Positions 1 to 64,000 of a stretch of 64,000 bases of DNA are shown piece after piece (the first letter of the stretch is position 1; the number at the start of each line of letters is the position of its first letter). The notes under the pieces were generated by a model that was given only the letters and a program-made list of their open reading frames with translations, was not told the origin of the DNA and searched no databases. The DNA is from Membranipora membranacea (lineage: Eukaryota > Bryozoa > Gymnolaemata > Cheilostomatida > Membraniporidae), in NCBI GenBank assembly GCA_914767715.1, contig OU612072.1, positions 9,424,001 to 9,488,000 on the forward strand, written 5' to 3'. The position numbers and the translations under genes were made by a program.

Positions 1-209
1 GCAGTGCCACGTCCACATGAGCGACAAATTGAACATCTGGAAACACAAGGTATAGCAATGAAGGTGGATATATGTCGAATCTGTGACCTGTTACATCTTC
101 CAAAACAAGATTTAACCATAGTCACATACATATTTAACACAATAGATTATATCCTTCACTTGAGTGAAGTGTTTTATCATCAATGCAGGGAAATGAATGT
201 TACAAGTAC

Positions 210-1134
210 CTGCTGTGTACACTTCAGCTCCCTCACTTTCTGATACTTCTATGACATGCACATCTTGTGACATTAGACATTGTTTTTTCTCTTTGCTGTA
301 ACTGAATGATAAGCAGCAAGTTGAGTGGTAGCAGGAATAGGCACATGACGTTATGGAGGCAACCTCGGTAGTGTTATCCACAGAACTAAGATGACTGTTT
401 GGGAGAGGAGAATATCTTATGTGCATCTCTTTACATTCTACGGAATCCAAGTTCTTCTGCCGCAAAACAGAATGGTGGTGAATCATTGAGTCACATCTCA
501 TTGAAAAGATGATGACATTAAATGTGACTTGTGAGCGCAATCTAGATTGATTGATTAAAGTATGATTGAGTAAAATAAATATAAAATGCATTTCGAACTC
601 ATCTTGTTGGAGCGATACCTCATTAATCATCATCAGCTTACCCTGATACAAAATTCAACCATACAACCAATATGATTTCATAAACCAATATAATGTGTAG
701 ACCTAAGGAATATAAATCATTCATCCTTTTCAAATAATATGTCATTCTTATGGTTTCAACATTATTTCTTAAGCAAAAAGTAACAGTTATGATGAGAGTT
801 TGCTATTTAATGAGAGAGTTCACGAGTAATTTAAAAAAAATCTAGAGTACCGCTCCAGCTAGCCTGATGTACTGTTAGATAAATACTTCAAAATAAATAT
901 TTCATCATACACTGATGTATAATTGGAGAATTTTGTTTATGTTAGCTCGCTAGTAATTGTAAGGAATAAACTGACACAACCCGAATGCTCTGAGAAAAAA
1001 ACATAATATATTACAAGACAAACGAATGTCACTCCTAGTTAACTATTAAATAATACAGGGACTCGGATGATGCTGATACTCACACAGAGAACAAGAACAG
1101 AGAGAAAATACAGGAAGATTAGATAGAACTTCAT
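210..1134 (-). CDS. M0: 5' part of a secreted PAN-module gene, cut by window edge
   Basis: Two exons are visible. Exon 1 (1134-1084) encodes a hydrophobic signal peptide, MKFYLIFLYFLSVLVLC, and ends at GTGAGT in phase 0. Exon 2 (456-210) opens after a CAG acceptor in phase 0 and ends in phase 1 at GTACTT. It carries the family's module A with the core SCAYSCYHSTCCLSFSY and a following Cys near QCLMS. The length (247 nt) and both phases equal those of module A in M2 and P1. No stop interrupts it. Later exons (module B and the C-terminal module) would lie beyond position 1, so the subtype is unknown. Bases 1-209 would be intron. PAN/apple modules are disulfide-stabilised protein- or sugar-binding folds of secreted proteins; the ligand here is unknown. 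Confidence 0.8.
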
Positions 1135-1341
1135 GCTGTCTCCAGTGTTCCAGATCAAATGGAAGCTTACATTGATACATTCCCATTATCGCTTCATATT
1201 ATTCACTAATGGTTGGCCGTAAATTATTTATGAAAATGAGTATTCAGACCGCTAGAAAACATGTGTGCAATTCATCATAAGCTGTCTTGACATCAGAGAA
1301 CATGGCTCAATTAAGAGAAATTATACTGATTCCCTACCCAT

Positions 1342-1733
1342 TAGACATTGTTTCAAGTTACTAAGTGTAAGATAATAATTTGGGCATTCATAATGTATCT
1401 GATTTTGTGCGAAGGATAATTATTGATGTTCATGACTTTTTTGAAACAATCTTCAAAGTTATTAGCAACCCATTAGGCACTTATTAATGAAATGTTATAA
1501 ACCTAATGTAGATAGCTAACATTCATTACTGCATAGACATTGTTCCAAGTTACTCAGTGCAACCCAATAATTTGTGCATTCATAAATGTATATGATTTTG
1601 CTTGAAGGATAATTATTAATACCCATGACTTTTTTGAAACAATCTTCAAAGTTAAAAGCGACCCATCAGGCACTTAATAATGAAATGTGATAAACTTCAT
1701 GTAGATAGCTTACATTCATAACTGCATGAACTT
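1342..1733. repeat. Two tandem copies of a ~192-bp unit upstream of M0
   Basis: Unit 1 (1342-1533) and unit 2 (from 1534 to about 1733) both open with TAGACATTGTT and share most of their length, including GACTTTTTTGAAACAATC and a CATTCAT..CTGCAT segment. The CATTCAT..CTGCAT segment also occurs upstream of M2, M3 and P2, so the unit is part of the family's upstream flank and not an unrelated satellite. Confidence 0.75.
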
Positions 1734-3476
1734 TGAGATGTAACAGTGGGAAAGTAGAGCAGGTATAAATTTAAGTTATCACGCCTTATGCGAAGCTGAA
1801 TTGGTCCATGGCATGCTCTAAATTCAGAACTCTTAGCATTTGAATCAATATCACATTTAGAGTGTGTACTAAAGGTCCCCAAAATTGATATGGAACTGTT
1901 TTTGAGTAAGTACCATAGTTTGAATAGTTTGCCTATCACAGTATATCATATTTGAATATGAATATGCAACAAATACAACATATGAACATGCATATACTTG
2001 ATCAGTGTCCCGCTAAATTGTTTTTGATAAAATATCTATAGGCTTATATTTTTATGTAAAGATAGACAAAACATGATTTGATAATGAAGAGAATTCAGTT
2101 TCAAGTTTCAAGAGTATTCTATCCCTAGCTCCCCTCCACTTGATAGTGCAACACAGCTTGAGCTCATATATACCACCCGGGATAAGGCAATTCAATAATT
2201 GTATTTTCTTAAGAATGCTTGGAAATTTGAGAAGGATTTAGATGGCATTCTTTATTTTGAAAAGCACCAATCATCAAAGTCCAATTTGATATCCTTAATC
2301 TCCAACTAAGCATGTGAACCCACGTTGAAAACGACGAGTATAAATGTTGATGTTGGAATTCCATGACTCCTCAAGCACGGATCACTCTATTACTGCCGGC
2401 AATGGAAATATGAATGATTTATTATTTCCATCCAATCAAAGAACGCACAATTAAAGTTCATGTTTTACATTAATTGTATGTGCAGATGCTAGGATGAAAC
2501 CAATATATAATTACATATTATGCTGCATAATGGGAGTATATCTTTCTGTCGATCCAGCTAGGATATCCAGGTAGAGACTTTGCCTAAAGGCCCCAGCAAC
2601 ATGAACCCATAATTGATCCTCGCAACAATGCCCTTAAGGCTATGCTTTAACAATTACTTCTGGTTCAATTGATGAATCCAACGATCTTCTGGGGTATATC
2701 AAATTCTCCAATTAACGTGAATTTTTATGACAATATAAACATCAACAATCCAATAATATGTTTTTATTGCCGAATCGTAATTCTTCGAGAAACAAAATTT
2801 CTACAATACTTGAGCAATTTCTGTTGCAGGCTAAAGAGAACAGGGCTATGAAGGAAGAGTGAGGCAAAACAGACATAACAAGGTTACATGAAATGATAAG
2901 CCTTATATATTTGGTGTTTGAAATTTTGAATATTATAAGAGGAAAATATAGGTACAAAATTCTAAAGATAAAACAGAGTAATCAGACATGTTGCTATTTC
3001 ACACGCCATTGCACAATTGCATTAATTTTTCATCCATCTCAATTTGATCATCAAAAGATAATTGACATCGGTAGTTGCAAACCAAGATCTCATATAACAG
3101 GGTATACTGTTAGGATAGTTAATAATATAGTGCTTTTGGATATTCAACTATCACAGGATCTACATTATCAACTAGCCATAAGTATTATTTGAAGAGGTGC
3201 AACACTGGTGACAGAGTACTAGGAAACCTGAATGCTCTGTGTTGACCTGCATTTTCAAAATTGGATATGCTTGCTTGTATTACACTTGTTGGGAGATTTC
3301 ACGGCAATACTGCCATCTTTTCCTCAATTTCAGCACAAACTGATGTGACCTACCTGCTCCTCAAATTACATAAACTTGATGGGCTTGATTGTATCACACC
3401 TGTATTGCCAAGCAATGCATTTTTACTGTTTTCAGATTACTCTAATCTGATTTTTCTAGCTTGTTTGTGATTTTCC

Positions 3477-3602
3477 ATCAATTAAGTAACCAATTAAGTA
3501 ATCAATCAAGTAATCAATCATGCAATCAATCAAGTAATTAATCAAGTAATCAAGAAATCAAGAAATCAATCAATCAATCAATCAATCAATCACTCAATCA
3601 AT
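3477..3602. repeat. Degenerate (AATC)n / CAATCAAGTAAT array
   Basis: A run of CAAT/AATC tetranucleotides, with interspersed CAAGTAAT variants in its first two thirds, ends in nearly pure CAATCAATC repeats. It is a simple-sequence microsatellite in intergenic DNA. Confidence 0.9.
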
Positions 3603-4326
3603 GCACTGTATGTACTACCAAGAGAGATTGTCATCGTGTGCAAGATCTTAGTCTCATCAAACAGCATGCTTAGGCCTTGTGTTTACTTTGTGTCATAATG
3701 CTTGTTGCAGCTTCGATTATGATAGTGATGCTATTGCAACATTATGTCTCATCTATCGGATTAAAGCAGATTATAAATGTGCACACGGACAACCCACTTA
3801 AGCAGATAAATTCTCAAAATCTTTCTAGGTCAATTCCAAGATTTAAACATATGTTTGAAATGGCACACATTGCTAATAAATCCATTCGTTCATAAAAGCA
3901 TACAGTTTAATTACAGTAATCAATGTTAACATATTGTCAAACTAGTATCACAACAACCCATATGGAAACTCAATAAGTTATAATCAAGTCATCTACACAG
4001 ATAAGGGAAAACAAAAAGTTATTGTGATTTCAAGCTTCTACAAAGTTTAAATTGTAATTTGATCTCTTTGAGAAAGAATTTAAATGTGTATCATATTCAT
4101 CCAACAACGATGAAAATACATATGCTTGATTGCAACAATTTCCTGTCTCAGATATGCCTGCCAAGGCTGGACTATGTTCACACACATTCCATTGATTACT
4201 TTATGTAACAACAACTCAGAAAACTGTAATACAAAGACGAGGATCAAAAAATATTCAATTAACACCATATACACACACACATATACACATGTATACATAT
4301 TGATACACATATTTATATAAACATTA

Positions 4327-4351
4327 TTATATATATATATATATATATATA
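4327..4351. repeat. (AT)n microsatellite
   Basis: About twelve AT dinucleotides lie just beyond the 3' end of M1 (stop at 4383). CA/TA-rich sequence precedes them at about 4265-4310. Confidence 0.9.
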
Positions 4352-4382
4352 AATATGAAAGTATCCAAATATAGTAACCAGT

Positions 4383-7300
4383 CTAGTCACAAAGTGATGT
4401 AGAATAAAACACACTGTTATCGTCGGCCTGAAGTTCTGTCGACAAAGCGTCCTCTGCTGTACCCAGCATACATAGTCTATCAGATACATAGTAGTTAACA
4501 ACCTCACATGATGATGAAGTTATACATATCACCACACAGTCATATTCATCGCTTACCATGTGTGTACTCAATGATAGCGGAAGATGTCTTTTGTTTTGCC
4601 AAACACACAATGTTTCTGATCGTCCCACCACAACTTAAAAAATAAACAAATGAATTATAAATTTAAGTTGGGCAGAACTTCTTGGGCTCAAAAATTAAAA
4701 AATCACGATTTCGAGACAGTTTCTTATAAATGGGTAGGTTGCAAGGTTTTACCAAGAATTGCTATTCATTCTTCATCATATCTAGGACTTTGACTTGATG
4801 ATGTTGTCTTGAAATCCAATCACCTTTTGTCCACACTGAGTTGCTCCAGCGTCCACCACAGACTTGAGACTGGTCGCCTGAACAGTCCATATGACACCTT
4901 TCCTCATTTGCTTTTCCCTGGTTTCCGAAACTATTGTCACAAAAGCAGTGTGAACTATACTGCATTCCAGCGTAAGTGTACCCTGTCAATGGAAAGTTTA
5001 ATTTAAAAATTGTGTTTAGCAAATACGATCAGGGCGATCCAAACATGGAGAAGTACCTAATTATAACATCCACAATATTTTAGATATCATATCTAATCGA
5101 GCAACGGGTTCATTCTGAATGAAGGATGTCAATTGCTTATTCTCAATAAAACTTTAAAGGGTTCCTATAAATATCAAACAATCATTATGCGACAAGCATG
5201 ACTAATGGACAGACAGTGAAAACGAACCTCTACCCCAACACAATTCGATGCAGTAGTCGATGGTCATATTGGCACCCTGCTCGTGAACATGACTCATATC
5301 ACGATTACTGCTATCGTTATAGCATCCAATGTACTCTGGAACCAAAACTGAAGAATAAGAAAGTCTGTCGTGTTAATATAATTCTGCAATATAATAATTC
5401 TTAGTTTTCATCAGCGTGATAAATAAATGTATGCTCACAATGCTTTCTGTATCGCAAGTCTACACTGAGAATTCTCAATGGCGTATCGGGGTCGCATCCC
5501 CTAAGAGCAGCTGGCATGTAATATTAAACAAAGGCAATTGGATTATGGCAGTGTGAATAAAACCTATGAATCTGAGCGGTTGATAGGAATTATTATGATG
5601 AAAGTTTTATTCTATATGCAGAAGCCAGACTCTCCATTCATTTATAAAATGGGATATAAAATTCCTCTTCCTCGGATTATTTCAAACCCCGCAACATGAC
5701 ATAGGAACGGGAGAAACAAGAAAACATTATGTATTTATAGATTAGGATTGCTCATAAGTAGAAATGCAAGTTTTTTCAACTCATCATCATAATTTGGTCT
5801 GTAAAACAGCAATCTTCTTCAAGTTGGCGCTGAAATTTTGGAATTACATTATACTGCAGCATCAAACAACGCTACTCAAAATGGTTTTTGTTAAGCTTTG
5901 GTAAAACATTAATCCATACCCATCAAAGAATACACAAAGCACCGCAGTTTAAACAAAGGGTGAGTCTCACTACAATTATGATTATTTGTGAATAAATATA
6001 GGTCAAAACAAAGGTAAAACAAATGGTGAATAATCTGAGTATATGATGTGCTCGAACTCTATATAGTCCATATTGCCTGGGCTATGACAGGACAATAACT
6101 GTTAACAGTCTATAGCAGCCATGTCTTGGGGTCATGCAGATCAAAATTGATCATGTGTCATGAGATACAAAATCATAACATGGCTATCTCCATCTACTGA
6201 GTTTTAACTGATACATTACGTTATAACAAATGTTAACAGGCACCAAGTTGCTGTTCTAAGTCCATATATTAGATTTGACATCAAAATGGATACCGCCATA
6301 GATTCGACCTAATGTTTTGCCTGTTTTATAACACAGAGTTATGTTTTCATGACCAAACTACAACCAAATATTTTTTAAGAGTTTGACAGTGTGAATAAAT
6401 CAATCAATCAGCATTGCATTCACATAGTGGTCCTATCTGTCTTCATTTCCCCAATTTTATACGAATGCTATGAATATAGACATTTTAAATGTTTACGCAA
6501 CATAATAGTACTGAGGGTAGGATATTGAATTAGGATAAACAATTTATTTTCAAATTTTTATGCGCATGTTCATACTAGGAAAGGAAGCTTATTCTTACCT
6601 GGTACTGTGAAATTGAATATTTTTATCGGATCAGCAAAGGAATTCTTGACTTGTACTTGCTGAGCACTGCTTAGATTTGTTACAGTGGTAAGCTCAGGGC
6701 TGCTTGACATTTGACAGTTGTTCCCTTTGTAGGAAAAGCCGTTGCATGATCTGTTTCTGATACAGGCATATTCACAGCACCAATAAGACTGAAACTTGAC
6801 AGACTGATCATCATGGAGTAGGGTTAAGTTTTTGTAGTTCTCAAACATATAACCTGCAATAAAAGTCATTTGATTCAAATTGACAAAAATTTTGTTCTGT
6901 CACTGAGTCTATTGGAATATATATAGCAAATATAACTAATTCATATTTATATCGCAAATATTCTTACACCTATTGGGAAAATAATTTGCACCCACCGAAT
7001 GGCAACATCCGGAAAAGAAATCAGTTGATACTACTACAGTAAGAAAAAAAATATATTGAAAGTGAAACGATTCAAAGCACTCTTGGGAAAACCTAAAATA
7101 CATTTTTGAGATTCTTATAATGTAATGCATTTATGACTATGTAATGCACTGCATTCATCTTTGTTGATGAATTCAGCCTCTACAATTTATTTAATTTGGT
7201 AGAAATAACAGCTTATTGGATTTTTACAGTGCATAGTTGTAGATACCTTGTACATTAGCGAGTGGAAAGTTTATAATAATATATATATTCCTCACCTAGA

Positions 7301-8864
7301 ACGGCTATGAACTTATTCAGTGTGAGAATATTACACTATTGCAACTCTAACTGCCAAACTATACATTGACCTGATCTTTGGGTACTCCTCAAATAAATGA
7401 AACTCTTATGTTTTCACCCAAAAATTCATCATCACCTAGCCTTCTTTTTGCTCCCGGATTTCTGAGAAATATTTGCGTTGATTATTCAATAACATATACA
7501 TATAATTTTCCATACCTGAGGGTTCAATTTTATCATTGGCAAAATATATGCCTTCCTGAATAGCAGATGTCCTCAAGTAGACAGTACTTTGAGTCTCATT
7601 AATGTTGGTGTGTAGGAGACTTGTAACATTAGACATTCTGCAGAGCTCTTGGTCCTCCTGGTATGAAAACGCTTTGCATGATTTGTTACTACTGCATTTA
7701 GATTCACAACTCCTCCAACAATTAGTCACCATTTCGACATTGACATGCTCCAAATCCGCTCCTGATTTTCTGCTGAAACTTGAATCTGTAAAAGATGTTT
7801 TGATGTTTGACAATTAAACAGCCAGTTTTGGGGTTTGGTGATAAAAAGTCCTCAGAAAAATGTCTAATGGATTTAGAGCTATCAACAATGGTTACAATGG
7901 TGCTAGTAACAATGGTGCTCTTTTTCATTAATGGAACGCTTTATTTTGACAAAATGCTTTTTTCAAATTTTGTTATCGTCAATTACTTGAGAGAGACCTT
8001 GACTTGAGAGGAATAAAGAATAGAGCCCCTCACCTTCAAGCATACAGACCTCAGTTAGATTACTGGGGATGCTGGGAAAAGTATCTGGCTGTTCTGTAGA
8101 TGTCATGCAGTTTGGGGAGGGCATGCTTTCATTATAGCTGAAGGCTATGCAGCAGGGTGAGTGGTAGCAGAAGTAGGCACATGCAATATGTGAGGTAACA
8201 TAGGTCGATGCATCTGGCGAGCAAATTACACTTTTCTCTTCCAAATAAGTAAAGCTAACATGGGTCACTGTACTTTCTCCAAATTGCAGGTGTATCTGTC
8301 AAACACAAGAAAAGACAATGGCCAACAGATTTCATAAGAATAATATTGATTTATGTCAACTCTTGTTTATACTGGCAAGGTTTCTATCATTTATATACAC
8401 TTTTGAATGCAAAAATAAAACATTGATATTGATTTTAAATTGCTACTGTAACATCTGTACATTGTTAGATAGAGTATTGGTTCTGCTAATGAAGAAATTT
8501 TTTTTTATCCCTTGTGCAAAAGATAAGCATGCCATAGGAATGGTGAAGTTTTAACTCTTAGTTGTAAGAAAAGAAAGTAAGTCAAATTATTTTAAACTAG
8601 CCACAAGGATTAGCTTAATCATGAACTTAGAAATTTCAATTTTTATGAATTCCCATACCCTTAAAAAACTTGAAAAAACTACAAGCACAGATGATAATTG
8701 AGAAATGATCAGATGTTAAGGTATAAAGCAACATGCTGGATAATTTAAAATGAAACCAGGATGATAGAAAGCTAGTATGTTCTATGAAGTGGATCTGAAC
8801 TTTATGTTCTTCTTACCATTATAATAGAGAAGAATGTTGCCATGAGATCGCAGAAGTGCTCCAT
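4383..8864 (-). CDS. M1: secreted PAN-PAN-PAN-WSC-PAN protein, intact
   Basis: Seven exons (minus strand): 8864-8817, 8295-8034, 7785-7516, 6853-6599, 5347-5228, 4982-4824, 4633-4383. They sum to 1365 nt, a 454-residue protein ending in TAG, with no internal stop. Every intron is GT..AG; the first is phase 0 and the rest phase 1. Residues 1-16 are a signal peptide (MEHFCDLMATFFSIIM). Residues 17-103 are module A (CAYFCYHSPCC), 104-193 and 194-278 are B-type modules (CWRSCESKCSSNKSC; CCEYACIRNRSC), 279-371 form a WSC domain over two exons, and 372-454 are the terminal PAN module (CVVICITSSSCEVVNY). The donor after the first WSC exon, GTTCGT, is weak. No transmembrane segment follows, so the product is probably secreted. 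WSC domains bind glycans in some proteins; the ligand here is inferred only in kind. Confidence 0.85.
4824..5347 (-). other. WSC domain of M1, split by a 245-bp intron
   Basis: The two exons 5347-5228 and 4982-4824 join in phase 1 into a WSC domain with all eight expected cysteines. The first half opens with EYIGCYND and runs through DYCIELC. The second half has YAGMQYSSHCFCDN, ERCHMDCSGD and QVCGG. The opening GCY, the central CFC and the closing C-x-GD..CGG pattern are classic for the family (yeast Wsc sensors, animal polycystin-1 and Kremen relatives). This is the only WSC in the window, so M1 is a C-terminal-swap variant of its FN2 and LamG paralogs. Confidence 0.88.
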
Positions 8865-9504
8865 CTTCAGTTCTCAGTCCTCACCATAAGTCTGCTGTTT
8901 GATAGATGCAGATTGCACTTTTTAATTGCACGATTTTCAATCATGTTTCTCGGTTTTTACACTGAGATTTCAATCAAATTGTCAATAGCATTCTTAATTT
9001 GATATTTTAAATCATTGCAGCACGAACATTTGCCAATCAGGTGTTGTATGTCAGGTACAATTGTATTACCTATTGACAAACTAAGATACTCTACAGAGAA
9101 AAGCACACATTATTGAGGTTTCTAGAAGGCAGTGACAGTTGGACGTTTGATTTTTACTAAGCAGCTATTTAGCAGAAACAATGTCTATTCAGTGAGCACG
9201 ACAAAATATCCACTCTTGCTTAAGGTAGTAATCAGCTAGTAATTAATAAGAAAATTCTAAAAATAAATAATTTTCAATGGGTATGAAATGTTTACATTCT
9301 CTCATCAAGATACTTATTTCTCATACCTGTGAGAAGCCTAAATACTTAGTTTGAGCTGAGGAAAAAGTTTAAGGTTGAGTTTGAAGCCAAATAATGGTGA
9401 AGGCAGTCTATTGGCAGGCAATCCTTGTGTGACGTCACAACGGTTTTGCTTATTATGATATAGTAACAAATAGGATGATGACCGAAATGTTCAGGGATGT
9501 AAAG

Positions 9505-9570
9505 AGTTTCGAACCCAGGTCAAAATGGGCATGCAGGCAACGCCGCTAACATTGAGCTATATTGTCTACA
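9505..9570 (-). repeat. tRNA-like SINE head
   Basis: On the minus strand the sequence has an A-box-like TAGCTCAATGTTAGCG followed about 35 nt later by a B-box-like GGGTTCGAAACTC, the spacing of a tRNA-derived pol III promoter. It does not fold into a clean tRNA, so a SINE head or decayed tRNA is more likely. Confidence 0.5.
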
Positions 9571-9587
9571 GGCTCACAGAGCTAAAC

Positions 9588-9655
9588 ATAGTGGCCCATT
9601 GGTAGTGTTGTTTCCTGCAGGTATGTAAGACCCAGGTTTGAGGCCTACCTAGGTC
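9588..9655 (+). repeat. Second tRNA-like SINE head, opposite strand
   Basis: On the plus strand GTGGCCCATTGGTAGTG (A-box-like) is followed by CCAGGTTTGAGGCC (B-box-like). It lies within 20 bp of the minus-strand head at 9505-9570, so the two form a tail-to-tail pair. The following sequence to about 9900 has no coding signal and may be SINE body. Confidence 0.45.
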
Positions 9656-10671
9656 TGAATTTTGATCATCATCTTATCTGTTTGATTATTAGTGTAATAA
9701 CTCATAATAAGTATGACTGCTGTGAGGCCCCACACGGTGTGCGCCCACTGATTCCAAATGCCAATTGAAGGTGAACACCCTAAAAGTTTGAGAAGCCATA
9801 ACTTCCTCAATATTTGGATTCTCACAGAAAATATTGAGAATAAGATATGATACAAAATGGCAGCCCAAACTAAGTCTTTAAGGCCCCACGGCCCTTGACT
9901 TGTCACCAGAGTATCATTTTTGTGTCATTCATGAGAGCATCTGGCAACATGTGACTGTCTCTTGTGCTAGCTTAGGGAAACTTGGCAGTGATTTATTTGC
10001 TAACCAAATTTGTTTTGAGCTTGATGAATATTTATATATTTTGTTTTAACAAATCTTATTGTATTACCTCTCCCTCATGTCAGATTTGGATTGCACATCG
10101 AATATAGTTACAGTTTACACAACAATAGCCTCAAAACTCAATAGAATTTTTACATTTACATAATACAGGCTAACTCTAGTAATAAATGCAAGAAATTTGA
10201 TCATTAAAAGTGACATTCAGTTGTAGTAATTGGTATGAAATATTAGAAAGATGCATTCTCTATGTCTGTTTCCATTCAAAATATCAATTATTATTGCCTT
10301 GTTACTAAGCAACATGAAAGAAAGGAACAAGCGACCTTGGAATTTAGCAAAATAACAGAGAAGCCACGATCATAAACACCACAAAACTTCAGGGGTGTAG
10401 ATGACATACACTCAGTTTGTCGATAGAGTTTATGATGGATGGCCAATTGGCAATGCCATTGTTAGTGCAAATTAAAATGGCTGTCCTTTCAACACCACCT
10501 ATGAGGTAGACTGCCTGAGTAACGTGGTCCCATTGTGAGACAGAACTCCCCACCATTATTCTTAGTGAATACAGCTATAGAATATAGTGCAACAAACATG
10601 TAATAATTGTGGTATATTTATAAACCTTATATAAAAATAAGAGGTCCGCGCCATGCTTCTCCTTGCTTGTT

Positions 10672-10746
10672 TTAATCTGGCCTTGATGGAATTTAATCCT
10701 GCACCTCTCGTGCTGAGATGAAACACTCTAACTGCTAAGGCACGTT
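10672..10746 (-). repeat. tRNA-derived SINE head
   Basis: Read on the minus strand, CCTTAGCAGTTAGAGTG resembles a tRNA A box, CTCAGCACGAGAGG resembles an anticodon-arm region, and GCAGGATTAAATTCC resembles a degraded B box. The layout fits a tRNA-derived SINE promoter with B-box decay. Confidence 0.5.
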
Positions 10747-13700
10747 TTATTGTACATTGCTACACCGCAAAAAAAATTAGTTTTAGCTAGCAGAACGTCA
10801 GCCCCAATAAGCAACCATTTACTTCTTCTGGATAAAAAGTTGATGATTATAATCATTTTGTCTCCAACAGTCAACAAGCAGTCAAACCATAGTGTTTCCT
10901 GGCCGAAAAAAATTGCTGGAAAGTGACATTTTTTATTTAAAATGTGCAGGCTCTCTGAATAATAAAACAGATTCTATTGCATATGCTGACACTCTTTTTT
11001 ATATGGTATTCTATCAATTTATAAGTTGCAAATCCTGGTTATATCTGAAGACTTGTCACTGATATTCTGATGAGGAAAAAAATCTCAGAATCCATCTTTT
11101 AAAAATCACCAGTGTAAGCTAGCTGGCAATAAACATGGCTAACAACATTTGTAATGATTTGGTATCCGGGCATGTCCGGTAGCCATCATTATGTGTAATG
11201 GAGTTTGTCATCACTTATCCAGGTTGTAACCACAAATATTGAATCCTTTTTTCTCAATTCGCGCCTGCAATCTGGATTAATACAATGCAAATTGATGCTT
11301 AATTTTTACTCTGATTGATATTTATAATGCGGCGAAACTAAGAGTTAATCATTAAACTTTCCAACTCGATGCTGTTTATATTATCATTGTGGCGGATGTA
11401 TTTGATTGTGAGGTGGAACCATAAACTTGATGTAACTAATGATTTCAAAATGATAACAAGATATGCATATTTCTTTGAAAACATGAGTGCTGTTGATAAT
11501 GGTTTTAGATGCATTCGATTCTATACATCAATGTTCAAGTTCAATCAGGAAATATATGGTGACTTGAATAGAATAGAGATTTTTTGCGGGACACAGCTGC
11601 TGTTTTCTAAATACTTTTTATTTGTCAACAGATTGTTGCTTCGTCATAATATGACTCCTGCTAATCAAGGTCCAAAATCCAATACCAAGTTCAGTAGGCT
11701 TAACAATATTTTGGGCTAAGGGGCGTGTACTTTGCTTTACAATTTTGAGTTGAAATAACCATTGAAAGTGTTCAATAGACCCACTCCCTGAGCACTTGGT
11801 TTCTAATGACCGTTGGAATTATTGCAATCATGAGGCTCAGATTAATTTTGTGAAGGAATTCTTGTGCTTGATAGCGACATGAAGAAGAGAGTATACCCAA
11901 TTTTCACAGAACCAGATATTGGTGAGAAGATTTAACTTGAATATTTAATAATGCAAATGAAATCTACCTTTTCATTGTGTTTTTGTGCAAAATTATTAGC
12001 TAAAAAAAGTATTGCTTTTTAAACCGAATGCACTGAAATAATAGCATACAGTGTAAAATTTCTATGGTTAGGAAATAATGCAAGATTTACAAATTTTACT
12101 TATTCTATAAATGAGCAAGTACTCAGTTCATTAAAAGTTTTGGCTGAATTTGGTGATTATCTCCTCCTGACCAAACTTTGAACTTCACTCTAGGGAAGTG
12201 GATTCATCATTGGTGAATTAAACCCACATTTAAATATGTATTATACCAATATTGACCTAATGGGCCTCAAAAAGATTTTAAAAAATATTATTTCGCAAAT
12301 AAATCTACAAAAACAGCCGTTACTAACCAAGGAATGTATCGCTCACCTACTTCCGATAGTCCAATTTCTTCCAATTTTTTTTTGGATATTCAGAATAGGG
12401 CTGTCCAGATATGCCAATTATTGCATCATTGTAAGTTGCATGCAAGCAAGATGTAACACATATATATATTTTTTAAAAGTATGCCTGATATATGCTTATG
12501 ATTGCACAATACACCGGAGACCTTAGCCTTTATATACTCTCTTTGTCTAGACAAAGCCCCTTCTATAAGATGCTTTCAATTCAATCAATGTGTTAGGCAC
12601 AGTAATCATATGTCCCAAATGAAACAAGTACAATTATAATCTACTACCGGTAGCCTAATACTGTAAATACCAAAGATTAAAAATTGTTAATGCTACATTT
12701 TACAAACTATTTTGATCATAAAATGAATTATCAATGGGCACAATTGGGCTTGATGGTTTCCCATCACATTCAATGTTTTATATGTCAACGAGATTTTTTA
12801 TTCATGTGTAGCTTAGTGGTAATTTCCATGAATATACAGGTTTTTTCACCTTTGTCAAACGTCTGATTGTCGAGAAAGTGTTTGAGTTTTATATTATTCT
12901 ATCGACTTGCTCCATAATCAGAAGAGCCTCCTGAGCCAAACTACTGGCTAGTTAAAACAAGAGTTTCGGTCTCTCAGTGCACATGCGTTGGAGGTCATGA
13001 TTTTGGTTAGCCCCGAGGGCTTGTCAATAGGCAGCCGTGAGTTTCTCTTTGATTATAGATTTTTGCAAGAAACAGATCAATGAAAACTGAATTACAATAT
13101 ACCAACTATGATAAAGGGAAGGTTACCAAAATATGTGCATATCGTGGTACTGAGCATAAGGATTCCTAAGTTAAAATTGAGATAGAGGCTGGGCAATATT
13201 TAACACAGCGTAATTCATTATGCTAGCAATTTCAATTGGAAGCAGAGGCTGTACACACAGCATTCTTCTCAGAGAGTGTTATCATGTGTCGCCTTTGGAA
13301 ATATAATGTGTAATTGTTTGGCTAATTAAAATTGAATTTAAAAACAGGCGCATGAGCTATTGTTTGGTGACAAGATTCAGTCAACATAATCTCATAATTG
13401 TGATGGTTTTTTGTTGGTTTGTATTTTCGCAATGTCTCTCTGTGATTTACTATGTAGTGCTCTTATATTTACAGGTAGGCATACTAGTAGTGATTGCTGG
13501 CATTAGGCTTACAAAACGATGGCAAATAATTTAGGCTCGCACAATATAATTTTGAATATTGTCATGGGCTAAGGCCCCTGTAACTCTCTGCTCTCTGTAT
13601 GGCATCACAGCCATCAACAAAGTGATCAACATCCTCATGACAGTAGATATCAAATTAAATACCATCCATACTGTGATTTATCTTGATTTATCCCGACTAA

Positions 13701-15333
13701 CCATTTTCACTTCAAGCTGTTGATTGTATATGGCCAAGGAGCTATTGGTGACAGTATTTGGAAAATTTCTAGCTTAACTTAAACTGCAAAACATTATCCC
13801 TCATGCCTTCTCTGGTATTCACCTGATCATAATCAAATAGTAACCAGAAACTAGAAGTATTTTATATCTGATATAATACGCCTTCATAATAACAATACTA
13901 CTATTATTAGGGCTTCTTTGAGAGTAGGATTTGGGATTACAATGTGACACTTATTTTTGCTCAAATCAGAAGCACTGCCCAATCTATTCTTAAATGTTTT
14001 GCCTGAAAGACAGTAATTTATGTTTGGATGCAAGCAAAATAAGCTTCAATAATTCTTAATTGACATTGCTTCCTCCATCAATCATTGTTTGAAATACGAT
14101 AGTGTCAGGCCTTCTTGTATATTTGTAAGGATTAAAAAAATTCATAATTGTTTGATGGGTATCCCCGGCTCAACTTTTATTCATATCACTTGATAAGGTG
14201 GGTTGATTCAAGTACCAGTAGATCAATTATGCGACTTCATTTAATCCACCCGGCAGAAAGTTAAAACCAGTAGTAATGAATTTGGATTGGAAATAGTAAA
14301 TCAAATATCTATTGCTATCTGTTCTATTGCTATCTTCCGAGTATAAGGGTTTATGGAGGGTAATTTAACCAGATTGACACAATTGATTGTTCTGCATGGT
14401 GTTTGGGGTTTGAAATAATGAATTCTCTCTTTTAAGCTTGTATGTTTAGCCGGATACGGGATGACGGGATACGGTAAATTAGGCAAAGTGGGATAACTTC
14501 TAATTCATAATTAGTACATTACTCTATGCAAATGAGAAGATAATTCGACAGCAACTTGAAGCCAAAATAATTTCAATGAACTGAGTGCAATGTGCAAAAG
14601 TTTGGTCCCTCTATTAATCTTACTAAATTCATAGTACTTTCACCATCACAGCGTCTGATCTTGAGACACACATATAGCATTGTAAGAGTGTAACTGCAAA
14701 ATGTGTTGCTCTATTTCTTTTTCTCAGAACAGAAATACTCAGCAAAATAGTTGTAAAGCGAAAAAGCACTTTTAAAACCAACAACACATTCTTTGGCAAC
14801 AATTCAATTCTTTTGACAGGACAGTGCAATCAAGAGTTGAGATGACACTGTGTAATCTGTTGAAATATACATAGATTGGTGACATGATATTTAAAAGAAA
14901 AGGAGAAAGTAAATTGATAGATCACCGCAGTAAAAACGTTAAGATAATTTTGAAAGATCAACCTACCAGGGAACATCAAACATAGACAGTTGGATTAAGA
15001 GACAAGTATATTATAGGAACCAACTCCATTTAAAGCCTGCTCTGCAAAAATGAGTGCCTTTGTAGACCTCATAAAGGGTTCCAGTAACCGGTTCAATATT
15101 CAATATGTGCATGAATTGATCAGTGTGTTTGCTTGTTTGATTTCTCCATTGATTATTAGTTGACTATTTCAATCGGCACCACAATTCTGGTTTGGTGATG
15201 GAGGAAACGCTTTCGCTCTATAGCAATATCAACGTTCCCACCATCGCGATGTTTCTCATGTATATTGTTCACAAATATGTATTGTCTTCTAGAAAATTGA
15301 TTAGTGACGGCAATCTGAGTTTGGCTACTCACA

Positions 15334-17988
15334 TTAACAATTTTGCCAGTGAGTATCCTGGCGTCCAGTATCATCACAAATATCAAAAAAGCAGCACCAG
15401 GGTCTGGTATGGGCCACGATTGTACACTGTATGTACAAAGTGCCACTGTACGTAAATGGAATGTGGCAGAGTGTGCCGTACTTTGCCTGGGCTGTGAAAA
15501 ATAAAAAAAAAGGTAATGTACATGCGAAAAAGTATATGGAAGGTCATAGCAACTAGTTAAGAGATAGTTGACATGATGATGATTTGGAGCCTATGGATCA
15601 CCGATTTGCTATTTCATAATCATGTTTTCTTATTGTGTTTTTTAACCTCATTATCCTAAAAAAGTAACCGTACATCACAAACCCTACCAACAATGTACTA
15701 TTTCAACTCTTGTTGCAATCTAACCTTCTGCTGGTATCAATAAACTTTTCACATGAACACTTGTGTCTCCACTTGTTCTCATACTTATGGCTGTGGATGC
15801 TGTCTGACAATTATTATCTCTATGGTTCCATATGAATGCCACACAAAAGTCTTCAATGGTGCAGATAGCTTGACAGCAGTAACGGGTTAGACAGGATAAC
15901 CGGTTTGACCTTGGCTGTAATAAATCTACTCCACTATACTCAGTGTAAATCTCATTGTCTGAAAAAGAATAAAGCTCATGTGGTTATCCTTATTCCTTAC
16001 TTTCTCAACAAACCTCTAAATAGGTAATCTGGTGATTTTTCCTGTACCACCTGGCTTATAGTTCATGTTACCTTGATCTCATTATCAGTATAAATGACTT
16101 ATAAATTGATGTTATGTGCTCTTATAAAATAGATTGCTGTGAAACCAACAAATTTTTCAGTAGAAAGTTGGTTCTGTCAATGATCTATCCCGATATTGAC
16201 AATTTTATTTTGTTTGAAAACAATCAAGCAACTGCATATGAATATGAATATCTGAACAATAACTAGTCAAGTACAAATTAGCATTCACATTCCTTCTAGT
16301 CCAACACTTAATATTACTGATGAAACCTGGTAATATCTATTTGCCGGATAACTTGAGATAGAGCTATGTAATTAACCTAGTCGGCTGATGTTTTGCCTTA
16401 AGGGCGAAGTCAACAAGACTAAAATCCGCTGAAACATTACACTGCAGGTTATCCCTGGATGAATGAGCTTACTGAGCTAACTACAAAACTGGTAAGCGGA
16501 CCTGGGGTGTTCAATGTACTGATATTGTAGATAGTAGATATAGATATAGTAGATAGGCCTCGGATGCTATGTTTAAGTGCACCAGCAATGGTTTGTCTGA
16601 AATGAGGCACTTTCCTCCGCTTCTCTGAACTGCAACACATGATTCAATTTTTGCGCAAAGTGCTTGACAACAACCAGGTAGTTGGTCCTCAACTGTATCT
16701 ACAACATGCAGCAGTGTCATATTCAACTGTCTGTTGAAGTCGACATCTGTAAAAAAATGAACACCAAAATAGCCAGAGTTTTTGTTGAAGACAAAGTATC
16801 ACTATCCTAGAAATTGATGAGAAAGAGATGATTAACTATGACCTTTATGATTCAAATGTTAGTTTTGTTAATTTTTATTTCAAGCTTGTGATGTCATCGT
16901 AGGCTGACTTTTTCATCTTATCATTTAGAGTGAATCAAGCCTCGCATGTGTTTCAATAATTACATGATACATGTACCCAATTTGATCTAAAAATCTCCTA
17001 TCCTTACCTGTCCTGTATATTTCAGCCTTATCATCATTGGGCAATCCTCTCTTAGCAAAGTTATTAAACATGTGACATCTTTCTGTTCTGTTGTTGAAGC
17101 TGAATGACACACAGCACATCAAGCGGTAGCAGGAATATGCACAGGAAGTAACCGAGGGGGCCTGGGTGCTGTTATCCACAGAATTAAGTTAAGCATTTTC
17201 AACAGGAGCGAATCTGATGTGCCTTACATTGCCTTTGATCATGTTCATTGTCATCTGAAACAGATGAGGAATTGAAAAGCTATAAAACATTCTGAGAATC
17301 AGTCTAGCTGTTCTATGTCATGTATTTAATTTTATCTGACAATATTGTATGAAATAAATGATTTGAAAAACTTATACATAGTCTTATCAAATCATTTCAG
17401 TCTTCTTAAAGGGCAACCAAGGTTTCGCAGCAATGCATTGGTGGGTAGTAAATAATGTGCTAGGCAGCATCAGCTTTGTGCATTACGCGATGCAAAACTC
17501 AAAGTAGTTGCTGACTCTAAGCTGGGTGACACTTCAGTTTAGGGGAGGTTCAAAGACATTGCTGTAATAATGATAGAGCACAGGCTAAATAATAACAGGA
17601 ACAGGAAACTGCTCTGTGGTATTCCATTTTAGCAGAGTTTGAGTACCTGATGGATGAATTGTTTCACAAGAATTCTGGCTGAATAATCAATTAAATTAGA
17701 TTTTTTCTGTTTCCCTATACAGAAGGTACGATCTGCTATCAATTGATGAGAACTTGTTTGAAACCTTGGTTGCCCTTTAAATGTACTTTCTTTGCTTTGT
17801 TTTTCACTTTCAGCGAACATTTTCAATACCAAAAGCGCATTATTGTGCCTTCAATCTTATCACAGTACCACAATCAAATAACATAACCTCTACTTAGTTT
17901 AACAACAATCATACATTACACCAATGGTAGTACTTACAATCAAGATTAGAACAGAGAACAAATTTATGAGAGAAGCAAACATCTCCAT
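15334..17988 (-). pseudogene. M2: PAN-PAN-PAN-FN2 gene with nonsense and frameshift
   Basis: Five exons (minus): signal peptide 17988-17938 (MEMFASLINLFSVLILI), module A 17254-17008, module B 16746-16502, module B2 15958-15725, FN2 15491-15334 ending TAA. Splice sites and phases follow the family plan. Two lesions break it. A TAA stands at 17191-17189, where paralogs have a Tyr codon (the 'ENAYL' position). Module B is 245 nt, not 264: a net loss of 19 nt near 16520-16560, where TATCTA-like simple sequence replaces coding sequence, shifts the frame. Its donor (GTCCGC) is also weak against GTTTGT in paralogs. B2 and FN2 remain open, so inactivation looks fairly recent. P2 is the intact counterpart. 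Confidence 0.85.
17406..17780. mobile_element. MITE with 17-bp TIRs, flanked by TTAA
   Basis: The 367-bp element 17410-17776 has perfect inverted ends, AGGGCAACCAAGGTTTC and its complement. TTAA stands at 17406-17409 and 17777-17780. It has no coding capacity. The same family forms the cluster at 30187-31329. TTAA duplication would point to piggyBac; if the first A belongs to the TIR, the target is TA and a Tc1/mariner origin is possible. It lies in intron 1 of M2. Confidence 0.85.
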
Positions 17989-18269
17989 GGTAGCTCATTT
18001 AGCGACCTGCCGTGAATTGAAGCTTTAAGTCATACATTCAGTTTAATAATTATAATTTTAACAATGCTTATCAGCAGTCAATAATCAATAATAAAAAGTT
18101 AAGAGAAAATTTGTGGACATAGAATGCACTGCCTCAAAACATGTTTGGCCAACACTGAATGCTAATCCATTAAGTGCAATTAGTCAATTAGTACAAATTT
18201 ATGGTCTCAAAGCATCCAGCACATTTCATAATTAAATGTTTATGAATCTTTTCTCCTGTATTCATGATT

Positions 18270-18690
18270 TCTCCGTCTTTATTATGCTTTGCTGTCAAAT
18301 ATTTAAAATTACTATAGCACTTAGTATTATGTAAACTAACATTATGTAGAAAGCTTGCATTCATTGCTGCATGAACTTAAAAAATAAACAGTGGATATCT
18401 CTATTAATTGTCACTCAGATCCAACGATATTGATAATATCCCCGATGCAAGCCATCTGATGCGGTTGAACTGTACGTGCATGCTACTTGTAAGGCAACAT
18501 TTTTAACTAAATCACGTCTCGAATCAATATTTTGACGATTTAAATGTTTTATTCGGTATCCCAGAATATCATGAAAATCATGATAATTAAAGTGTATTAC
18601 CACATAATTCCTTAGTGGCAAAGTAATGATATGGCTTCAATCTGGTCACCATCAAAGTCCTTTATAATGTTAGTAATTGTGTTTGCTTCA
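18270..18690 (-). promoter_or_regulatory. Upstream block of M2 shared with P2
   Basis: Roughly 280-700 bp upstream of the M2 start, this block matches 42940-43350, which lies at the same distance upstream of P2 on the other strand. Shared landmarks include GAATCAATAT, GATATGGCTTCAATCTGGT (18630s) and a short CATTCATTGCTGCAT element that recurs upstream of M0 and M3. Conservation beyond the exons may reflect duplication, a shared promoter, or both. Confidence 0.45.
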
Positions 18691-18738
18691 ATAAGATTAG
18701 GCACAACCCTAAATTCATTTCGTTGCATGACATTATTC

Positions 18739-18818
18739 CCTGCGAGTAGTGTTCGAACCTACGCGGGAAGATCCCAATAGATTTCAAGTCTATCGCCTTA
18801 ATCCCTGACCATCGCAGC
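18739..18818 (-). tRNA. tRNA-Ser(UGA)-like sequence, probably pseudogene
   Basis: The 80-nt minus-strand sequence starts GCTGCGATGG and has the anticodon arm ATAGACTTGAAATCTAT with a perfect 5-bp stem and anticodon TGA. A long variable arm (TGGGATCTTCCCGC) follows, as expected for a class II serine tRNA, then a T arm with loop TTCGAAC. Defects are a G:G clash at the first acceptor pair, one T-stem mismatch and a D arm one base short. No CCA is encoded. It may be a decayed gene or a SINE head. Confidence 0.7.
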
Positions 18819-20321
18819 TTGCTGACTCAGACAAATGAAACATTCACCAGATTTTCCATGCCATTAATTATCACACAATTGCTCTTTGTCAAGCTGAGGT
18901 TATGAAAATCTGCACAGTATACGCTCTGCAACGACAAAACACGGTACCTATTATTTTTGGACATACAATTTAGTGTCATACATTATCGTCGATTCGGACA
19001 GGCGAGGCCAGGTGAGCAAAGAAACAATCAATATCCAGCAACCATTACAGCATGACCTATAACTTTAAAAAATAGTGTTTACTCGCACCATTTGGAGTAA
19101 TCAAATACCCTGTGAGTGCTCTGACTGATCATTCAATTGCCTCAACATATGATTATGGCTTATTCACTGCTTGGATTATCCTACTCTTGCTTTGTACTCG
19201 TCAGTATAAAAAATGTAGAACCAAAATTAAATAAAAAGTCGAAGAAAAATGCTGGATTGTATATCACAAGAGTAATGGCACACAAATCGCAAACCTCAGA
19301 TTACAAAAGTGGATCTGAAGATTTTCTAGTAAATGAAAAGAGGTAAACTGTCTAAAATCAAAACCAAATTTTGGCCATTATAATCTAGTACTGCCCATCC
19401 TTGGAATTTACCGGACAGTCTGTTTGCTCCTACCAGGGTTTAGGGTTACAGCCAAACACAATTGGAAACCACGCCCAGCATGGAGAGATGTAAAGTTGCA
19501 GACGTGGCCAAACAACATCTCCTACTATCAATCCTCATATCGAATCCCCGCCGGAAAAATGGATAAGTTTAGAGAAACAAAAACGGTCATCAGTCTACTC
19601 AAACCAGCCTTGCTTTCTCCCTGCACATCAGACTTCCCACTTATCATCAACCTTGAGGCATAAGCAGGAGAAGGCTCACTAAAATTGAATTGAAGGAATG
19701 GACTAGAACCAGATGCGGTTCTTACGCTAGGAAATCAAGACATTATTGTGAACAACAATCAGGAGTCGTATGGAACAGTTTTATCAACTAAAAAATTGAC
19801 GATAACTGTATCAACAAAAAAACTAGCATCTTGAGAACAGTTTCCTGTCATTAAATTCGACCTTCCCATCAGATGTCTCCTATCAAAGAGTTATCAGCAT
19901 GAAGAATCCATTTTTGAAAAATTAGTGTTATTTTCATGCTCTACTGCATACATGATAGTTGTTGCTATAAAAAATAACCAGAAAAGTGAAAACATTGATA
20001 TTCCTATTTTTAACAATTTCATAACAATAAAATCACATTTGGTTTGATGACAATCATTGGCTAACACAACATATAGTGAATAACATCGAATGAATTTTTT
20101 TTCTTATGTGCATCTGTATATCAATAAATTTTTTTTTTGCTTTTAAATTCAAGGAGAAAGTACACTTACTAGAGGCAGACATATTAAAGCTCTTTTGTTT
20201 AATTTGGTCAAGAACCCCTATATTATGAAATCACATTTCCATAGTCCTTAGATTTTTATCATTATCATTTGCCACGGTTCATTTGATGGGGAGAGTGCGC
20301 TGGTGAGGCATTGGTCTGCCC

Positions 20322-23300
20322 TCATGTACAAAGCAGCGTTGAGTAATGTACCACACCCTTAGCTTGGACCAACTCATCTCCAAGTAGAGCCTGATCAGCT
20401 GTACCCAAATCGCACTGAGCAGAAGATCTATTGTAGTTCACAGCTTCACAAACTAATGATGTCATACACATTACCAAGCACTCATAATCTGTTGCTACAG
20501 GTAGGGAGTCAAAGGAGAGGGAAGACATTATCTTGTTGTCCCAGCGGCAATAAAGTTCATTGGTACTTCCAGCAACTGTCAATAAATACAATAATGAATC
20601 ATTAGTACCTGATGCAGAGATGATGTAATGATATGCTTTAATAAAATGTGCAATATTTGAATAGCTTTTCATTTCTGCATTTACATTGCACTAGTACCTT
20701 CACTGTTTTTGAGGTTTTCGATAGGTTATTACTTCCACTATATACGGTAAACTTAAGTGACTACCAGCATCAACTACTATTGAAAATTATGCCAACAAAG
20801 TATTAGATGAAAAGAACCTTTATTTTTGGCGGCAACTTGGGATTAAGCCCTTATGTAATGCTACCTCAGTCATACAATAATCAAAATGTTCCGAATTGTA
20901 TGCCATTTTGGTCATTTACTTCAACTTTGTTGACTAATACCACTCGTTCGCAGATCCTGGTGATCACAGTTTTATGAGATTGAATCCCATAAACCATTGA
21001 CTTAATAATAAACTTAGAAAGAACACAACATTGAAGCACTTTATTGTGGGAGACATAACAACACTGAATTGTGTAGTAGCATTGATCTTATCATTGACTT
21101 GCTGTCCACATACCAGGATGTTTATTGATAACCCCATTTATACCTTAACGGTTCTGAGTTTGAAAATTGAAACAGATTCAGCAGCTTGTGGTAAAGAGCT
21201 CAATTTTAAAATTTCTTCAAAATTGATTTAGTAATCAACAAAAAACCTGGACTGTGGACATAAATCAGCGATAGTATCGTTGTTTCTGCACAATTAGGCG
21301 CCCCACTTTGGCTGTATATGATATGCTGTGTTGGTTTATCATAAAGGCTATGAACCTTGCTACATTCAATCGGTTGAAGAAAGAGGTTTTAAAGTGGGAA
21401 AAGAACAGGTACCTTAGCACAATAAACAGCAATATGTAGTGTTGAATCACCCTACAATCTTAAATTCACCTGTTCCAAAGTAATCTTCAACTTCTACCGC
21501 TCCATGAGCTGTTCCAGAATATGAGTCCAAGTGAAATATATATCCATGGTTTTTACACTGAGAAAACTGAATGAGTTTTTCCTCATCATAAGCCATGCTC
21601 CAAATATTCAAACAAGATATTGACCCAGATCCAGTTTCCAAATACTCAAAGCAGTGTCGATCATCTATAAATTGACATAATCATTGATAAAAATCGGTGT
21701 CAAAGGTGTTCCTCAACACTGTTTGGGAAAGCCAATATTCACAAACAATGTTTCTCTTATAGCAACCAAGTAGCATTTGACCAAAAAAAGTTGTTTGTAC
21801 TGAATATTTGCGAATGATGTCATCAATTTCAAATAACTATCTCTAATAAGCCAAGCTTTGAACAATATTGTTATGCGATAGTTTCCATATGAAGTTAGCA
21901 ACCTGGAATCTTCTCAAGAGAGGTTTCAATTGACATTTACCAAAATAAGTCAGTAGATCTTTTTGATAACATTGTAATGTAGGCAGCACTGTAATATCAT
22001 CTTGATATGTAAATATTATACTGAAAGTGAACTCTTAGCGAACTGCATCTGATAATAAAAGCTAGAAGCTGCACTGTGGAGTGTACATTGGATGACAAAT
22101 TGAAACTTTTTCAAACACTTTCACCTAGTAAGAGTGTTAGTCAATGGTCATGGTTTGCATGCTATATAATATTATAGTATGTTGTTATCATTTGGCGTAC
22201 ACTTCAGATTTTGTTCGAGACAAACAAGGGTTTGCTTGTAAGAGTTATCTTCCCATATTGCTATAGAATTCATTCCATTGACTGTTAGGATAAATAGAGC
22301 TGTACCAACAATATAAGATAACAGTTGTAGCAAATACTAACAATCAACGCTCTCATTGTTATCATGTGCTATTGTTCAATACTATCTCTTTCAACCAACT
22401 TGACAAGGTGTCCATGTTGCCTCAATGGCCATGAATTGAGACCAAACAACACTGACACTGCAGACTAATGACACCCCAACAAAAATTGGCAGCAGTTGGC
22501 TGAAGGGGATCAAATCCAATAATATTTGTTTGGCGATTACCCTGCACTCTAACATAGATTGGTGCAGGATAAAAAATTACTCACAAGTAGCACAGGTTCA
22601 GTCTGAGCTCAGAATTTTGGTCTTGAAGTGTGAAGTTTGTTTATTGCTTTATTATTATCCATCCACCCTATAATAGGTTGATAGCATCAAATGTACGGCA
22701 CATAAATGGAAAAATAAAATGAAAATGAGTCTGAGCTGCATCGGTTGAAAACTGGCGTGTAGAATTCAAAAAAGTTTCTTTTTGTCTTTTAGTTGTTCTA
22801 CACTTGGATGGCTTGTATTTATCTATTTTTTCTCTACGGGCGGATTGCCAAGTTGGTTGAAAGGGATAATATTGAACAATAGCACATGATAACAATGAGA
22901 GCGATGATTGTTAGCATTTGCTACAACTGTTATCTTATATTGTTGGTACAGCTCTATTAATCCTAACAGTCAATGGAATGAATTCTATAGCAATAAGGGA
23001 AGATAACTCTTACAAACAAACCCTTGTTCGTCGCGGACAAAATCTGTAGTGGTACTTACTATGAGAAAAGCAGTCCTGGTCATTATATATTACAAGGTTT
23101 GTTAACACGGGAACCTCAAGTTGCTGTATATCATAACTCCCTGATTTGATTGTATCCCATGATGTACTTCCTGATTTAAGGATTCTTGTCTGTAATGAAT
23201 AGCCACATAGATATCATATCAAGTATAAAGGCTGACACCTCACTCAACTACAACAGTCTAAATATATTTTACAGCAGTGATTCGAGCTAAGACCTTAAAC

Positions 23301-26067
23301 AATACAATTTTTAGGATGATTTTCAGACAACTCGCCATAACTAATGGGAAGTCTATCGTTCATAACATAAATAAGCAATAGATGAAAAATGGAACAGACA
23401 AAATACACACGCTGTTTGGTTCTACTAATTCGTATAGATATTGTGATTTCAGTCAGGACCAACCTCAAATACCCGCTTAGTGCCTTCAGTTTCATACTTC
23501 ACTACACAGACAAACAGCCATTGGCGTTGGCTAGTCTAGTATGTGAATCTTGATCCAGTGACACGAAATTGAAGCTCTCCAAAATACTGATACTTCATAC
23601 GAAAGTAATTATCATTCTCTGAAAACAGACATCTCAGTCATAAGACAAAGGATCTATCTAGTCAGTAAAGCTAGATGTATTGCATTATTCTTGACATTAT
23701 TCTGATTCAATTTACAGAGTTTGAAGAACATAGTTAAGATGATAATCATTGTAAGTTTGCTACTTTATTTTACAAACTCTTCATGACAACTCGGAATAAT
23801 AAAACTCTTATAATTTGATTGTCAGATTCAACAACTCTCAGTTGGATCATCTTTTCAAAATCAATCGATAGCTTATAGCAGGATTTTGCCCCTTTGGTCG
23901 TGGTCTTAAGAGCCTCAAGTTATTTAGCTGGCTTGAGGTTAGAAATTCTTTAAAGCAAACAACTATTTCACGCTTTTCTCCAGTTAACGTCCAATGCAAG
24001 AATTAAAGAATCATGTCCAAATATGGCTTGATAGGGATAGGATTTTTCATCACCATTCATGAATGGTGATGTATAAAAAAAGTAATTCGACATTCAATAT
24101 TACATCTTGCATAATATTCATGGATTATCATTTGGAATGCTGCATATGAACCATTCGCAGGAAATAAATACCTGCACTTGCAATGCTGATGACTGTTTGT
24201 CCTGTCGAATTGATTCGATCCAACTTCCACCATAAGCAAATGGTGAAATCTTTAGTCCAAATTGTCAAATTCCTTGCGATGTAGTAGTTTTCAATGCTGA
24301 ATTTGGTATTAGTCAAAGTTGTGCCTCTGAATTCAGGAATTCCTTCTTTCAAATGAGGGCTCTCGAGACCTTGAGGTGCAAAAGAACAAAATATGATAAA
24401 TCAAATCCTTTCCTCGTCATTATCATTAAATATTTGGAGATAAGGTTTTCTGTCTCCAAAGAAAATCTATTCACCTTAGTACAGAGCGTATTCAACACAA
24501 CATGAATGTGATGTTCTTTATTAGAAACAAACCTTGAGCGTTAACTGTACTGATATTGTAGATGATTGCAGTATTGGGGTTTCTCACAAAGACAGACCCG
24601 CTATCTGTATCAGATTCCACATTTGAATGCAGCAACACAACTTTGTCTGAAATCAGACATTGTCCTTTACTTCCCTGGACTGCAGCACATGATTGGATCT
24701 TAGCGCAAAGTGCTTGACAGCAGCCTGGAGGTGAGTCTTCGACAGTTTGAGCTACATGCAGCAGTGTCAGATTCAAATGTCTGCTGAAATCTACATCTGT
24801 GAATAGAATACAAAGACATAGGCTCACTTTTTGTTGATGGTAAACTATTTCCTATCAAGAAATTGATAAAGTGGAAACCATTATCTAAAGCAGATATCAT
24901 TCCATTGGTCGTTCTAAGGTCAAGCTCATAAGCCGCACTTATTGTGTCAAAAAAAATCAAGTAGAAAAGGCCCAAGGACTGTTTGTTTCCTATGATGCAC
25001 TCCTAAAGGCAATGTACATTACTTTGGTAACATAAACAAGCCATTTGATCAATTTGAGCTGAAGATTTAATATACATACCAATTCTGTATATTTCAGTTT
25101 CCTCATCACTGCGCAGTCCTTTCTTTAGCATATGGGACATTTCACATCTTCCTGTGTCTTTGTTGAAGCTGAATGAGATACAGCATGCTGAGTGGTAGCA
25201 GGAATATGCACAGGATGTCACCGAGGGTACCTGGGTGCTGTGTGTTGAATTTAGATAAGCATTTTCCACAGGAGCAAATCTTATGTGCTTCACATTTCCT
25301 TCGGTAGATTTCAAGTTAATCTGCAATGAGATAAGGAATTCCCATGAAATCCCAATACAAGATTAACAACATCAACTTGTTAAGGCCACGGTACATGTAC
25401 ATATCAGCTTTGCAAGCTTTTCTTCCCCTATTTTATTTCAATCAATTTCATATTGAAAGAAACTCTGAAAAACCATAATTGGGCTTATCAGATTATGTTA
25501 TTAATTCTCACACAAGTATGGTTCACATCACAGCACCTATCCAACAAGCATTTTACATTTGAAGCTTAGCTTTGAATATCTATCATTCATTTGACAATCT
25601 GTTATAAATTTCTGTTTTATAATCTGATCAAATAAATATTCCCAGCTGGTAAAAAGCTTGTGATGCAATTTTTTACCTCTTTTGACCCTATTAAATATAA
25701 ATTTAACTTAAAGAAGGTATGCAAAATGAAAATGCCTATGGTAAATCAACAACAATTCAACCCTTGCATATGCTAACATTTCACAAGATTAATAAGATTA
25801 CCCCTTGCAATTTAATTGTAACTTGCTATAGCCTTAGAACCTTAGCTAAAAGCCACCTATACTGTTATAATCGTGATGGCATGAGAGTCCCCTCTACCGC
25901 TATCACATACTGATCACATTTAAAACAATTCAAAATGTCAACATCACTCCTTCGTTATTGATTGTTCACCTTAGCTGCATAATAATAAAAATAGTAACAA
26001 TAAAAGGAATACTCACCAGCAAAACAAGAACTGAAAAAAAATCTAAGAACGCAGCAGTGAGCTCCAT
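20322..26067 (-). CDS. M3: secreted PAN-PAN-LamG/pentraxin-like-PAN gene with one in-frame stop
   Basis: Eight exons (minus): 26067-26017, 25320-25080, 24796-24533, 24369-24172, 23618-23473, 23189-23060, 21664-21470, 20575-20322; 1479 nt, 493 codons. Residues 1-17 are the signal peptide (MELTAAFLDFFSVLVLL), 18-97 module A (CAYSCYHSACC), 98-185 module B (CCQALCAKIQSC), 186-408 a LamG/pentraxin-like domain over four exons (FTICLWWK; SISCLNIWS), then PAN C (CLVMCMTSLVCEAVNY) ending TGA. Phases match P4 exactly, including the phase-0 intron between LamG exons 2 and 3. The oddity is TAG at 23538-23536 (codon 279) in LamG exon 2. All other exons are open. It is either a recently dead gene, a null allele, or a sequence error. 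Confidence 0.75.
22198..23054. mobile_element. ~860-bp element with ~200-bp inverted arms
   Basis: The arm at about 22198-22415 reappears inverted at about 22845-23054. The outer ends pair as CAGATTTTGTTCGAGACAAA against the complement of TCGCGGACAAAATCTG, and matching continues through TTACAAACAAACCC and CACATGATAACAATGAGAGC. The roughly 430-bp centre has no coding signal. This is a non-autonomous fold-back element. Its right end abuts the donor of M3 LamG exon 3 (GTAAGT at 23059-23054), leaving the splice site in place. Confidence 0.75.
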
Positions 26068-26199
26068 GCTGGCTCCTCTAATGCTCCAGTCCGAATAGCA
26101 GCTTAAAATAATGGGTCATCAATTGCTGTATCATGGTAATCCTAATAGCAATCAATTCAATTTGTTGATGAAAGTGTGGATATTAGAAAACATTATTTT

Positions 26200-26840
26200 A
26201 ATGTTTCGGAGCGTTTTCGATTCAGACAGTGCTACCCAATTAAAAGCAATTAGTTAGAGTAGGCACTCAAATTGTATCGTGGTAGGCATCTGGCCCATGA
26301 CACATTTTGTGACATTATTTTATGAATTATTTTGTGATTTGATTATTATTCCTGACATTTTGTAAACAATATCTGCTGTTAGTTTCCAATCCTTAGCCAC
26401 TTAGTTTTCTAATTTAAATAAACGATATTTAAATATCTTACAATCATTGCTGCACAAACCTTTAGATGAGAAATTTTAAATTTGAATAATTTATAGTTTT
26501 TAAAAATTGGACACTGTATTGATTCTCCATGAACTATAAGCTAGTTATTTCAGCTGAATACATGACCAATATCACTGCATCCTGCATCCAGATAATTTTA
26601 CTCGATTGAGAGCATTTACTGAGTAGTCACTCACATTGTATTGCGGCAGGCATCAAACATATAACATATTTTGTGCCATATATAGCTATTAATTTGTGGT
26701 TATTAGAATTTGCATGACATTCTGTGAACAATGTCGATATAAGTTGCCACTTATTAGGCACTTAAATATCTACTAAATAAATGAACGTTATGTAATTGTC
26801 TTACAACCGTTGCTGCAAGACCCTTTTGAGGAGAAATGTT
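26200..26840. repeat. Upstream tandem duplication (~362 bp offset) of M3
   Basis: Sequence at about 26200-26480 recurs at about 26560-26840. Paired landmarks are GTAGGCATC/GCAGGCATC, GACATTTTGTAAACAAT/GACATTCTGTGAACAAT and CAATCATTGCTGCA/CAACCGTTGCTGCA. The repeated unit contains the ATTGCTGCA element also found upstream of M0, M2 and P2. Confidence 0.65.
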
Positions 26841-27739
26841 CCAATCGAATAATTTATAGCCATTTATATTGTTGGTTCTTTATCAACTGAAAGCTATTGA
26901 ATGCGGCTGAAAAGGCTACCAGTTTCAATGCATCATGCCTCTATTTATAAATCAATATAAGATTCATGTAAATTTCATACCATGTTTTAACAAGTTGTAG
27001 ATTTTAACTGAGATCTTCAAACAGAGAGCTTGACAGGGTAATAACACAACTAAATGTTTATCATCTTGACTGGAATACTCATTTGAAATCCATAATACAT
27101 TGCCAATTTAAACAAAGATGCATCATGCTTCTGAAATCAATATAAGTGTTTCATGTCAATTTCAGCTCTATATCTCACCCTGATCAAAGGCTCTCAATTG
27201 CTTCAAAAGAGTTTTTAAATTATTCCAGGCTTACAAACTTAACATTATAACATTTTACCTTTGCATCAGTGATCTATTTAGACAGCCTTTGTTTCTATGA
27301 GGTATCAGCGCTTATTCAATCTTATTTGTCTCTGTAACATTCATTTGATCAACTTTGTATTTTATATCCTGTCTCACAATAAATTATAGCCCTCATTTGT
27401 TTTAGTTGGTATACACTGGTTATGTACACGATTTAAGCATTTCACGTTTGACTCAGTGTGTGAATTATTCGCGGAAGATTTCTTGTGGCCATCATATGAA
27501 AATAAAAACGTATGGTGTTCATATGTATCTGTGTAATGATACAAATCAAAGTTAAACTTAGAGTATGGGAAGAATTTCTGTGCTATGAAAGAAATTCCTA
27601 TTGTTTTGCCCTTACTTGTCTTCAATGCAGGATAACACAGTGATATTGTATTATCGGAGTACAGGCACAAGGTACCCATAGTATTCAAGAGCACTGGGAA
27701 GCATTTTTGCTTGCATCTAATAGTTTCGTTACTGCGAAA

Positions 27740-27990
27740 AAAGTCAACAAGATATGTAACGTCGAAATATTTCTGAATGGCAGTTCGTATATCCAGAGTT
27801 TGGTTTTAAGAAAATTCCTAATTCTACTGTATTCAGGAAAGTGGTAATCATAGTCTATGCAGTCATCAAGGTTTGCACCACAACCAGGACATGAGGACTA
27901 ATCAGCTCATCATATTTAATTGAGGTGAGACCTAACCTGACGATGGCCTGTCATTGTGTTTATTGGGAGATTTTCTCATTCAGAAATGCT
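27740..27990 (-). mobile_element. C-terminal remnant of a non-LTR retrotransposon
   Basis: On the minus strand one frame gives TGHRQVRSHLN, three in-frame stops, then SCPGCGANLDDCIDYDYHF and YSRIRNFL. This matches the layout near the end of LINE ORF2 proteins, where a 'TGH..(V)..HL' stretch precedes a CxxC...H...C knuckle. It is badly decayed. Confidence 0.5.
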
Positions 27991-28374
27991 CTCCATATTA
28001 GGGTGAGCTATGATTCTTTATTGGCTATGAATTTTTTTGGTTTTGAGCCATTTGAAATGGACCTGTTCATGCAGTCATTGATTTCTTTGTTGTTTTATGT
28101 GACTTAAGGTAATTTGGAGGGCACGGTCTGTGTTATCGGGTTGACCAGCCTGTTCGTTACCCCGGATCATCGGTGTACAGCAACCCATAAGCAGTCTAGG
28201 TGGTTTTTTTGGGCCAGCAGGGTTGTGCTTTTTATACAGTCTAGTTTGGTCCTACTCACAGAAAATTAAGTGAGACGTACTTACCCAAATCAAACTAGCA
28301 AATCAAATCAAATTTCACCATGTATCTTTTGCCATATTTGACAAGTTTTTTTTTTTTTGGAAGTGTATTCCACT

Positions 28375-28990
28375 GAAACCAAACAAAACCTTGGGGCCAG
28401 ACAATATCAAAGCTCACATACTTCATTCCTTAGCACCGACCCTCGCAAGACCTCTCACTGACCTGTTCAATGTGTCTATCAAACAGGGATGCATGCCCAC
28501 AGCGTGTAAACTGGCAAGTATCATGCCCATACCTAAATGTGCTGGTTCAAATGAACCTAAGGACTTTAGACCGATGGCTCTAATATAGATTGCCGGTTAA
28601 TGCCTTGAAAGACTAGTCATCAAAAGAATGTCACAGAAGCTGAATGACCCATCACATTTTGCGTACAAACCAAACAGGTCAACTGAAGACACTCTCATAA
28701 CTCTGATTGACAAGATCAGTGAATATCTCAACATGATATCAAACATAAAACAACACATCCGGAATCAGAAGCACGTCATCAGGCAGGCCACAGTCAGTTC
28801 ATTTTCTCTCTGTATGCAACACAAACACCGTTGGTCCACCAATCAACAACTGAAATAAAATATGCTGATGACACTGTTCTACTAGAATATCTACCTCAAA
28901 CAACACAAAGTTACAAGAAAAAATTACCCCTCTGGAAAACTGATTCATACCTGTTCTTGTCTTTAGGAGTACTCTAAAAGCCAGCAGTGT
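28375..28990 (+). mobile_element. Decayed non-LTR reverse transcriptase (CR1/Jockey-like)
   Basis: The plus strand encodes, across stops and frame breaks, LGPDNIKAHILHSLAP, ACKLASIMPIPK, KDFRPMAL, then SHFAYKPNRSTEDTLITLID, and KYADDTVLL at about 28858. These are the ordered motifs of a LINE reverse transcriptase, including the catalytic YADD. A stop interrupts after RPMALI, and the stretch between RSTED and YADD is shortened. It is not functional. Confidence 0.85.
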
Positions 28991-30186
28991 ATGCAATCAT
29001 CAAACACATTACCAGTTGACAATAACCATCAATCAAATCTTGCATTTTCTAGCCATTATTTTTCGAAACGCAATCCCCATTGAAGCTTTTCTCCATCCAT
29101 CCTTTGAAAAGAGTTGTTAGCGCCTTAGTGCCATGGCAAACATGCTACTATGCCTAATTTGAAAAAAAGGCATAATATCTATTTAATTTACATGTCGCTA
29201 GCCCAGTGCGACAAAGTGCTATCTGGCAAAACCATAACAGTCTTTTATATCATTAGCTATGGGCTTTTCATGCCCAAGATTTCAAATCTTGCGGAATTTT
29301 TTTTCTATCGCTGTCGTTTCTCCAGATATATCATGCGACTTTGATTTAACTGGCCAAGTTTAAATATTTCCTCAGCAGTATAAAAAACTATCTCGCTTCA
29401 TTCAATTTGATTGGTCTATCATGTGTTCATTGTCCAATCCAATTATGTTATCAATGAGGAATTAGTGACATGAGGTTTATTTTTAATAGTTTATAAACTC
29501 TATGTTTAATTTCACTTTCATCTATCGCTTCGAATCGAAGGCTGTTCAATGATCTTACAATTCTATATGCTGACAGTAAAAATATACTACTATAGCAATT
29601 TCGGATAACAAGTTATAATAACTGTCTTTCTATGCAATTATTTTGATTTACTCTTTTCCCATATAGTTCTTGTTGTAATTTAGGTACGCTTGTGAATTAA
29701 TGAAGTAGTTTCTTGCAATAGACTTCACTACTTGACTGAAAAAGTGATAGCCAAGTTACCCTGTTAAGTTGTCCTATCACTAAACAAATCAGTCTAGCAT
29801 TGTTGCATTTTGATGTAATCTCTTGTAAGCAGATAAAGAAACTTGGTATGTCTCTTTTGTTGCAATTATAATGTTCTGTTTAGGGATTATCTGCTTCATT
29901 CAAAAATATCTAATTGTAAATTAAAACTGAGACAGAGACCTGATTAAAATTCCCCTTTGCTGGCATTTCCATTTGCCTTTCAATCCAGTTAAGTAATATT
30001 TGCAGCCAATGTTCATGGATGTGAAACATAGCTAAGACTAATCTTCAGTAGGGAGATGCCTATATAGGCCAGAAAAAGGACCTCAAACTCAAGTTGAATC
30101 GGTTGAATTTTCTAAAAACTGCCAACTAAGAAATACAAATTTGCAGAAAAGATATATCTGTGTGCTGAGTCTTATAGCAACTAATT

Positions 30187-31329
30187 TTAAAGGGCAACCA
30201 AGGTTTCAAATAACTTCTCATTGATGGCCATTGATTAATAGCAGATTGCACCTTCTGCATGGGGAAAAAGACAAAATATAATTCGGATGATTATTCAGCC
30301 AGAATTCTTGTGAAACATTTCTTCCATCAGGTACTCAAACTCAGCTAAAAGAGAATACCACATAGCAGTTTCCTGTTCCTGTTATTATTTAGCCTGTGCT
30401 TTATAATTATTACAGCAAAGTCTTGGAACCTCCCCTAAACTGAAGTGTTACCCAGCTTAGAGTAGGAAACTACTTTGAGTTTTGCACCGCGTAATGCACA
30501 AAGCTGATGCTGCCCAGCACATTATTTGCTACCCATTAAAGGGCAACCAAGGTTTCAAACACCTTCTCATTGATGGCCATTGATTAATAGCAGATTGCAC
30601 CTTCTGCATGTGGAAAAAGACAAAATATAATTCGGATGATTATTCAGCCAGAATTCTTGTAAAACATTTCTTCCATCAGGTACTCAAACTCAGCTAAAAG
30701 AGAATACCACATAGCAGTTTCCTGCTCCTGTTATTATTTAGCCTGTGCTCTATAACTATTACAGCAAACCTCCCCTAAACTGAAGTGTTACCCGGCTTAG
30801 AGTCAGCAACTACTTTGAGTTTTGCATCGCGTAATGCACAAAGCTGATTCTGCCCAGCACATTATTTGCTACCCATTAATGCATTGCTGCGAAACCTTGG
30901 TTGCCCTTTAATGCATTGCTGCGAAACCTTGGTTGCCCTTTAACTTAAAGGGCAACCAAGGTTTCGCAGCAATGCATTAATGGGTAGCAAATAATGTGCT
31001 GGGCAGCATCAGCTTTGTGCATGACGCGATGCAAAACTCAAAGTAGTTGCTGACTCTAAGCCGGGTAACACTTCAGTTTAGGGGAGGTTCCAAGACTTTG
31101 CTGTAATAATTATAGAGCACAGGCTAAACAATAACAGGAACAGGAAACTGCTATGTGGTATTCTCTTTTAGCTGAGTTTGAGTACCTGATGGAAGAAATG
31201 TTTCACAAGAATTCTGGCTGAATAATCATCCGAATTATATTTTGTCTTTTTCCCCATGCAGAAGGGGCAATCTGCTATTAATCAATGGCCATCAATGAGA
31301 AGTTGTTTGAAACCTTGGTTGCCCTTTAA
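30187..31329. mobile_element. Cluster of three TTAA-flanked MITEs plus a stray end
   Basis: Copies of the 17410-17776 family: copy a 30191-30535, which lacks its last ~28 bp and runs directly into copy b 30540-30907; an extra duplicated terminal piece 30908-30943; and copy c 30949-31325 in opposite orientation. Each boundary reads TTAA next to AGGGCAACC or its complement. Copies b and c therefore form a large palindrome centred near 30945. Confidence 0.85.
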
Positions 31330-34300
31330 ATACATTAGAAATTCTCCGTTGCCAGATATATATTTATCGCGCTGTGATTTGATTATTTTCCTGCGATAAA
31401 AGTCTATCTGGCTTTGCTAATTTTAGTTAAGGGATTAAAAAATCTTTGTATTGGAGTTTCAACTCATGGTAATTATATCTTTTCATAATAAAGTTACATA
31501 TTTGAAATTTAAAATTATTGGGTTAAAAGTTTTCCAGAAACGGGCCCGTCAATCTTAGAATTGAATTCCTGCAAACTGGAAAGTTGTCTGGATAGTACTT
31601 TGTCGAGCTGGTCCAGCGATATGACGCAGCTCGGCTAGAGTCAATTTATGTGTGGCGCAGTTTGTCTAGTTAAAAAATTTTGTAGCGTAGACCACATGTT
31701 TCCCGATATTCAAAGTCTGGTACTTAGAAAAATCCCGCAAAAATTGATTATCGTACATGTGAATCCAACTAGGGTACTCTCCAGACAAATACCAGCACAA
31801 GTTGTCAGCATTGTGTTCAGTTCAATTGCCTTTGTAAAGCAACAACTGATGGCACTCAACATAAATTCTTGGTTTCAAAGAACTTGCACCGGTAATCGCA
31901 AAAGTACTTTGCAGTCTTCTGCAAAGTAGGCAGTTTTGCTCATCTGACGGAAAAGTCAGATAAATGGGCAGGAATTCGATCACAGTTTTATTACATATCA
32001 TTTAGCTGAACAGGCAAGAAGACTATTTTAATGAAGTTGAACTCAGAGTAGGAGTAATTTCATGAGAAAATTTGCTTGACTTCCCCTATGGCATGGATTG
32101 CTTAAGCTGTAAGTATACGCATAGATTAATAACTGTTACTCCTTGATAAGGTATAACAGTTAGATTATAAAGGACAGGTAGTGATTAAGTAGCATCATGT
32201 GCAGGAATTATTGGATGTTTTGATCATAAAGAGAGATAATAATTCATTCATAGAGCTACTCTACTATTGACCTTCGTATTTACCGTCGTTGCCATAGTCT
32301 CCAGCAACAAGCCGTGACTTGAGAAGCCAGTTTCTCATAAGTCAGTCAAATTACTGAGTAGGGAATGGTCACACGCCTACTCAAAAACTTGGGTTTCTAG
32401 TCGTTGTTGCTTGAAGGTAATCATCAAAAATTCGACAAAGGAGGGGATGAGGTAGTCAGGCTTTGCCAGAGACCCAAAGGTTTTGTAGTATATTTCTGCT
32501 CAGGAATATTCAAGGAAGGAGTTGTTTCATGTCTGTTTAATGAGAAACATATAGTGCAAGCATGGTATGGGCTTTAGAGCTCATCAAGTTCATTTGTTCA
32601 GAGTTTGATTTCAATTACTGATAGGTCAGTGACCTCTAATCTAACCTAGCAACATATTTACACTGTAAATTTACAGCCTGTATCAAGGAGCATTTCAGAT
32701 ATTTCAGCCAGAGGAATGGAATTCAATCATCATCAGACTGACTTAATCTCTGATCACGTATGAACCTCAAAGTGTTTCGGGATAACATTGGTAAGATGTG
32801 ACTGTTTCACTTAGCTGGATCTAAGAGGCTGAAACTTTGCCAAATTAAAGTATTATCCGATGAACAACTAGCAATCTAAAAGATTTTACATGAAATGATT
32901 TTGATCTAGCACTCATATCCTCGTTCTGCAACATCTCACTGTAAGCGTTTCACATAGCCTTGTAGCCTGGATAGGCTGAAGGTGATAATTAAATGCCAAG
33001 CCTTGATCGTGATACCTAGAGAATCTAAAATCTACATAGAATTACCAGATCGAATGATTCACAATGTATCGTGTTAACTGTTTTATTTTTAGGTATATTG
33101 ATTATATGTAAAACAGCAACAGGCGTTCTGGCTCATGGTAATATTGCATATTTAGGTCAAACCACACACCTAATTTCATTGAATATAATTAATAGTCATT
33201 CAGCGACAGTGCAATGCAAGGGAGATGTATCCATTTGATTTTTTTTAAGTCTCTGAGACGAATGATCTTAAGTGCATTGAACCACTAGAAATGCTAATCC
33301 AACTATCAATCTCTATCTGTGTTCCAAATTTGGTGAGAGAAAATAAGTCATTTCGTGAATTATATCAGGGAGTATATATGATCAGAGAGCTGGGACACCA
33401 CATAAAATTTGTCCCAAACTCCCTGGTAAAATTGCATTAGACACATGAGGTGTCCTGACATAGTTATGGTATACACAACTCCAAGTTCTCTCAGTTAAAC
33501 TCGATCGTCCCAAGGTAGTTAGGACACTCAAAATCTTAAATTAGACAATTTGTTCACAAGTCGTTTACTCGGAATGAGCGATTTAGAACAAGTTCCAAGC
33601 AGTCCTGAGCTGGCAATCAGATAATGATTTTTGCTGCTTTTTATTGAAAGACCCCCAAGTCATGTTTCGCTTTTTTTCAATTTTCTTTGAATAGCAAGAT
33701 TTATTCAACAAAACATCCAAATTGATAAATAGAAAATTCCGCAATCTGATTTTAATCAATCATTTCATTTTATAATTTATAAATGCTCAAATGATAATTA
33801 CAATAAGATATCAGAAGAAGGTAAAATTTAGCATTAATAGTAGTTTTGCCAGTAAAAAACACCAAAAAGGCCCTGTCATCATATACACTATGCTATCGCG
33901 CCAGCATGAGTTCCTAGTCCAATATTCATAACAGTAAAACCTAGCGGGGGTGTCTAATAAAGTCTAGAAAAGAATAGAATAGCAAATAAGTCTAAAATAC
34001 AAGATCATGTACTCACTTCATTTTATTCTAGCAAACACACTCATGTGTATGATATTTTTGGATACATAAGACCACCTCAGTAACAAACAATAGTGCGACA
34101 TAATTTTTCAAACAACATTTTGCAGTGATCAGTCAGGTGGTTATCAGCCAAGGTTAGAGTCTCTGTAGCCCTCATGAGGAGTGCCTGTAACCTGGTTAAT
34201 ATAATGTGCATAAACTGTGAGACAGGGCTTTATGAAGATGTGTTTGTCATCAAATGAAGTTAGTCAATCTGTATCAACGACACAACATGTTTGGACTTGA

Positions 34301-34524
34301 GACATGCGCTCCCGTCATAATATTCTTTATCACTCTATCATAACAGGGTTTCCTTAACAATGACCCTGTCATTATTATTATATCGTTTTTAATTTTAGAA
34401 ATGGTCATCGGATGTTAGTGTTTCATCCCACATCTTCACACACAATGCCTGTTCACTTTCCATACAATGGAAATAGGGAGACAACATGTGACCAATTTAA
34501 AAAAAAAAGATCTCCTATACATAC

Positions 34525-35320
34525 CTGTTATGTAAACTTCAGCTTTATCATCATTCCCTGATCCTCTTTGAGTGGGTTTACTAGACATGTTACATGTTTC
34601 TGTATCTATGTCATAGCTGAATGACAAACAGCATATCGAGTGGTAGCAGGAATAAGCAATATGATCACATGGCCAAAACTTGGAAACTTACAAGTGCCTG
34701 CCCTTTGGGTTCAACAGAGCTATATCAAACACCAAAACCAAATCATGGCAGGATTGTTGTACAAATACTGAAGGCATCAGCGCCACAGCTCAAATCCCTA
34801 AACTATTATGTAAAAAACCACCCACCCATTACTATCAATTATTTGATAAAACTTCATTTCAACTTCTTATTATTGGAATTGCCCTTGTATCTTCAACTAT
34901 ACATTTGATCCTAAATCTGGTAAAAGTTGAATTCCGACGATGATTGTCTTATGATCAAGACCCTTTATCATAAAACGCTCAACTCATTGAAGTTTATTCT
35001 TTTTTAAGCATATGAATCAAGGCAGTTCCCAACAATTCAAATGTTGTGAGATTTGGCCTTTGAACTACGGCGTTCTTCCTGCATATGATGTTTGAATGAT
35101 AAATGCATCAGTGTATTCTCATACCCTTAATTAATTTTATTTTTAATTTTTAATCCATTAAATTCTGATGACTTTTGAGGGCCCTCAGATAATCAAAATA
35201 ATAATATCATTGATTCCTGCTTGTTTGATTTTTCATCTTAGCTACATACTGATGAGAATTACTTACGAGCAAGGCTGTAACAGCTTGAAACAAATCTAAA
35301 TAGGCGGCAGAGAGCTCCAT
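34525..35320 (-). pseudogene. M4: relic with signal-peptide exon and half of module A
   Basis: The signal-peptide exon 35320-35267 (MELSAAYLDLFQAVTALL, 18 codons) keeps its GTAAGT donor. Module A survives only as its 3' part, 34657-34525 (YSCYHSICCLSFSYD..TCNMSS), with the usual GTATGT phase-1 donor. Upstream of about 34657 the exon's 5' half and its acceptor are missing, replaced by intron-like sequence, so a deletion joined intron 1 to the middle of exon 2. No B, B2 or FN2 exon follows. A 3'-flank block shared with M2 and P1 is retained at 34140-34230, which implies a second deletion of the gene's rear. It is nonfunctional. Confidence 0.85.
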
Positions 35321-35437
35321 GCTGAACCTTCCACTGTCTCGGTTTGAAAGGCAGCTCTCAGTAATTCACTTTATTGGAATATTGCGTCAGTTCATATAGT
35401 AGTCATCTAATTGACAATAACAGTAATAATTGGTATA

Positions 35438-36099
35438 CATTGAATTCCATATCTGGAATAGCATCATTAGCTTTCTTTTGCAAAACAAAGGGCTTGCAAA
35501 AATAGCCAGTCCCTAGTAGCAATCTAGAAATGCCCTAATCATCGACACTGTATGGCATACTGACTCTCGTGATCTGACTGGGCATGTAGATCACTGATAA
35601 ACTAGGCTATCATTACCACAAAGCAGGTGTCGTAAGGCTAAGTATGCATCATGCGTGACTTGAATTTGCGCATGTGCAAGAACAATGAGTTTAGTTTGGG
35701 TTCTGATTGCAACTTTGGATAAGGGGAGATGGGACATCCCCTGCATAAACTGCCAATCAAAATCAGCAAATAATGACAAGAGAGGATAACTATTAATAAC
35801 AAATCCGCACGCTTTGGGGAATATGTCACCAGAGCAGGTAGCCAATCAGATGGCTTCGGAATTCCGAGACTCAATTTTGCAGAGATCAACTCATACCCAG
35901 AGCTGAGCATGCGCAGAATGACTGTATGGGGTATAATTACTGTTTGCAATTTTGTAAACAAGACAATTACTCAGGCTAATTATTCATGCTACTAGGGACA
36001 GCCAATCAGATAACAGTCAGATGGGTCCCTGTGTTTAGTGTCCTAACCGTATAACGCTATGATACTATTTCCATTCTAAGAGAAGAATCTAATTCAGTG
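35438..36099 (+). mobile_element. hAT-like element, long copy (662 bp)
   Basis: It begins CATTGAATTC and ends AATTCAGTG, imperfect 9-bp inverted ends, and is flanked by the perfect 8-bp duplication TTGGTATA (35430-35437 and 36100-36107). An 8-bp duplication fits the hAT superfamily. An open frame on its minus strand (35961-35591 region) has no transposase motif. It contains two copies of ACTGTATGG (35547-35555, 35921-35929) that bracket the segment missing from the short copies. Confidence 0.88.
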
Positions 36100-37527
36100 T
36101 TGGTATATAATACTATTTTACTGCTTTCAAGCATGTTTGAATTTTTTAGAGACTGCTACTGCTAAAAGTAATTACATTCGGCAAACTCTATTTGTATTCT
36201 GTCAGGCAAATAGTACTCATGAAGTACGTTGTACCATTCTATATCGATTATTATGTCTTTATTATTAGTTTTGTTCATTATATTCTGGAAAAAATCTGCT
36301 CTCATTTGCTAGTTATTAAGCACTGAGTTATCTTATGATGAAAATAGGAGAGGATCAAAGCTGCATGAATTGTTTGAGGAGATATGTTTCAATGATGTAA
36401 GTAGGAAAGTAAATTTGCAACTCAAAAGTAATCAAAAGTAATGAAAAGTTGGACACATATATATAGATTTTTATTTACAGAACGCCATACACTGCAGCTC
36501 AATGCACTACCAACTTAATCAAAGATGTATCCTATTGATGCATAATGCCTGGATTTTAAAATCAATATATGTTCCATAACAATTTTATACTGATGTATTA
36601 ACACATTGGATATTCGCACTATGATCCCTCTCCAAGAAGATGAATAACTTCTATATAATTTCCACTTTATTTCAGGGTTAAAAACTTGCCATAGAGCAGT
36701 ATCGCCATGAAGACATATAATGGAGTGCATGTTGCTAATGACTGTGAGATACCCCAGAGTAAAAGTTGGAAATGGAACACAGTCAAATGTCGAATGCTAG
36801 AAAAATCATTTGAAGATTCAAAAGAAGATTAATTATCATGCAATTGTATTCGTGATCTATATGGTCAAAATCATGATTTGACTATGTTTTCAGGCATGTT
36901 TCGTCTATGACATTCTTTCCTTCAATTTGGTATCCATTTTCCTATATCAAATCATCATACCCCTAGTACCTATTGCCAGTATGCCTTTGGGTCGGCTGAA
37001 CTTGTTACTTTAACCGTGTAACCATTATGCTGCACTACTAGAGAGGCTTTGAGTCAGTGTGCGAAGTATCAACACACGACAGCATCGCAAGACACAGCTT
37101 TGATTAGGGTTTAAGAGGGAGATCAACCTGCAAAATTGTTAGAAAATTATTTGGATTTCTCTGCTTAAAAAAATTAATGTATCACTCTGCTAGTTCTTAC
37201 TGATTGCTGTCAAAATTTATCCTTAGAAAACTTATATTATTAGTGGAAGCTACATCATGCTTTTAAAGATCAATAAACATTTGCATAAGACAGACCCATC
37301 TCGAGTGGAAGAATATTTTAATTTGAAAGGTAGAAAATCATGAAATTTCTCAAGAATATCATCCAACAAGGGTAAGCTAAATTTCACATGCACAATTGAA
37401 ATATAATGTGTTTGCCATTAACAGTTGACTTAATTCACTTCTCCTTTAATATCATTGATATATGCCTGACAATCACTCAAGGGAGACACAGAGTTTTTTT
37501 CTTTGGTGTTAAGGTGTGTGATGCTAC

Positions 37528-37809
37528 CACTGAATTAGATTCTTCTCTTAGAATGGAAATAGTATCATAGCGTTATACGGTTAGGACACTAAACACAGGG
37601 ACCCATATGACTGTTATCTGATTGGCTGTCCCTAGTAGCATGAATAATTAGCCTGAGAAATTGCCTTGTTTACAAAATTGCAAACAGTAATTATACCCCT
37701 ACAGTGTCGATGATTAGGGCATTTCTAGATTGCTACTAGGGACTGGCTAGCAAGCCCTTTGTTTTGCAAAAGAAAGCTAATGATGCTATTCCAGATATGG
37801 AATTCAATG
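37528..37809 (-). mobile_element. hAT-like MITE, short copy
   Basis: 282 bp, in the opposite orientation to 35438-36099, between perfect 8-bp duplications GATGCTAC (37520-37527 and 37810-37817). It lacks the roughly 374-bp internal segment of the long copy; the join reads ACTGTAGGGGTATAATTAC. Confidence 0.9.
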
Positions 37810-38928
37810 GATGCTACCAATTGTTTTTGCGCCTGGCCGGTATTCAGTATCATAGCTGTCAGGTAATTGCTCACCAATCTCATATTCTTGTATCTTGTGT
37901 GATGCCCTTTAGAGGATAGCGTCATTGTTTAAAGTGACCTTGAATCGCAGCCATCTCTATTTTATGTGTAGAGCCAAGAAGTGTAGATTACACAATCGAA
38001 CAACTTATTACATCATCCGAGAAATTACTGGCACTCATTGACTACACAATAAGATTGGTCACATATTTGTTTGCGTAGTCAATATACTTTTGCATGTACA
38101 ATGTGTGTGACCTGATTACATCTGTTCAGTAAATTTGATTCATAACCGATCCAAAAGGGCTGATGGTCATAGTTAGAATAACAGCTCTATTATCCATCTA
38201 CTTTTACAATACAATCGATCGCCCCACCAAGCCCCTATTCCATGTTAAATCTACATATCTTTGAATGTTAAACCATTAATTAAATTCTTCAGTAATTCAT
38301 CTTCTATCAATCATAATAATAATTGAAATACACAATGTGTGAACTATCTTTTTATATATATATATTGATTTTAAAATCCAGATAGGATTCATCTTTGATG
38401 AAGTTGATAGTATATTATGCACAAGCGCTGAGCTGCAGTGTATGGATTTCAATAGGTAAAAAACCAATACAGTTGTGTCTAAAATTTGAAAATATAAAAC
38501 ATGTTGTATCCTACTTACACCCTTGAAACATTCCTTATCAAAAGTTCCATGCAGCATTACATGTGCATTACATGTTAATGTAAATAAGACAACAGAGTGC
38601 CCAATAAGTAGCAATTGGGAGCAGATTCTTTCCCAGAAAAACTTCAAAAATAATTATTAACACAAAATAATTGATAAAGAAAGGTACAATATATATCATA
38701 TGTCCTATGTACCTGACACAATAAAGATGGGGTTTACTGAATTAAATAAATTTTAGTGTAGCACTCTCTGTCTTTTAAACACGCTAAGAAGCAGTAAAAT
38801 AGTATAATCTACCAATATTTATCATCAGCTACATATCATAACTTATTACTTTTTGAAATGACGTGTCATTTCATTAAATAGTGAATTCTGAGAGCTGCCT
38901 TCCAAACTGAGACATCAGAAGATTCAGC

Positions 38929-41353
38929 ATGGAGTTCTCTGCTTTATTCTTAGAATTACTTCGAGTTTTATTCTTGCTGGTAAGTATTTACATCAGTATG
39001 TGGCCAAGATGAACTTCAAATTTAGTAGAAGTAATGTTATTCATATTTTAATTCTCTGAGGGCCCTCAATTATAGTCCCCAGATGGAAAAAAAAAGTGTG
39101 GGGGTCGGAACAACCTAAACAGGATAGGAGCCAGGGTTTATACATAAGGGAAAGGTTAGCATATGCAAGGGTTTAACTGCTCTTTTTGTAAATAAAAAAC
39201 TTCAATGGGTTAAAGAGTCTTATGTTATACAATCTTGATTGGAAGACATTGATGACATGCAATGTAACTTCTACTAGATCCAGGATCAAATGTGAAAGGC
39301 TTGTCGGATATGGATTCTAGATTCAACTATGATTTGATTCATTTTGTCTTCCCATGTAACTAGCAGATGATTGAAAAATTAGTAAAAGGTACTTGAATGA
39401 GTAGCCAACTATCCGTTTTCAGGTATAGAACCCCATGCAACCCGTTATAGGAAATGATTATATTATAGATTTTTTTCCAACCATGTTTTATGAAAGTGAA
39501 GTTGAAGATGAAATAGCAACTGCATAATAAAATAATCAAGTTGAAGATTTATTAATCAATTCATTTCATGATTCGTGGTGGCTGGGAAGAATTTTGCAAC
39601 TTCTTAACTGCCATGTTTTTCAGATCCACAATAGTTAACGATTATGATGAATATGGTAAATTTCTGAGTTGAAAGAACCATGTAGGAAATAACTTGTAAA
39701 AGACTTGTGCAATACATTCATGTAGTTTTATTGTAGTTATTTGACTATTTTCCAAACAAAACATTTAGACATTGTAGCAGGGAATTATTTCATCTAATTT
39801 CAGAATAATTTGAACACTGTCAAAGGAAATCTAAGGCAAAACAGGTTCGCTCCTGTTGAAAATTGCTATCTTGATTCTCTGGATGACAGCACCCAGGTGT
39901 CTACGTTTAATTCTTGTGCCTACTCCTGCTACCACTTGATGTGCTGTGTGTCGTTCAGCTATGATATAGAAACAGAAACATGTAACATGACTAATTAACC
40001 CGCTCAAAGAGAATCAGGGAATGATGATAAAGCTGAAGTTTACATTACAGGTATGTATTGGAGATATTTAGGTTAAACTGAACACTTGTCTTAGCTTATT
40101 TCCATCGTATGGACCCTTGTAAAGGCAAGTGGTCAAAGAAACTGAAAAAAAATATTAGTGAGTCAATTTGAATAACACCCTTGGAAGGCTTCAACTTCAG
40201 ATACAAATAACTGTTTACAATGATAAGGGTATTGACTGAACTATCATTTGATGTAATCATTTTCTGGGTTATTGTACTTCTTTATCCAATTTATTCATTG
40301 GTCAAGTATATTGAAGGCAGTGTGCAATAAGACCATGTGGCATATCAAGTGAACCATAAAAATTTTGCTGGTTAGGACAATATTTATCACTATAGCAGTT
40401 GGATTGAAATAAAACAAAATTTCACATCTGGAGTACCGCGCAAAGCTTTGGTCTCACTTATTAACACTAATTGATGGTGGTGTTGATTGTCACTTTCAGT
40501 TGTGGTAGGCAGCAAAGTCTCCAGTAGATATCGGGAGGAGTGTCTATTTTACTAAGCTTGAGAGTTGCCAGGGGACATGGTCATGGTCATATTGATGAAG
40601 AAGGAACACTCTCACAGGGACTTTATTTTTTCCTTTTTAGACGACGAGACTTACAGCGAATATTGCGGAACTGATTTGCTACAGCAGAAGACTGACCATG
40701 TATCATGCGAAACTCTCTCTTGTTGCAAAACCATCTGCAACATTGAAGATTCTTGTGTAGCATTCATATGGAACCACAGAGATGATATATGTCAGACAGC
40801 ATCCACAGCCGAAACAATGAGTCACAGTGAAGACACAAGTGTATATGTGAAAATTCAAAAGTACCTGCAGAAGGTTAGTTTAAGCAACAAAGTTATAATT
40901 GTATTTTTATCAGAACAGGGTCTTTCTTGTAAGATTTCCAAAAGTTTCTATCCTTAAACCACTGCTGACACAGCTGGGCTTTGTCCAGCAGAGCCACCAG
41001 TCAAATATTCAAATAGAGAGTTGTGGTATCAAAAAGCTCAGCAGTGGTTTAATAATGACCATAATGACAAAGCACTGGATTCGATGATTCAGTTTTGATT
41101 AGTGCTTGCAGATATTTTGACCACTGTTTACCCCAACTCTATTTTCTAATGTCTTTCATATAGTTTGTTGCATCTCCATTAACTTGATTTAATATTTACA
41201 GTTGAGGCAGATGATGGGACACCCTGCCACATTCCATTTGAGTATGGATATATTATGTTCCTACAATACACCAGTGTGTCCATTTCCAAACCAGGGTGTT
41301 GCCTCTCTGCTATTTGTGGTGGGGTGCATGGATTTATCTGGGAATACTGTTAA
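38929..41353 (+). pseudogene. P1: PAN-PAN-FN2 gene with several lesions
   Basis: Exons: signal peptide 38929-38979 (MEFSALFLELLRVLFLL), module A 39804-40050, module B2 40641-40873, FN2 41202-41353. Lesions: TAA at 39996-39998 inside module A, where M4 has AAA; no recognisable module B between 40051 and 40640; B2 is 233 nt, not the 234 seen in M2 and P2, a 1-nt loss near its end (before CTGCAGAAG) that shifts the frame; and the FN2 frame, read in the ancestral phase, has lost its second core Cys (LQYTS for IQCT) and the Trp before the third (PGCC for PWCC). Exon borders are still clear. Confidence 0.88.
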
Positions 41354-41689
41354 TGTGAGTAGCAAAAACACATTTTCATTGATACGCTTTTTTCTAGAGG
41401 AACATACATGTTCATGAAAAAGAATCAAGCCTACTTATATCAATGTGCCGTTTCATGTGTTAGCATTAACCTTAAACTAACATCCGAGAATCAATTCTAT
41501 AATTGAAAAAATAATGATAGGAAACAGTGCTGTTATAGGCTTATGAACAGTAGTATGATGGAAACGAATGTCTCAAGCTCAACCATGTTGTGGCGGTGAT
41601 AACAGATAGAGCAACTTTATTTGAGGCAGAGGTCATAATTTACTCCTAGCTAAATATGGTATTGATGCAAACACATTGACATAATGCCC

Positions 41690-41790
41690 TATTTCACAAT
41701 TTATGCACAGTTATATTGACCAGGTTACAGACACCCTTCATGAGGTCTACAGAGCCACTAACCATTCGGCTGAAAACACCTGGCTGATCC
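41690..41790 (+). repeat. 3'-flank block shared by P1, M4 and M2
   Basis: The sequence around ACCAGGTTACAGACACCCTT (41718-41737) recurs inverted at about 34140-34230 beyond M4 and at about 15040-15130 beyond M2. It marks the conserved 3' flank of the FN2 subfamily. I did not find it behind P2. Confidence 0.65.
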
Positions 41791-42939
41791 TAGCACAATC
41801 TTGTTTGACAAATGATTTCATAATAATGTTTGTCACTGAGACTGTCTGATGCACCCAAAACATTGATAAATAATAGTATTCATGAGTTTGTTTAAAACAA
41901 TTGAATAAACTGAGACTATATTGGACATCCCCTGCTAGGTTGCTACTGTTATGATCATGCAACTGTGACTTTATGTTGAGGTTAAAATGAAGCATATATG
42001 ATGACATGGCCGTACAATTTGACTGGCATTATTGCCAAGAAGCTAAATTTTACTGTCGGTTGATAAATTACCTAGTAGCCTTCCAACTCCTAACTGTACT
42101 GGTCAATCAACAGATCTATATTGATGCTATAGATTTTCCCCTGAACTTACATAAAATATAACTCCCAGTGTAAATACAAATACCATGTTTGCCCTCCAAT
42201 ATCGAGCTAAGATAGGGTAAATACTATTAATTAAGTGATATCAAAGAACCCATCAACAAAAGTGTGCTACTAAGATGGTTGATGTTTAGCACATAATAAT
42301 AAAACTATGTGTCTTGTCTTCTCAATGTATGTTTTTAACAGTTTTCAACAGTAAAGCCCATTCATCATATCATCATTATTTTGAAAAGATATAGTTTTTT
42401 GCATTGATTAATATAACATGCAGTTATTGGTCTGGCTTAATTAAATTCCCACTCAGGTCCGAACCCTACATGCAGCGAAAATAGTTTTGCAAAACAAACA
42501 TAATAATAAATCAAGGTATTAAAACTAACATTTTCTGAGCTTTCATTATGGAATTTTTAAGTGTTACTTGAAACCTGCAATGAGCCATCAATACCCTTTT
42601 AATATTTTCATTGGATATTAGATGGTCAGTTTGGAAGTTACATCATGATTTTTCATCTTTAACTGGTATTTATTGAAGCTACTGTGGGGAAACCAAATTA
42701 ATAAGGGCAATATTTTTCAATATATTGGCGCTGGATTGGTGGTATGGGCAATGTTGGATTACAACTGTTTTAAAAAAAGAATTATATCAGTTCAGAATGG
42801 TGAACTTGTATACTTAATTTGCCATATTCATCTACAGAAGGATTTTTACTAATAAATTTTGAGATGCGTTTTAATATGGCATAGGTAAAACGGAATGAAA
42901 GAAGAATATTTGATTGGAAGACACAAATAACACTTAAAT

Positions 42940-43350
42940 AACAGGACGCAGGACTTGGATGGTGATCAGATTGAAGCCATATCAGTTCTTTACCAATAAG
43001 AAGCTTTTTGATTATCATGCTTTTTGCGTTGATTTATTCTGGGATACCAAATACAACATATATCATGTCAAAATATTGATTCGAGGAGTGCGGCATGCTT
43101 GAGTTACAAAATTTTATTAAAAGCACCACGCACATAGAGTTCAACTGCATCAGATGGATTGCAGTGGGGAACGAATCAATATCGCTGGAACTAAGTGTTC
43201 ATTATTATGACTATCCACTGTTTTTTCTCATTTGCATGCAGCAATGAATGTATGGTTTATACATTAGGTTATTTTACGTGATAATGCTAAGTGCCTGATA
43301 TATTTCAGATAGGTGACAGCAAGTCTTGCCAAGCACAAGTCATCATGAAC
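42940..43350 (+). promoter_or_regulatory. Upstream block of P2 shared with M2
   Basis: It lies about 260-670 bp before the P2 start codon and matches 18270-18690 upstream of M2 in inverted orientation, with small gaps. Landmarks are GGTGATCAGATTGAAGCCATAT, AAAATATTGATTCGAG and AACTGCATCAGATGG. It is a candidate promoter-proximal region; no factor site is claimed. Confidence 0.45.
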
Positions 43351-43608
43351 ATGAAATTAAATATTGAAAAAAGATGAATTATGAAATGTGCTTTCTGCTT
43401 GTTCACAATGCAACATGTAGAGAACTAATTGCACTTAATCGGGAAGCATATTCTGAGGTAGTACAATCCATATCCACTATCTTGCTCTAAGCTCTTTATC
43501 ATGAATAATTAACTGCCAATATGCATTGCACAAATTATACACTATTATAGAAAATGTATGACTTTCTCTGAAAGCTGCCATTCAGGCCGGAGCGGTAAAA
43601 GAGCTACC

Positions 43609-45792
43609 ATGGAGATTTCTGCTACTCATGTAGATTCGTTCTCTGTTCTGATCTTGATTGTAAGTCTTCCTAAGTCAAAGTTTTGTTATTTATAATGATA
43701 TTGTGGTAAGGTTGAAGGTACGCTGAAGCACTTTCTTTTTTGGTATCAATCACATTCTTGTATGGGTTTTTTTAGATAAATTTTACAATACCATCTTCAA
43801 TGAATGAAATTTTCCATGTCGGGATCTGGTTCACTCCTGTTGAATATGGCTATCTTGAGTCAGTGGGTAATAGCACCAAGGTGTCATCAGTAATATCATG
43901 TGCATATTCCTGCTACCACACACCGTGCTGTTTGTCATTCAGCTACAAAAGTGATACAGAACAATGTGACATGTCCGATAAACTCACTATGAAAGGATCG
44001 CCCAATGATGATAAAGCTGATATATACAAAACAGGTGAGGATAGGAGATGCTCAGCTCAAGCCAGGCGCATATTTCAGCTCATCAATATAAACACTTGGA
44101 AGGCCTGGTTCACTCTAAGTCAGATAAAATCAGATAAAAATGTCAGCCTACGCTGACTTCATCAGCTTGACCTAAAGAGTACCAAAACTAACATTTGAAT
44201 CAATTGAGACATAGTTAATAATTTCATTCTCAATAATATCTCTGATAGCGATACTTTGCCTTCGTGAAAAAACCGAATTTATGTTGCTACACTTATTTTG
44301 CAGATGTCGATTTCCACAGACATTCGAATATGACACTGCTGCATGTAGTTGATAGCATAGAAGACACACCTCCTGACTGCTGCCAAGCACTTTGCGCAAA
44401 AAATCAGTCATGTACCGCAGTTCAGAGCAGCAGAGGAAAATGCCTCATTTCAGACAAAGCAGTCCTGCTGCACTTGGACATAGCATCTGAAGATGTGAAC
44501 GGATCTGTCATTGTGAGACAGCCTCACACTGCAACCATCTACAATATCAGTGCAGTAAACACTCCAGGTTTGTTTCTCATAACACCCTCTCAGTAAAGTT
44601 TAATAGTGTTATACTTAGCTCAGTAAGCTCATTTACCTACGGTTAACTCATAGATTTTACGCTTTTCAGCTTCCGGCTGATATTACTCTTACTGACTCAA
44701 GACTCAGACTAAAGAATCAAAGATCATAATATAGCTCTTACTCAAGTTTTCCAAAAAATGGATATCACAAGGTTCCATCAGCGGTCTCATTCCTAGAACT
44801 ATAAGGAATTTGAAGGCTATTTTTACTTGACTATCAAGTTATTCTTCAGATTTGTTAATAAATTAACTATGTTTATATCCGGATCAGTCATTGACAGGAC
44901 CTCTCAGAAATTGGTTACCGATGAGGATTGATGTTGCATAGCCATGCATTTTTTTAGAGCACATAACATATGTATAAGCCATATATACCATTGATGATGT
45001 CGAGATGGGAGGAAAATTTAGCCAGGTGCTACCATAAAGAATCGCCTGATGACTTAGTTATAGAGTTTTCTTGAGGTGAAATAAAGATAATCATATAAGC
45101 TTTATGCTTTTTCAGGCAATGAGATTTACACAGAGTATAGTAGAGTAGATGTATTACAGCCAAAGTCAAACAAACCATCATGTCATACCCTGTACTGTTG
45201 CCAAGCTATCTGCACCATTGAAGATTCTTGTGTTGCATTCATATGGAACCAAAGAAATAAGACCTGTCAGACAGCATCAACAGCCAAAAGTATGAATCAA
45301 AGGGAAGACACTAGTGTATATGTGAAGAATTCAACGGTACCTGCAGAAGGTTAGTATTCACAAAATGAGAAATCATACATAAAACACAAAATGTTAGGTT
45401 TTTCATTGATTCCTGTAAGGCTTTTAAATACCCTTGTCTCAAGTGATCTTAAAAGTCATACAAAACAATGGAGATGGTGGTGATGATACGATGAATGGTC
45501 ATTAATTTATGATCATATTAGCTAAACACAGGGACCACAGCTATGGCCGATAGGAATATACCGCTTTTTAGCTCACAGCTCAAGTTCATTTAGTTCTCCA
45601 TAGCATACTTTTTCAATGTATCAAGTTCTTTTATGTCTCACAGCTTACCCAAGTGATGACAGGCCATGCTATTTTCCCTTTGAATATGACGGCATTGTGT
45701 ACATACAGTGTACAATGGCTGACTGGGACAAAGAATGGTGTTGCTTCACTGCTTCCTGTGACAATTGGGAGAATAATTGGAGACATTGCTAG
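43609..45792 (+). CDS. P2: secreted PAN-PAN-PAN-FN2 protein, intact
   Basis: Five exons: 43609-43659, 43776-44034, 44304-44567, 45116-45349, 45644-45792; 957 nt, 318 residues, TAG stop, no internal stop. Intron 1 is phase 0 and the others phase 1, all GT..AG. Residues 1-17 are the leader (MEISATHVDSFSVLILI), less hydrophobic than in paralogs. Residues 18-103 are module A (CAYSCYHTPCCLSFSY), 104-191 module B (CCQALCAKNQSC), 192-269 module B2 (CCQAICTIEDSCVAFIW) and 270-318 FN2, with the stop directly after its last Cys. A possible AATAAA lies at 46188-46193. FN2 modules bind collagen/gelatin or sugars in other proteins; the target here is unknown. It is the only intact FN2-type copy in the window. 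Confidence 0.87.
45644..45792 (+). other. Terminal FN2 domain of P2 with two extra cysteines
   Basis: The single exon reads PCYFPFEYDGIVYIQC, then EWCCFTASCDNW and NWRHC-stop. The C..PF..Y.G..Y..C, W-C and W..C landmarks are those of fibronectin type II (normally four Cys, two disulfides). Here, and in M2 (PWCCFFDIC), an additional CC and a further Cys give six, suggesting a third disulfide. Confidence 0.83.
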
Positions 45793-48700
45793 TGTGAGTG
45801 ACACATCACAGACCTACATCAAAGTTGAATGAGTAGTTATTTAAAACAGGAACGACAAGTGCTGGGTGACCACATATCATTTTAAAGCGCTCAAAGAGTT
45901 ATATATACAGCATCGCAGGCTCTCAAGATGCTGACATACTTTTTAATACATGTTTTCAAGTGTGAAGTTGCCTCTTTAAAGACACTTAATTTAGTTTGAT
46001 ATATGATTTTTTTAAGTAGTGAATGTTTTTTTTCACCACAATCTGTCTACAAGTTACAGATAATGACTGAAGACCCTTATTATTGGAAGATTTTCTTTGT
46101 ATGAGGGCTGTACACAGATTTGACTGGATCCAACTTGATTTTTTCTTCTGCTCTTGTTGACCAACGACAGGTTATGTTTTTAATAACAATAAACAACAAT
46201 ATATAACAAGCCCTGCTATTCAATGTTACAAAAATATGATAAACCAGTCCGTCTCTTTATACTTTGTTAACAAAATATCATTTTATGTGAGGGGAAATCA
46301 ACTGTGAAATGTTTGTGAGTCCTGTGGCGAACAATACCTCAAGGATCAAATCCAACAAGATGGACATGTGAATATCTCAAGCAGCTCAACTTTGGAGGGT
46401 AGCAAACATTGAGAAGTTTCAGTCAGCCCTTGATGGCGCACGCTCATGTCCTAAAGTGGGTGTATAGGGGTGAGAGTCTATTAATCAATGATTATTGCTG
46501 TAAATGGTTTCTTCAACTCAAAATTGTATCGCACAGTACGGATTTCTCTTCCTAAATTTTATAGGCCAATTACTGTGAACCCCACTATATACTTGATATA
46601 ATGTTTTAAGTATTTTGCTGTGGACTATTATGAATTATATGATGAAACAACTACACAAAGTATAGAGAAAACGACAACTGTGTGCTGCAAGGGAGGTCAT
46701 TCAAATCTATATTATTTATTCAAGCAACTACACATACACTCAGTTCACTTTTATATACTTAGATATTTTTAATTCCGTTGGAACATGATGATGAATAGCA
46801 GCCAAATAGTATGCGCGCAAGTTTTTATGTCGTATTATTGATCTAAGGACATTAGTTATATTAGGTTCATAACTGCAACCTCACAATCAATTATAATGAC
46901 TATGCTTATATAAACAGCATTGAACTTGACATCTCCATAATTGCTTGTTTTTTTTAAACTTTATTGGTAAAATTTTTGATGAGAATGTTTATCAAAATTA
47001 ATCAATGAATAGTTTCTATTTTTCTTTGAAATATCACACAGCGAAAATTCTGTATTATATTACTATGACATTCCATGGCAATCAGGTAGTACAGCAAAGT
47101 TTCTGGCCCAAATTAGAATAAAATCAAAGTTTAAATACTTCTGTTGTTCTATCTTGGTTAAATAATAACAAACTCCCTTCTTCAAAATGATGACAACCAT
47201 AATCATAATCTAACCTGATACCTGATCACTCCAAATTAATTTAGTTTTTGTTTATGGCATTTAGCTGACACCGATAGGTTCCAAGAAATCAACACTGATG
47301 GTGTATTTATACCAATCTTTATGCGACTTAATTTTTTGTACGGCAAAACTGTCGTAAAATAACTTCTTTATTTGACCCAATAAATAAAGGACTGAATGTT
47401 AAATTCAGTGTGAGATTAGGCCCTCAATGGAATAGTGATTAAAATAATAGTCTGTGTCAAAATAACTACCAGTTTTGCTTTGAAACCATGTTAATCCTCT
47501 GTTCACCTGCAGACTGACTAGCGATAACAACCCTACATATCGGCTTCAGATGTCAATGCTCATGAGCAGGGTGCTTTAATCTATGAACATGCACATGGAC
47601 AATTATCATTCCTTGTTATTGAAACATTGATTTTTATATTACTGCTTTCAGTTTCATCAAATGTAAATTACACCAATTCAGTTGATCATATTTGAATTAG
47701 AGCGTGACTCAAACTTATTGCTAGGTAGAGTTGATCGAAGAATTAAAGATGAAAAACAATCTCACAATCGATGGCTCCGACATAGAAAATGTCACCTCTA
47801 GTAAGCTACTCGGCGTCACCATCGACTCTAACCTGACTTTCTCGGACCACTTCGAAGAGAGACGCAAGTCGACCAATCGAAAGATACACGGCCTGCTTGT
47901 TCTCAAACAGTCAGGTGTAGACCAGGCCTCTCTTATACATATGTATAAATCACAAATCATACCAACGATTAGCCATGCAGCTGCAGCCTGGTTCCCCTTC
48001 ACTACTGAGCAACAGAGAGCAGAAATAGAGAAATGTCAAAAACTAGCACTACGCATCATATACAACGAAACAAAATGCTATGAAACGAGACTAGAACTGG
48101 CACAGATTCCAACACTGTGCACGACTCTCAATGAACAATGCTCCACTTATATGGCCCGTCTAACAACAAACCATGATCATCCCCTGAGGTCTAGAATAAG
48201 AATCAAACAAGCTAGTAGACCAAAGCGTTCATCCAGCTCCGAGTCTGACTTTTAGTTTACCAAAACAAGAACGGTAAAACGCAGTGACTTTATTTTAGCA
48301 AATCCTAAATATAGTGAGTAGTAGTCCATGTCTTTTAAAGCTTTTACTTTTTGAATATTTTTTGAATCTACCAAGGGACATTTTTAGTTTCTCCATTAAT
48401 ATTTTTTCAAACAAAGATTTTTATCTATTGTAAGCATTTTTCGGATGAAAAGCTCCAATTAAAACAAACAAACAACAAGTGAAAAAAATGAATTACAGAT
48501 GGTATTGTGCAGCACTTAATGTGATTTACTGAATATGGATAATGATGAGACTCGGATCCTATCATTGTCCAGATCAGACTGTATGTAATAATAAAAGGGT
48601 GTCATTTTAGAAAATGACACACATACAGACATTGAAAGCCTGACAACTATTGCTTGCCAACCCTGACCAACCTTGAAAATCTTTGGGAAAACTCAAGATA

Positions 48701-49637
48701 AAATAATTAAGCACCCGAACATACATATTATGTCCAACTAACTGGTCGATTCAGACGGCTGGCATTGACCCATAAACAGACCTAATTGATCGGAACTTGT
48801 AGCCAAACTAACAGGGAATCCTCACAGGTGTTTGCCTTGCCTTTCTGTTCGTGGCAGTGCCATTTCAGAAAAAAACACCATGTAGAAGAAATATCAATAT
48901 TTACATATTCTGGGACTACTTCATTGGCGATTGTATTCGAAGTTGTCTTCTTTAAACTCTCTGATTTATGATGTGTCTCTCTTGATGTTAAAAACTAACT
49001 GTGCTTTGCACTGACCTTTCACTGCTGTTTAAAAGTAGGTTAATTATAAACTGCTTGTAAAATTCTAGGTTCATTTCATCCATCTCCATTCTGATACTCC
49101 TCACTTAAAATCAAAACTACATACATGTGACCTAGGTATTTTTGTGTGGTGATGGAAAGAAAAATCATTGTCCAGCATATATCTTTTAAATATTTATATT
49201 GATTTATTGAAGATGAAAAGAATAACTTATTTGCAATAATTACTGGCATTTCTTAATCATAAACATGTAATTTTATTCGAATCTACAGCTTATAGCTAGC
49301 TTGCAAATACAGCCTAATATCACTGTGTTTCATGCAAGCACTATCAGGTGTGGTGGCGGTTCATAATTGTAAATTAAGATATTCATATTTCATTCAATGT
49401 AAATATTTGATAAATGTCTCAAGCTAAGGCTAATAGATGATACTTAATACAGTGATTAAGATGATATGATATTCAGTGTCTTTGTTACCAATGTTGAAAC
49501 AATGCATAATAGATGACTGCGTCAAATTGTAAATGATTCAGCGGCACAAGTACTATTGTCCCTGCTATATATGTCACATACATTTTATCGGATCGCACAA
49601 CCCACAGAGGTAACTGGCAGTGTATGGTGGAAACAAC
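45793..49637. other. Intergenic region between P2 and P4
   Basis: It contains a 5'-truncated non-LTR retrotransposon (47725-48479). The rest shows no family exon. GCTATATATG about 75 bp before the P4 start codon is TATA-like, but no promoter can be called with confidence. Confidence 0.5.
47725..48479 (+). mobile_element. 5'-truncated non-LTR retrotransposon (CR1/Jockey-like)
   Basis: An open frame through 48255 starts abruptly near 47725 and encodes KLLGVTIDSNLTFSDHF, MYKSQIIPTISHAAAAW and CQKLALRIIYN. These are the usual motifs just C-terminal to the reverse-transcriptase palm (LG..iD..LtF..H; lyks.i.P...Ya..vW; iQkra.RiIy). The frame is intact to its stop. The 3' UTR ends in an AACAAACAAACAAC tail near 48479. 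It is a recent, truncated insertion. Confidence 0.87.
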
Positions 49638-52600
49638 ATGTATCTGAAGTTATTCTTGGCTGTTTTCGGTGCCTTTGCCGTTGCATGGGTAAGTTTATAG
49701 TTCGTTTTTTGTATGTTATTAATAAACAGTGTATTATTTAAATCATAATGGCCCAGTTGTTCCCTTTACCTTGCTACTCTTTATATGTCCGAACAATGAA
49801 ATATAGCATACCAGCCTTCTGGAAACGTAATTATTCACAATTTTTGATTGTTAGCTCTCTTTTGCAATTATGCGGATAACTGTCTGGTAGGGTACTAGAA
49901 AATAAGTTTGATGAAAAGAGCAGTCAACGTAAGGCAAGACCTTGGGGAAAGAAGTGCACTCCGGGTGGTATTACATTAAAAAACCTGTGTAGGCCCCTAT
50001 AAGAATTTCATAAAGCTGAATTATATAGCAGCATTGGTTTTTAGATTAGGGCATCAAAATTTAGAGATCTTTGTAGATTTTCAGATTTATGACCTCCTTG
50101 AGCTTAAAACTGTGATTAAGATTGTCCCCTATACATCGGCTTAACAATTAGTATTTGAATCCTGTTATAAAGGAGCAACCTATATCCTTACACATCTGAT
50201 AATCGGATATTTTTATACTGAAGATAAATTACTTTTTGTTACAAAAGAGCATATCAGGCAGGCATGGTAAGGGTATACATTTTAAAAGGAGATAGATAAC
50301 ACTATGATACAAGCAATAGAATCTGACCTTTTAAGTAAAAAGAGCTACTCAAAATGCTTGATTAGTTTGAGTTGTTCTTTGGCAGCAAAATTTTGAAAGA
50401 TGTCTACTTTTAAGTCAAGACACCGTTAAAATCTCAGAACAAAAAATAAACAGTTTTATGATGTCTTGTGTGCTTGGTGTTTTTTATCACATTGATGTGT
50501 GAAGATTGAGCTAACAACAAAATATTATTAGCATGTACAAAATAGCATGAGTTCAAAGGGAGATGATGATGATATTATCCAGCTCCGAGGGAGTATATAT
50601 GCAATAATAATTAATTAATTGCGATATTGATTTAAAGAGCTGAAAACCAAAGGCACCACAATGGATGGACGGAAGGATATTTTACAATCACTGACAAACA
50701 AGCCATAAAACTTGATGTAGGCACTGGTGCTGGTAAAAGACAAAAACATAGAAAAATCAGATGTCTGGGATAAAAATTAACAGATTATACCTTTTGGGGT
50801 GTTGTCGAATATTGTAAAAAGAAGTCTCGGCACCAAGTGCCTCTGTACCTCATGGTGCGGAAACGCCATGATGTGCATTTTTATAGGAAGACATTTAGAA
50901 ACAGACCTCAACATGAATTTATCTGAGAGCAAGTATCTTAGTTTAAGCGGTTATCAGAGCATTGCATTCCCCTAACAATCAGAGTAGTTGCCATAAGTTT
51001 GCTCTCTGACAAGTTATAGAAGGGATCATCAAATCATCCCAAATTGTACACTGATGTCATATTGGTTTGCCTAGATAGCAAGTTTAATTTGAGTAAATAA
51101 TAATAGACCTCTATGGTGTTGTGTACCCTCTACCATGTTCAAAATCAGCCCTACTGTTTGAAAAAGTATGCATACCTTAGTATTGATTTGAAAAATTCAA
51201 GATAAACAGCTTTGTTGTTGCCACCCTTCAATAAATATAACCTTCAAAGCTAAAATGAGCTGTATTCGATCATACCTCTGAATAATCAATGTATAGCTTG
51301 TACATGAAAAATGTAAACTACACGTATGACAGTTCATCATATTTTCTTCATCCACAGATTGTTCTAGCCGCATAATAATTTAAAAACCATATGAATGTAA
51401 ATGATATGTGATGATTTATGAGACTTTCCAGATGCAGGTTGCATGGTTTTGAATGCAATTAGCAAACTTGATGGCATGAATCGTAAATAAATGTTGGAAT
51501 ATACATATATTGACAGCTAACTGACACTGTTAATTATTGAGAAATTAAAACAGCGCTGGTATCGTTTTCACACAGTGTGCGGAAATTACCCCTACCTTTT
51601 TAATGAGCAGACAACAGTACAGTGCCCTCTAAAAACATTATAATTAATGTGGACTATTCACAGCCTGTCTAAGCTTGCTTTACCATTCTCCATGTTTAAA
51701 CGAATTCAGTGACGCTTTTGACTGTTTAAAAGAAAAGTAAGCTGGACACAACTAGGTGGTTGTGCACTTTCAGCCTTTCTCAATTATGAAGTAAATAATA
51801 CCCATCCTGACATTTAGAAATTGATTGATTCTTTGTTTTGTGAATCGAATAAGCAAACCGCTTTTGTAATCATATCATGCTTGACATTTTCCAGTTTTCT
51901 ATAATAAATAACATTGTTTGCTATTTTAGAGCACATCACAGTCTGCAGAAAGTACAATTACCCATATAAGGTTTACCAGAGCAGAAGATGATGCAGAATT
52001 ATCTTCTACAGAGTCAAGCACTTATGTGAATTCCCATACTGCCTGCGCGTACTTTTGCTACCATTCACCGTGCTGCGTAGCCTTCAGTTACTGCGACGAA
52101 ACCAATGCAACCAACTGCAATACCTCTTCCGAGCATCCCCACACAACCAGACTGAGAAAGTTGCAAAACCAAGAAGAAGTTCATGTCATGCAAGGTAACT
52201 AACCTACCCATCTTAGAGATACCTTGGTAACAACTGATTATGAATGAGTATTTTAAATACAGTCTCTAAGTGCCTTATAATCTCAGTATTTTATAGTGCA
52301 CTATTCTATATTGCCCTGTGATGAAAGATTCATAAACCAAACTTATTTGAATAAAGACTGACCATAGGTGATCTAACGTACCAAAAAATCACAAACTACA
52401 CCTGGGAATTTTCCTTTCACATGAATAACAAATATCCTTTTATTCGTTCCTCTAGATTCTTCTATCATACAACACGACAATGTATCGTTGCTAAGTTTCA
52501 GCGTCATGAAGAATGCTAAATGCTGGCGAACTTGCAAAGATATTTGCACAGCAAATCAGTTATGCAATGCCTTTGAACACAATGGGACCTCCTGCAAGAC

Positions 52601-55600
52601 ATCCAAGCATGTAATACTTCTGAACGACAGCGGAAGTGTAGGAGGTGTTGTCTATTCAAAAGTAGCGGCTTTGAAAATCACTGCACTCCACGACATTTCA
52701 CGGGACGATGAACTAGGTGAGTATATTAAGAAATTAGCTTAGAATATAATTTTGACTAGTGCAACTCCTTCATTTAAAAGTGAATTTTATCGACTAAGAC
52801 TCTGTGTCCTTTTCGGGGATATCACTGATGTGTTGGGTTAACCAAACAGTTTCCTTCATGCCAATTTGTATATATATTATCTGTATCTGCATTCACAAAG
52901 GTAATTTACCTGTTCACAGATTTTTGCAGCTGGTTATCAGATAGAACTTTGATAAAAAGCTTATTTTTTGCTAAATTCCATTTTCATAGCGCAAGAACTA
53001 TGTGTTATTCGTTCACCAAGGACAGCCAATCAGGAAAATATTCGCGCGGTTTATTGTACCCAAACTGATTATGATAACCCCAGGCCAATTATTCAGGCAA
53101 AAATATGCATGATCCTCAAACATGATGAAAAAATCATGGGAAATGGTTTTACTTGCATATATCATCATAAGGCTGTAACAATCATTGTAGAGAAGGAAGA
53201 CCTAATGTGCACTAGAACAAATTTACAATCCGCTCAACACATCATTGAGAATATCAGCTGGGGGAACTGCGCACTTGCCTGTGCTAATCTGTCATGTGGG
53301 GCTCTGGCATACCAGCCTGATGTAAAGAGATGTGAAATATCTGCAGAGAGAAGACTTGTCTACTCCAACCAGCATGTGTGTGACAGCAGCGCAGATATCT
53401 TCATAGCAACTAGAGACATAGATCAACCAGCTATACATGATGTTGTTAATGTATGTAACCCTGTCTACGGAGACTATAATGAGAAATAAAAAAATCTACT
53501 CAGGCATCAAATATTGCAACAATTATGCCAAAATTCTATGGACAGGAAAATTTCAAAGCTCCACTTGTAAACAAAAACCAATTCATCAGTATCTTACTCT
53601 AAGCTGTTTGTGTATGATATAGAAATTGTCTTTGACCTTCGAAAATTCAGTCCGCAAAACCTGAGTCATGGAAGGGTTTATTTCTCTTTGAAAGAAAATT
53701 CAGCTTTCATCTTATTACATGAAACAGGAATGAAAACTGTGCTCTTATCATCAGAGGGAGCAACATTATTATGTAACAAATCTTTCTTCTGTCATTGATA
53801 AGGTATTCTACATAGCTGCCGGCTCAAGTTGCCTTTCTAAAACTGCTTTTGAGCTTGAATGGTGTTTAATCAGTACATTAGACTCTCAATTCACCTGAAC
53901 CAGTATTGAATGGATCATTACCGGACATGACTGCAATGGTCCGACCCACTATCAATACTGCAGTGTTACAAGACTTCACAAGACCTTCTTGCGGATTTTG
54001 CAATAAAATTGTTCCTTATTAAACGCAGTGATATTGATTAATTTGCTTACATGAGCATTACATTGATTGATAAAACATTTTCATTGTTATATATCAATAA
54101 TTTACCTTTTTAATTTTTACACAGATAACATTCCTCCTCTCTCACAGTACTAAACAGCACCTATATTTTCTGGTTGATGAGAGAACTTCTGACCGAACCT
54201 TGACAGGTTATGTATCCAATGCCTCATCTCTCAACATGTGTGCCTATAGATGCTATATCAGACCAGATTGCATTTCTTTTCACTACAACCCCGAGACCAA
54301 CAATTGTACAGTATCGAATAAAAATCCTTCACTGACAGGGATAAATGAGCAGACAAGGAATGGAATCTTTTGGTTAGGAGGTAAGATATATTCTGTGAGC
54401 TCATAAATGTTGCATTCTTACCCATCTTATTTAGGTCACATAGGAAATATTCGAATTATGTTTTTTGTAAGGATTAATATCTGGAGATTGTTCTTTTGAT
54501 ATGCTGCTCTAGCTTGCATTGCACAGGAATAACTTAGAGTTGATGTTGAAATTAAGTTGGATTCTGGTGAGTCGGAGTCTGATAAAAACAGGAATGTAAA
54601 CTTGAAGTATTTTATGATACAAGTGCATAACTGGTGTCTATGCTGGTGTCATATATCATTCCATCTTATGATCATTATATTCATTTCTCGTGTGCGCAAT
54701 CTTAAGCTATATATTCCTCAAAGTTGAGGGTAATGGCAGTCAATCAGGGCATGTACCCAGGATTTTCGGCTCAGTGGCTTTTGATTATCCACATGACTAA
54801 AGAGTTGGATATTGGCATATGAAGAGGATAAAAATCAATTAAATTTAAATTGAAAGCATTTAAATTAAAAAAAATGGAAAATTGATTAATGGTTCTCACT
54901 GGCTAACTAAAATTACCTCAGTGTTTACATGATATTCTAAAACACAGATCATCTTGACGTAACGTTAGTAGGGTAGTGGTAGGGTCCCTTGTAAAATAAA
55001 TTAATTAACCACTTTCATTTGACACTAATTTTGGCAGATTGCCGATGCTGAGAGCCCATTGTTTCAACAACAGTAAGATCTTAAAACAGAACTTGGCCAC
55101 CTGACCAAAGTATGGAGAACAAGATGTGATAGAAGAAAAAGTTGCACATATTGATTAATTGACTGAAGCATGATGGAAATGACTGCTTATCATGACTGTA
55201 TCACTTTTCCCCTGGATTGAGTTGGCCCAAAAATTTGATTATGATGAGTCTCTTCGGTGTGTTTCTAGCGAGACAACCACATATATTGAAAATCACTTTT
55301 GAAGAAAGTCTAAAAGAAAGAATCTCCATATATACGATGAGTAATTGAATCAAATACGAAGTAAGAAATTAAAATGTAGTTTTTTTTAGACCCGGCAGAG
55401 TTCAATAAGTACAGACAGGCTAGCTTGCTTCATCCAACATATGCTACTACTGAGTGCAACTCCTGGGCATGTTGCCGAGCTACTTGTGCAAGGAATAATT
55501 CTTGTGTGGCCTTTGAATTGGCAGACAGTTGTCAAATATCAGGTGATGCAAGAAGTATAGATACAAGCCTTGGCTCAAGCATACAAGTGATGTCATCATT

Positions 55601-58600
55601 CTCAGGCAGCCGCGTCTTCTACAGCATAACTTTGCTAACTTCTTCAGGTAAGGCTTAAATAAGAAAACATTAACTCCATTTTTAACTCATCAGAATAGAA
55701 TACAATGGTTTACGGTTTATACTACGTGCCACTGAGACCAGGTTTATGCTCAAGCCCTGTTTATGACAAAGCAGAGGGTGGGCTGCCCCTAAAGAGGGAC
55801 GCAAGTTGCCCGGAGTCCTCATACTGGGAGTGTGATACATCCTAGCAAGCTAGAATGCATCCTAGAGGTGAGGCCATGGTGGACCTCCTAATCGTGAGTG
55901 TGCAGCAAGCTGCCAGAAACTGAAACAGGCACTAATCAGCCATTAGCCATGACACTTTGATCTTAGCCAATAGGCCGAGAAGCGATCGGTTTACTCTCAA
56001 GCCCCCCCTTGAGAGTAAACCGATCGCTGGAGTAGACCTCTGGCAGCTATGCCTGAAAGGCTGTTACACAGCTGCTGAGTTACCCCTACCCTACTTGATC
56101 AACAGTGTTGATAGATATTCGCATCCCTGTTTTGATTACTCAGAGATCATTAAAGAGACAAGGAATGTGTCAGAGCATAATGGATACTGTATTTGGAATC
56201 TCCATGCTTCATTACACATACCCACCAATTTGTTATCACTCTGCTGCAATCCAGTGTTGAGATATAGGCAACACTATCTGATGGTTGTATAAACAAAATA
56301 TTAGGGGATATCCCCTTAGCTGTGACCTAGATAGAGGGAGTTCCCTCTAGGTCACATGACACTTTGCGTTGACAATCATTATCATTATCATCATTATCAA
56401 GTATTTTAGTATTCTGGTATCTAATCAAGCTCTTGATCTAGACTTATAACTTCTAAGCCCTTACATGAGCTCCATTGAATTCCATATCTGGAATAGCATC
56501 ATTAGCTTTCTTTTGCAAAACAAAGGGCTTGCAAAAATAGCCAGTCCCTAGTAGCAATCTAGAAATGCCCTAATCATCGACACTGTAGGGGTATAATTAC
56601 TGTTTGCAATTTTGTAAACAAGACAATTTCTCAGGCTAATTATTCATGCTACTAGGGACAGCCAATCAGATAACAGTCAGATGGGTCCCTGTGTTTAGTG
56701 TCCTAACCGTATAACGCTATGATACTATTTCCATTCTAAGAGAAGAATCTAATTCAGTGATGAGCTCATATAGAATAGTGTTTGGACTGTCTCCAGCCTG
56801 CTATAACAGCATCTGTTTCCAGAAATTACTATAATTAGCTCACATAATGATCATCACACATCATCTAACGACGTCATCAAATTCTTGGAGTTACCTCCAC
56901 CTAACTCCAAATTCTTTCCCCACACTATTTGAATAACTTCTAGAATATGATACTGACAGCCTTGCAAAATGGTAATTGCAATGGAGCATGGAAGTTTCAA
57001 ATCTGGCATCCGTTATGCTCTGTCCTTGTCTATGAAACTTTGACAAGAAATATGTAATATGTGTGTACGTTTCTACACCAGGTTTGTGTTATACATGCTC
57101 TAAGCTGCTGTGATTAAAGACTAGGTTAAAAAAACACAAGCTATTTGGCGCTTCTCGGCCTATTGGCTAAGATCAAAGTGTCACTGTCAATGGCCGATTA
57201 GTGCCAGATCAGTTTTGGCAGCTCACTGCACACTTATGATTAGGAGGTCCTCTATGGCCTCACCTCTAGGATGCATTCTAGTTTTCTAGGATGTATCACA
57301 TTCTCAGTATGAGGATTAGGGCACCTTGCGTCCCTCTTTAGGGGCAGCCCAATCTTCTGTTTCTTAGCAAACAGCAAGCTATTTGGCGTATGATAATATT
57401 TATTTCTCCATTGCAAGATACAGAACTTCTGCATTAAGTCTAGTACATTATATATCAATAGTGGCAAGCCAAGAATCTCCTGACACAAGTTACCTACGCT
57501 ACAGAGGTAAAAAACTTCGGGATATCACGAAAAGCATCAAATTAAGAAATAAAATAACTGTGCCAAGCTACAACTGGACGATGTGTTTCTGGTGGAAACC
57601 AAATTCTGTGGATGTCCCAGGAGCATTGATTACTCTGTTGAGTGAATCTGAAGGTACGTTTATTTTTTAGCGTTATCAATGAAATAAACCCAAAAATAAA
57701 CATAAAAAAGCTCTCTAAAATATCGGAAATACAAATAATGCTCAATTTTGAGAAATTTTCCACAATCGATTTGTTCAATAATCAACCATTTTTCTGTAAC
57801 ACATCAACAGATCTGAATATACTTGAATCCTCGAATTGTGTTGTTAATTCTTGTCAAATCTACCCAAAGTCATCAGGAAACAAAATCATGTGTTCAGTTT
57901 CACAATCCTAATACTATGCTCTTCTAATACATCAAATATCTGTAAAATCTGAGATTGTTTGGTATTGATTGCCCAGTTTAGACAGTTCTCCATAAAGGTA
58001 TCAGCCATCAAGTGACACTCAGACTTCTTGTACTTGTTGTTATCAGCAGCACTTTATCGTAAGCAATAACAGTACGTCTAACTTATATTTGCATTTCAAT
58101 GTTTGTGATTGATCACATTCTGTTTTCATATTTAAAATCCTAATTCACTGTTGGATAATCAGTCTTTTTGTTTGACTTGTTTTCAAAGGCTCCTGAGAAA
58201 AAACTTGCTTTGAATTCTGTTGGTTTGGCAGCTATCAAATTGAGAAATCATCAATATTCTGTCATCGTTTGAGCCTAGTGGATCAGAGCTTCTTCCAGAA
58301 CAAACATCCGGTGGTTATCAGATATTGACAGCCTTTTTCAATAATCTAGTTTAATCTGGTCTAATCTTAGTGCCAAACAAAGTTTCCACCATATACTAAT
58401 CATTTTCTCTACCAGTCCCAGCAGGCAAGTCACCCATATCAACCTCATATTGACGTGCAGATAAGGTTGACGTCAATTGGACATCGGCATCTTGACATAG
58501 GTAGTCAGTATCGGGTTGATTTTGGGCTAGATATCAACATCAGTGTTGGACATCAAACTCACGTCTATCGGACGTCAATATATGGGTGTCCGGGTGCCCG

Positions 58601-61600
58601 CTGGGGTTACACTGATCGCACGGTTTTAGTCGTGATTGTTTTTTGTCTGTTTTGAAAAGGGTCAGAGCTCTTCTTACTGAAGTATAGGCATAATGGTGAG
58701 CTCCAAATCGCTTACAACGGAGAAGTTCATCATTACAATGATCTGGATCAATTATCCTTGATTTGGACACATATCTGTGTAAACCTGCAAAAAGATGACA
58801 ACAAATTCAAAGTGGAGGTATGAACTAAATATAATATAAATGTATTATTGCCGGTAATATGAATAAATCTATGTAAATGTAATATTTGAAGACAGCATTG
58901 AGCAGTTGCTTACTTCTGTGTCTAACCTAACTGACAGTCACAGGAACCATATGAAATTAATGACAATATTGAAACCCTATAATACTCTTACAGCTTACAG
59001 CCTTCTCATTTTTAACCATCTTAACTTTTTCATGTATAGTATTGTATAGTACACCAGCCTCATTAATCAACATGGACAGATTTGGTTAGCAATAATAAGA
59101 AATGTGAATATTTTATAACAGAGCCATAGTATATTAATAGCCCAGAGGATGGTTATAAATCACCTTTTGTAACTCACCAACTCGAGCTTTTTTCCACTGC
59201 ATTTTCAGGTAAAGACTAAACATACAGGAATATCAACTTGGGAAAATGAGGATAAAAACTACGGAGAAATTGGTGACAATGATGATCAGAATGCTGAACT
59301 TGTTTTATTTGACAGATCAGAAGGTAAATTAACCAACATTAAGTTTTTACAATCGTTGGAATTGAAAATTCTGAAAGCATTCCTGAACCAAACATCAGAT
59401 TAGAATCCTATTTCAGCGAATTTGATCAACAACATTCAAGATGGTTTTAAAAAATTTCTCCTGAAAAAAGTTGCAGGTCCTGACAAAATTCCTATGAGAG
59501 CTATAAAAGAGAATATACCAACAATTCAACCGGTTGTAGTAAATATGATAGACTTAGTTATACAATCATCCATTATTCAGGACTGTCTAAAAACAGCACG
59601 ACTTAAGCCTCTTTTCAAAATGGAGGTCAAATTGCAGTGCACAAATAGGGGCTATCTTTTATTTTGATTGCCCTATCGAAGATGGTAGAGAAACTTGGTA
59701 AAGGTCACTTTACACTTTTTTGGATTTAGTAAATTTAAAATTGCTTAAATTATTATGTCATATTGATGATCATTGTTTCAATTGTGTCATTCATTGATTA
59801 AAGTGTAAAAAATCAAATGAAACATCATAATACAAGGTCTATTACCCAAGCAGTTGTTTTAGATTTTTCTGATTTGCTTCATACAATAAACCACCAAATT
59901 TTACTTTGTCATTTTTCAGTATTCGCTTATCCTCTTATTTTATTTTTTTTAAACAGAAAGCAGTATTTATGAAAACTTATCAGAGATGTGAACATTACAA
60001 TTGTCCCACACGTCCCAGTTCAAGAGCCTCTTCCATTTCTAGTTAATATACATTATCTTTTAAAATCAGATCCTGAACTAAGTTTTATTATGTTTGCAGA
60101 AAATAATATCCTTTTGCGTAGACAGACGCTGAACTTTGAAAAGCAAAATTGATGAATGCTGCCTTACATATATATATTATGACAAAAGCCATCATGTTTT
60201 ATTTTGAGCGCCGGGAAAAATTCATTGTGACGGAAAAACTTTGAGAATTACATGATTAAGTAAAAGCAACTTCAATGCACATAACAATCTTTTTGCAAGA
60301 AATTGATCATAATTTAACAATGCTGAAAGCTGTTGGCCATATGTTGAGACCAATTGTGATTCTATATTACACTTTCTAAACTTCACTTAACATATGGGAT
60401 CTAGTCTGGGTTCATGCTGGACCAGCCCTGAAATCGATCATTATTTTGCAAAAGGCAGCTTTCTGTGTTATTGTTGAAGTGAGACCAATGTTTCACATGT
60501 TTCATTTGATTTTTTACACTTGAATCAATGAATGAAACAATTGAAACAATGATCATCAATATGACATAAGAATTAAAGCAATTTTAAATTTACTAAATCC
60601 AATAACGATTGGGGTGATAGGTCTCTGTTGTTTCTTTGGAATTGAAGAAACAACATTCTCTCGATATTTGCTTAGTTAGAAATTTTGAAACCTTAAGACC
60701 GCACGGATGAATGCAAGTTATCATTTTTCACCATCATACCTACACCGAATATGTCATGTAAGATAGGCATATGGAAAAATTCAAAAGCATTCATAGTACT
60801 ATGAGTTGCCCCATTACAAAGGATTATTGCCATATGCTGAGAACAAATGGAAAATACAACATGGTATCATTGTTTTAAGTAATTGTCAGTTTAATGATTT
60901 ACTTATATGAGGTAACTTTGATTAGTCTTTGGATCTGTTTGTAAGTCATGACAGCAATGGCTTCTAATCCCTCAAACATTTTTTTCAATAAAACAACACG
61001 TTTACATCATATACACCTCCTTGATAGCCCTGATATAAGATTGCAGATGGGAGAGAATGATTTCGCCTAGTGGGTGTATAATATTTCGTTCTTGTGATCG
61101 TTTTCAGAACTGATGACGGTGTCTTCACTAATGTACAAATTGAAGCGACAGTTTATCTTATCAAAGGCTCTTATCGAATATCACTGGAAATTATTTGTTC
61201 GAACTGCTCGGTGAAAACTATTGAACATTGTATGGATTAGCTGTTTAACCATTGAAACATTAGCACATTATAACGTTCTAGAAATTATTCAATATACTTT
61301 GAAGGTTGTAATGATAAGGTTTTATTGACAACAGATGATGACAAATTCCTGTCCGGAACAATAGTATGCTTCAATATATGGCGAGGTGGTTTCTCACAAG
61401 ATTCATTTGAAGACTACTCACAGTGCAATCGTGGCGGGGACATATTCCATCTTGGAGACAACTCCAAGTTCCAAAAAAGGAAGGATGCAACGATTGTCGA
61501 TTCAGGTAAAACTGTATGACTTGTTTTGTTTTTGCTGACAGTGTTGAGCAAGCGCTTAGCCTTTATACCGTTAAAACCATATTTCATTAGAATTCTTAGT

Positions 61601-62017
61601 TTCATTATGTACCAAGACTTTTGTATTTCTTTTGCCAGTCATGACTGAGGCACCATGGGTATTGAAATCTGACATTTTTTAGTAGAAAAGTTGCGCATTT
61701 TAACGATAATTCATCGTCAAGTTATGGTATGCTTTGTTTTTCTCCCTTGGATATCTATCATTGATTTTTCATTCACAGTTTTTGAAACATACTGTGTGTG
61801 GGAGAATAGACGCGGAACATCAACAGATATCATCGCCAACCTAACAGCACAGTCCAAAATGGATTGCTTGGTAAGCTGTACTGATGATGAGACATGTGTA
61901 GCTGTGAACTTTTACGAGTCTACCAACAGATGTGAGTTTTTCTCAGAAGATGTTGGAGTTACTGGGCCAGAAATCACTGATGAAACCTCTACATATTACA
62001 TGACACTTCCTTGCTAA
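49638..62017 (+). CDS. P4: secreted multi-PAN plus LamG/pentraxin-like protein, intact
   Basis: Eleven exons: 49638-49688, 51930-52194, 52456-52716, 52990-53450, 54125-54380, 55390-55647, 57462-57653, 58660-58817, 59209-59323, 61335-61505, 61779-62017; 2427 nt, 808 residues, TAA stop, open throughout. Residues 1-17 are the leader (MYLKLFLAVFGAFAVAW), 18-105 module A (CAYFCYHSPCC), 106-192 B (CWRTCKDICTANQLC), 193-346 a long exon ending in a PAN module (CALACANLSCGALAY), 347-431 a second A (CAYRCYIRPDC), 432-517 a second B (CCRATCARNNSC), 518-729 LamG/pentraxin-like (WTMCFWWK; WTHICVNL; IVCFNIWRG), 730-808 PAN C (CLVSCTDDETCVAVNF). Introns are phase 1 except after the leader, between residues 346/347, and inside LamG (634/635). 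A candidate AATAAA lies at 62529. If the 53450 donor is not used, the frame stops at 53487-53489 and 54125 onward would be a separate gene. Confidence 0.8.
52990..53450 (+). other. Unusual 461-nt exon of P4: unassigned segment plus PAN module
   Basis: This exon has no counterpart in the other genes. It begins in phase 1 (AQELCVIRSPRTANQENIR), runs about 90 residues I cannot assign, then holds a PAN-like core, NCALACANLSCGALAYQP..RCEIS. It can end at a GTATGT donor in phase 0 (53450) or read through to TAA at 53487-53489. Phase 0 fits only the phase-0 acceptor at 54125, which is otherwise typical of exon 2 after a leader exon. Confidence 0.6.
55757..55987 (-). mobile_element. SINE with U2 snRNA 5' head, copy 1
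   Basis: On the minus strand the element starts ATCGCTTCTCGGCCTATTGG, the 5' end of U2 snRNA, continuing CTAAGATCAAAGTGT before diverging. The remaining ~195 nt match copy 2 (57151-57374) but not U2. Flanks GGTTTATGCTCAAGCC (55741-55756) and GGTTTACTCTCAAGCC (55988-56003) form a 16-bp target duplication with two mismatches. There is no Sm site, so it is not a U2 gene. Confidence 0.85.
55981..56028. repeat. Perfect 21-bp-arm hairpin
   Basis: Arm 55981-56001 (AGCGATCGGTTTACTCTCAA plus G) is exactly complementary to 56008-56028 across a six-C loop. The left arm is made of the U2-SINE 5' end plus its target duplication, so the palindrome arose at the insertion junction. It lies in the P4 intron before LamG exon 1. 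Smaller inverted repeats follow near 56303-56360 (for example CCTCTAGGTCAC with its complement). Confidence 0.9.
56473..56759 (+). mobile_element. hAT-like MITE, short copy, in P4 intron
   Basis: 287 bp, from CATTGAATTC to AATTCAGTG, between perfect 8-bp duplications ATGAGCTC (56465-56472 and 56760-56767). It is nearly identical to 37528-37809 and to the ends of 35438-36099. Confidence 0.92.
57151..57374 (+). mobile_element. SINE with U2 snRNA 5' head, copy 2
   Basis: It starts CTTCTCGGCCTATTGGCTAA (U2 5' end less a few bases) and is flanked by the perfect 14-bp duplication CAAGCTATTTGGCG (57137-57150 and 57375-57388). The body matches copy 1, including GGATGCATTCTAG and CTCTTTAGGGGCAGCCCA. 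It ends near AAACAG without a poly(A) tail. It lies about 75 bp before P4 LamG exon 1. Confidence 0.9.
58417..58605. mobile_element. 189-bp MITE with CCCAGC..GCTGGG ends
   Basis: The left end CCCAGCAGGCAAGTCACCCA and the right end (complement CCCAGCGGGCACCCGGACAC) are imperfect inverted termini. The interior is rich in TTGACGTC and GGACATC palindromic words. The superfamily is not assigned. It ends 54 bp before LamG exon 2 of P4, close to the branch-point region. Confidence 0.7.
59416..60150 (+). mobile_element. Degenerate non-LTR reverse transcriptase in P4 intron
   Basis: The first part (to about 59700) encodes KKVAGPDKIPMRAIKE and, in another frame, ALSKMVEKLG. A second part (about 59845-60150) encodes AVVLDFSDLLHTINHQILL, then SFIMFAENNILL, where LINE elements have a FADDT-type catalytic box. 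The motif order is right, but stops, frame changes and the changed catalytic residues make it dead. The two parts are separated by one arm of the inverted repeat at 59722-60600. Confidence 0.75.
59722..60600. repeat. Inverted repeat, ~105-bp arms
   Basis: The arm at about 59722-59826 (from GGATTTAGTAAATTTAAAAT) recurs inverted at about 60494-60600 with few differences. The left arm interrupts the reverse-transcriptase remnant and the spacer contains its second half. The arms are either two insertions of one MITE or the ends of one fold-back element. Confidence 0.75.
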
Positions 62018-64000
62018 TGACAGAGTTGTTTGAAATATTTACCAATCCCATTTTTGTCTAACTTTGTAGAGTGCATAGTAGCTGTAGTCTGTCGTTAGCG
62101 CTGCTTAACATTGATACTCTCTATTGTGTTAAGACATTGACTTGCGTATGTTAAGGGAGGGGAGTCTCTCTTACCAACACCCCCTTTGACTGGCATGACT
62201 GAACAGCCTGTGCTTTGTCACCTGAGTATACAACCGATTCAAATGATTATCAATTCCACCCTTAATGTGACAATTTTGCATTGATATTTTCAAAACCGTG
62301 TGAATTTCCTCATGCAGATGAGGCTTTAGAGTTTGTGGTGTGACATTTTATTTTCACCCTTTATATATGCCTGACATGACAATTATCGACAATGATCTCT
62401 TAACTAGTGATCAAAGTGATTATGTGTTGCAGTAATGTAAGCTGAAAATTAAGAAAAAGATGAAGCAAAATTAAACTTGTTTTCAACATTTGCGTGTGAT
62501 AGTATTTATAGATGTAGTTTGAAGTGATAATAAAACATCTTCAGCTGCATAGCGTAATACCCTCATTGGCTCTTTTCTTGTAACATTGACCTAAGGCCAG
62601 AAATACCACTTAGCCCTATCATAAGGCTAGTTGCAGTGCAGATACAACATATCAGAACAAGCTCTGCATGTCAAATATGATAATACACAATCTTAAAACA
62701 AAAAATGGTCAACCCAGGAGATAATAATAGTATACAATTTTTGGATATGACTGATAATATTGTGTAAGCCATTGAAATACAGACTATTTACCAGCTCAAC
62801 TCCCGTGCTTGAATATCAAGAAAATGATGTGTTGTGTTGAAGTGATTGCGTGAGGAGTTCAGGGATTCCGTCAGAAATTTAGTGGTTTCTCATTTGTACT
62901 GATAGCTCCATGATTGCTCAATAACCACATCAAAGTTTATATAACACATTTTCGCATTGTGTATGAAAGTATCCTTTCCTTGCTTATCCCTGACTGATGA
63001 ATGAACGATCCTTCATAACAAGTCAAGTTTTTGCTGACATTCGCATCTCTAACTTATTTATGAAATGCATGAGCAAACAGGATCTGTTGCAGCAAGGGCT
63101 ATTGGGCAGTAAAACATGCAGTATCTTGACTTAACCACATACCAGTGGAGTCATTCACTCAGGCAAGCACAGACCATCTATTGTAAAGAGTATTGAATCA
63201 TGTAAAATTTATCACAGAATATTCATGATGGAACCACATGTCGTTTGCTGCATTCATTGGCATAGAAAACACTCTAACCTCCAAGGCCAGTCTGAGCATG
63301 GCAACCTTTACACAAGCTTCTGATAGTTTTAGACTTCATTTACATCATTGAATTGATCCGCGCTGGATTTACACACACATGTACCACTATAGTTAGATAA
63401 TATGTTTGATTGATTATGCCATCGTTACTTCTAACCACACTGCTACCCTGGAGGAGTGAACTTTGGACAGTTGTGGGCTGTCTAAACGGTACTCAATGTA
63501 TAACTTTGACAACTTGAGATTGGAGTCTTTATAAAGTGCAAAGGGTATGGCAATTTTAGCCAGCTCCTAACGTCTAGATTCCTTTTTCTCCAAAATTAAA
63601 GTAAAGTAAAAGTTTTCATTTTGTTGCTTAAATGCACCATGTACATGTGGTTGTGGTTGTATTTTTGGGAAGCATGGAGCTACCAGGGAGAAAGACTGTC
63701 ACACAGAATACCAGGGAAACCAATAACAGATAAGCGGGCGTGCACCTAGGAACTCAGTATAGAGAAAATGCTTAGGAAAATATCCATAATTAGAAAATAT
63801 TTTCATTTAGCCCAACATCAGAATTTGCAGGTTAGATTTGACTGCATGAGTGAGAGGTCTTTTAAACGGTGTAAACCGGAAAAAAAGAAACATATAAAAC
63901 CTCTGATGAAATGTGACAAAATTTAACAAATTTAACGTCAGCCACTAGCAGGTACAGTCACTAGGAGTTACAGTCATATATAGGACTCTTTTCTATCTCT
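62018..64000. other. P4 3' flank and downstream DNA
   Basis: No family exon, RNA gene or recognisable repeat was identified beyond the candidate poly(A) signal. Confidence 0.5.
62529..62534 (+). other. Candidate AATAAA polyadenylation signal of P4
   Basis: AATAAA occurs about 510 bp past the P4 stop. No transcript end is known. Confidence 0.35.

Follow-up and report, generated by a model that had tools for sequence, protein, structure and literature searches.

Exchange of C-terminal tails at phase-1 introns suggested by a cluster of PAN-domain genes in Membranipora membranacea

How do neighbouring genes come to carry different C-terminal domains behind a recognisably similar front? The question is raised by a cluster of paralogous genes at positions 210..62017 of a 64,000-nucleotide stretch of the Membranipora membranacea genome (assembly GCA_914767715.1, contig OU612072.1, positions 9,424,001 to 9,488,000 of the forward strand), referred to below as the window. 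The original prediction had described eight copies with a common leader, A and B exons and three unrelated tails, and had read the cluster as exon shuffling in a secreted family with diversified recognition. Its account of domains and intron phases proved largely real, but copy number, intactness, the number of tails and module symmetry had to be corrected.

Nine copies were found, M0, M1, M2, M3 and M4 on the minus strand and P1, P2, P3 and P4 on the plus strand, with exon joins predicted from homology, reading frame and splice signals. Just three of them, M1, P2 and P3, are complete with an open frame, and four of the nine (M2, M3, M4 and P1) are broken. M0 runs past the left edge of the window, leaving its leader and exon A inside; in P4 no leader was recognised, and one of its LamG joins does not keep the frame. 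The common plan is a leader-A-B front followed by a variable tail. The shared front holds for the leader (8/9 copies, all except P4) and for exon A (9/9, with just the 3' half in M4), but B was found in six of the eight copies whose B region lies inside the window, P1 and M4 being the exceptions. The tails are C'+WSC+terminal PAN in M1, C+FN2 in M2, P1 and P2, and LamG+terminal PAN in M3 and P4; these assignments stand as originally made, but P3, which ends in a terminal PAN-like exon alone, adds a fourth type. The minus-strand exons are as follows.

1084..1134, minus, M0 leader exon, 17 codons, phase-0 donor
210..456, minus, M0 exon A (PAN), PAN_1 29.3 bits
8817..8864, minus, M1 leader exon
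8034..8295, minus, M1 exon A (PAN)
7516..7785, minus, M1 exon B (PAN), PAN_1 32.1 bits
6599..6853, minus, M1 exon C' (PAN-like), 17.9 bits, under cut-off
5234..5347, minus, M1 WSC first exon, WSC 72 bits across both WSC exons
4824..4982, minus, M1 WSC second exon, same WSC match
4383..4633, minus, M1 terminal PAN exon T and stop, PAN_1 28.6 bits
17938..17988, minus, M2 leader exon
17008..17254, minus, M2 exon A, broken, in-frame TAA at 17191-17189
16502..16746, minus, M2 exon B, frame lost, 19 nt shorter than P2 B
15725..15958, minus, M2 exon C (PAN-like), 19.4 bits, under cut-off
15334..15491, minus, M2 FN2 exon and stop, fn2 27.0 bits
26017..26067, minus, M3 leader exon
25080..25320, minus, M3 exon A (PAN)
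24533..24796, minus, M3 exon B (PAN-like), from alignment to other B exons
24172..24369, minus, M3 LamG exon 1
23464..23618, minus, M3 LamG exon 2, TAG at 23538-23536, phases as in P4 LamG exon 2
21470..21664, minus, M3 LamG exon 3
20322..20575, minus, M3 terminal PAN exon T and stop, 43% identical to M1 T
35267..35320, minus, M4 leader exon
34525..34660, minus, M4 exon A, 3' half (gene remnant)

The plus-strand exons are listed below.

38929..38979, plus, P1 leader exon
39804..40050, plus, P1 exon A, broken, in-frame TAA at 39996
40641..40873, plus, P1 exon C, frame lost, 1 nt shorter than M2 and P2 C
41202..41353, plus, P1 FN2 exon, 5 cysteines, not 6
43609..43659, plus, P2 leader exon
43776..44034, plus, P2 exon A (PAN)
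44304..44567, plus, P2 exon B (PAN-like)
45116..45349, plus, P2 exon C (PAN-like), homology with M2 and P1 lost just beyond donor
45644..45792, plus, P2 FN2 exon and stop, site patterns and flanks unlike exon C and introns 1-2
49638..49688, plus, P3 leader exon
51930..52194, plus, P3 exon A (PAN)
52456..52716, plus, P3 exon B (PAN-like)
52990..53489, plus, P3 terminal exon and stop, second phase-1 acceptor at 53191 giving a T-sized exon
54125..54380, plus, P4 exon A (PAN), phase-0 acceptor, no leader recognised upstream
55390..55647, plus, P4 exon B (PAN-like), 14.9 bits, under cut-off
57462..57653, plus, P4 LamG exon 1
58660..58817, plus, P4 LamG exon 2
61282..61505, plus, P4 LamG exon 3, join to LamG exon 2 out of phase
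61779..62017, plus, P4 terminal PAN exon T and stop

Since P4 LamG exons 2 and 3 join out of phase, the model lacks either a small exon or a different acceptor. A strict search for such an exon gave nothing. A further search gave two candidates, neither of which was accepted: one at 59209 (115 nt, phase 0 to 1), which suits the exon 2 donor but does not fit the acceptor used for exon 3, and a weak one at 59050. The alignment score of M3 LamG exon 2 with its P4 counterpart was reached by 0 of 2000 shuffles. The P3 terminal exon, aligned to T, has all six invariant cysteines at 17% identity.

Among the domains that had been proposed, PAN, WSC and, in M2, FN2 exceed their Pfam cut-offs, while LamG/pentraxin falls just under. 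PAN_1 passes the gathering score in M0 A, M1 B, M1 T and the full-length products of M1 and P2; it is under that score or unmatched in M2 B, M2 C, M3 B, P4 B, M1 C' and the P3 terminal exon, and M2 B and M3 B scanned alone gave no PAN match. Profile comparison and a low-confidence fold suggest that the B exons, 66% identical between M3 and P2, are PAN domains as well. With a ten-exon B+C profile, 24 sequences from the PDB were listed at E values of up to 1. MIC5 and HGF fill the top three places (E 0.16-0.54); the remaining 21, acetylcholine-binding proteins with E of at least 0.69, were taken as chance. The M1 WSC domain, with eight cysteines, scores 72 bits against a cut-off of 27.8, and fn2 reaches 27.0 bits in the broken M2 against a gathering score of 22.2 and 19.1 bits in the intact P2, where all 42 profile positions are aligned. 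With X as filler at the unsettled joins, the LamG copies score 27.3 (P4) and 26.5 bits (M3) against 27.6 for LamG_3, and 14.7 and 19.2 against 25 for the Pentaxin profile. The tails had been called unrelated; WSC, however, is described in PMC9024836 as having the PAN/apple fold, so that it cannot be counted as structurally unrelated to PAN.

All four domains, PAN, WSC, FN2 and LamG, serve widely as binding modules outside the cell. A short hydrophobic leader exon in eight of nine copies, together with the lack in M1, P2 and P3 of any 19-residue stretch past the first 35 residues with mean hydropathy above 1.26, predicts that the products are soluble and secreted, and in our reading the cluster encodes secreted binding proteins and evolves by birth and death. 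Binding roles of PAN and WSC are outlined in PMC9024836. Third-position differences are the most frequent in 7/7 exon pairs, and of 38 pairwise dN/dS comparisons, many of which include broken copies, the 34 that gave a finite estimate are all below 1, with values of 0.19-0.42 in the seven comparisons of B, C and T. These are pairwise averages, from which single selected sites could escape, and bootstrap ranges extend beyond 1 for many A pairs and for two of the three FN2 pairs. With every finite estimate below 1, diversifying selection is unsupported, and the diversified recognition proposed earlier stays a conjecture.

Judging from domain content, humoral or mucosal recognition is the leading candidate for the setting, a choice we make tentatively; the extracellular matrix or egg coat is a less likely one, and gland secretion an improbable one. 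A rival reading, in our view unlikely, is that these are structural proteins of mucus, cuticle, shell or egg-coat matrix rather than recognition molecules. The general binding character of the modules would suit such a role, as would pairwise dN/dS values that indicate constraint and no diversification, but broken copies in four of nine cases and turnover of tails would be more usual in recognition or secretion families.

Could whole tails have moved between copies with the reading frame kept? All ten introns after the leader in M1, P2 and P3 are in phase 1, in agreement with the original statement that almost all internal introns are, and the modules are thus flanked by phase-1 introns as in class 1-1 proteins, phase-0 exceptions aside. 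The leader-A intron is in phase 0, as is the LamG exon 2 donor in both LamG copies (M3 and P4), so that some modules are not symmetric; the predicted symmetry holds for the post-leader introns of the intact models but not at these two positions.

The positions at which homology stops point to exchange. Between M3 and P2 it ends 15 nt beyond the B donor, and M3 has its leader, A and B in common with the FN2 genes and a different tail. Between M2 and P2, and between P1 and P2, it ends 5 and 6 nt, respectively, beyond the C donor; inside the FN2 exon, P2 still matches M2 at 92% over a 26-nt stretch. Introns 1 and 2 of M2 and P2 are about 70% identical, intron 2 having an identity of 0.70 against a mean of 0.44 and a maximum of 0.51 in 30 shuffles, whereas intron 3 (0.48; shuffled mean 0.47, maximum 0.56, 30 shuffles) drops to the shuffled level, at which the 3' flank also lies (0.45; mean 0.45, maximum 0.56, 30 shuffles). 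The breaks just past the donors, combined with the loss of identity in M2-P2 intron 3, suggest that tails were exchanged and support the exon-shuffling reading. For M2 and P1, the whole of intron 3 (0.53; shuffled maximum 0.55) and the 300-nt 3' flank (0.48; shuffled maximum 0.55) are likewise within the shuffled range, although local matches persist near FN2 (E 1e-17) and at a point farther downstream (E 2e-9).

We then scored the M2, P1 and P2 sites at which exactly one copy differs. P2 was the odd copy at 17/82 sites in C plus flanks, at 32/71 in the FN2 exon (Fisher p 0.0017) and at 39/69 in the FN2 flanks (p 8e-6). Around exon A, M2 has 51 sites in common with P1 and 35 with P2; the FN2 region, with 71 and 41, does not differ from exon A (p 0.56). 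The opposite direction is seen in the leader (5 for M2-P1, 15 for M2-P2) and in C (17 and 40), and because leader and C differ in direction from A and FN2, the mosaic is not simply two-part. No donor of the P2 FN2 end was found in the 64-kb window.

A history without exchange, in which the tails were fixed in ancient genes and passed on by vertical descent, the breaks reflecting fast introns and an accelerated P2 3' end, has to be weighed against this evidence, and we consider it rather improbable. The great divergence of M3 and P4 (25-37% identity in LamG exons, 29% in T) fits an old shared architecture, the T or T-like exon in M1, M3, P3 and P4 may mean that A-B-...-T is ancestral, and in exon A, too, P2 evolves faster than the other two FN2 copies. 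Yet P2 is the slowest of the three in C, its excess of odd sites in the FN2 flanks equals or exceeds that in the FN2 exon, and the fall from conserved introns 1 and 2 to intron 3 speaks against descent alone, as does the M3 front, shared with the FN2 genes but joined to another tail.

Still less probable is that some adjoining genes belong to larger transcription units in which alternative splicing picks the tail or the front, P4 using the P3 leader through a phase-0 join. Leaders and A exons are phase-compatible between copies, and P4 exon A has a phase-0 acceptor; upstream of it the leader scan gave none in 53420-54120, and the two open stretches in 53000-54122 both lie within the P3 terminal exon. 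The other eight copies, however, have their own leaders, M1, P2 and P3 each have their own stop, and upstream DNA conserved in several copies points to separate promoters. A single large palindrome was rejected, as long non-coding inverted matches join only M2/P2 and M4/P1 (the M1/P3 match is part of exon A only, 71 nt with dS 2.1), and so was an assembly or haplotype duplication, since these matches, about 70-80% identical once a shared mobile element (92-98%) is set aside, appear too diverged for haplotypes.

The evidence supports an exchange of tails at phase-1 introns. The family would grow and decay through duplication, as in the two inverted pairs M2/P2 and M4/P1, and through mutation, while recombination or gene conversion would swap tails from copy to copy, breaking within introns shortly after the donor, a placement that would keep the reading frame. 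The tail may set the ligand and the front serve as a common scaffold, to judge by domain content. We hold as reasonably probable the model as a whole, that of paralogous, predicted soluble, secreted, disulfide-rich proteins with a shared PAN front and exchanged tails. A bolder version, in which recombination centred on the first intron bases swaps whole binding tails between adjoining paralogues behind a fixed, disulfide-rich PAN front, each intact gene carrying a different tail, is possible yet doubtful.

Several known systems share parts of this plan. The class 1-1 exon-shuffled proteins (PMC8001218) are alike in their phase-1-bounded extracellular modules, the products here being predicted to be secreted; the cluster differs in its phase-0 first intron, which makes leader-A a fixed start, and in that exchange is inferred between adjoining paralogues that still have intron DNA in common. 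The gastropod VIgL family, comprising FREPs, CREPs and GREPs, is secreted, as is predicted here, and pairs one shared type of N-terminal domain with differing binding domains at the C-terminus (PMC5433772). Its front is immunoglobulin and its tail fibrinogen, C-type lectin or galectin (PMC5433772), whereas the cluster has a two-PAN front; Pfam gave no immunoglobulin domain for the products of M1 and P2 or for the P3 exons joined together, and no fibrinogen, C-type lectin or galectin C-terminus was among its matches. Among WSC proteins such as Kremen and yeast Wsc1, Kremen-1 matches the M1 WSC region at E 4e-7; it is a type I transmembrane protein (PMC9024836), unlike M1, which lacks a transmembrane-like stretch beyond the leader. 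Compared by sequence or by fold, A and B come closest, mostly without significance, to the microneme proteins MIC4, MIC5 and SML-2, factor XI and HGF; the likeness to PAN/apple proteins is at fold level only, and the architecture differs, no protease domain being seen by Pfam. The P4 and M3 LamG exons align to Laminin_G_3 and Pentaxin below cut-offs and weakly to neuronal pentraxin-1 (E 0.34), but here LamG is flanked by PAN on both sides.

Relatives outside the window were not found in protein, GTDB and viral-contig searches, in collections that we take to cover animals poorly, so that absence means little. The M1 protein search gave 0/802 candidates at E 10, that with P4 exon A none, and that with alignment A1 one of 1599, which turned out to be P2 exon A of the window itself, extended into the intron with TGA translated as Trp; 29 pattern matches in GTDB contigs and 77 in viral contigs yielded none that was confirmed. 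Rfam at gathering level reported one tRNA only, and this domain combination appears in no title or abstract start among the literature matches listed.

Exon shuffling has mostly been inferred from ancient, distant genes. On sequence comparison the cluster seems to illustrate clearly, on a small scale, a process already known in evolution, tail exchange at intron boundaries: here different ends (FN2, WSC+PAN, LamG+PAN, PAN alone) stand behind recognisably the same front, and paralogues in one 64-kb window still have introns in common, so that breakpoints can be placed within a few bases of donors. If the bolder version is true, the family would be a PAN-based counterpart of snail VIgL, and exon shuffling would be datable inside one cluster; if related genomes agree, the order and rate of tail exchange would become directly measurable.

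A six-frame search with module profiles, exon displays and a splice and frame check located nine copies of the PAN-module gene, bearing out the family and the cluster of the original prediction but not its count of eight.

Copies of the PAN-module gene. Minus-strand copies are in order of transcription, right to left; leader, A and B are front exons, C and C' PAN-like exons, T the terminal PAN exon, WSC1 and WSC2 the two exons of the M1 WSC domain.
M4, minus strand, leader and half of A
M3, minus strand, A-B-LamG-T
M2, minus strand, FN2 copy
M1, minus strand, leader-A-B-C'-WSC1-WSC2-T, 452 residues, predicted model
M0, minus strand, runs out of the window after A
P1, plus strand, FN2 copy
P2, plus strand, leader-A-B-C-FN2, 318 residues, predicted model
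P3, plus strand, leader-A-B-T-like terminal exon, 358 residues, or ~290 using the second acceptor, predicted model
P4, plus strand, A-B-LamG-T

In the splice and frame check, the M1, P2 and P3 models have open reading frames, AG/GT splice sites and phase 1 in 10/10 post-leader introns, as had been claimed for almost all internal introns; however, the donors of all eight leaders found are in phase 0, as is the LamG exon 2 donor in both LamG copies, M3 and P4, where no frame-keeping join after this exon was found. These phases agree with the class 1-1 rule that PMC8001218 describes for extracellular modules, and to that rule this cluster adds leader-A as a fixed start. M2 carries a TAA in exon A and an exon B 19 nt short, and P1 a TAA in A, a C 1 nt short and one absent FN2 cysteine; exon B was not found in P1 by profile search and the exon and frame check of the window, and M4 has gaps at the places of P1's C and FN2. 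Where a copy has one lesion, as M3 has with the TAG in its LamG exon 2, this could reflect an error in the sequence; M2 and P1 each carry several.

The match between M2 and P2 begins ~670 nt upstream of the leader and extends to exon C, taking in introns 1 and 2; that between M3 and P2 covers leader, A and B and ends 15 nt past the B donor, and M4 and P1 form an inverted pair matching in several stretches. In the PAN tree, with 10/19 inner branches left open, the A modules group together (support 91/92), as do the three clear T modules (100/98); the position of the P3 terminal PAN is weak (23/17). The P3 terminal exon is 17% identical to T in an alignment that keeps the six T cysteines. DNA ~400 nt before the leaders is common to M0, M2 and P2, and by eye M3, matching M0 twice, around its 193-nt tandem repeat, and is possibly a shared promoter element.

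Examples of the shared upstream DNA.
1749-1693
18394-18338
43236-43270

Homology ends 5 nt (M2-P2) or 6 nt (P1-P2) past the C donor, except for 26 nt inside FN2 still alike between M2 and P2. M2-P2 identity is 0.70 in intron 2 (B to C), compared with the shuffled level (30 shuffles) in intron 3 (C to FN2) and the 3' flank. Where M2, P1 and P2 are compared site by site and two of them agree against the third, the third is P2 at 17/82 sites in C plus flanks, 32/71 in the FN2 exon (p 0.0017 versus C plus flanks) and 39/69 in the FN2 flanks (p 8e-6). Faster change in the FN2 exon alone would leave the FN2 flanks unaffected. The pattern is best read as a replacement of the P2 end, a more distant FN2 copy being the source. 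Around exon A the pattern resembles that of the FN2 end, M2 being nearer P1 than P2 (51 to 35; p 0.56 versus the FN2 region), whereas P2 is the nearer copy in the leader, at 5 to 15, and in C, at 17 to 40; conversion may therefore reach wider than a simple two-part mosaic. Against such a mosaic speaks, besides the exon A pattern, that the whole of intron 3 and the 3' flank fall inside the shuffled range for M2-P1 also.

PAN_1, WSC and fn2 exceed their Pfam cut-offs in single exons or whole products, upholding these module identities, with fn2 under cut-off in the intact P2; LamG_3 falls slightly short in P4 and M3, where Pentaxin also matches, further below. The M1 WSC region matches Kremen-1 (E 4e-7). 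Exon B of M2 or M3, each scanned alone, gave no Pfam PAN match. When ten B and C exons were combined into a profile, it aligned with the A (probability 58, E 1e-4) and terminal-PAN profiles (71, E 4e-5); its PDB matches, MIC5 (E 0.16), HGF (0.47) and 21 acetylcholine-binding proteins (from 0.69), were not significant. The predicted B structure is low-confidence (mean pLDDT 56), and its best 20 Foldseek rows are PAN/apple-domain proteins (best E 0.04, none <=0.001). The domain of one match, SML-2, we take to be apple. According to PMC9024836, copper oxidase, also matched, has a PAN/apple domain, and this fold is that of WSC; the tails, different as originally predicted, are therefore less unrelated than was claimed.

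Other features in the window.
17405-17748, DNA related to the 30186-31330 repeats, 90-93%
18738-18818, minus strand, tRNA-Ser(tga) (ARAGORN; Rfam tRNA), ~0.75 kb upstream of the M2 leader
28274-28588, open stretch resembling a LINE reverse transcriptase fragment by eye
30186-31330, direct and inverted repeats nested in one another, arms 354 nt, 97% alike
35425-36106, dispersed repeat copy
37521-37825, dispersed repeat copy
47725-48255, open stretch, as at 28274-28588
56473-56762, dispersed repeat copy
59404-59667, open stretch, as at 28274-28588
63150-63290, LamG-like stretch, much weaker than the next (own profile E 0.27)
63625-63762, plus strand, decayed WSC-like stretch with in-frame stops directly past P4 (own profile E 2e-4; no Pfam match)

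Most dispersed repeat copies are 97-99% identical, and the repeat is probably a recent mobile element. The LINE identity of the three open stretches lacks Pfam confirmation.

Pairwise dN/dS, with many pairs taking in broken copies, was finite in 34/38 comparisons, all <1 (0.19-0.88), and dS was saturated in 4/38; the bootstrap range stayed <1 in 7/7 comparisons of B, C and T and exceeded 1 in several of A and FN2. P2, M2 and M3 have five cysteines in A and five in B, P4 four and six, and A alone has six in M0, P1 and P3 and seven in M1; in the P2 type, A and B may be tied together by a disulfide that fixes the front. The products of M1, P2 and P3 are predicted to be secreted and soluble, with 11, 8 and 7 N-glycosylation sequons, respectively. 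Snail VIgL proteins, as portrayed in PMC5433772, likewise join a front to variable binding tails; the cluster is not a member of that family, as Pfam found no immunoglobulin domain in the M1 and P2 products or the joined P3 exons. We tentatively favour recognition as the function that these proteins may serve.
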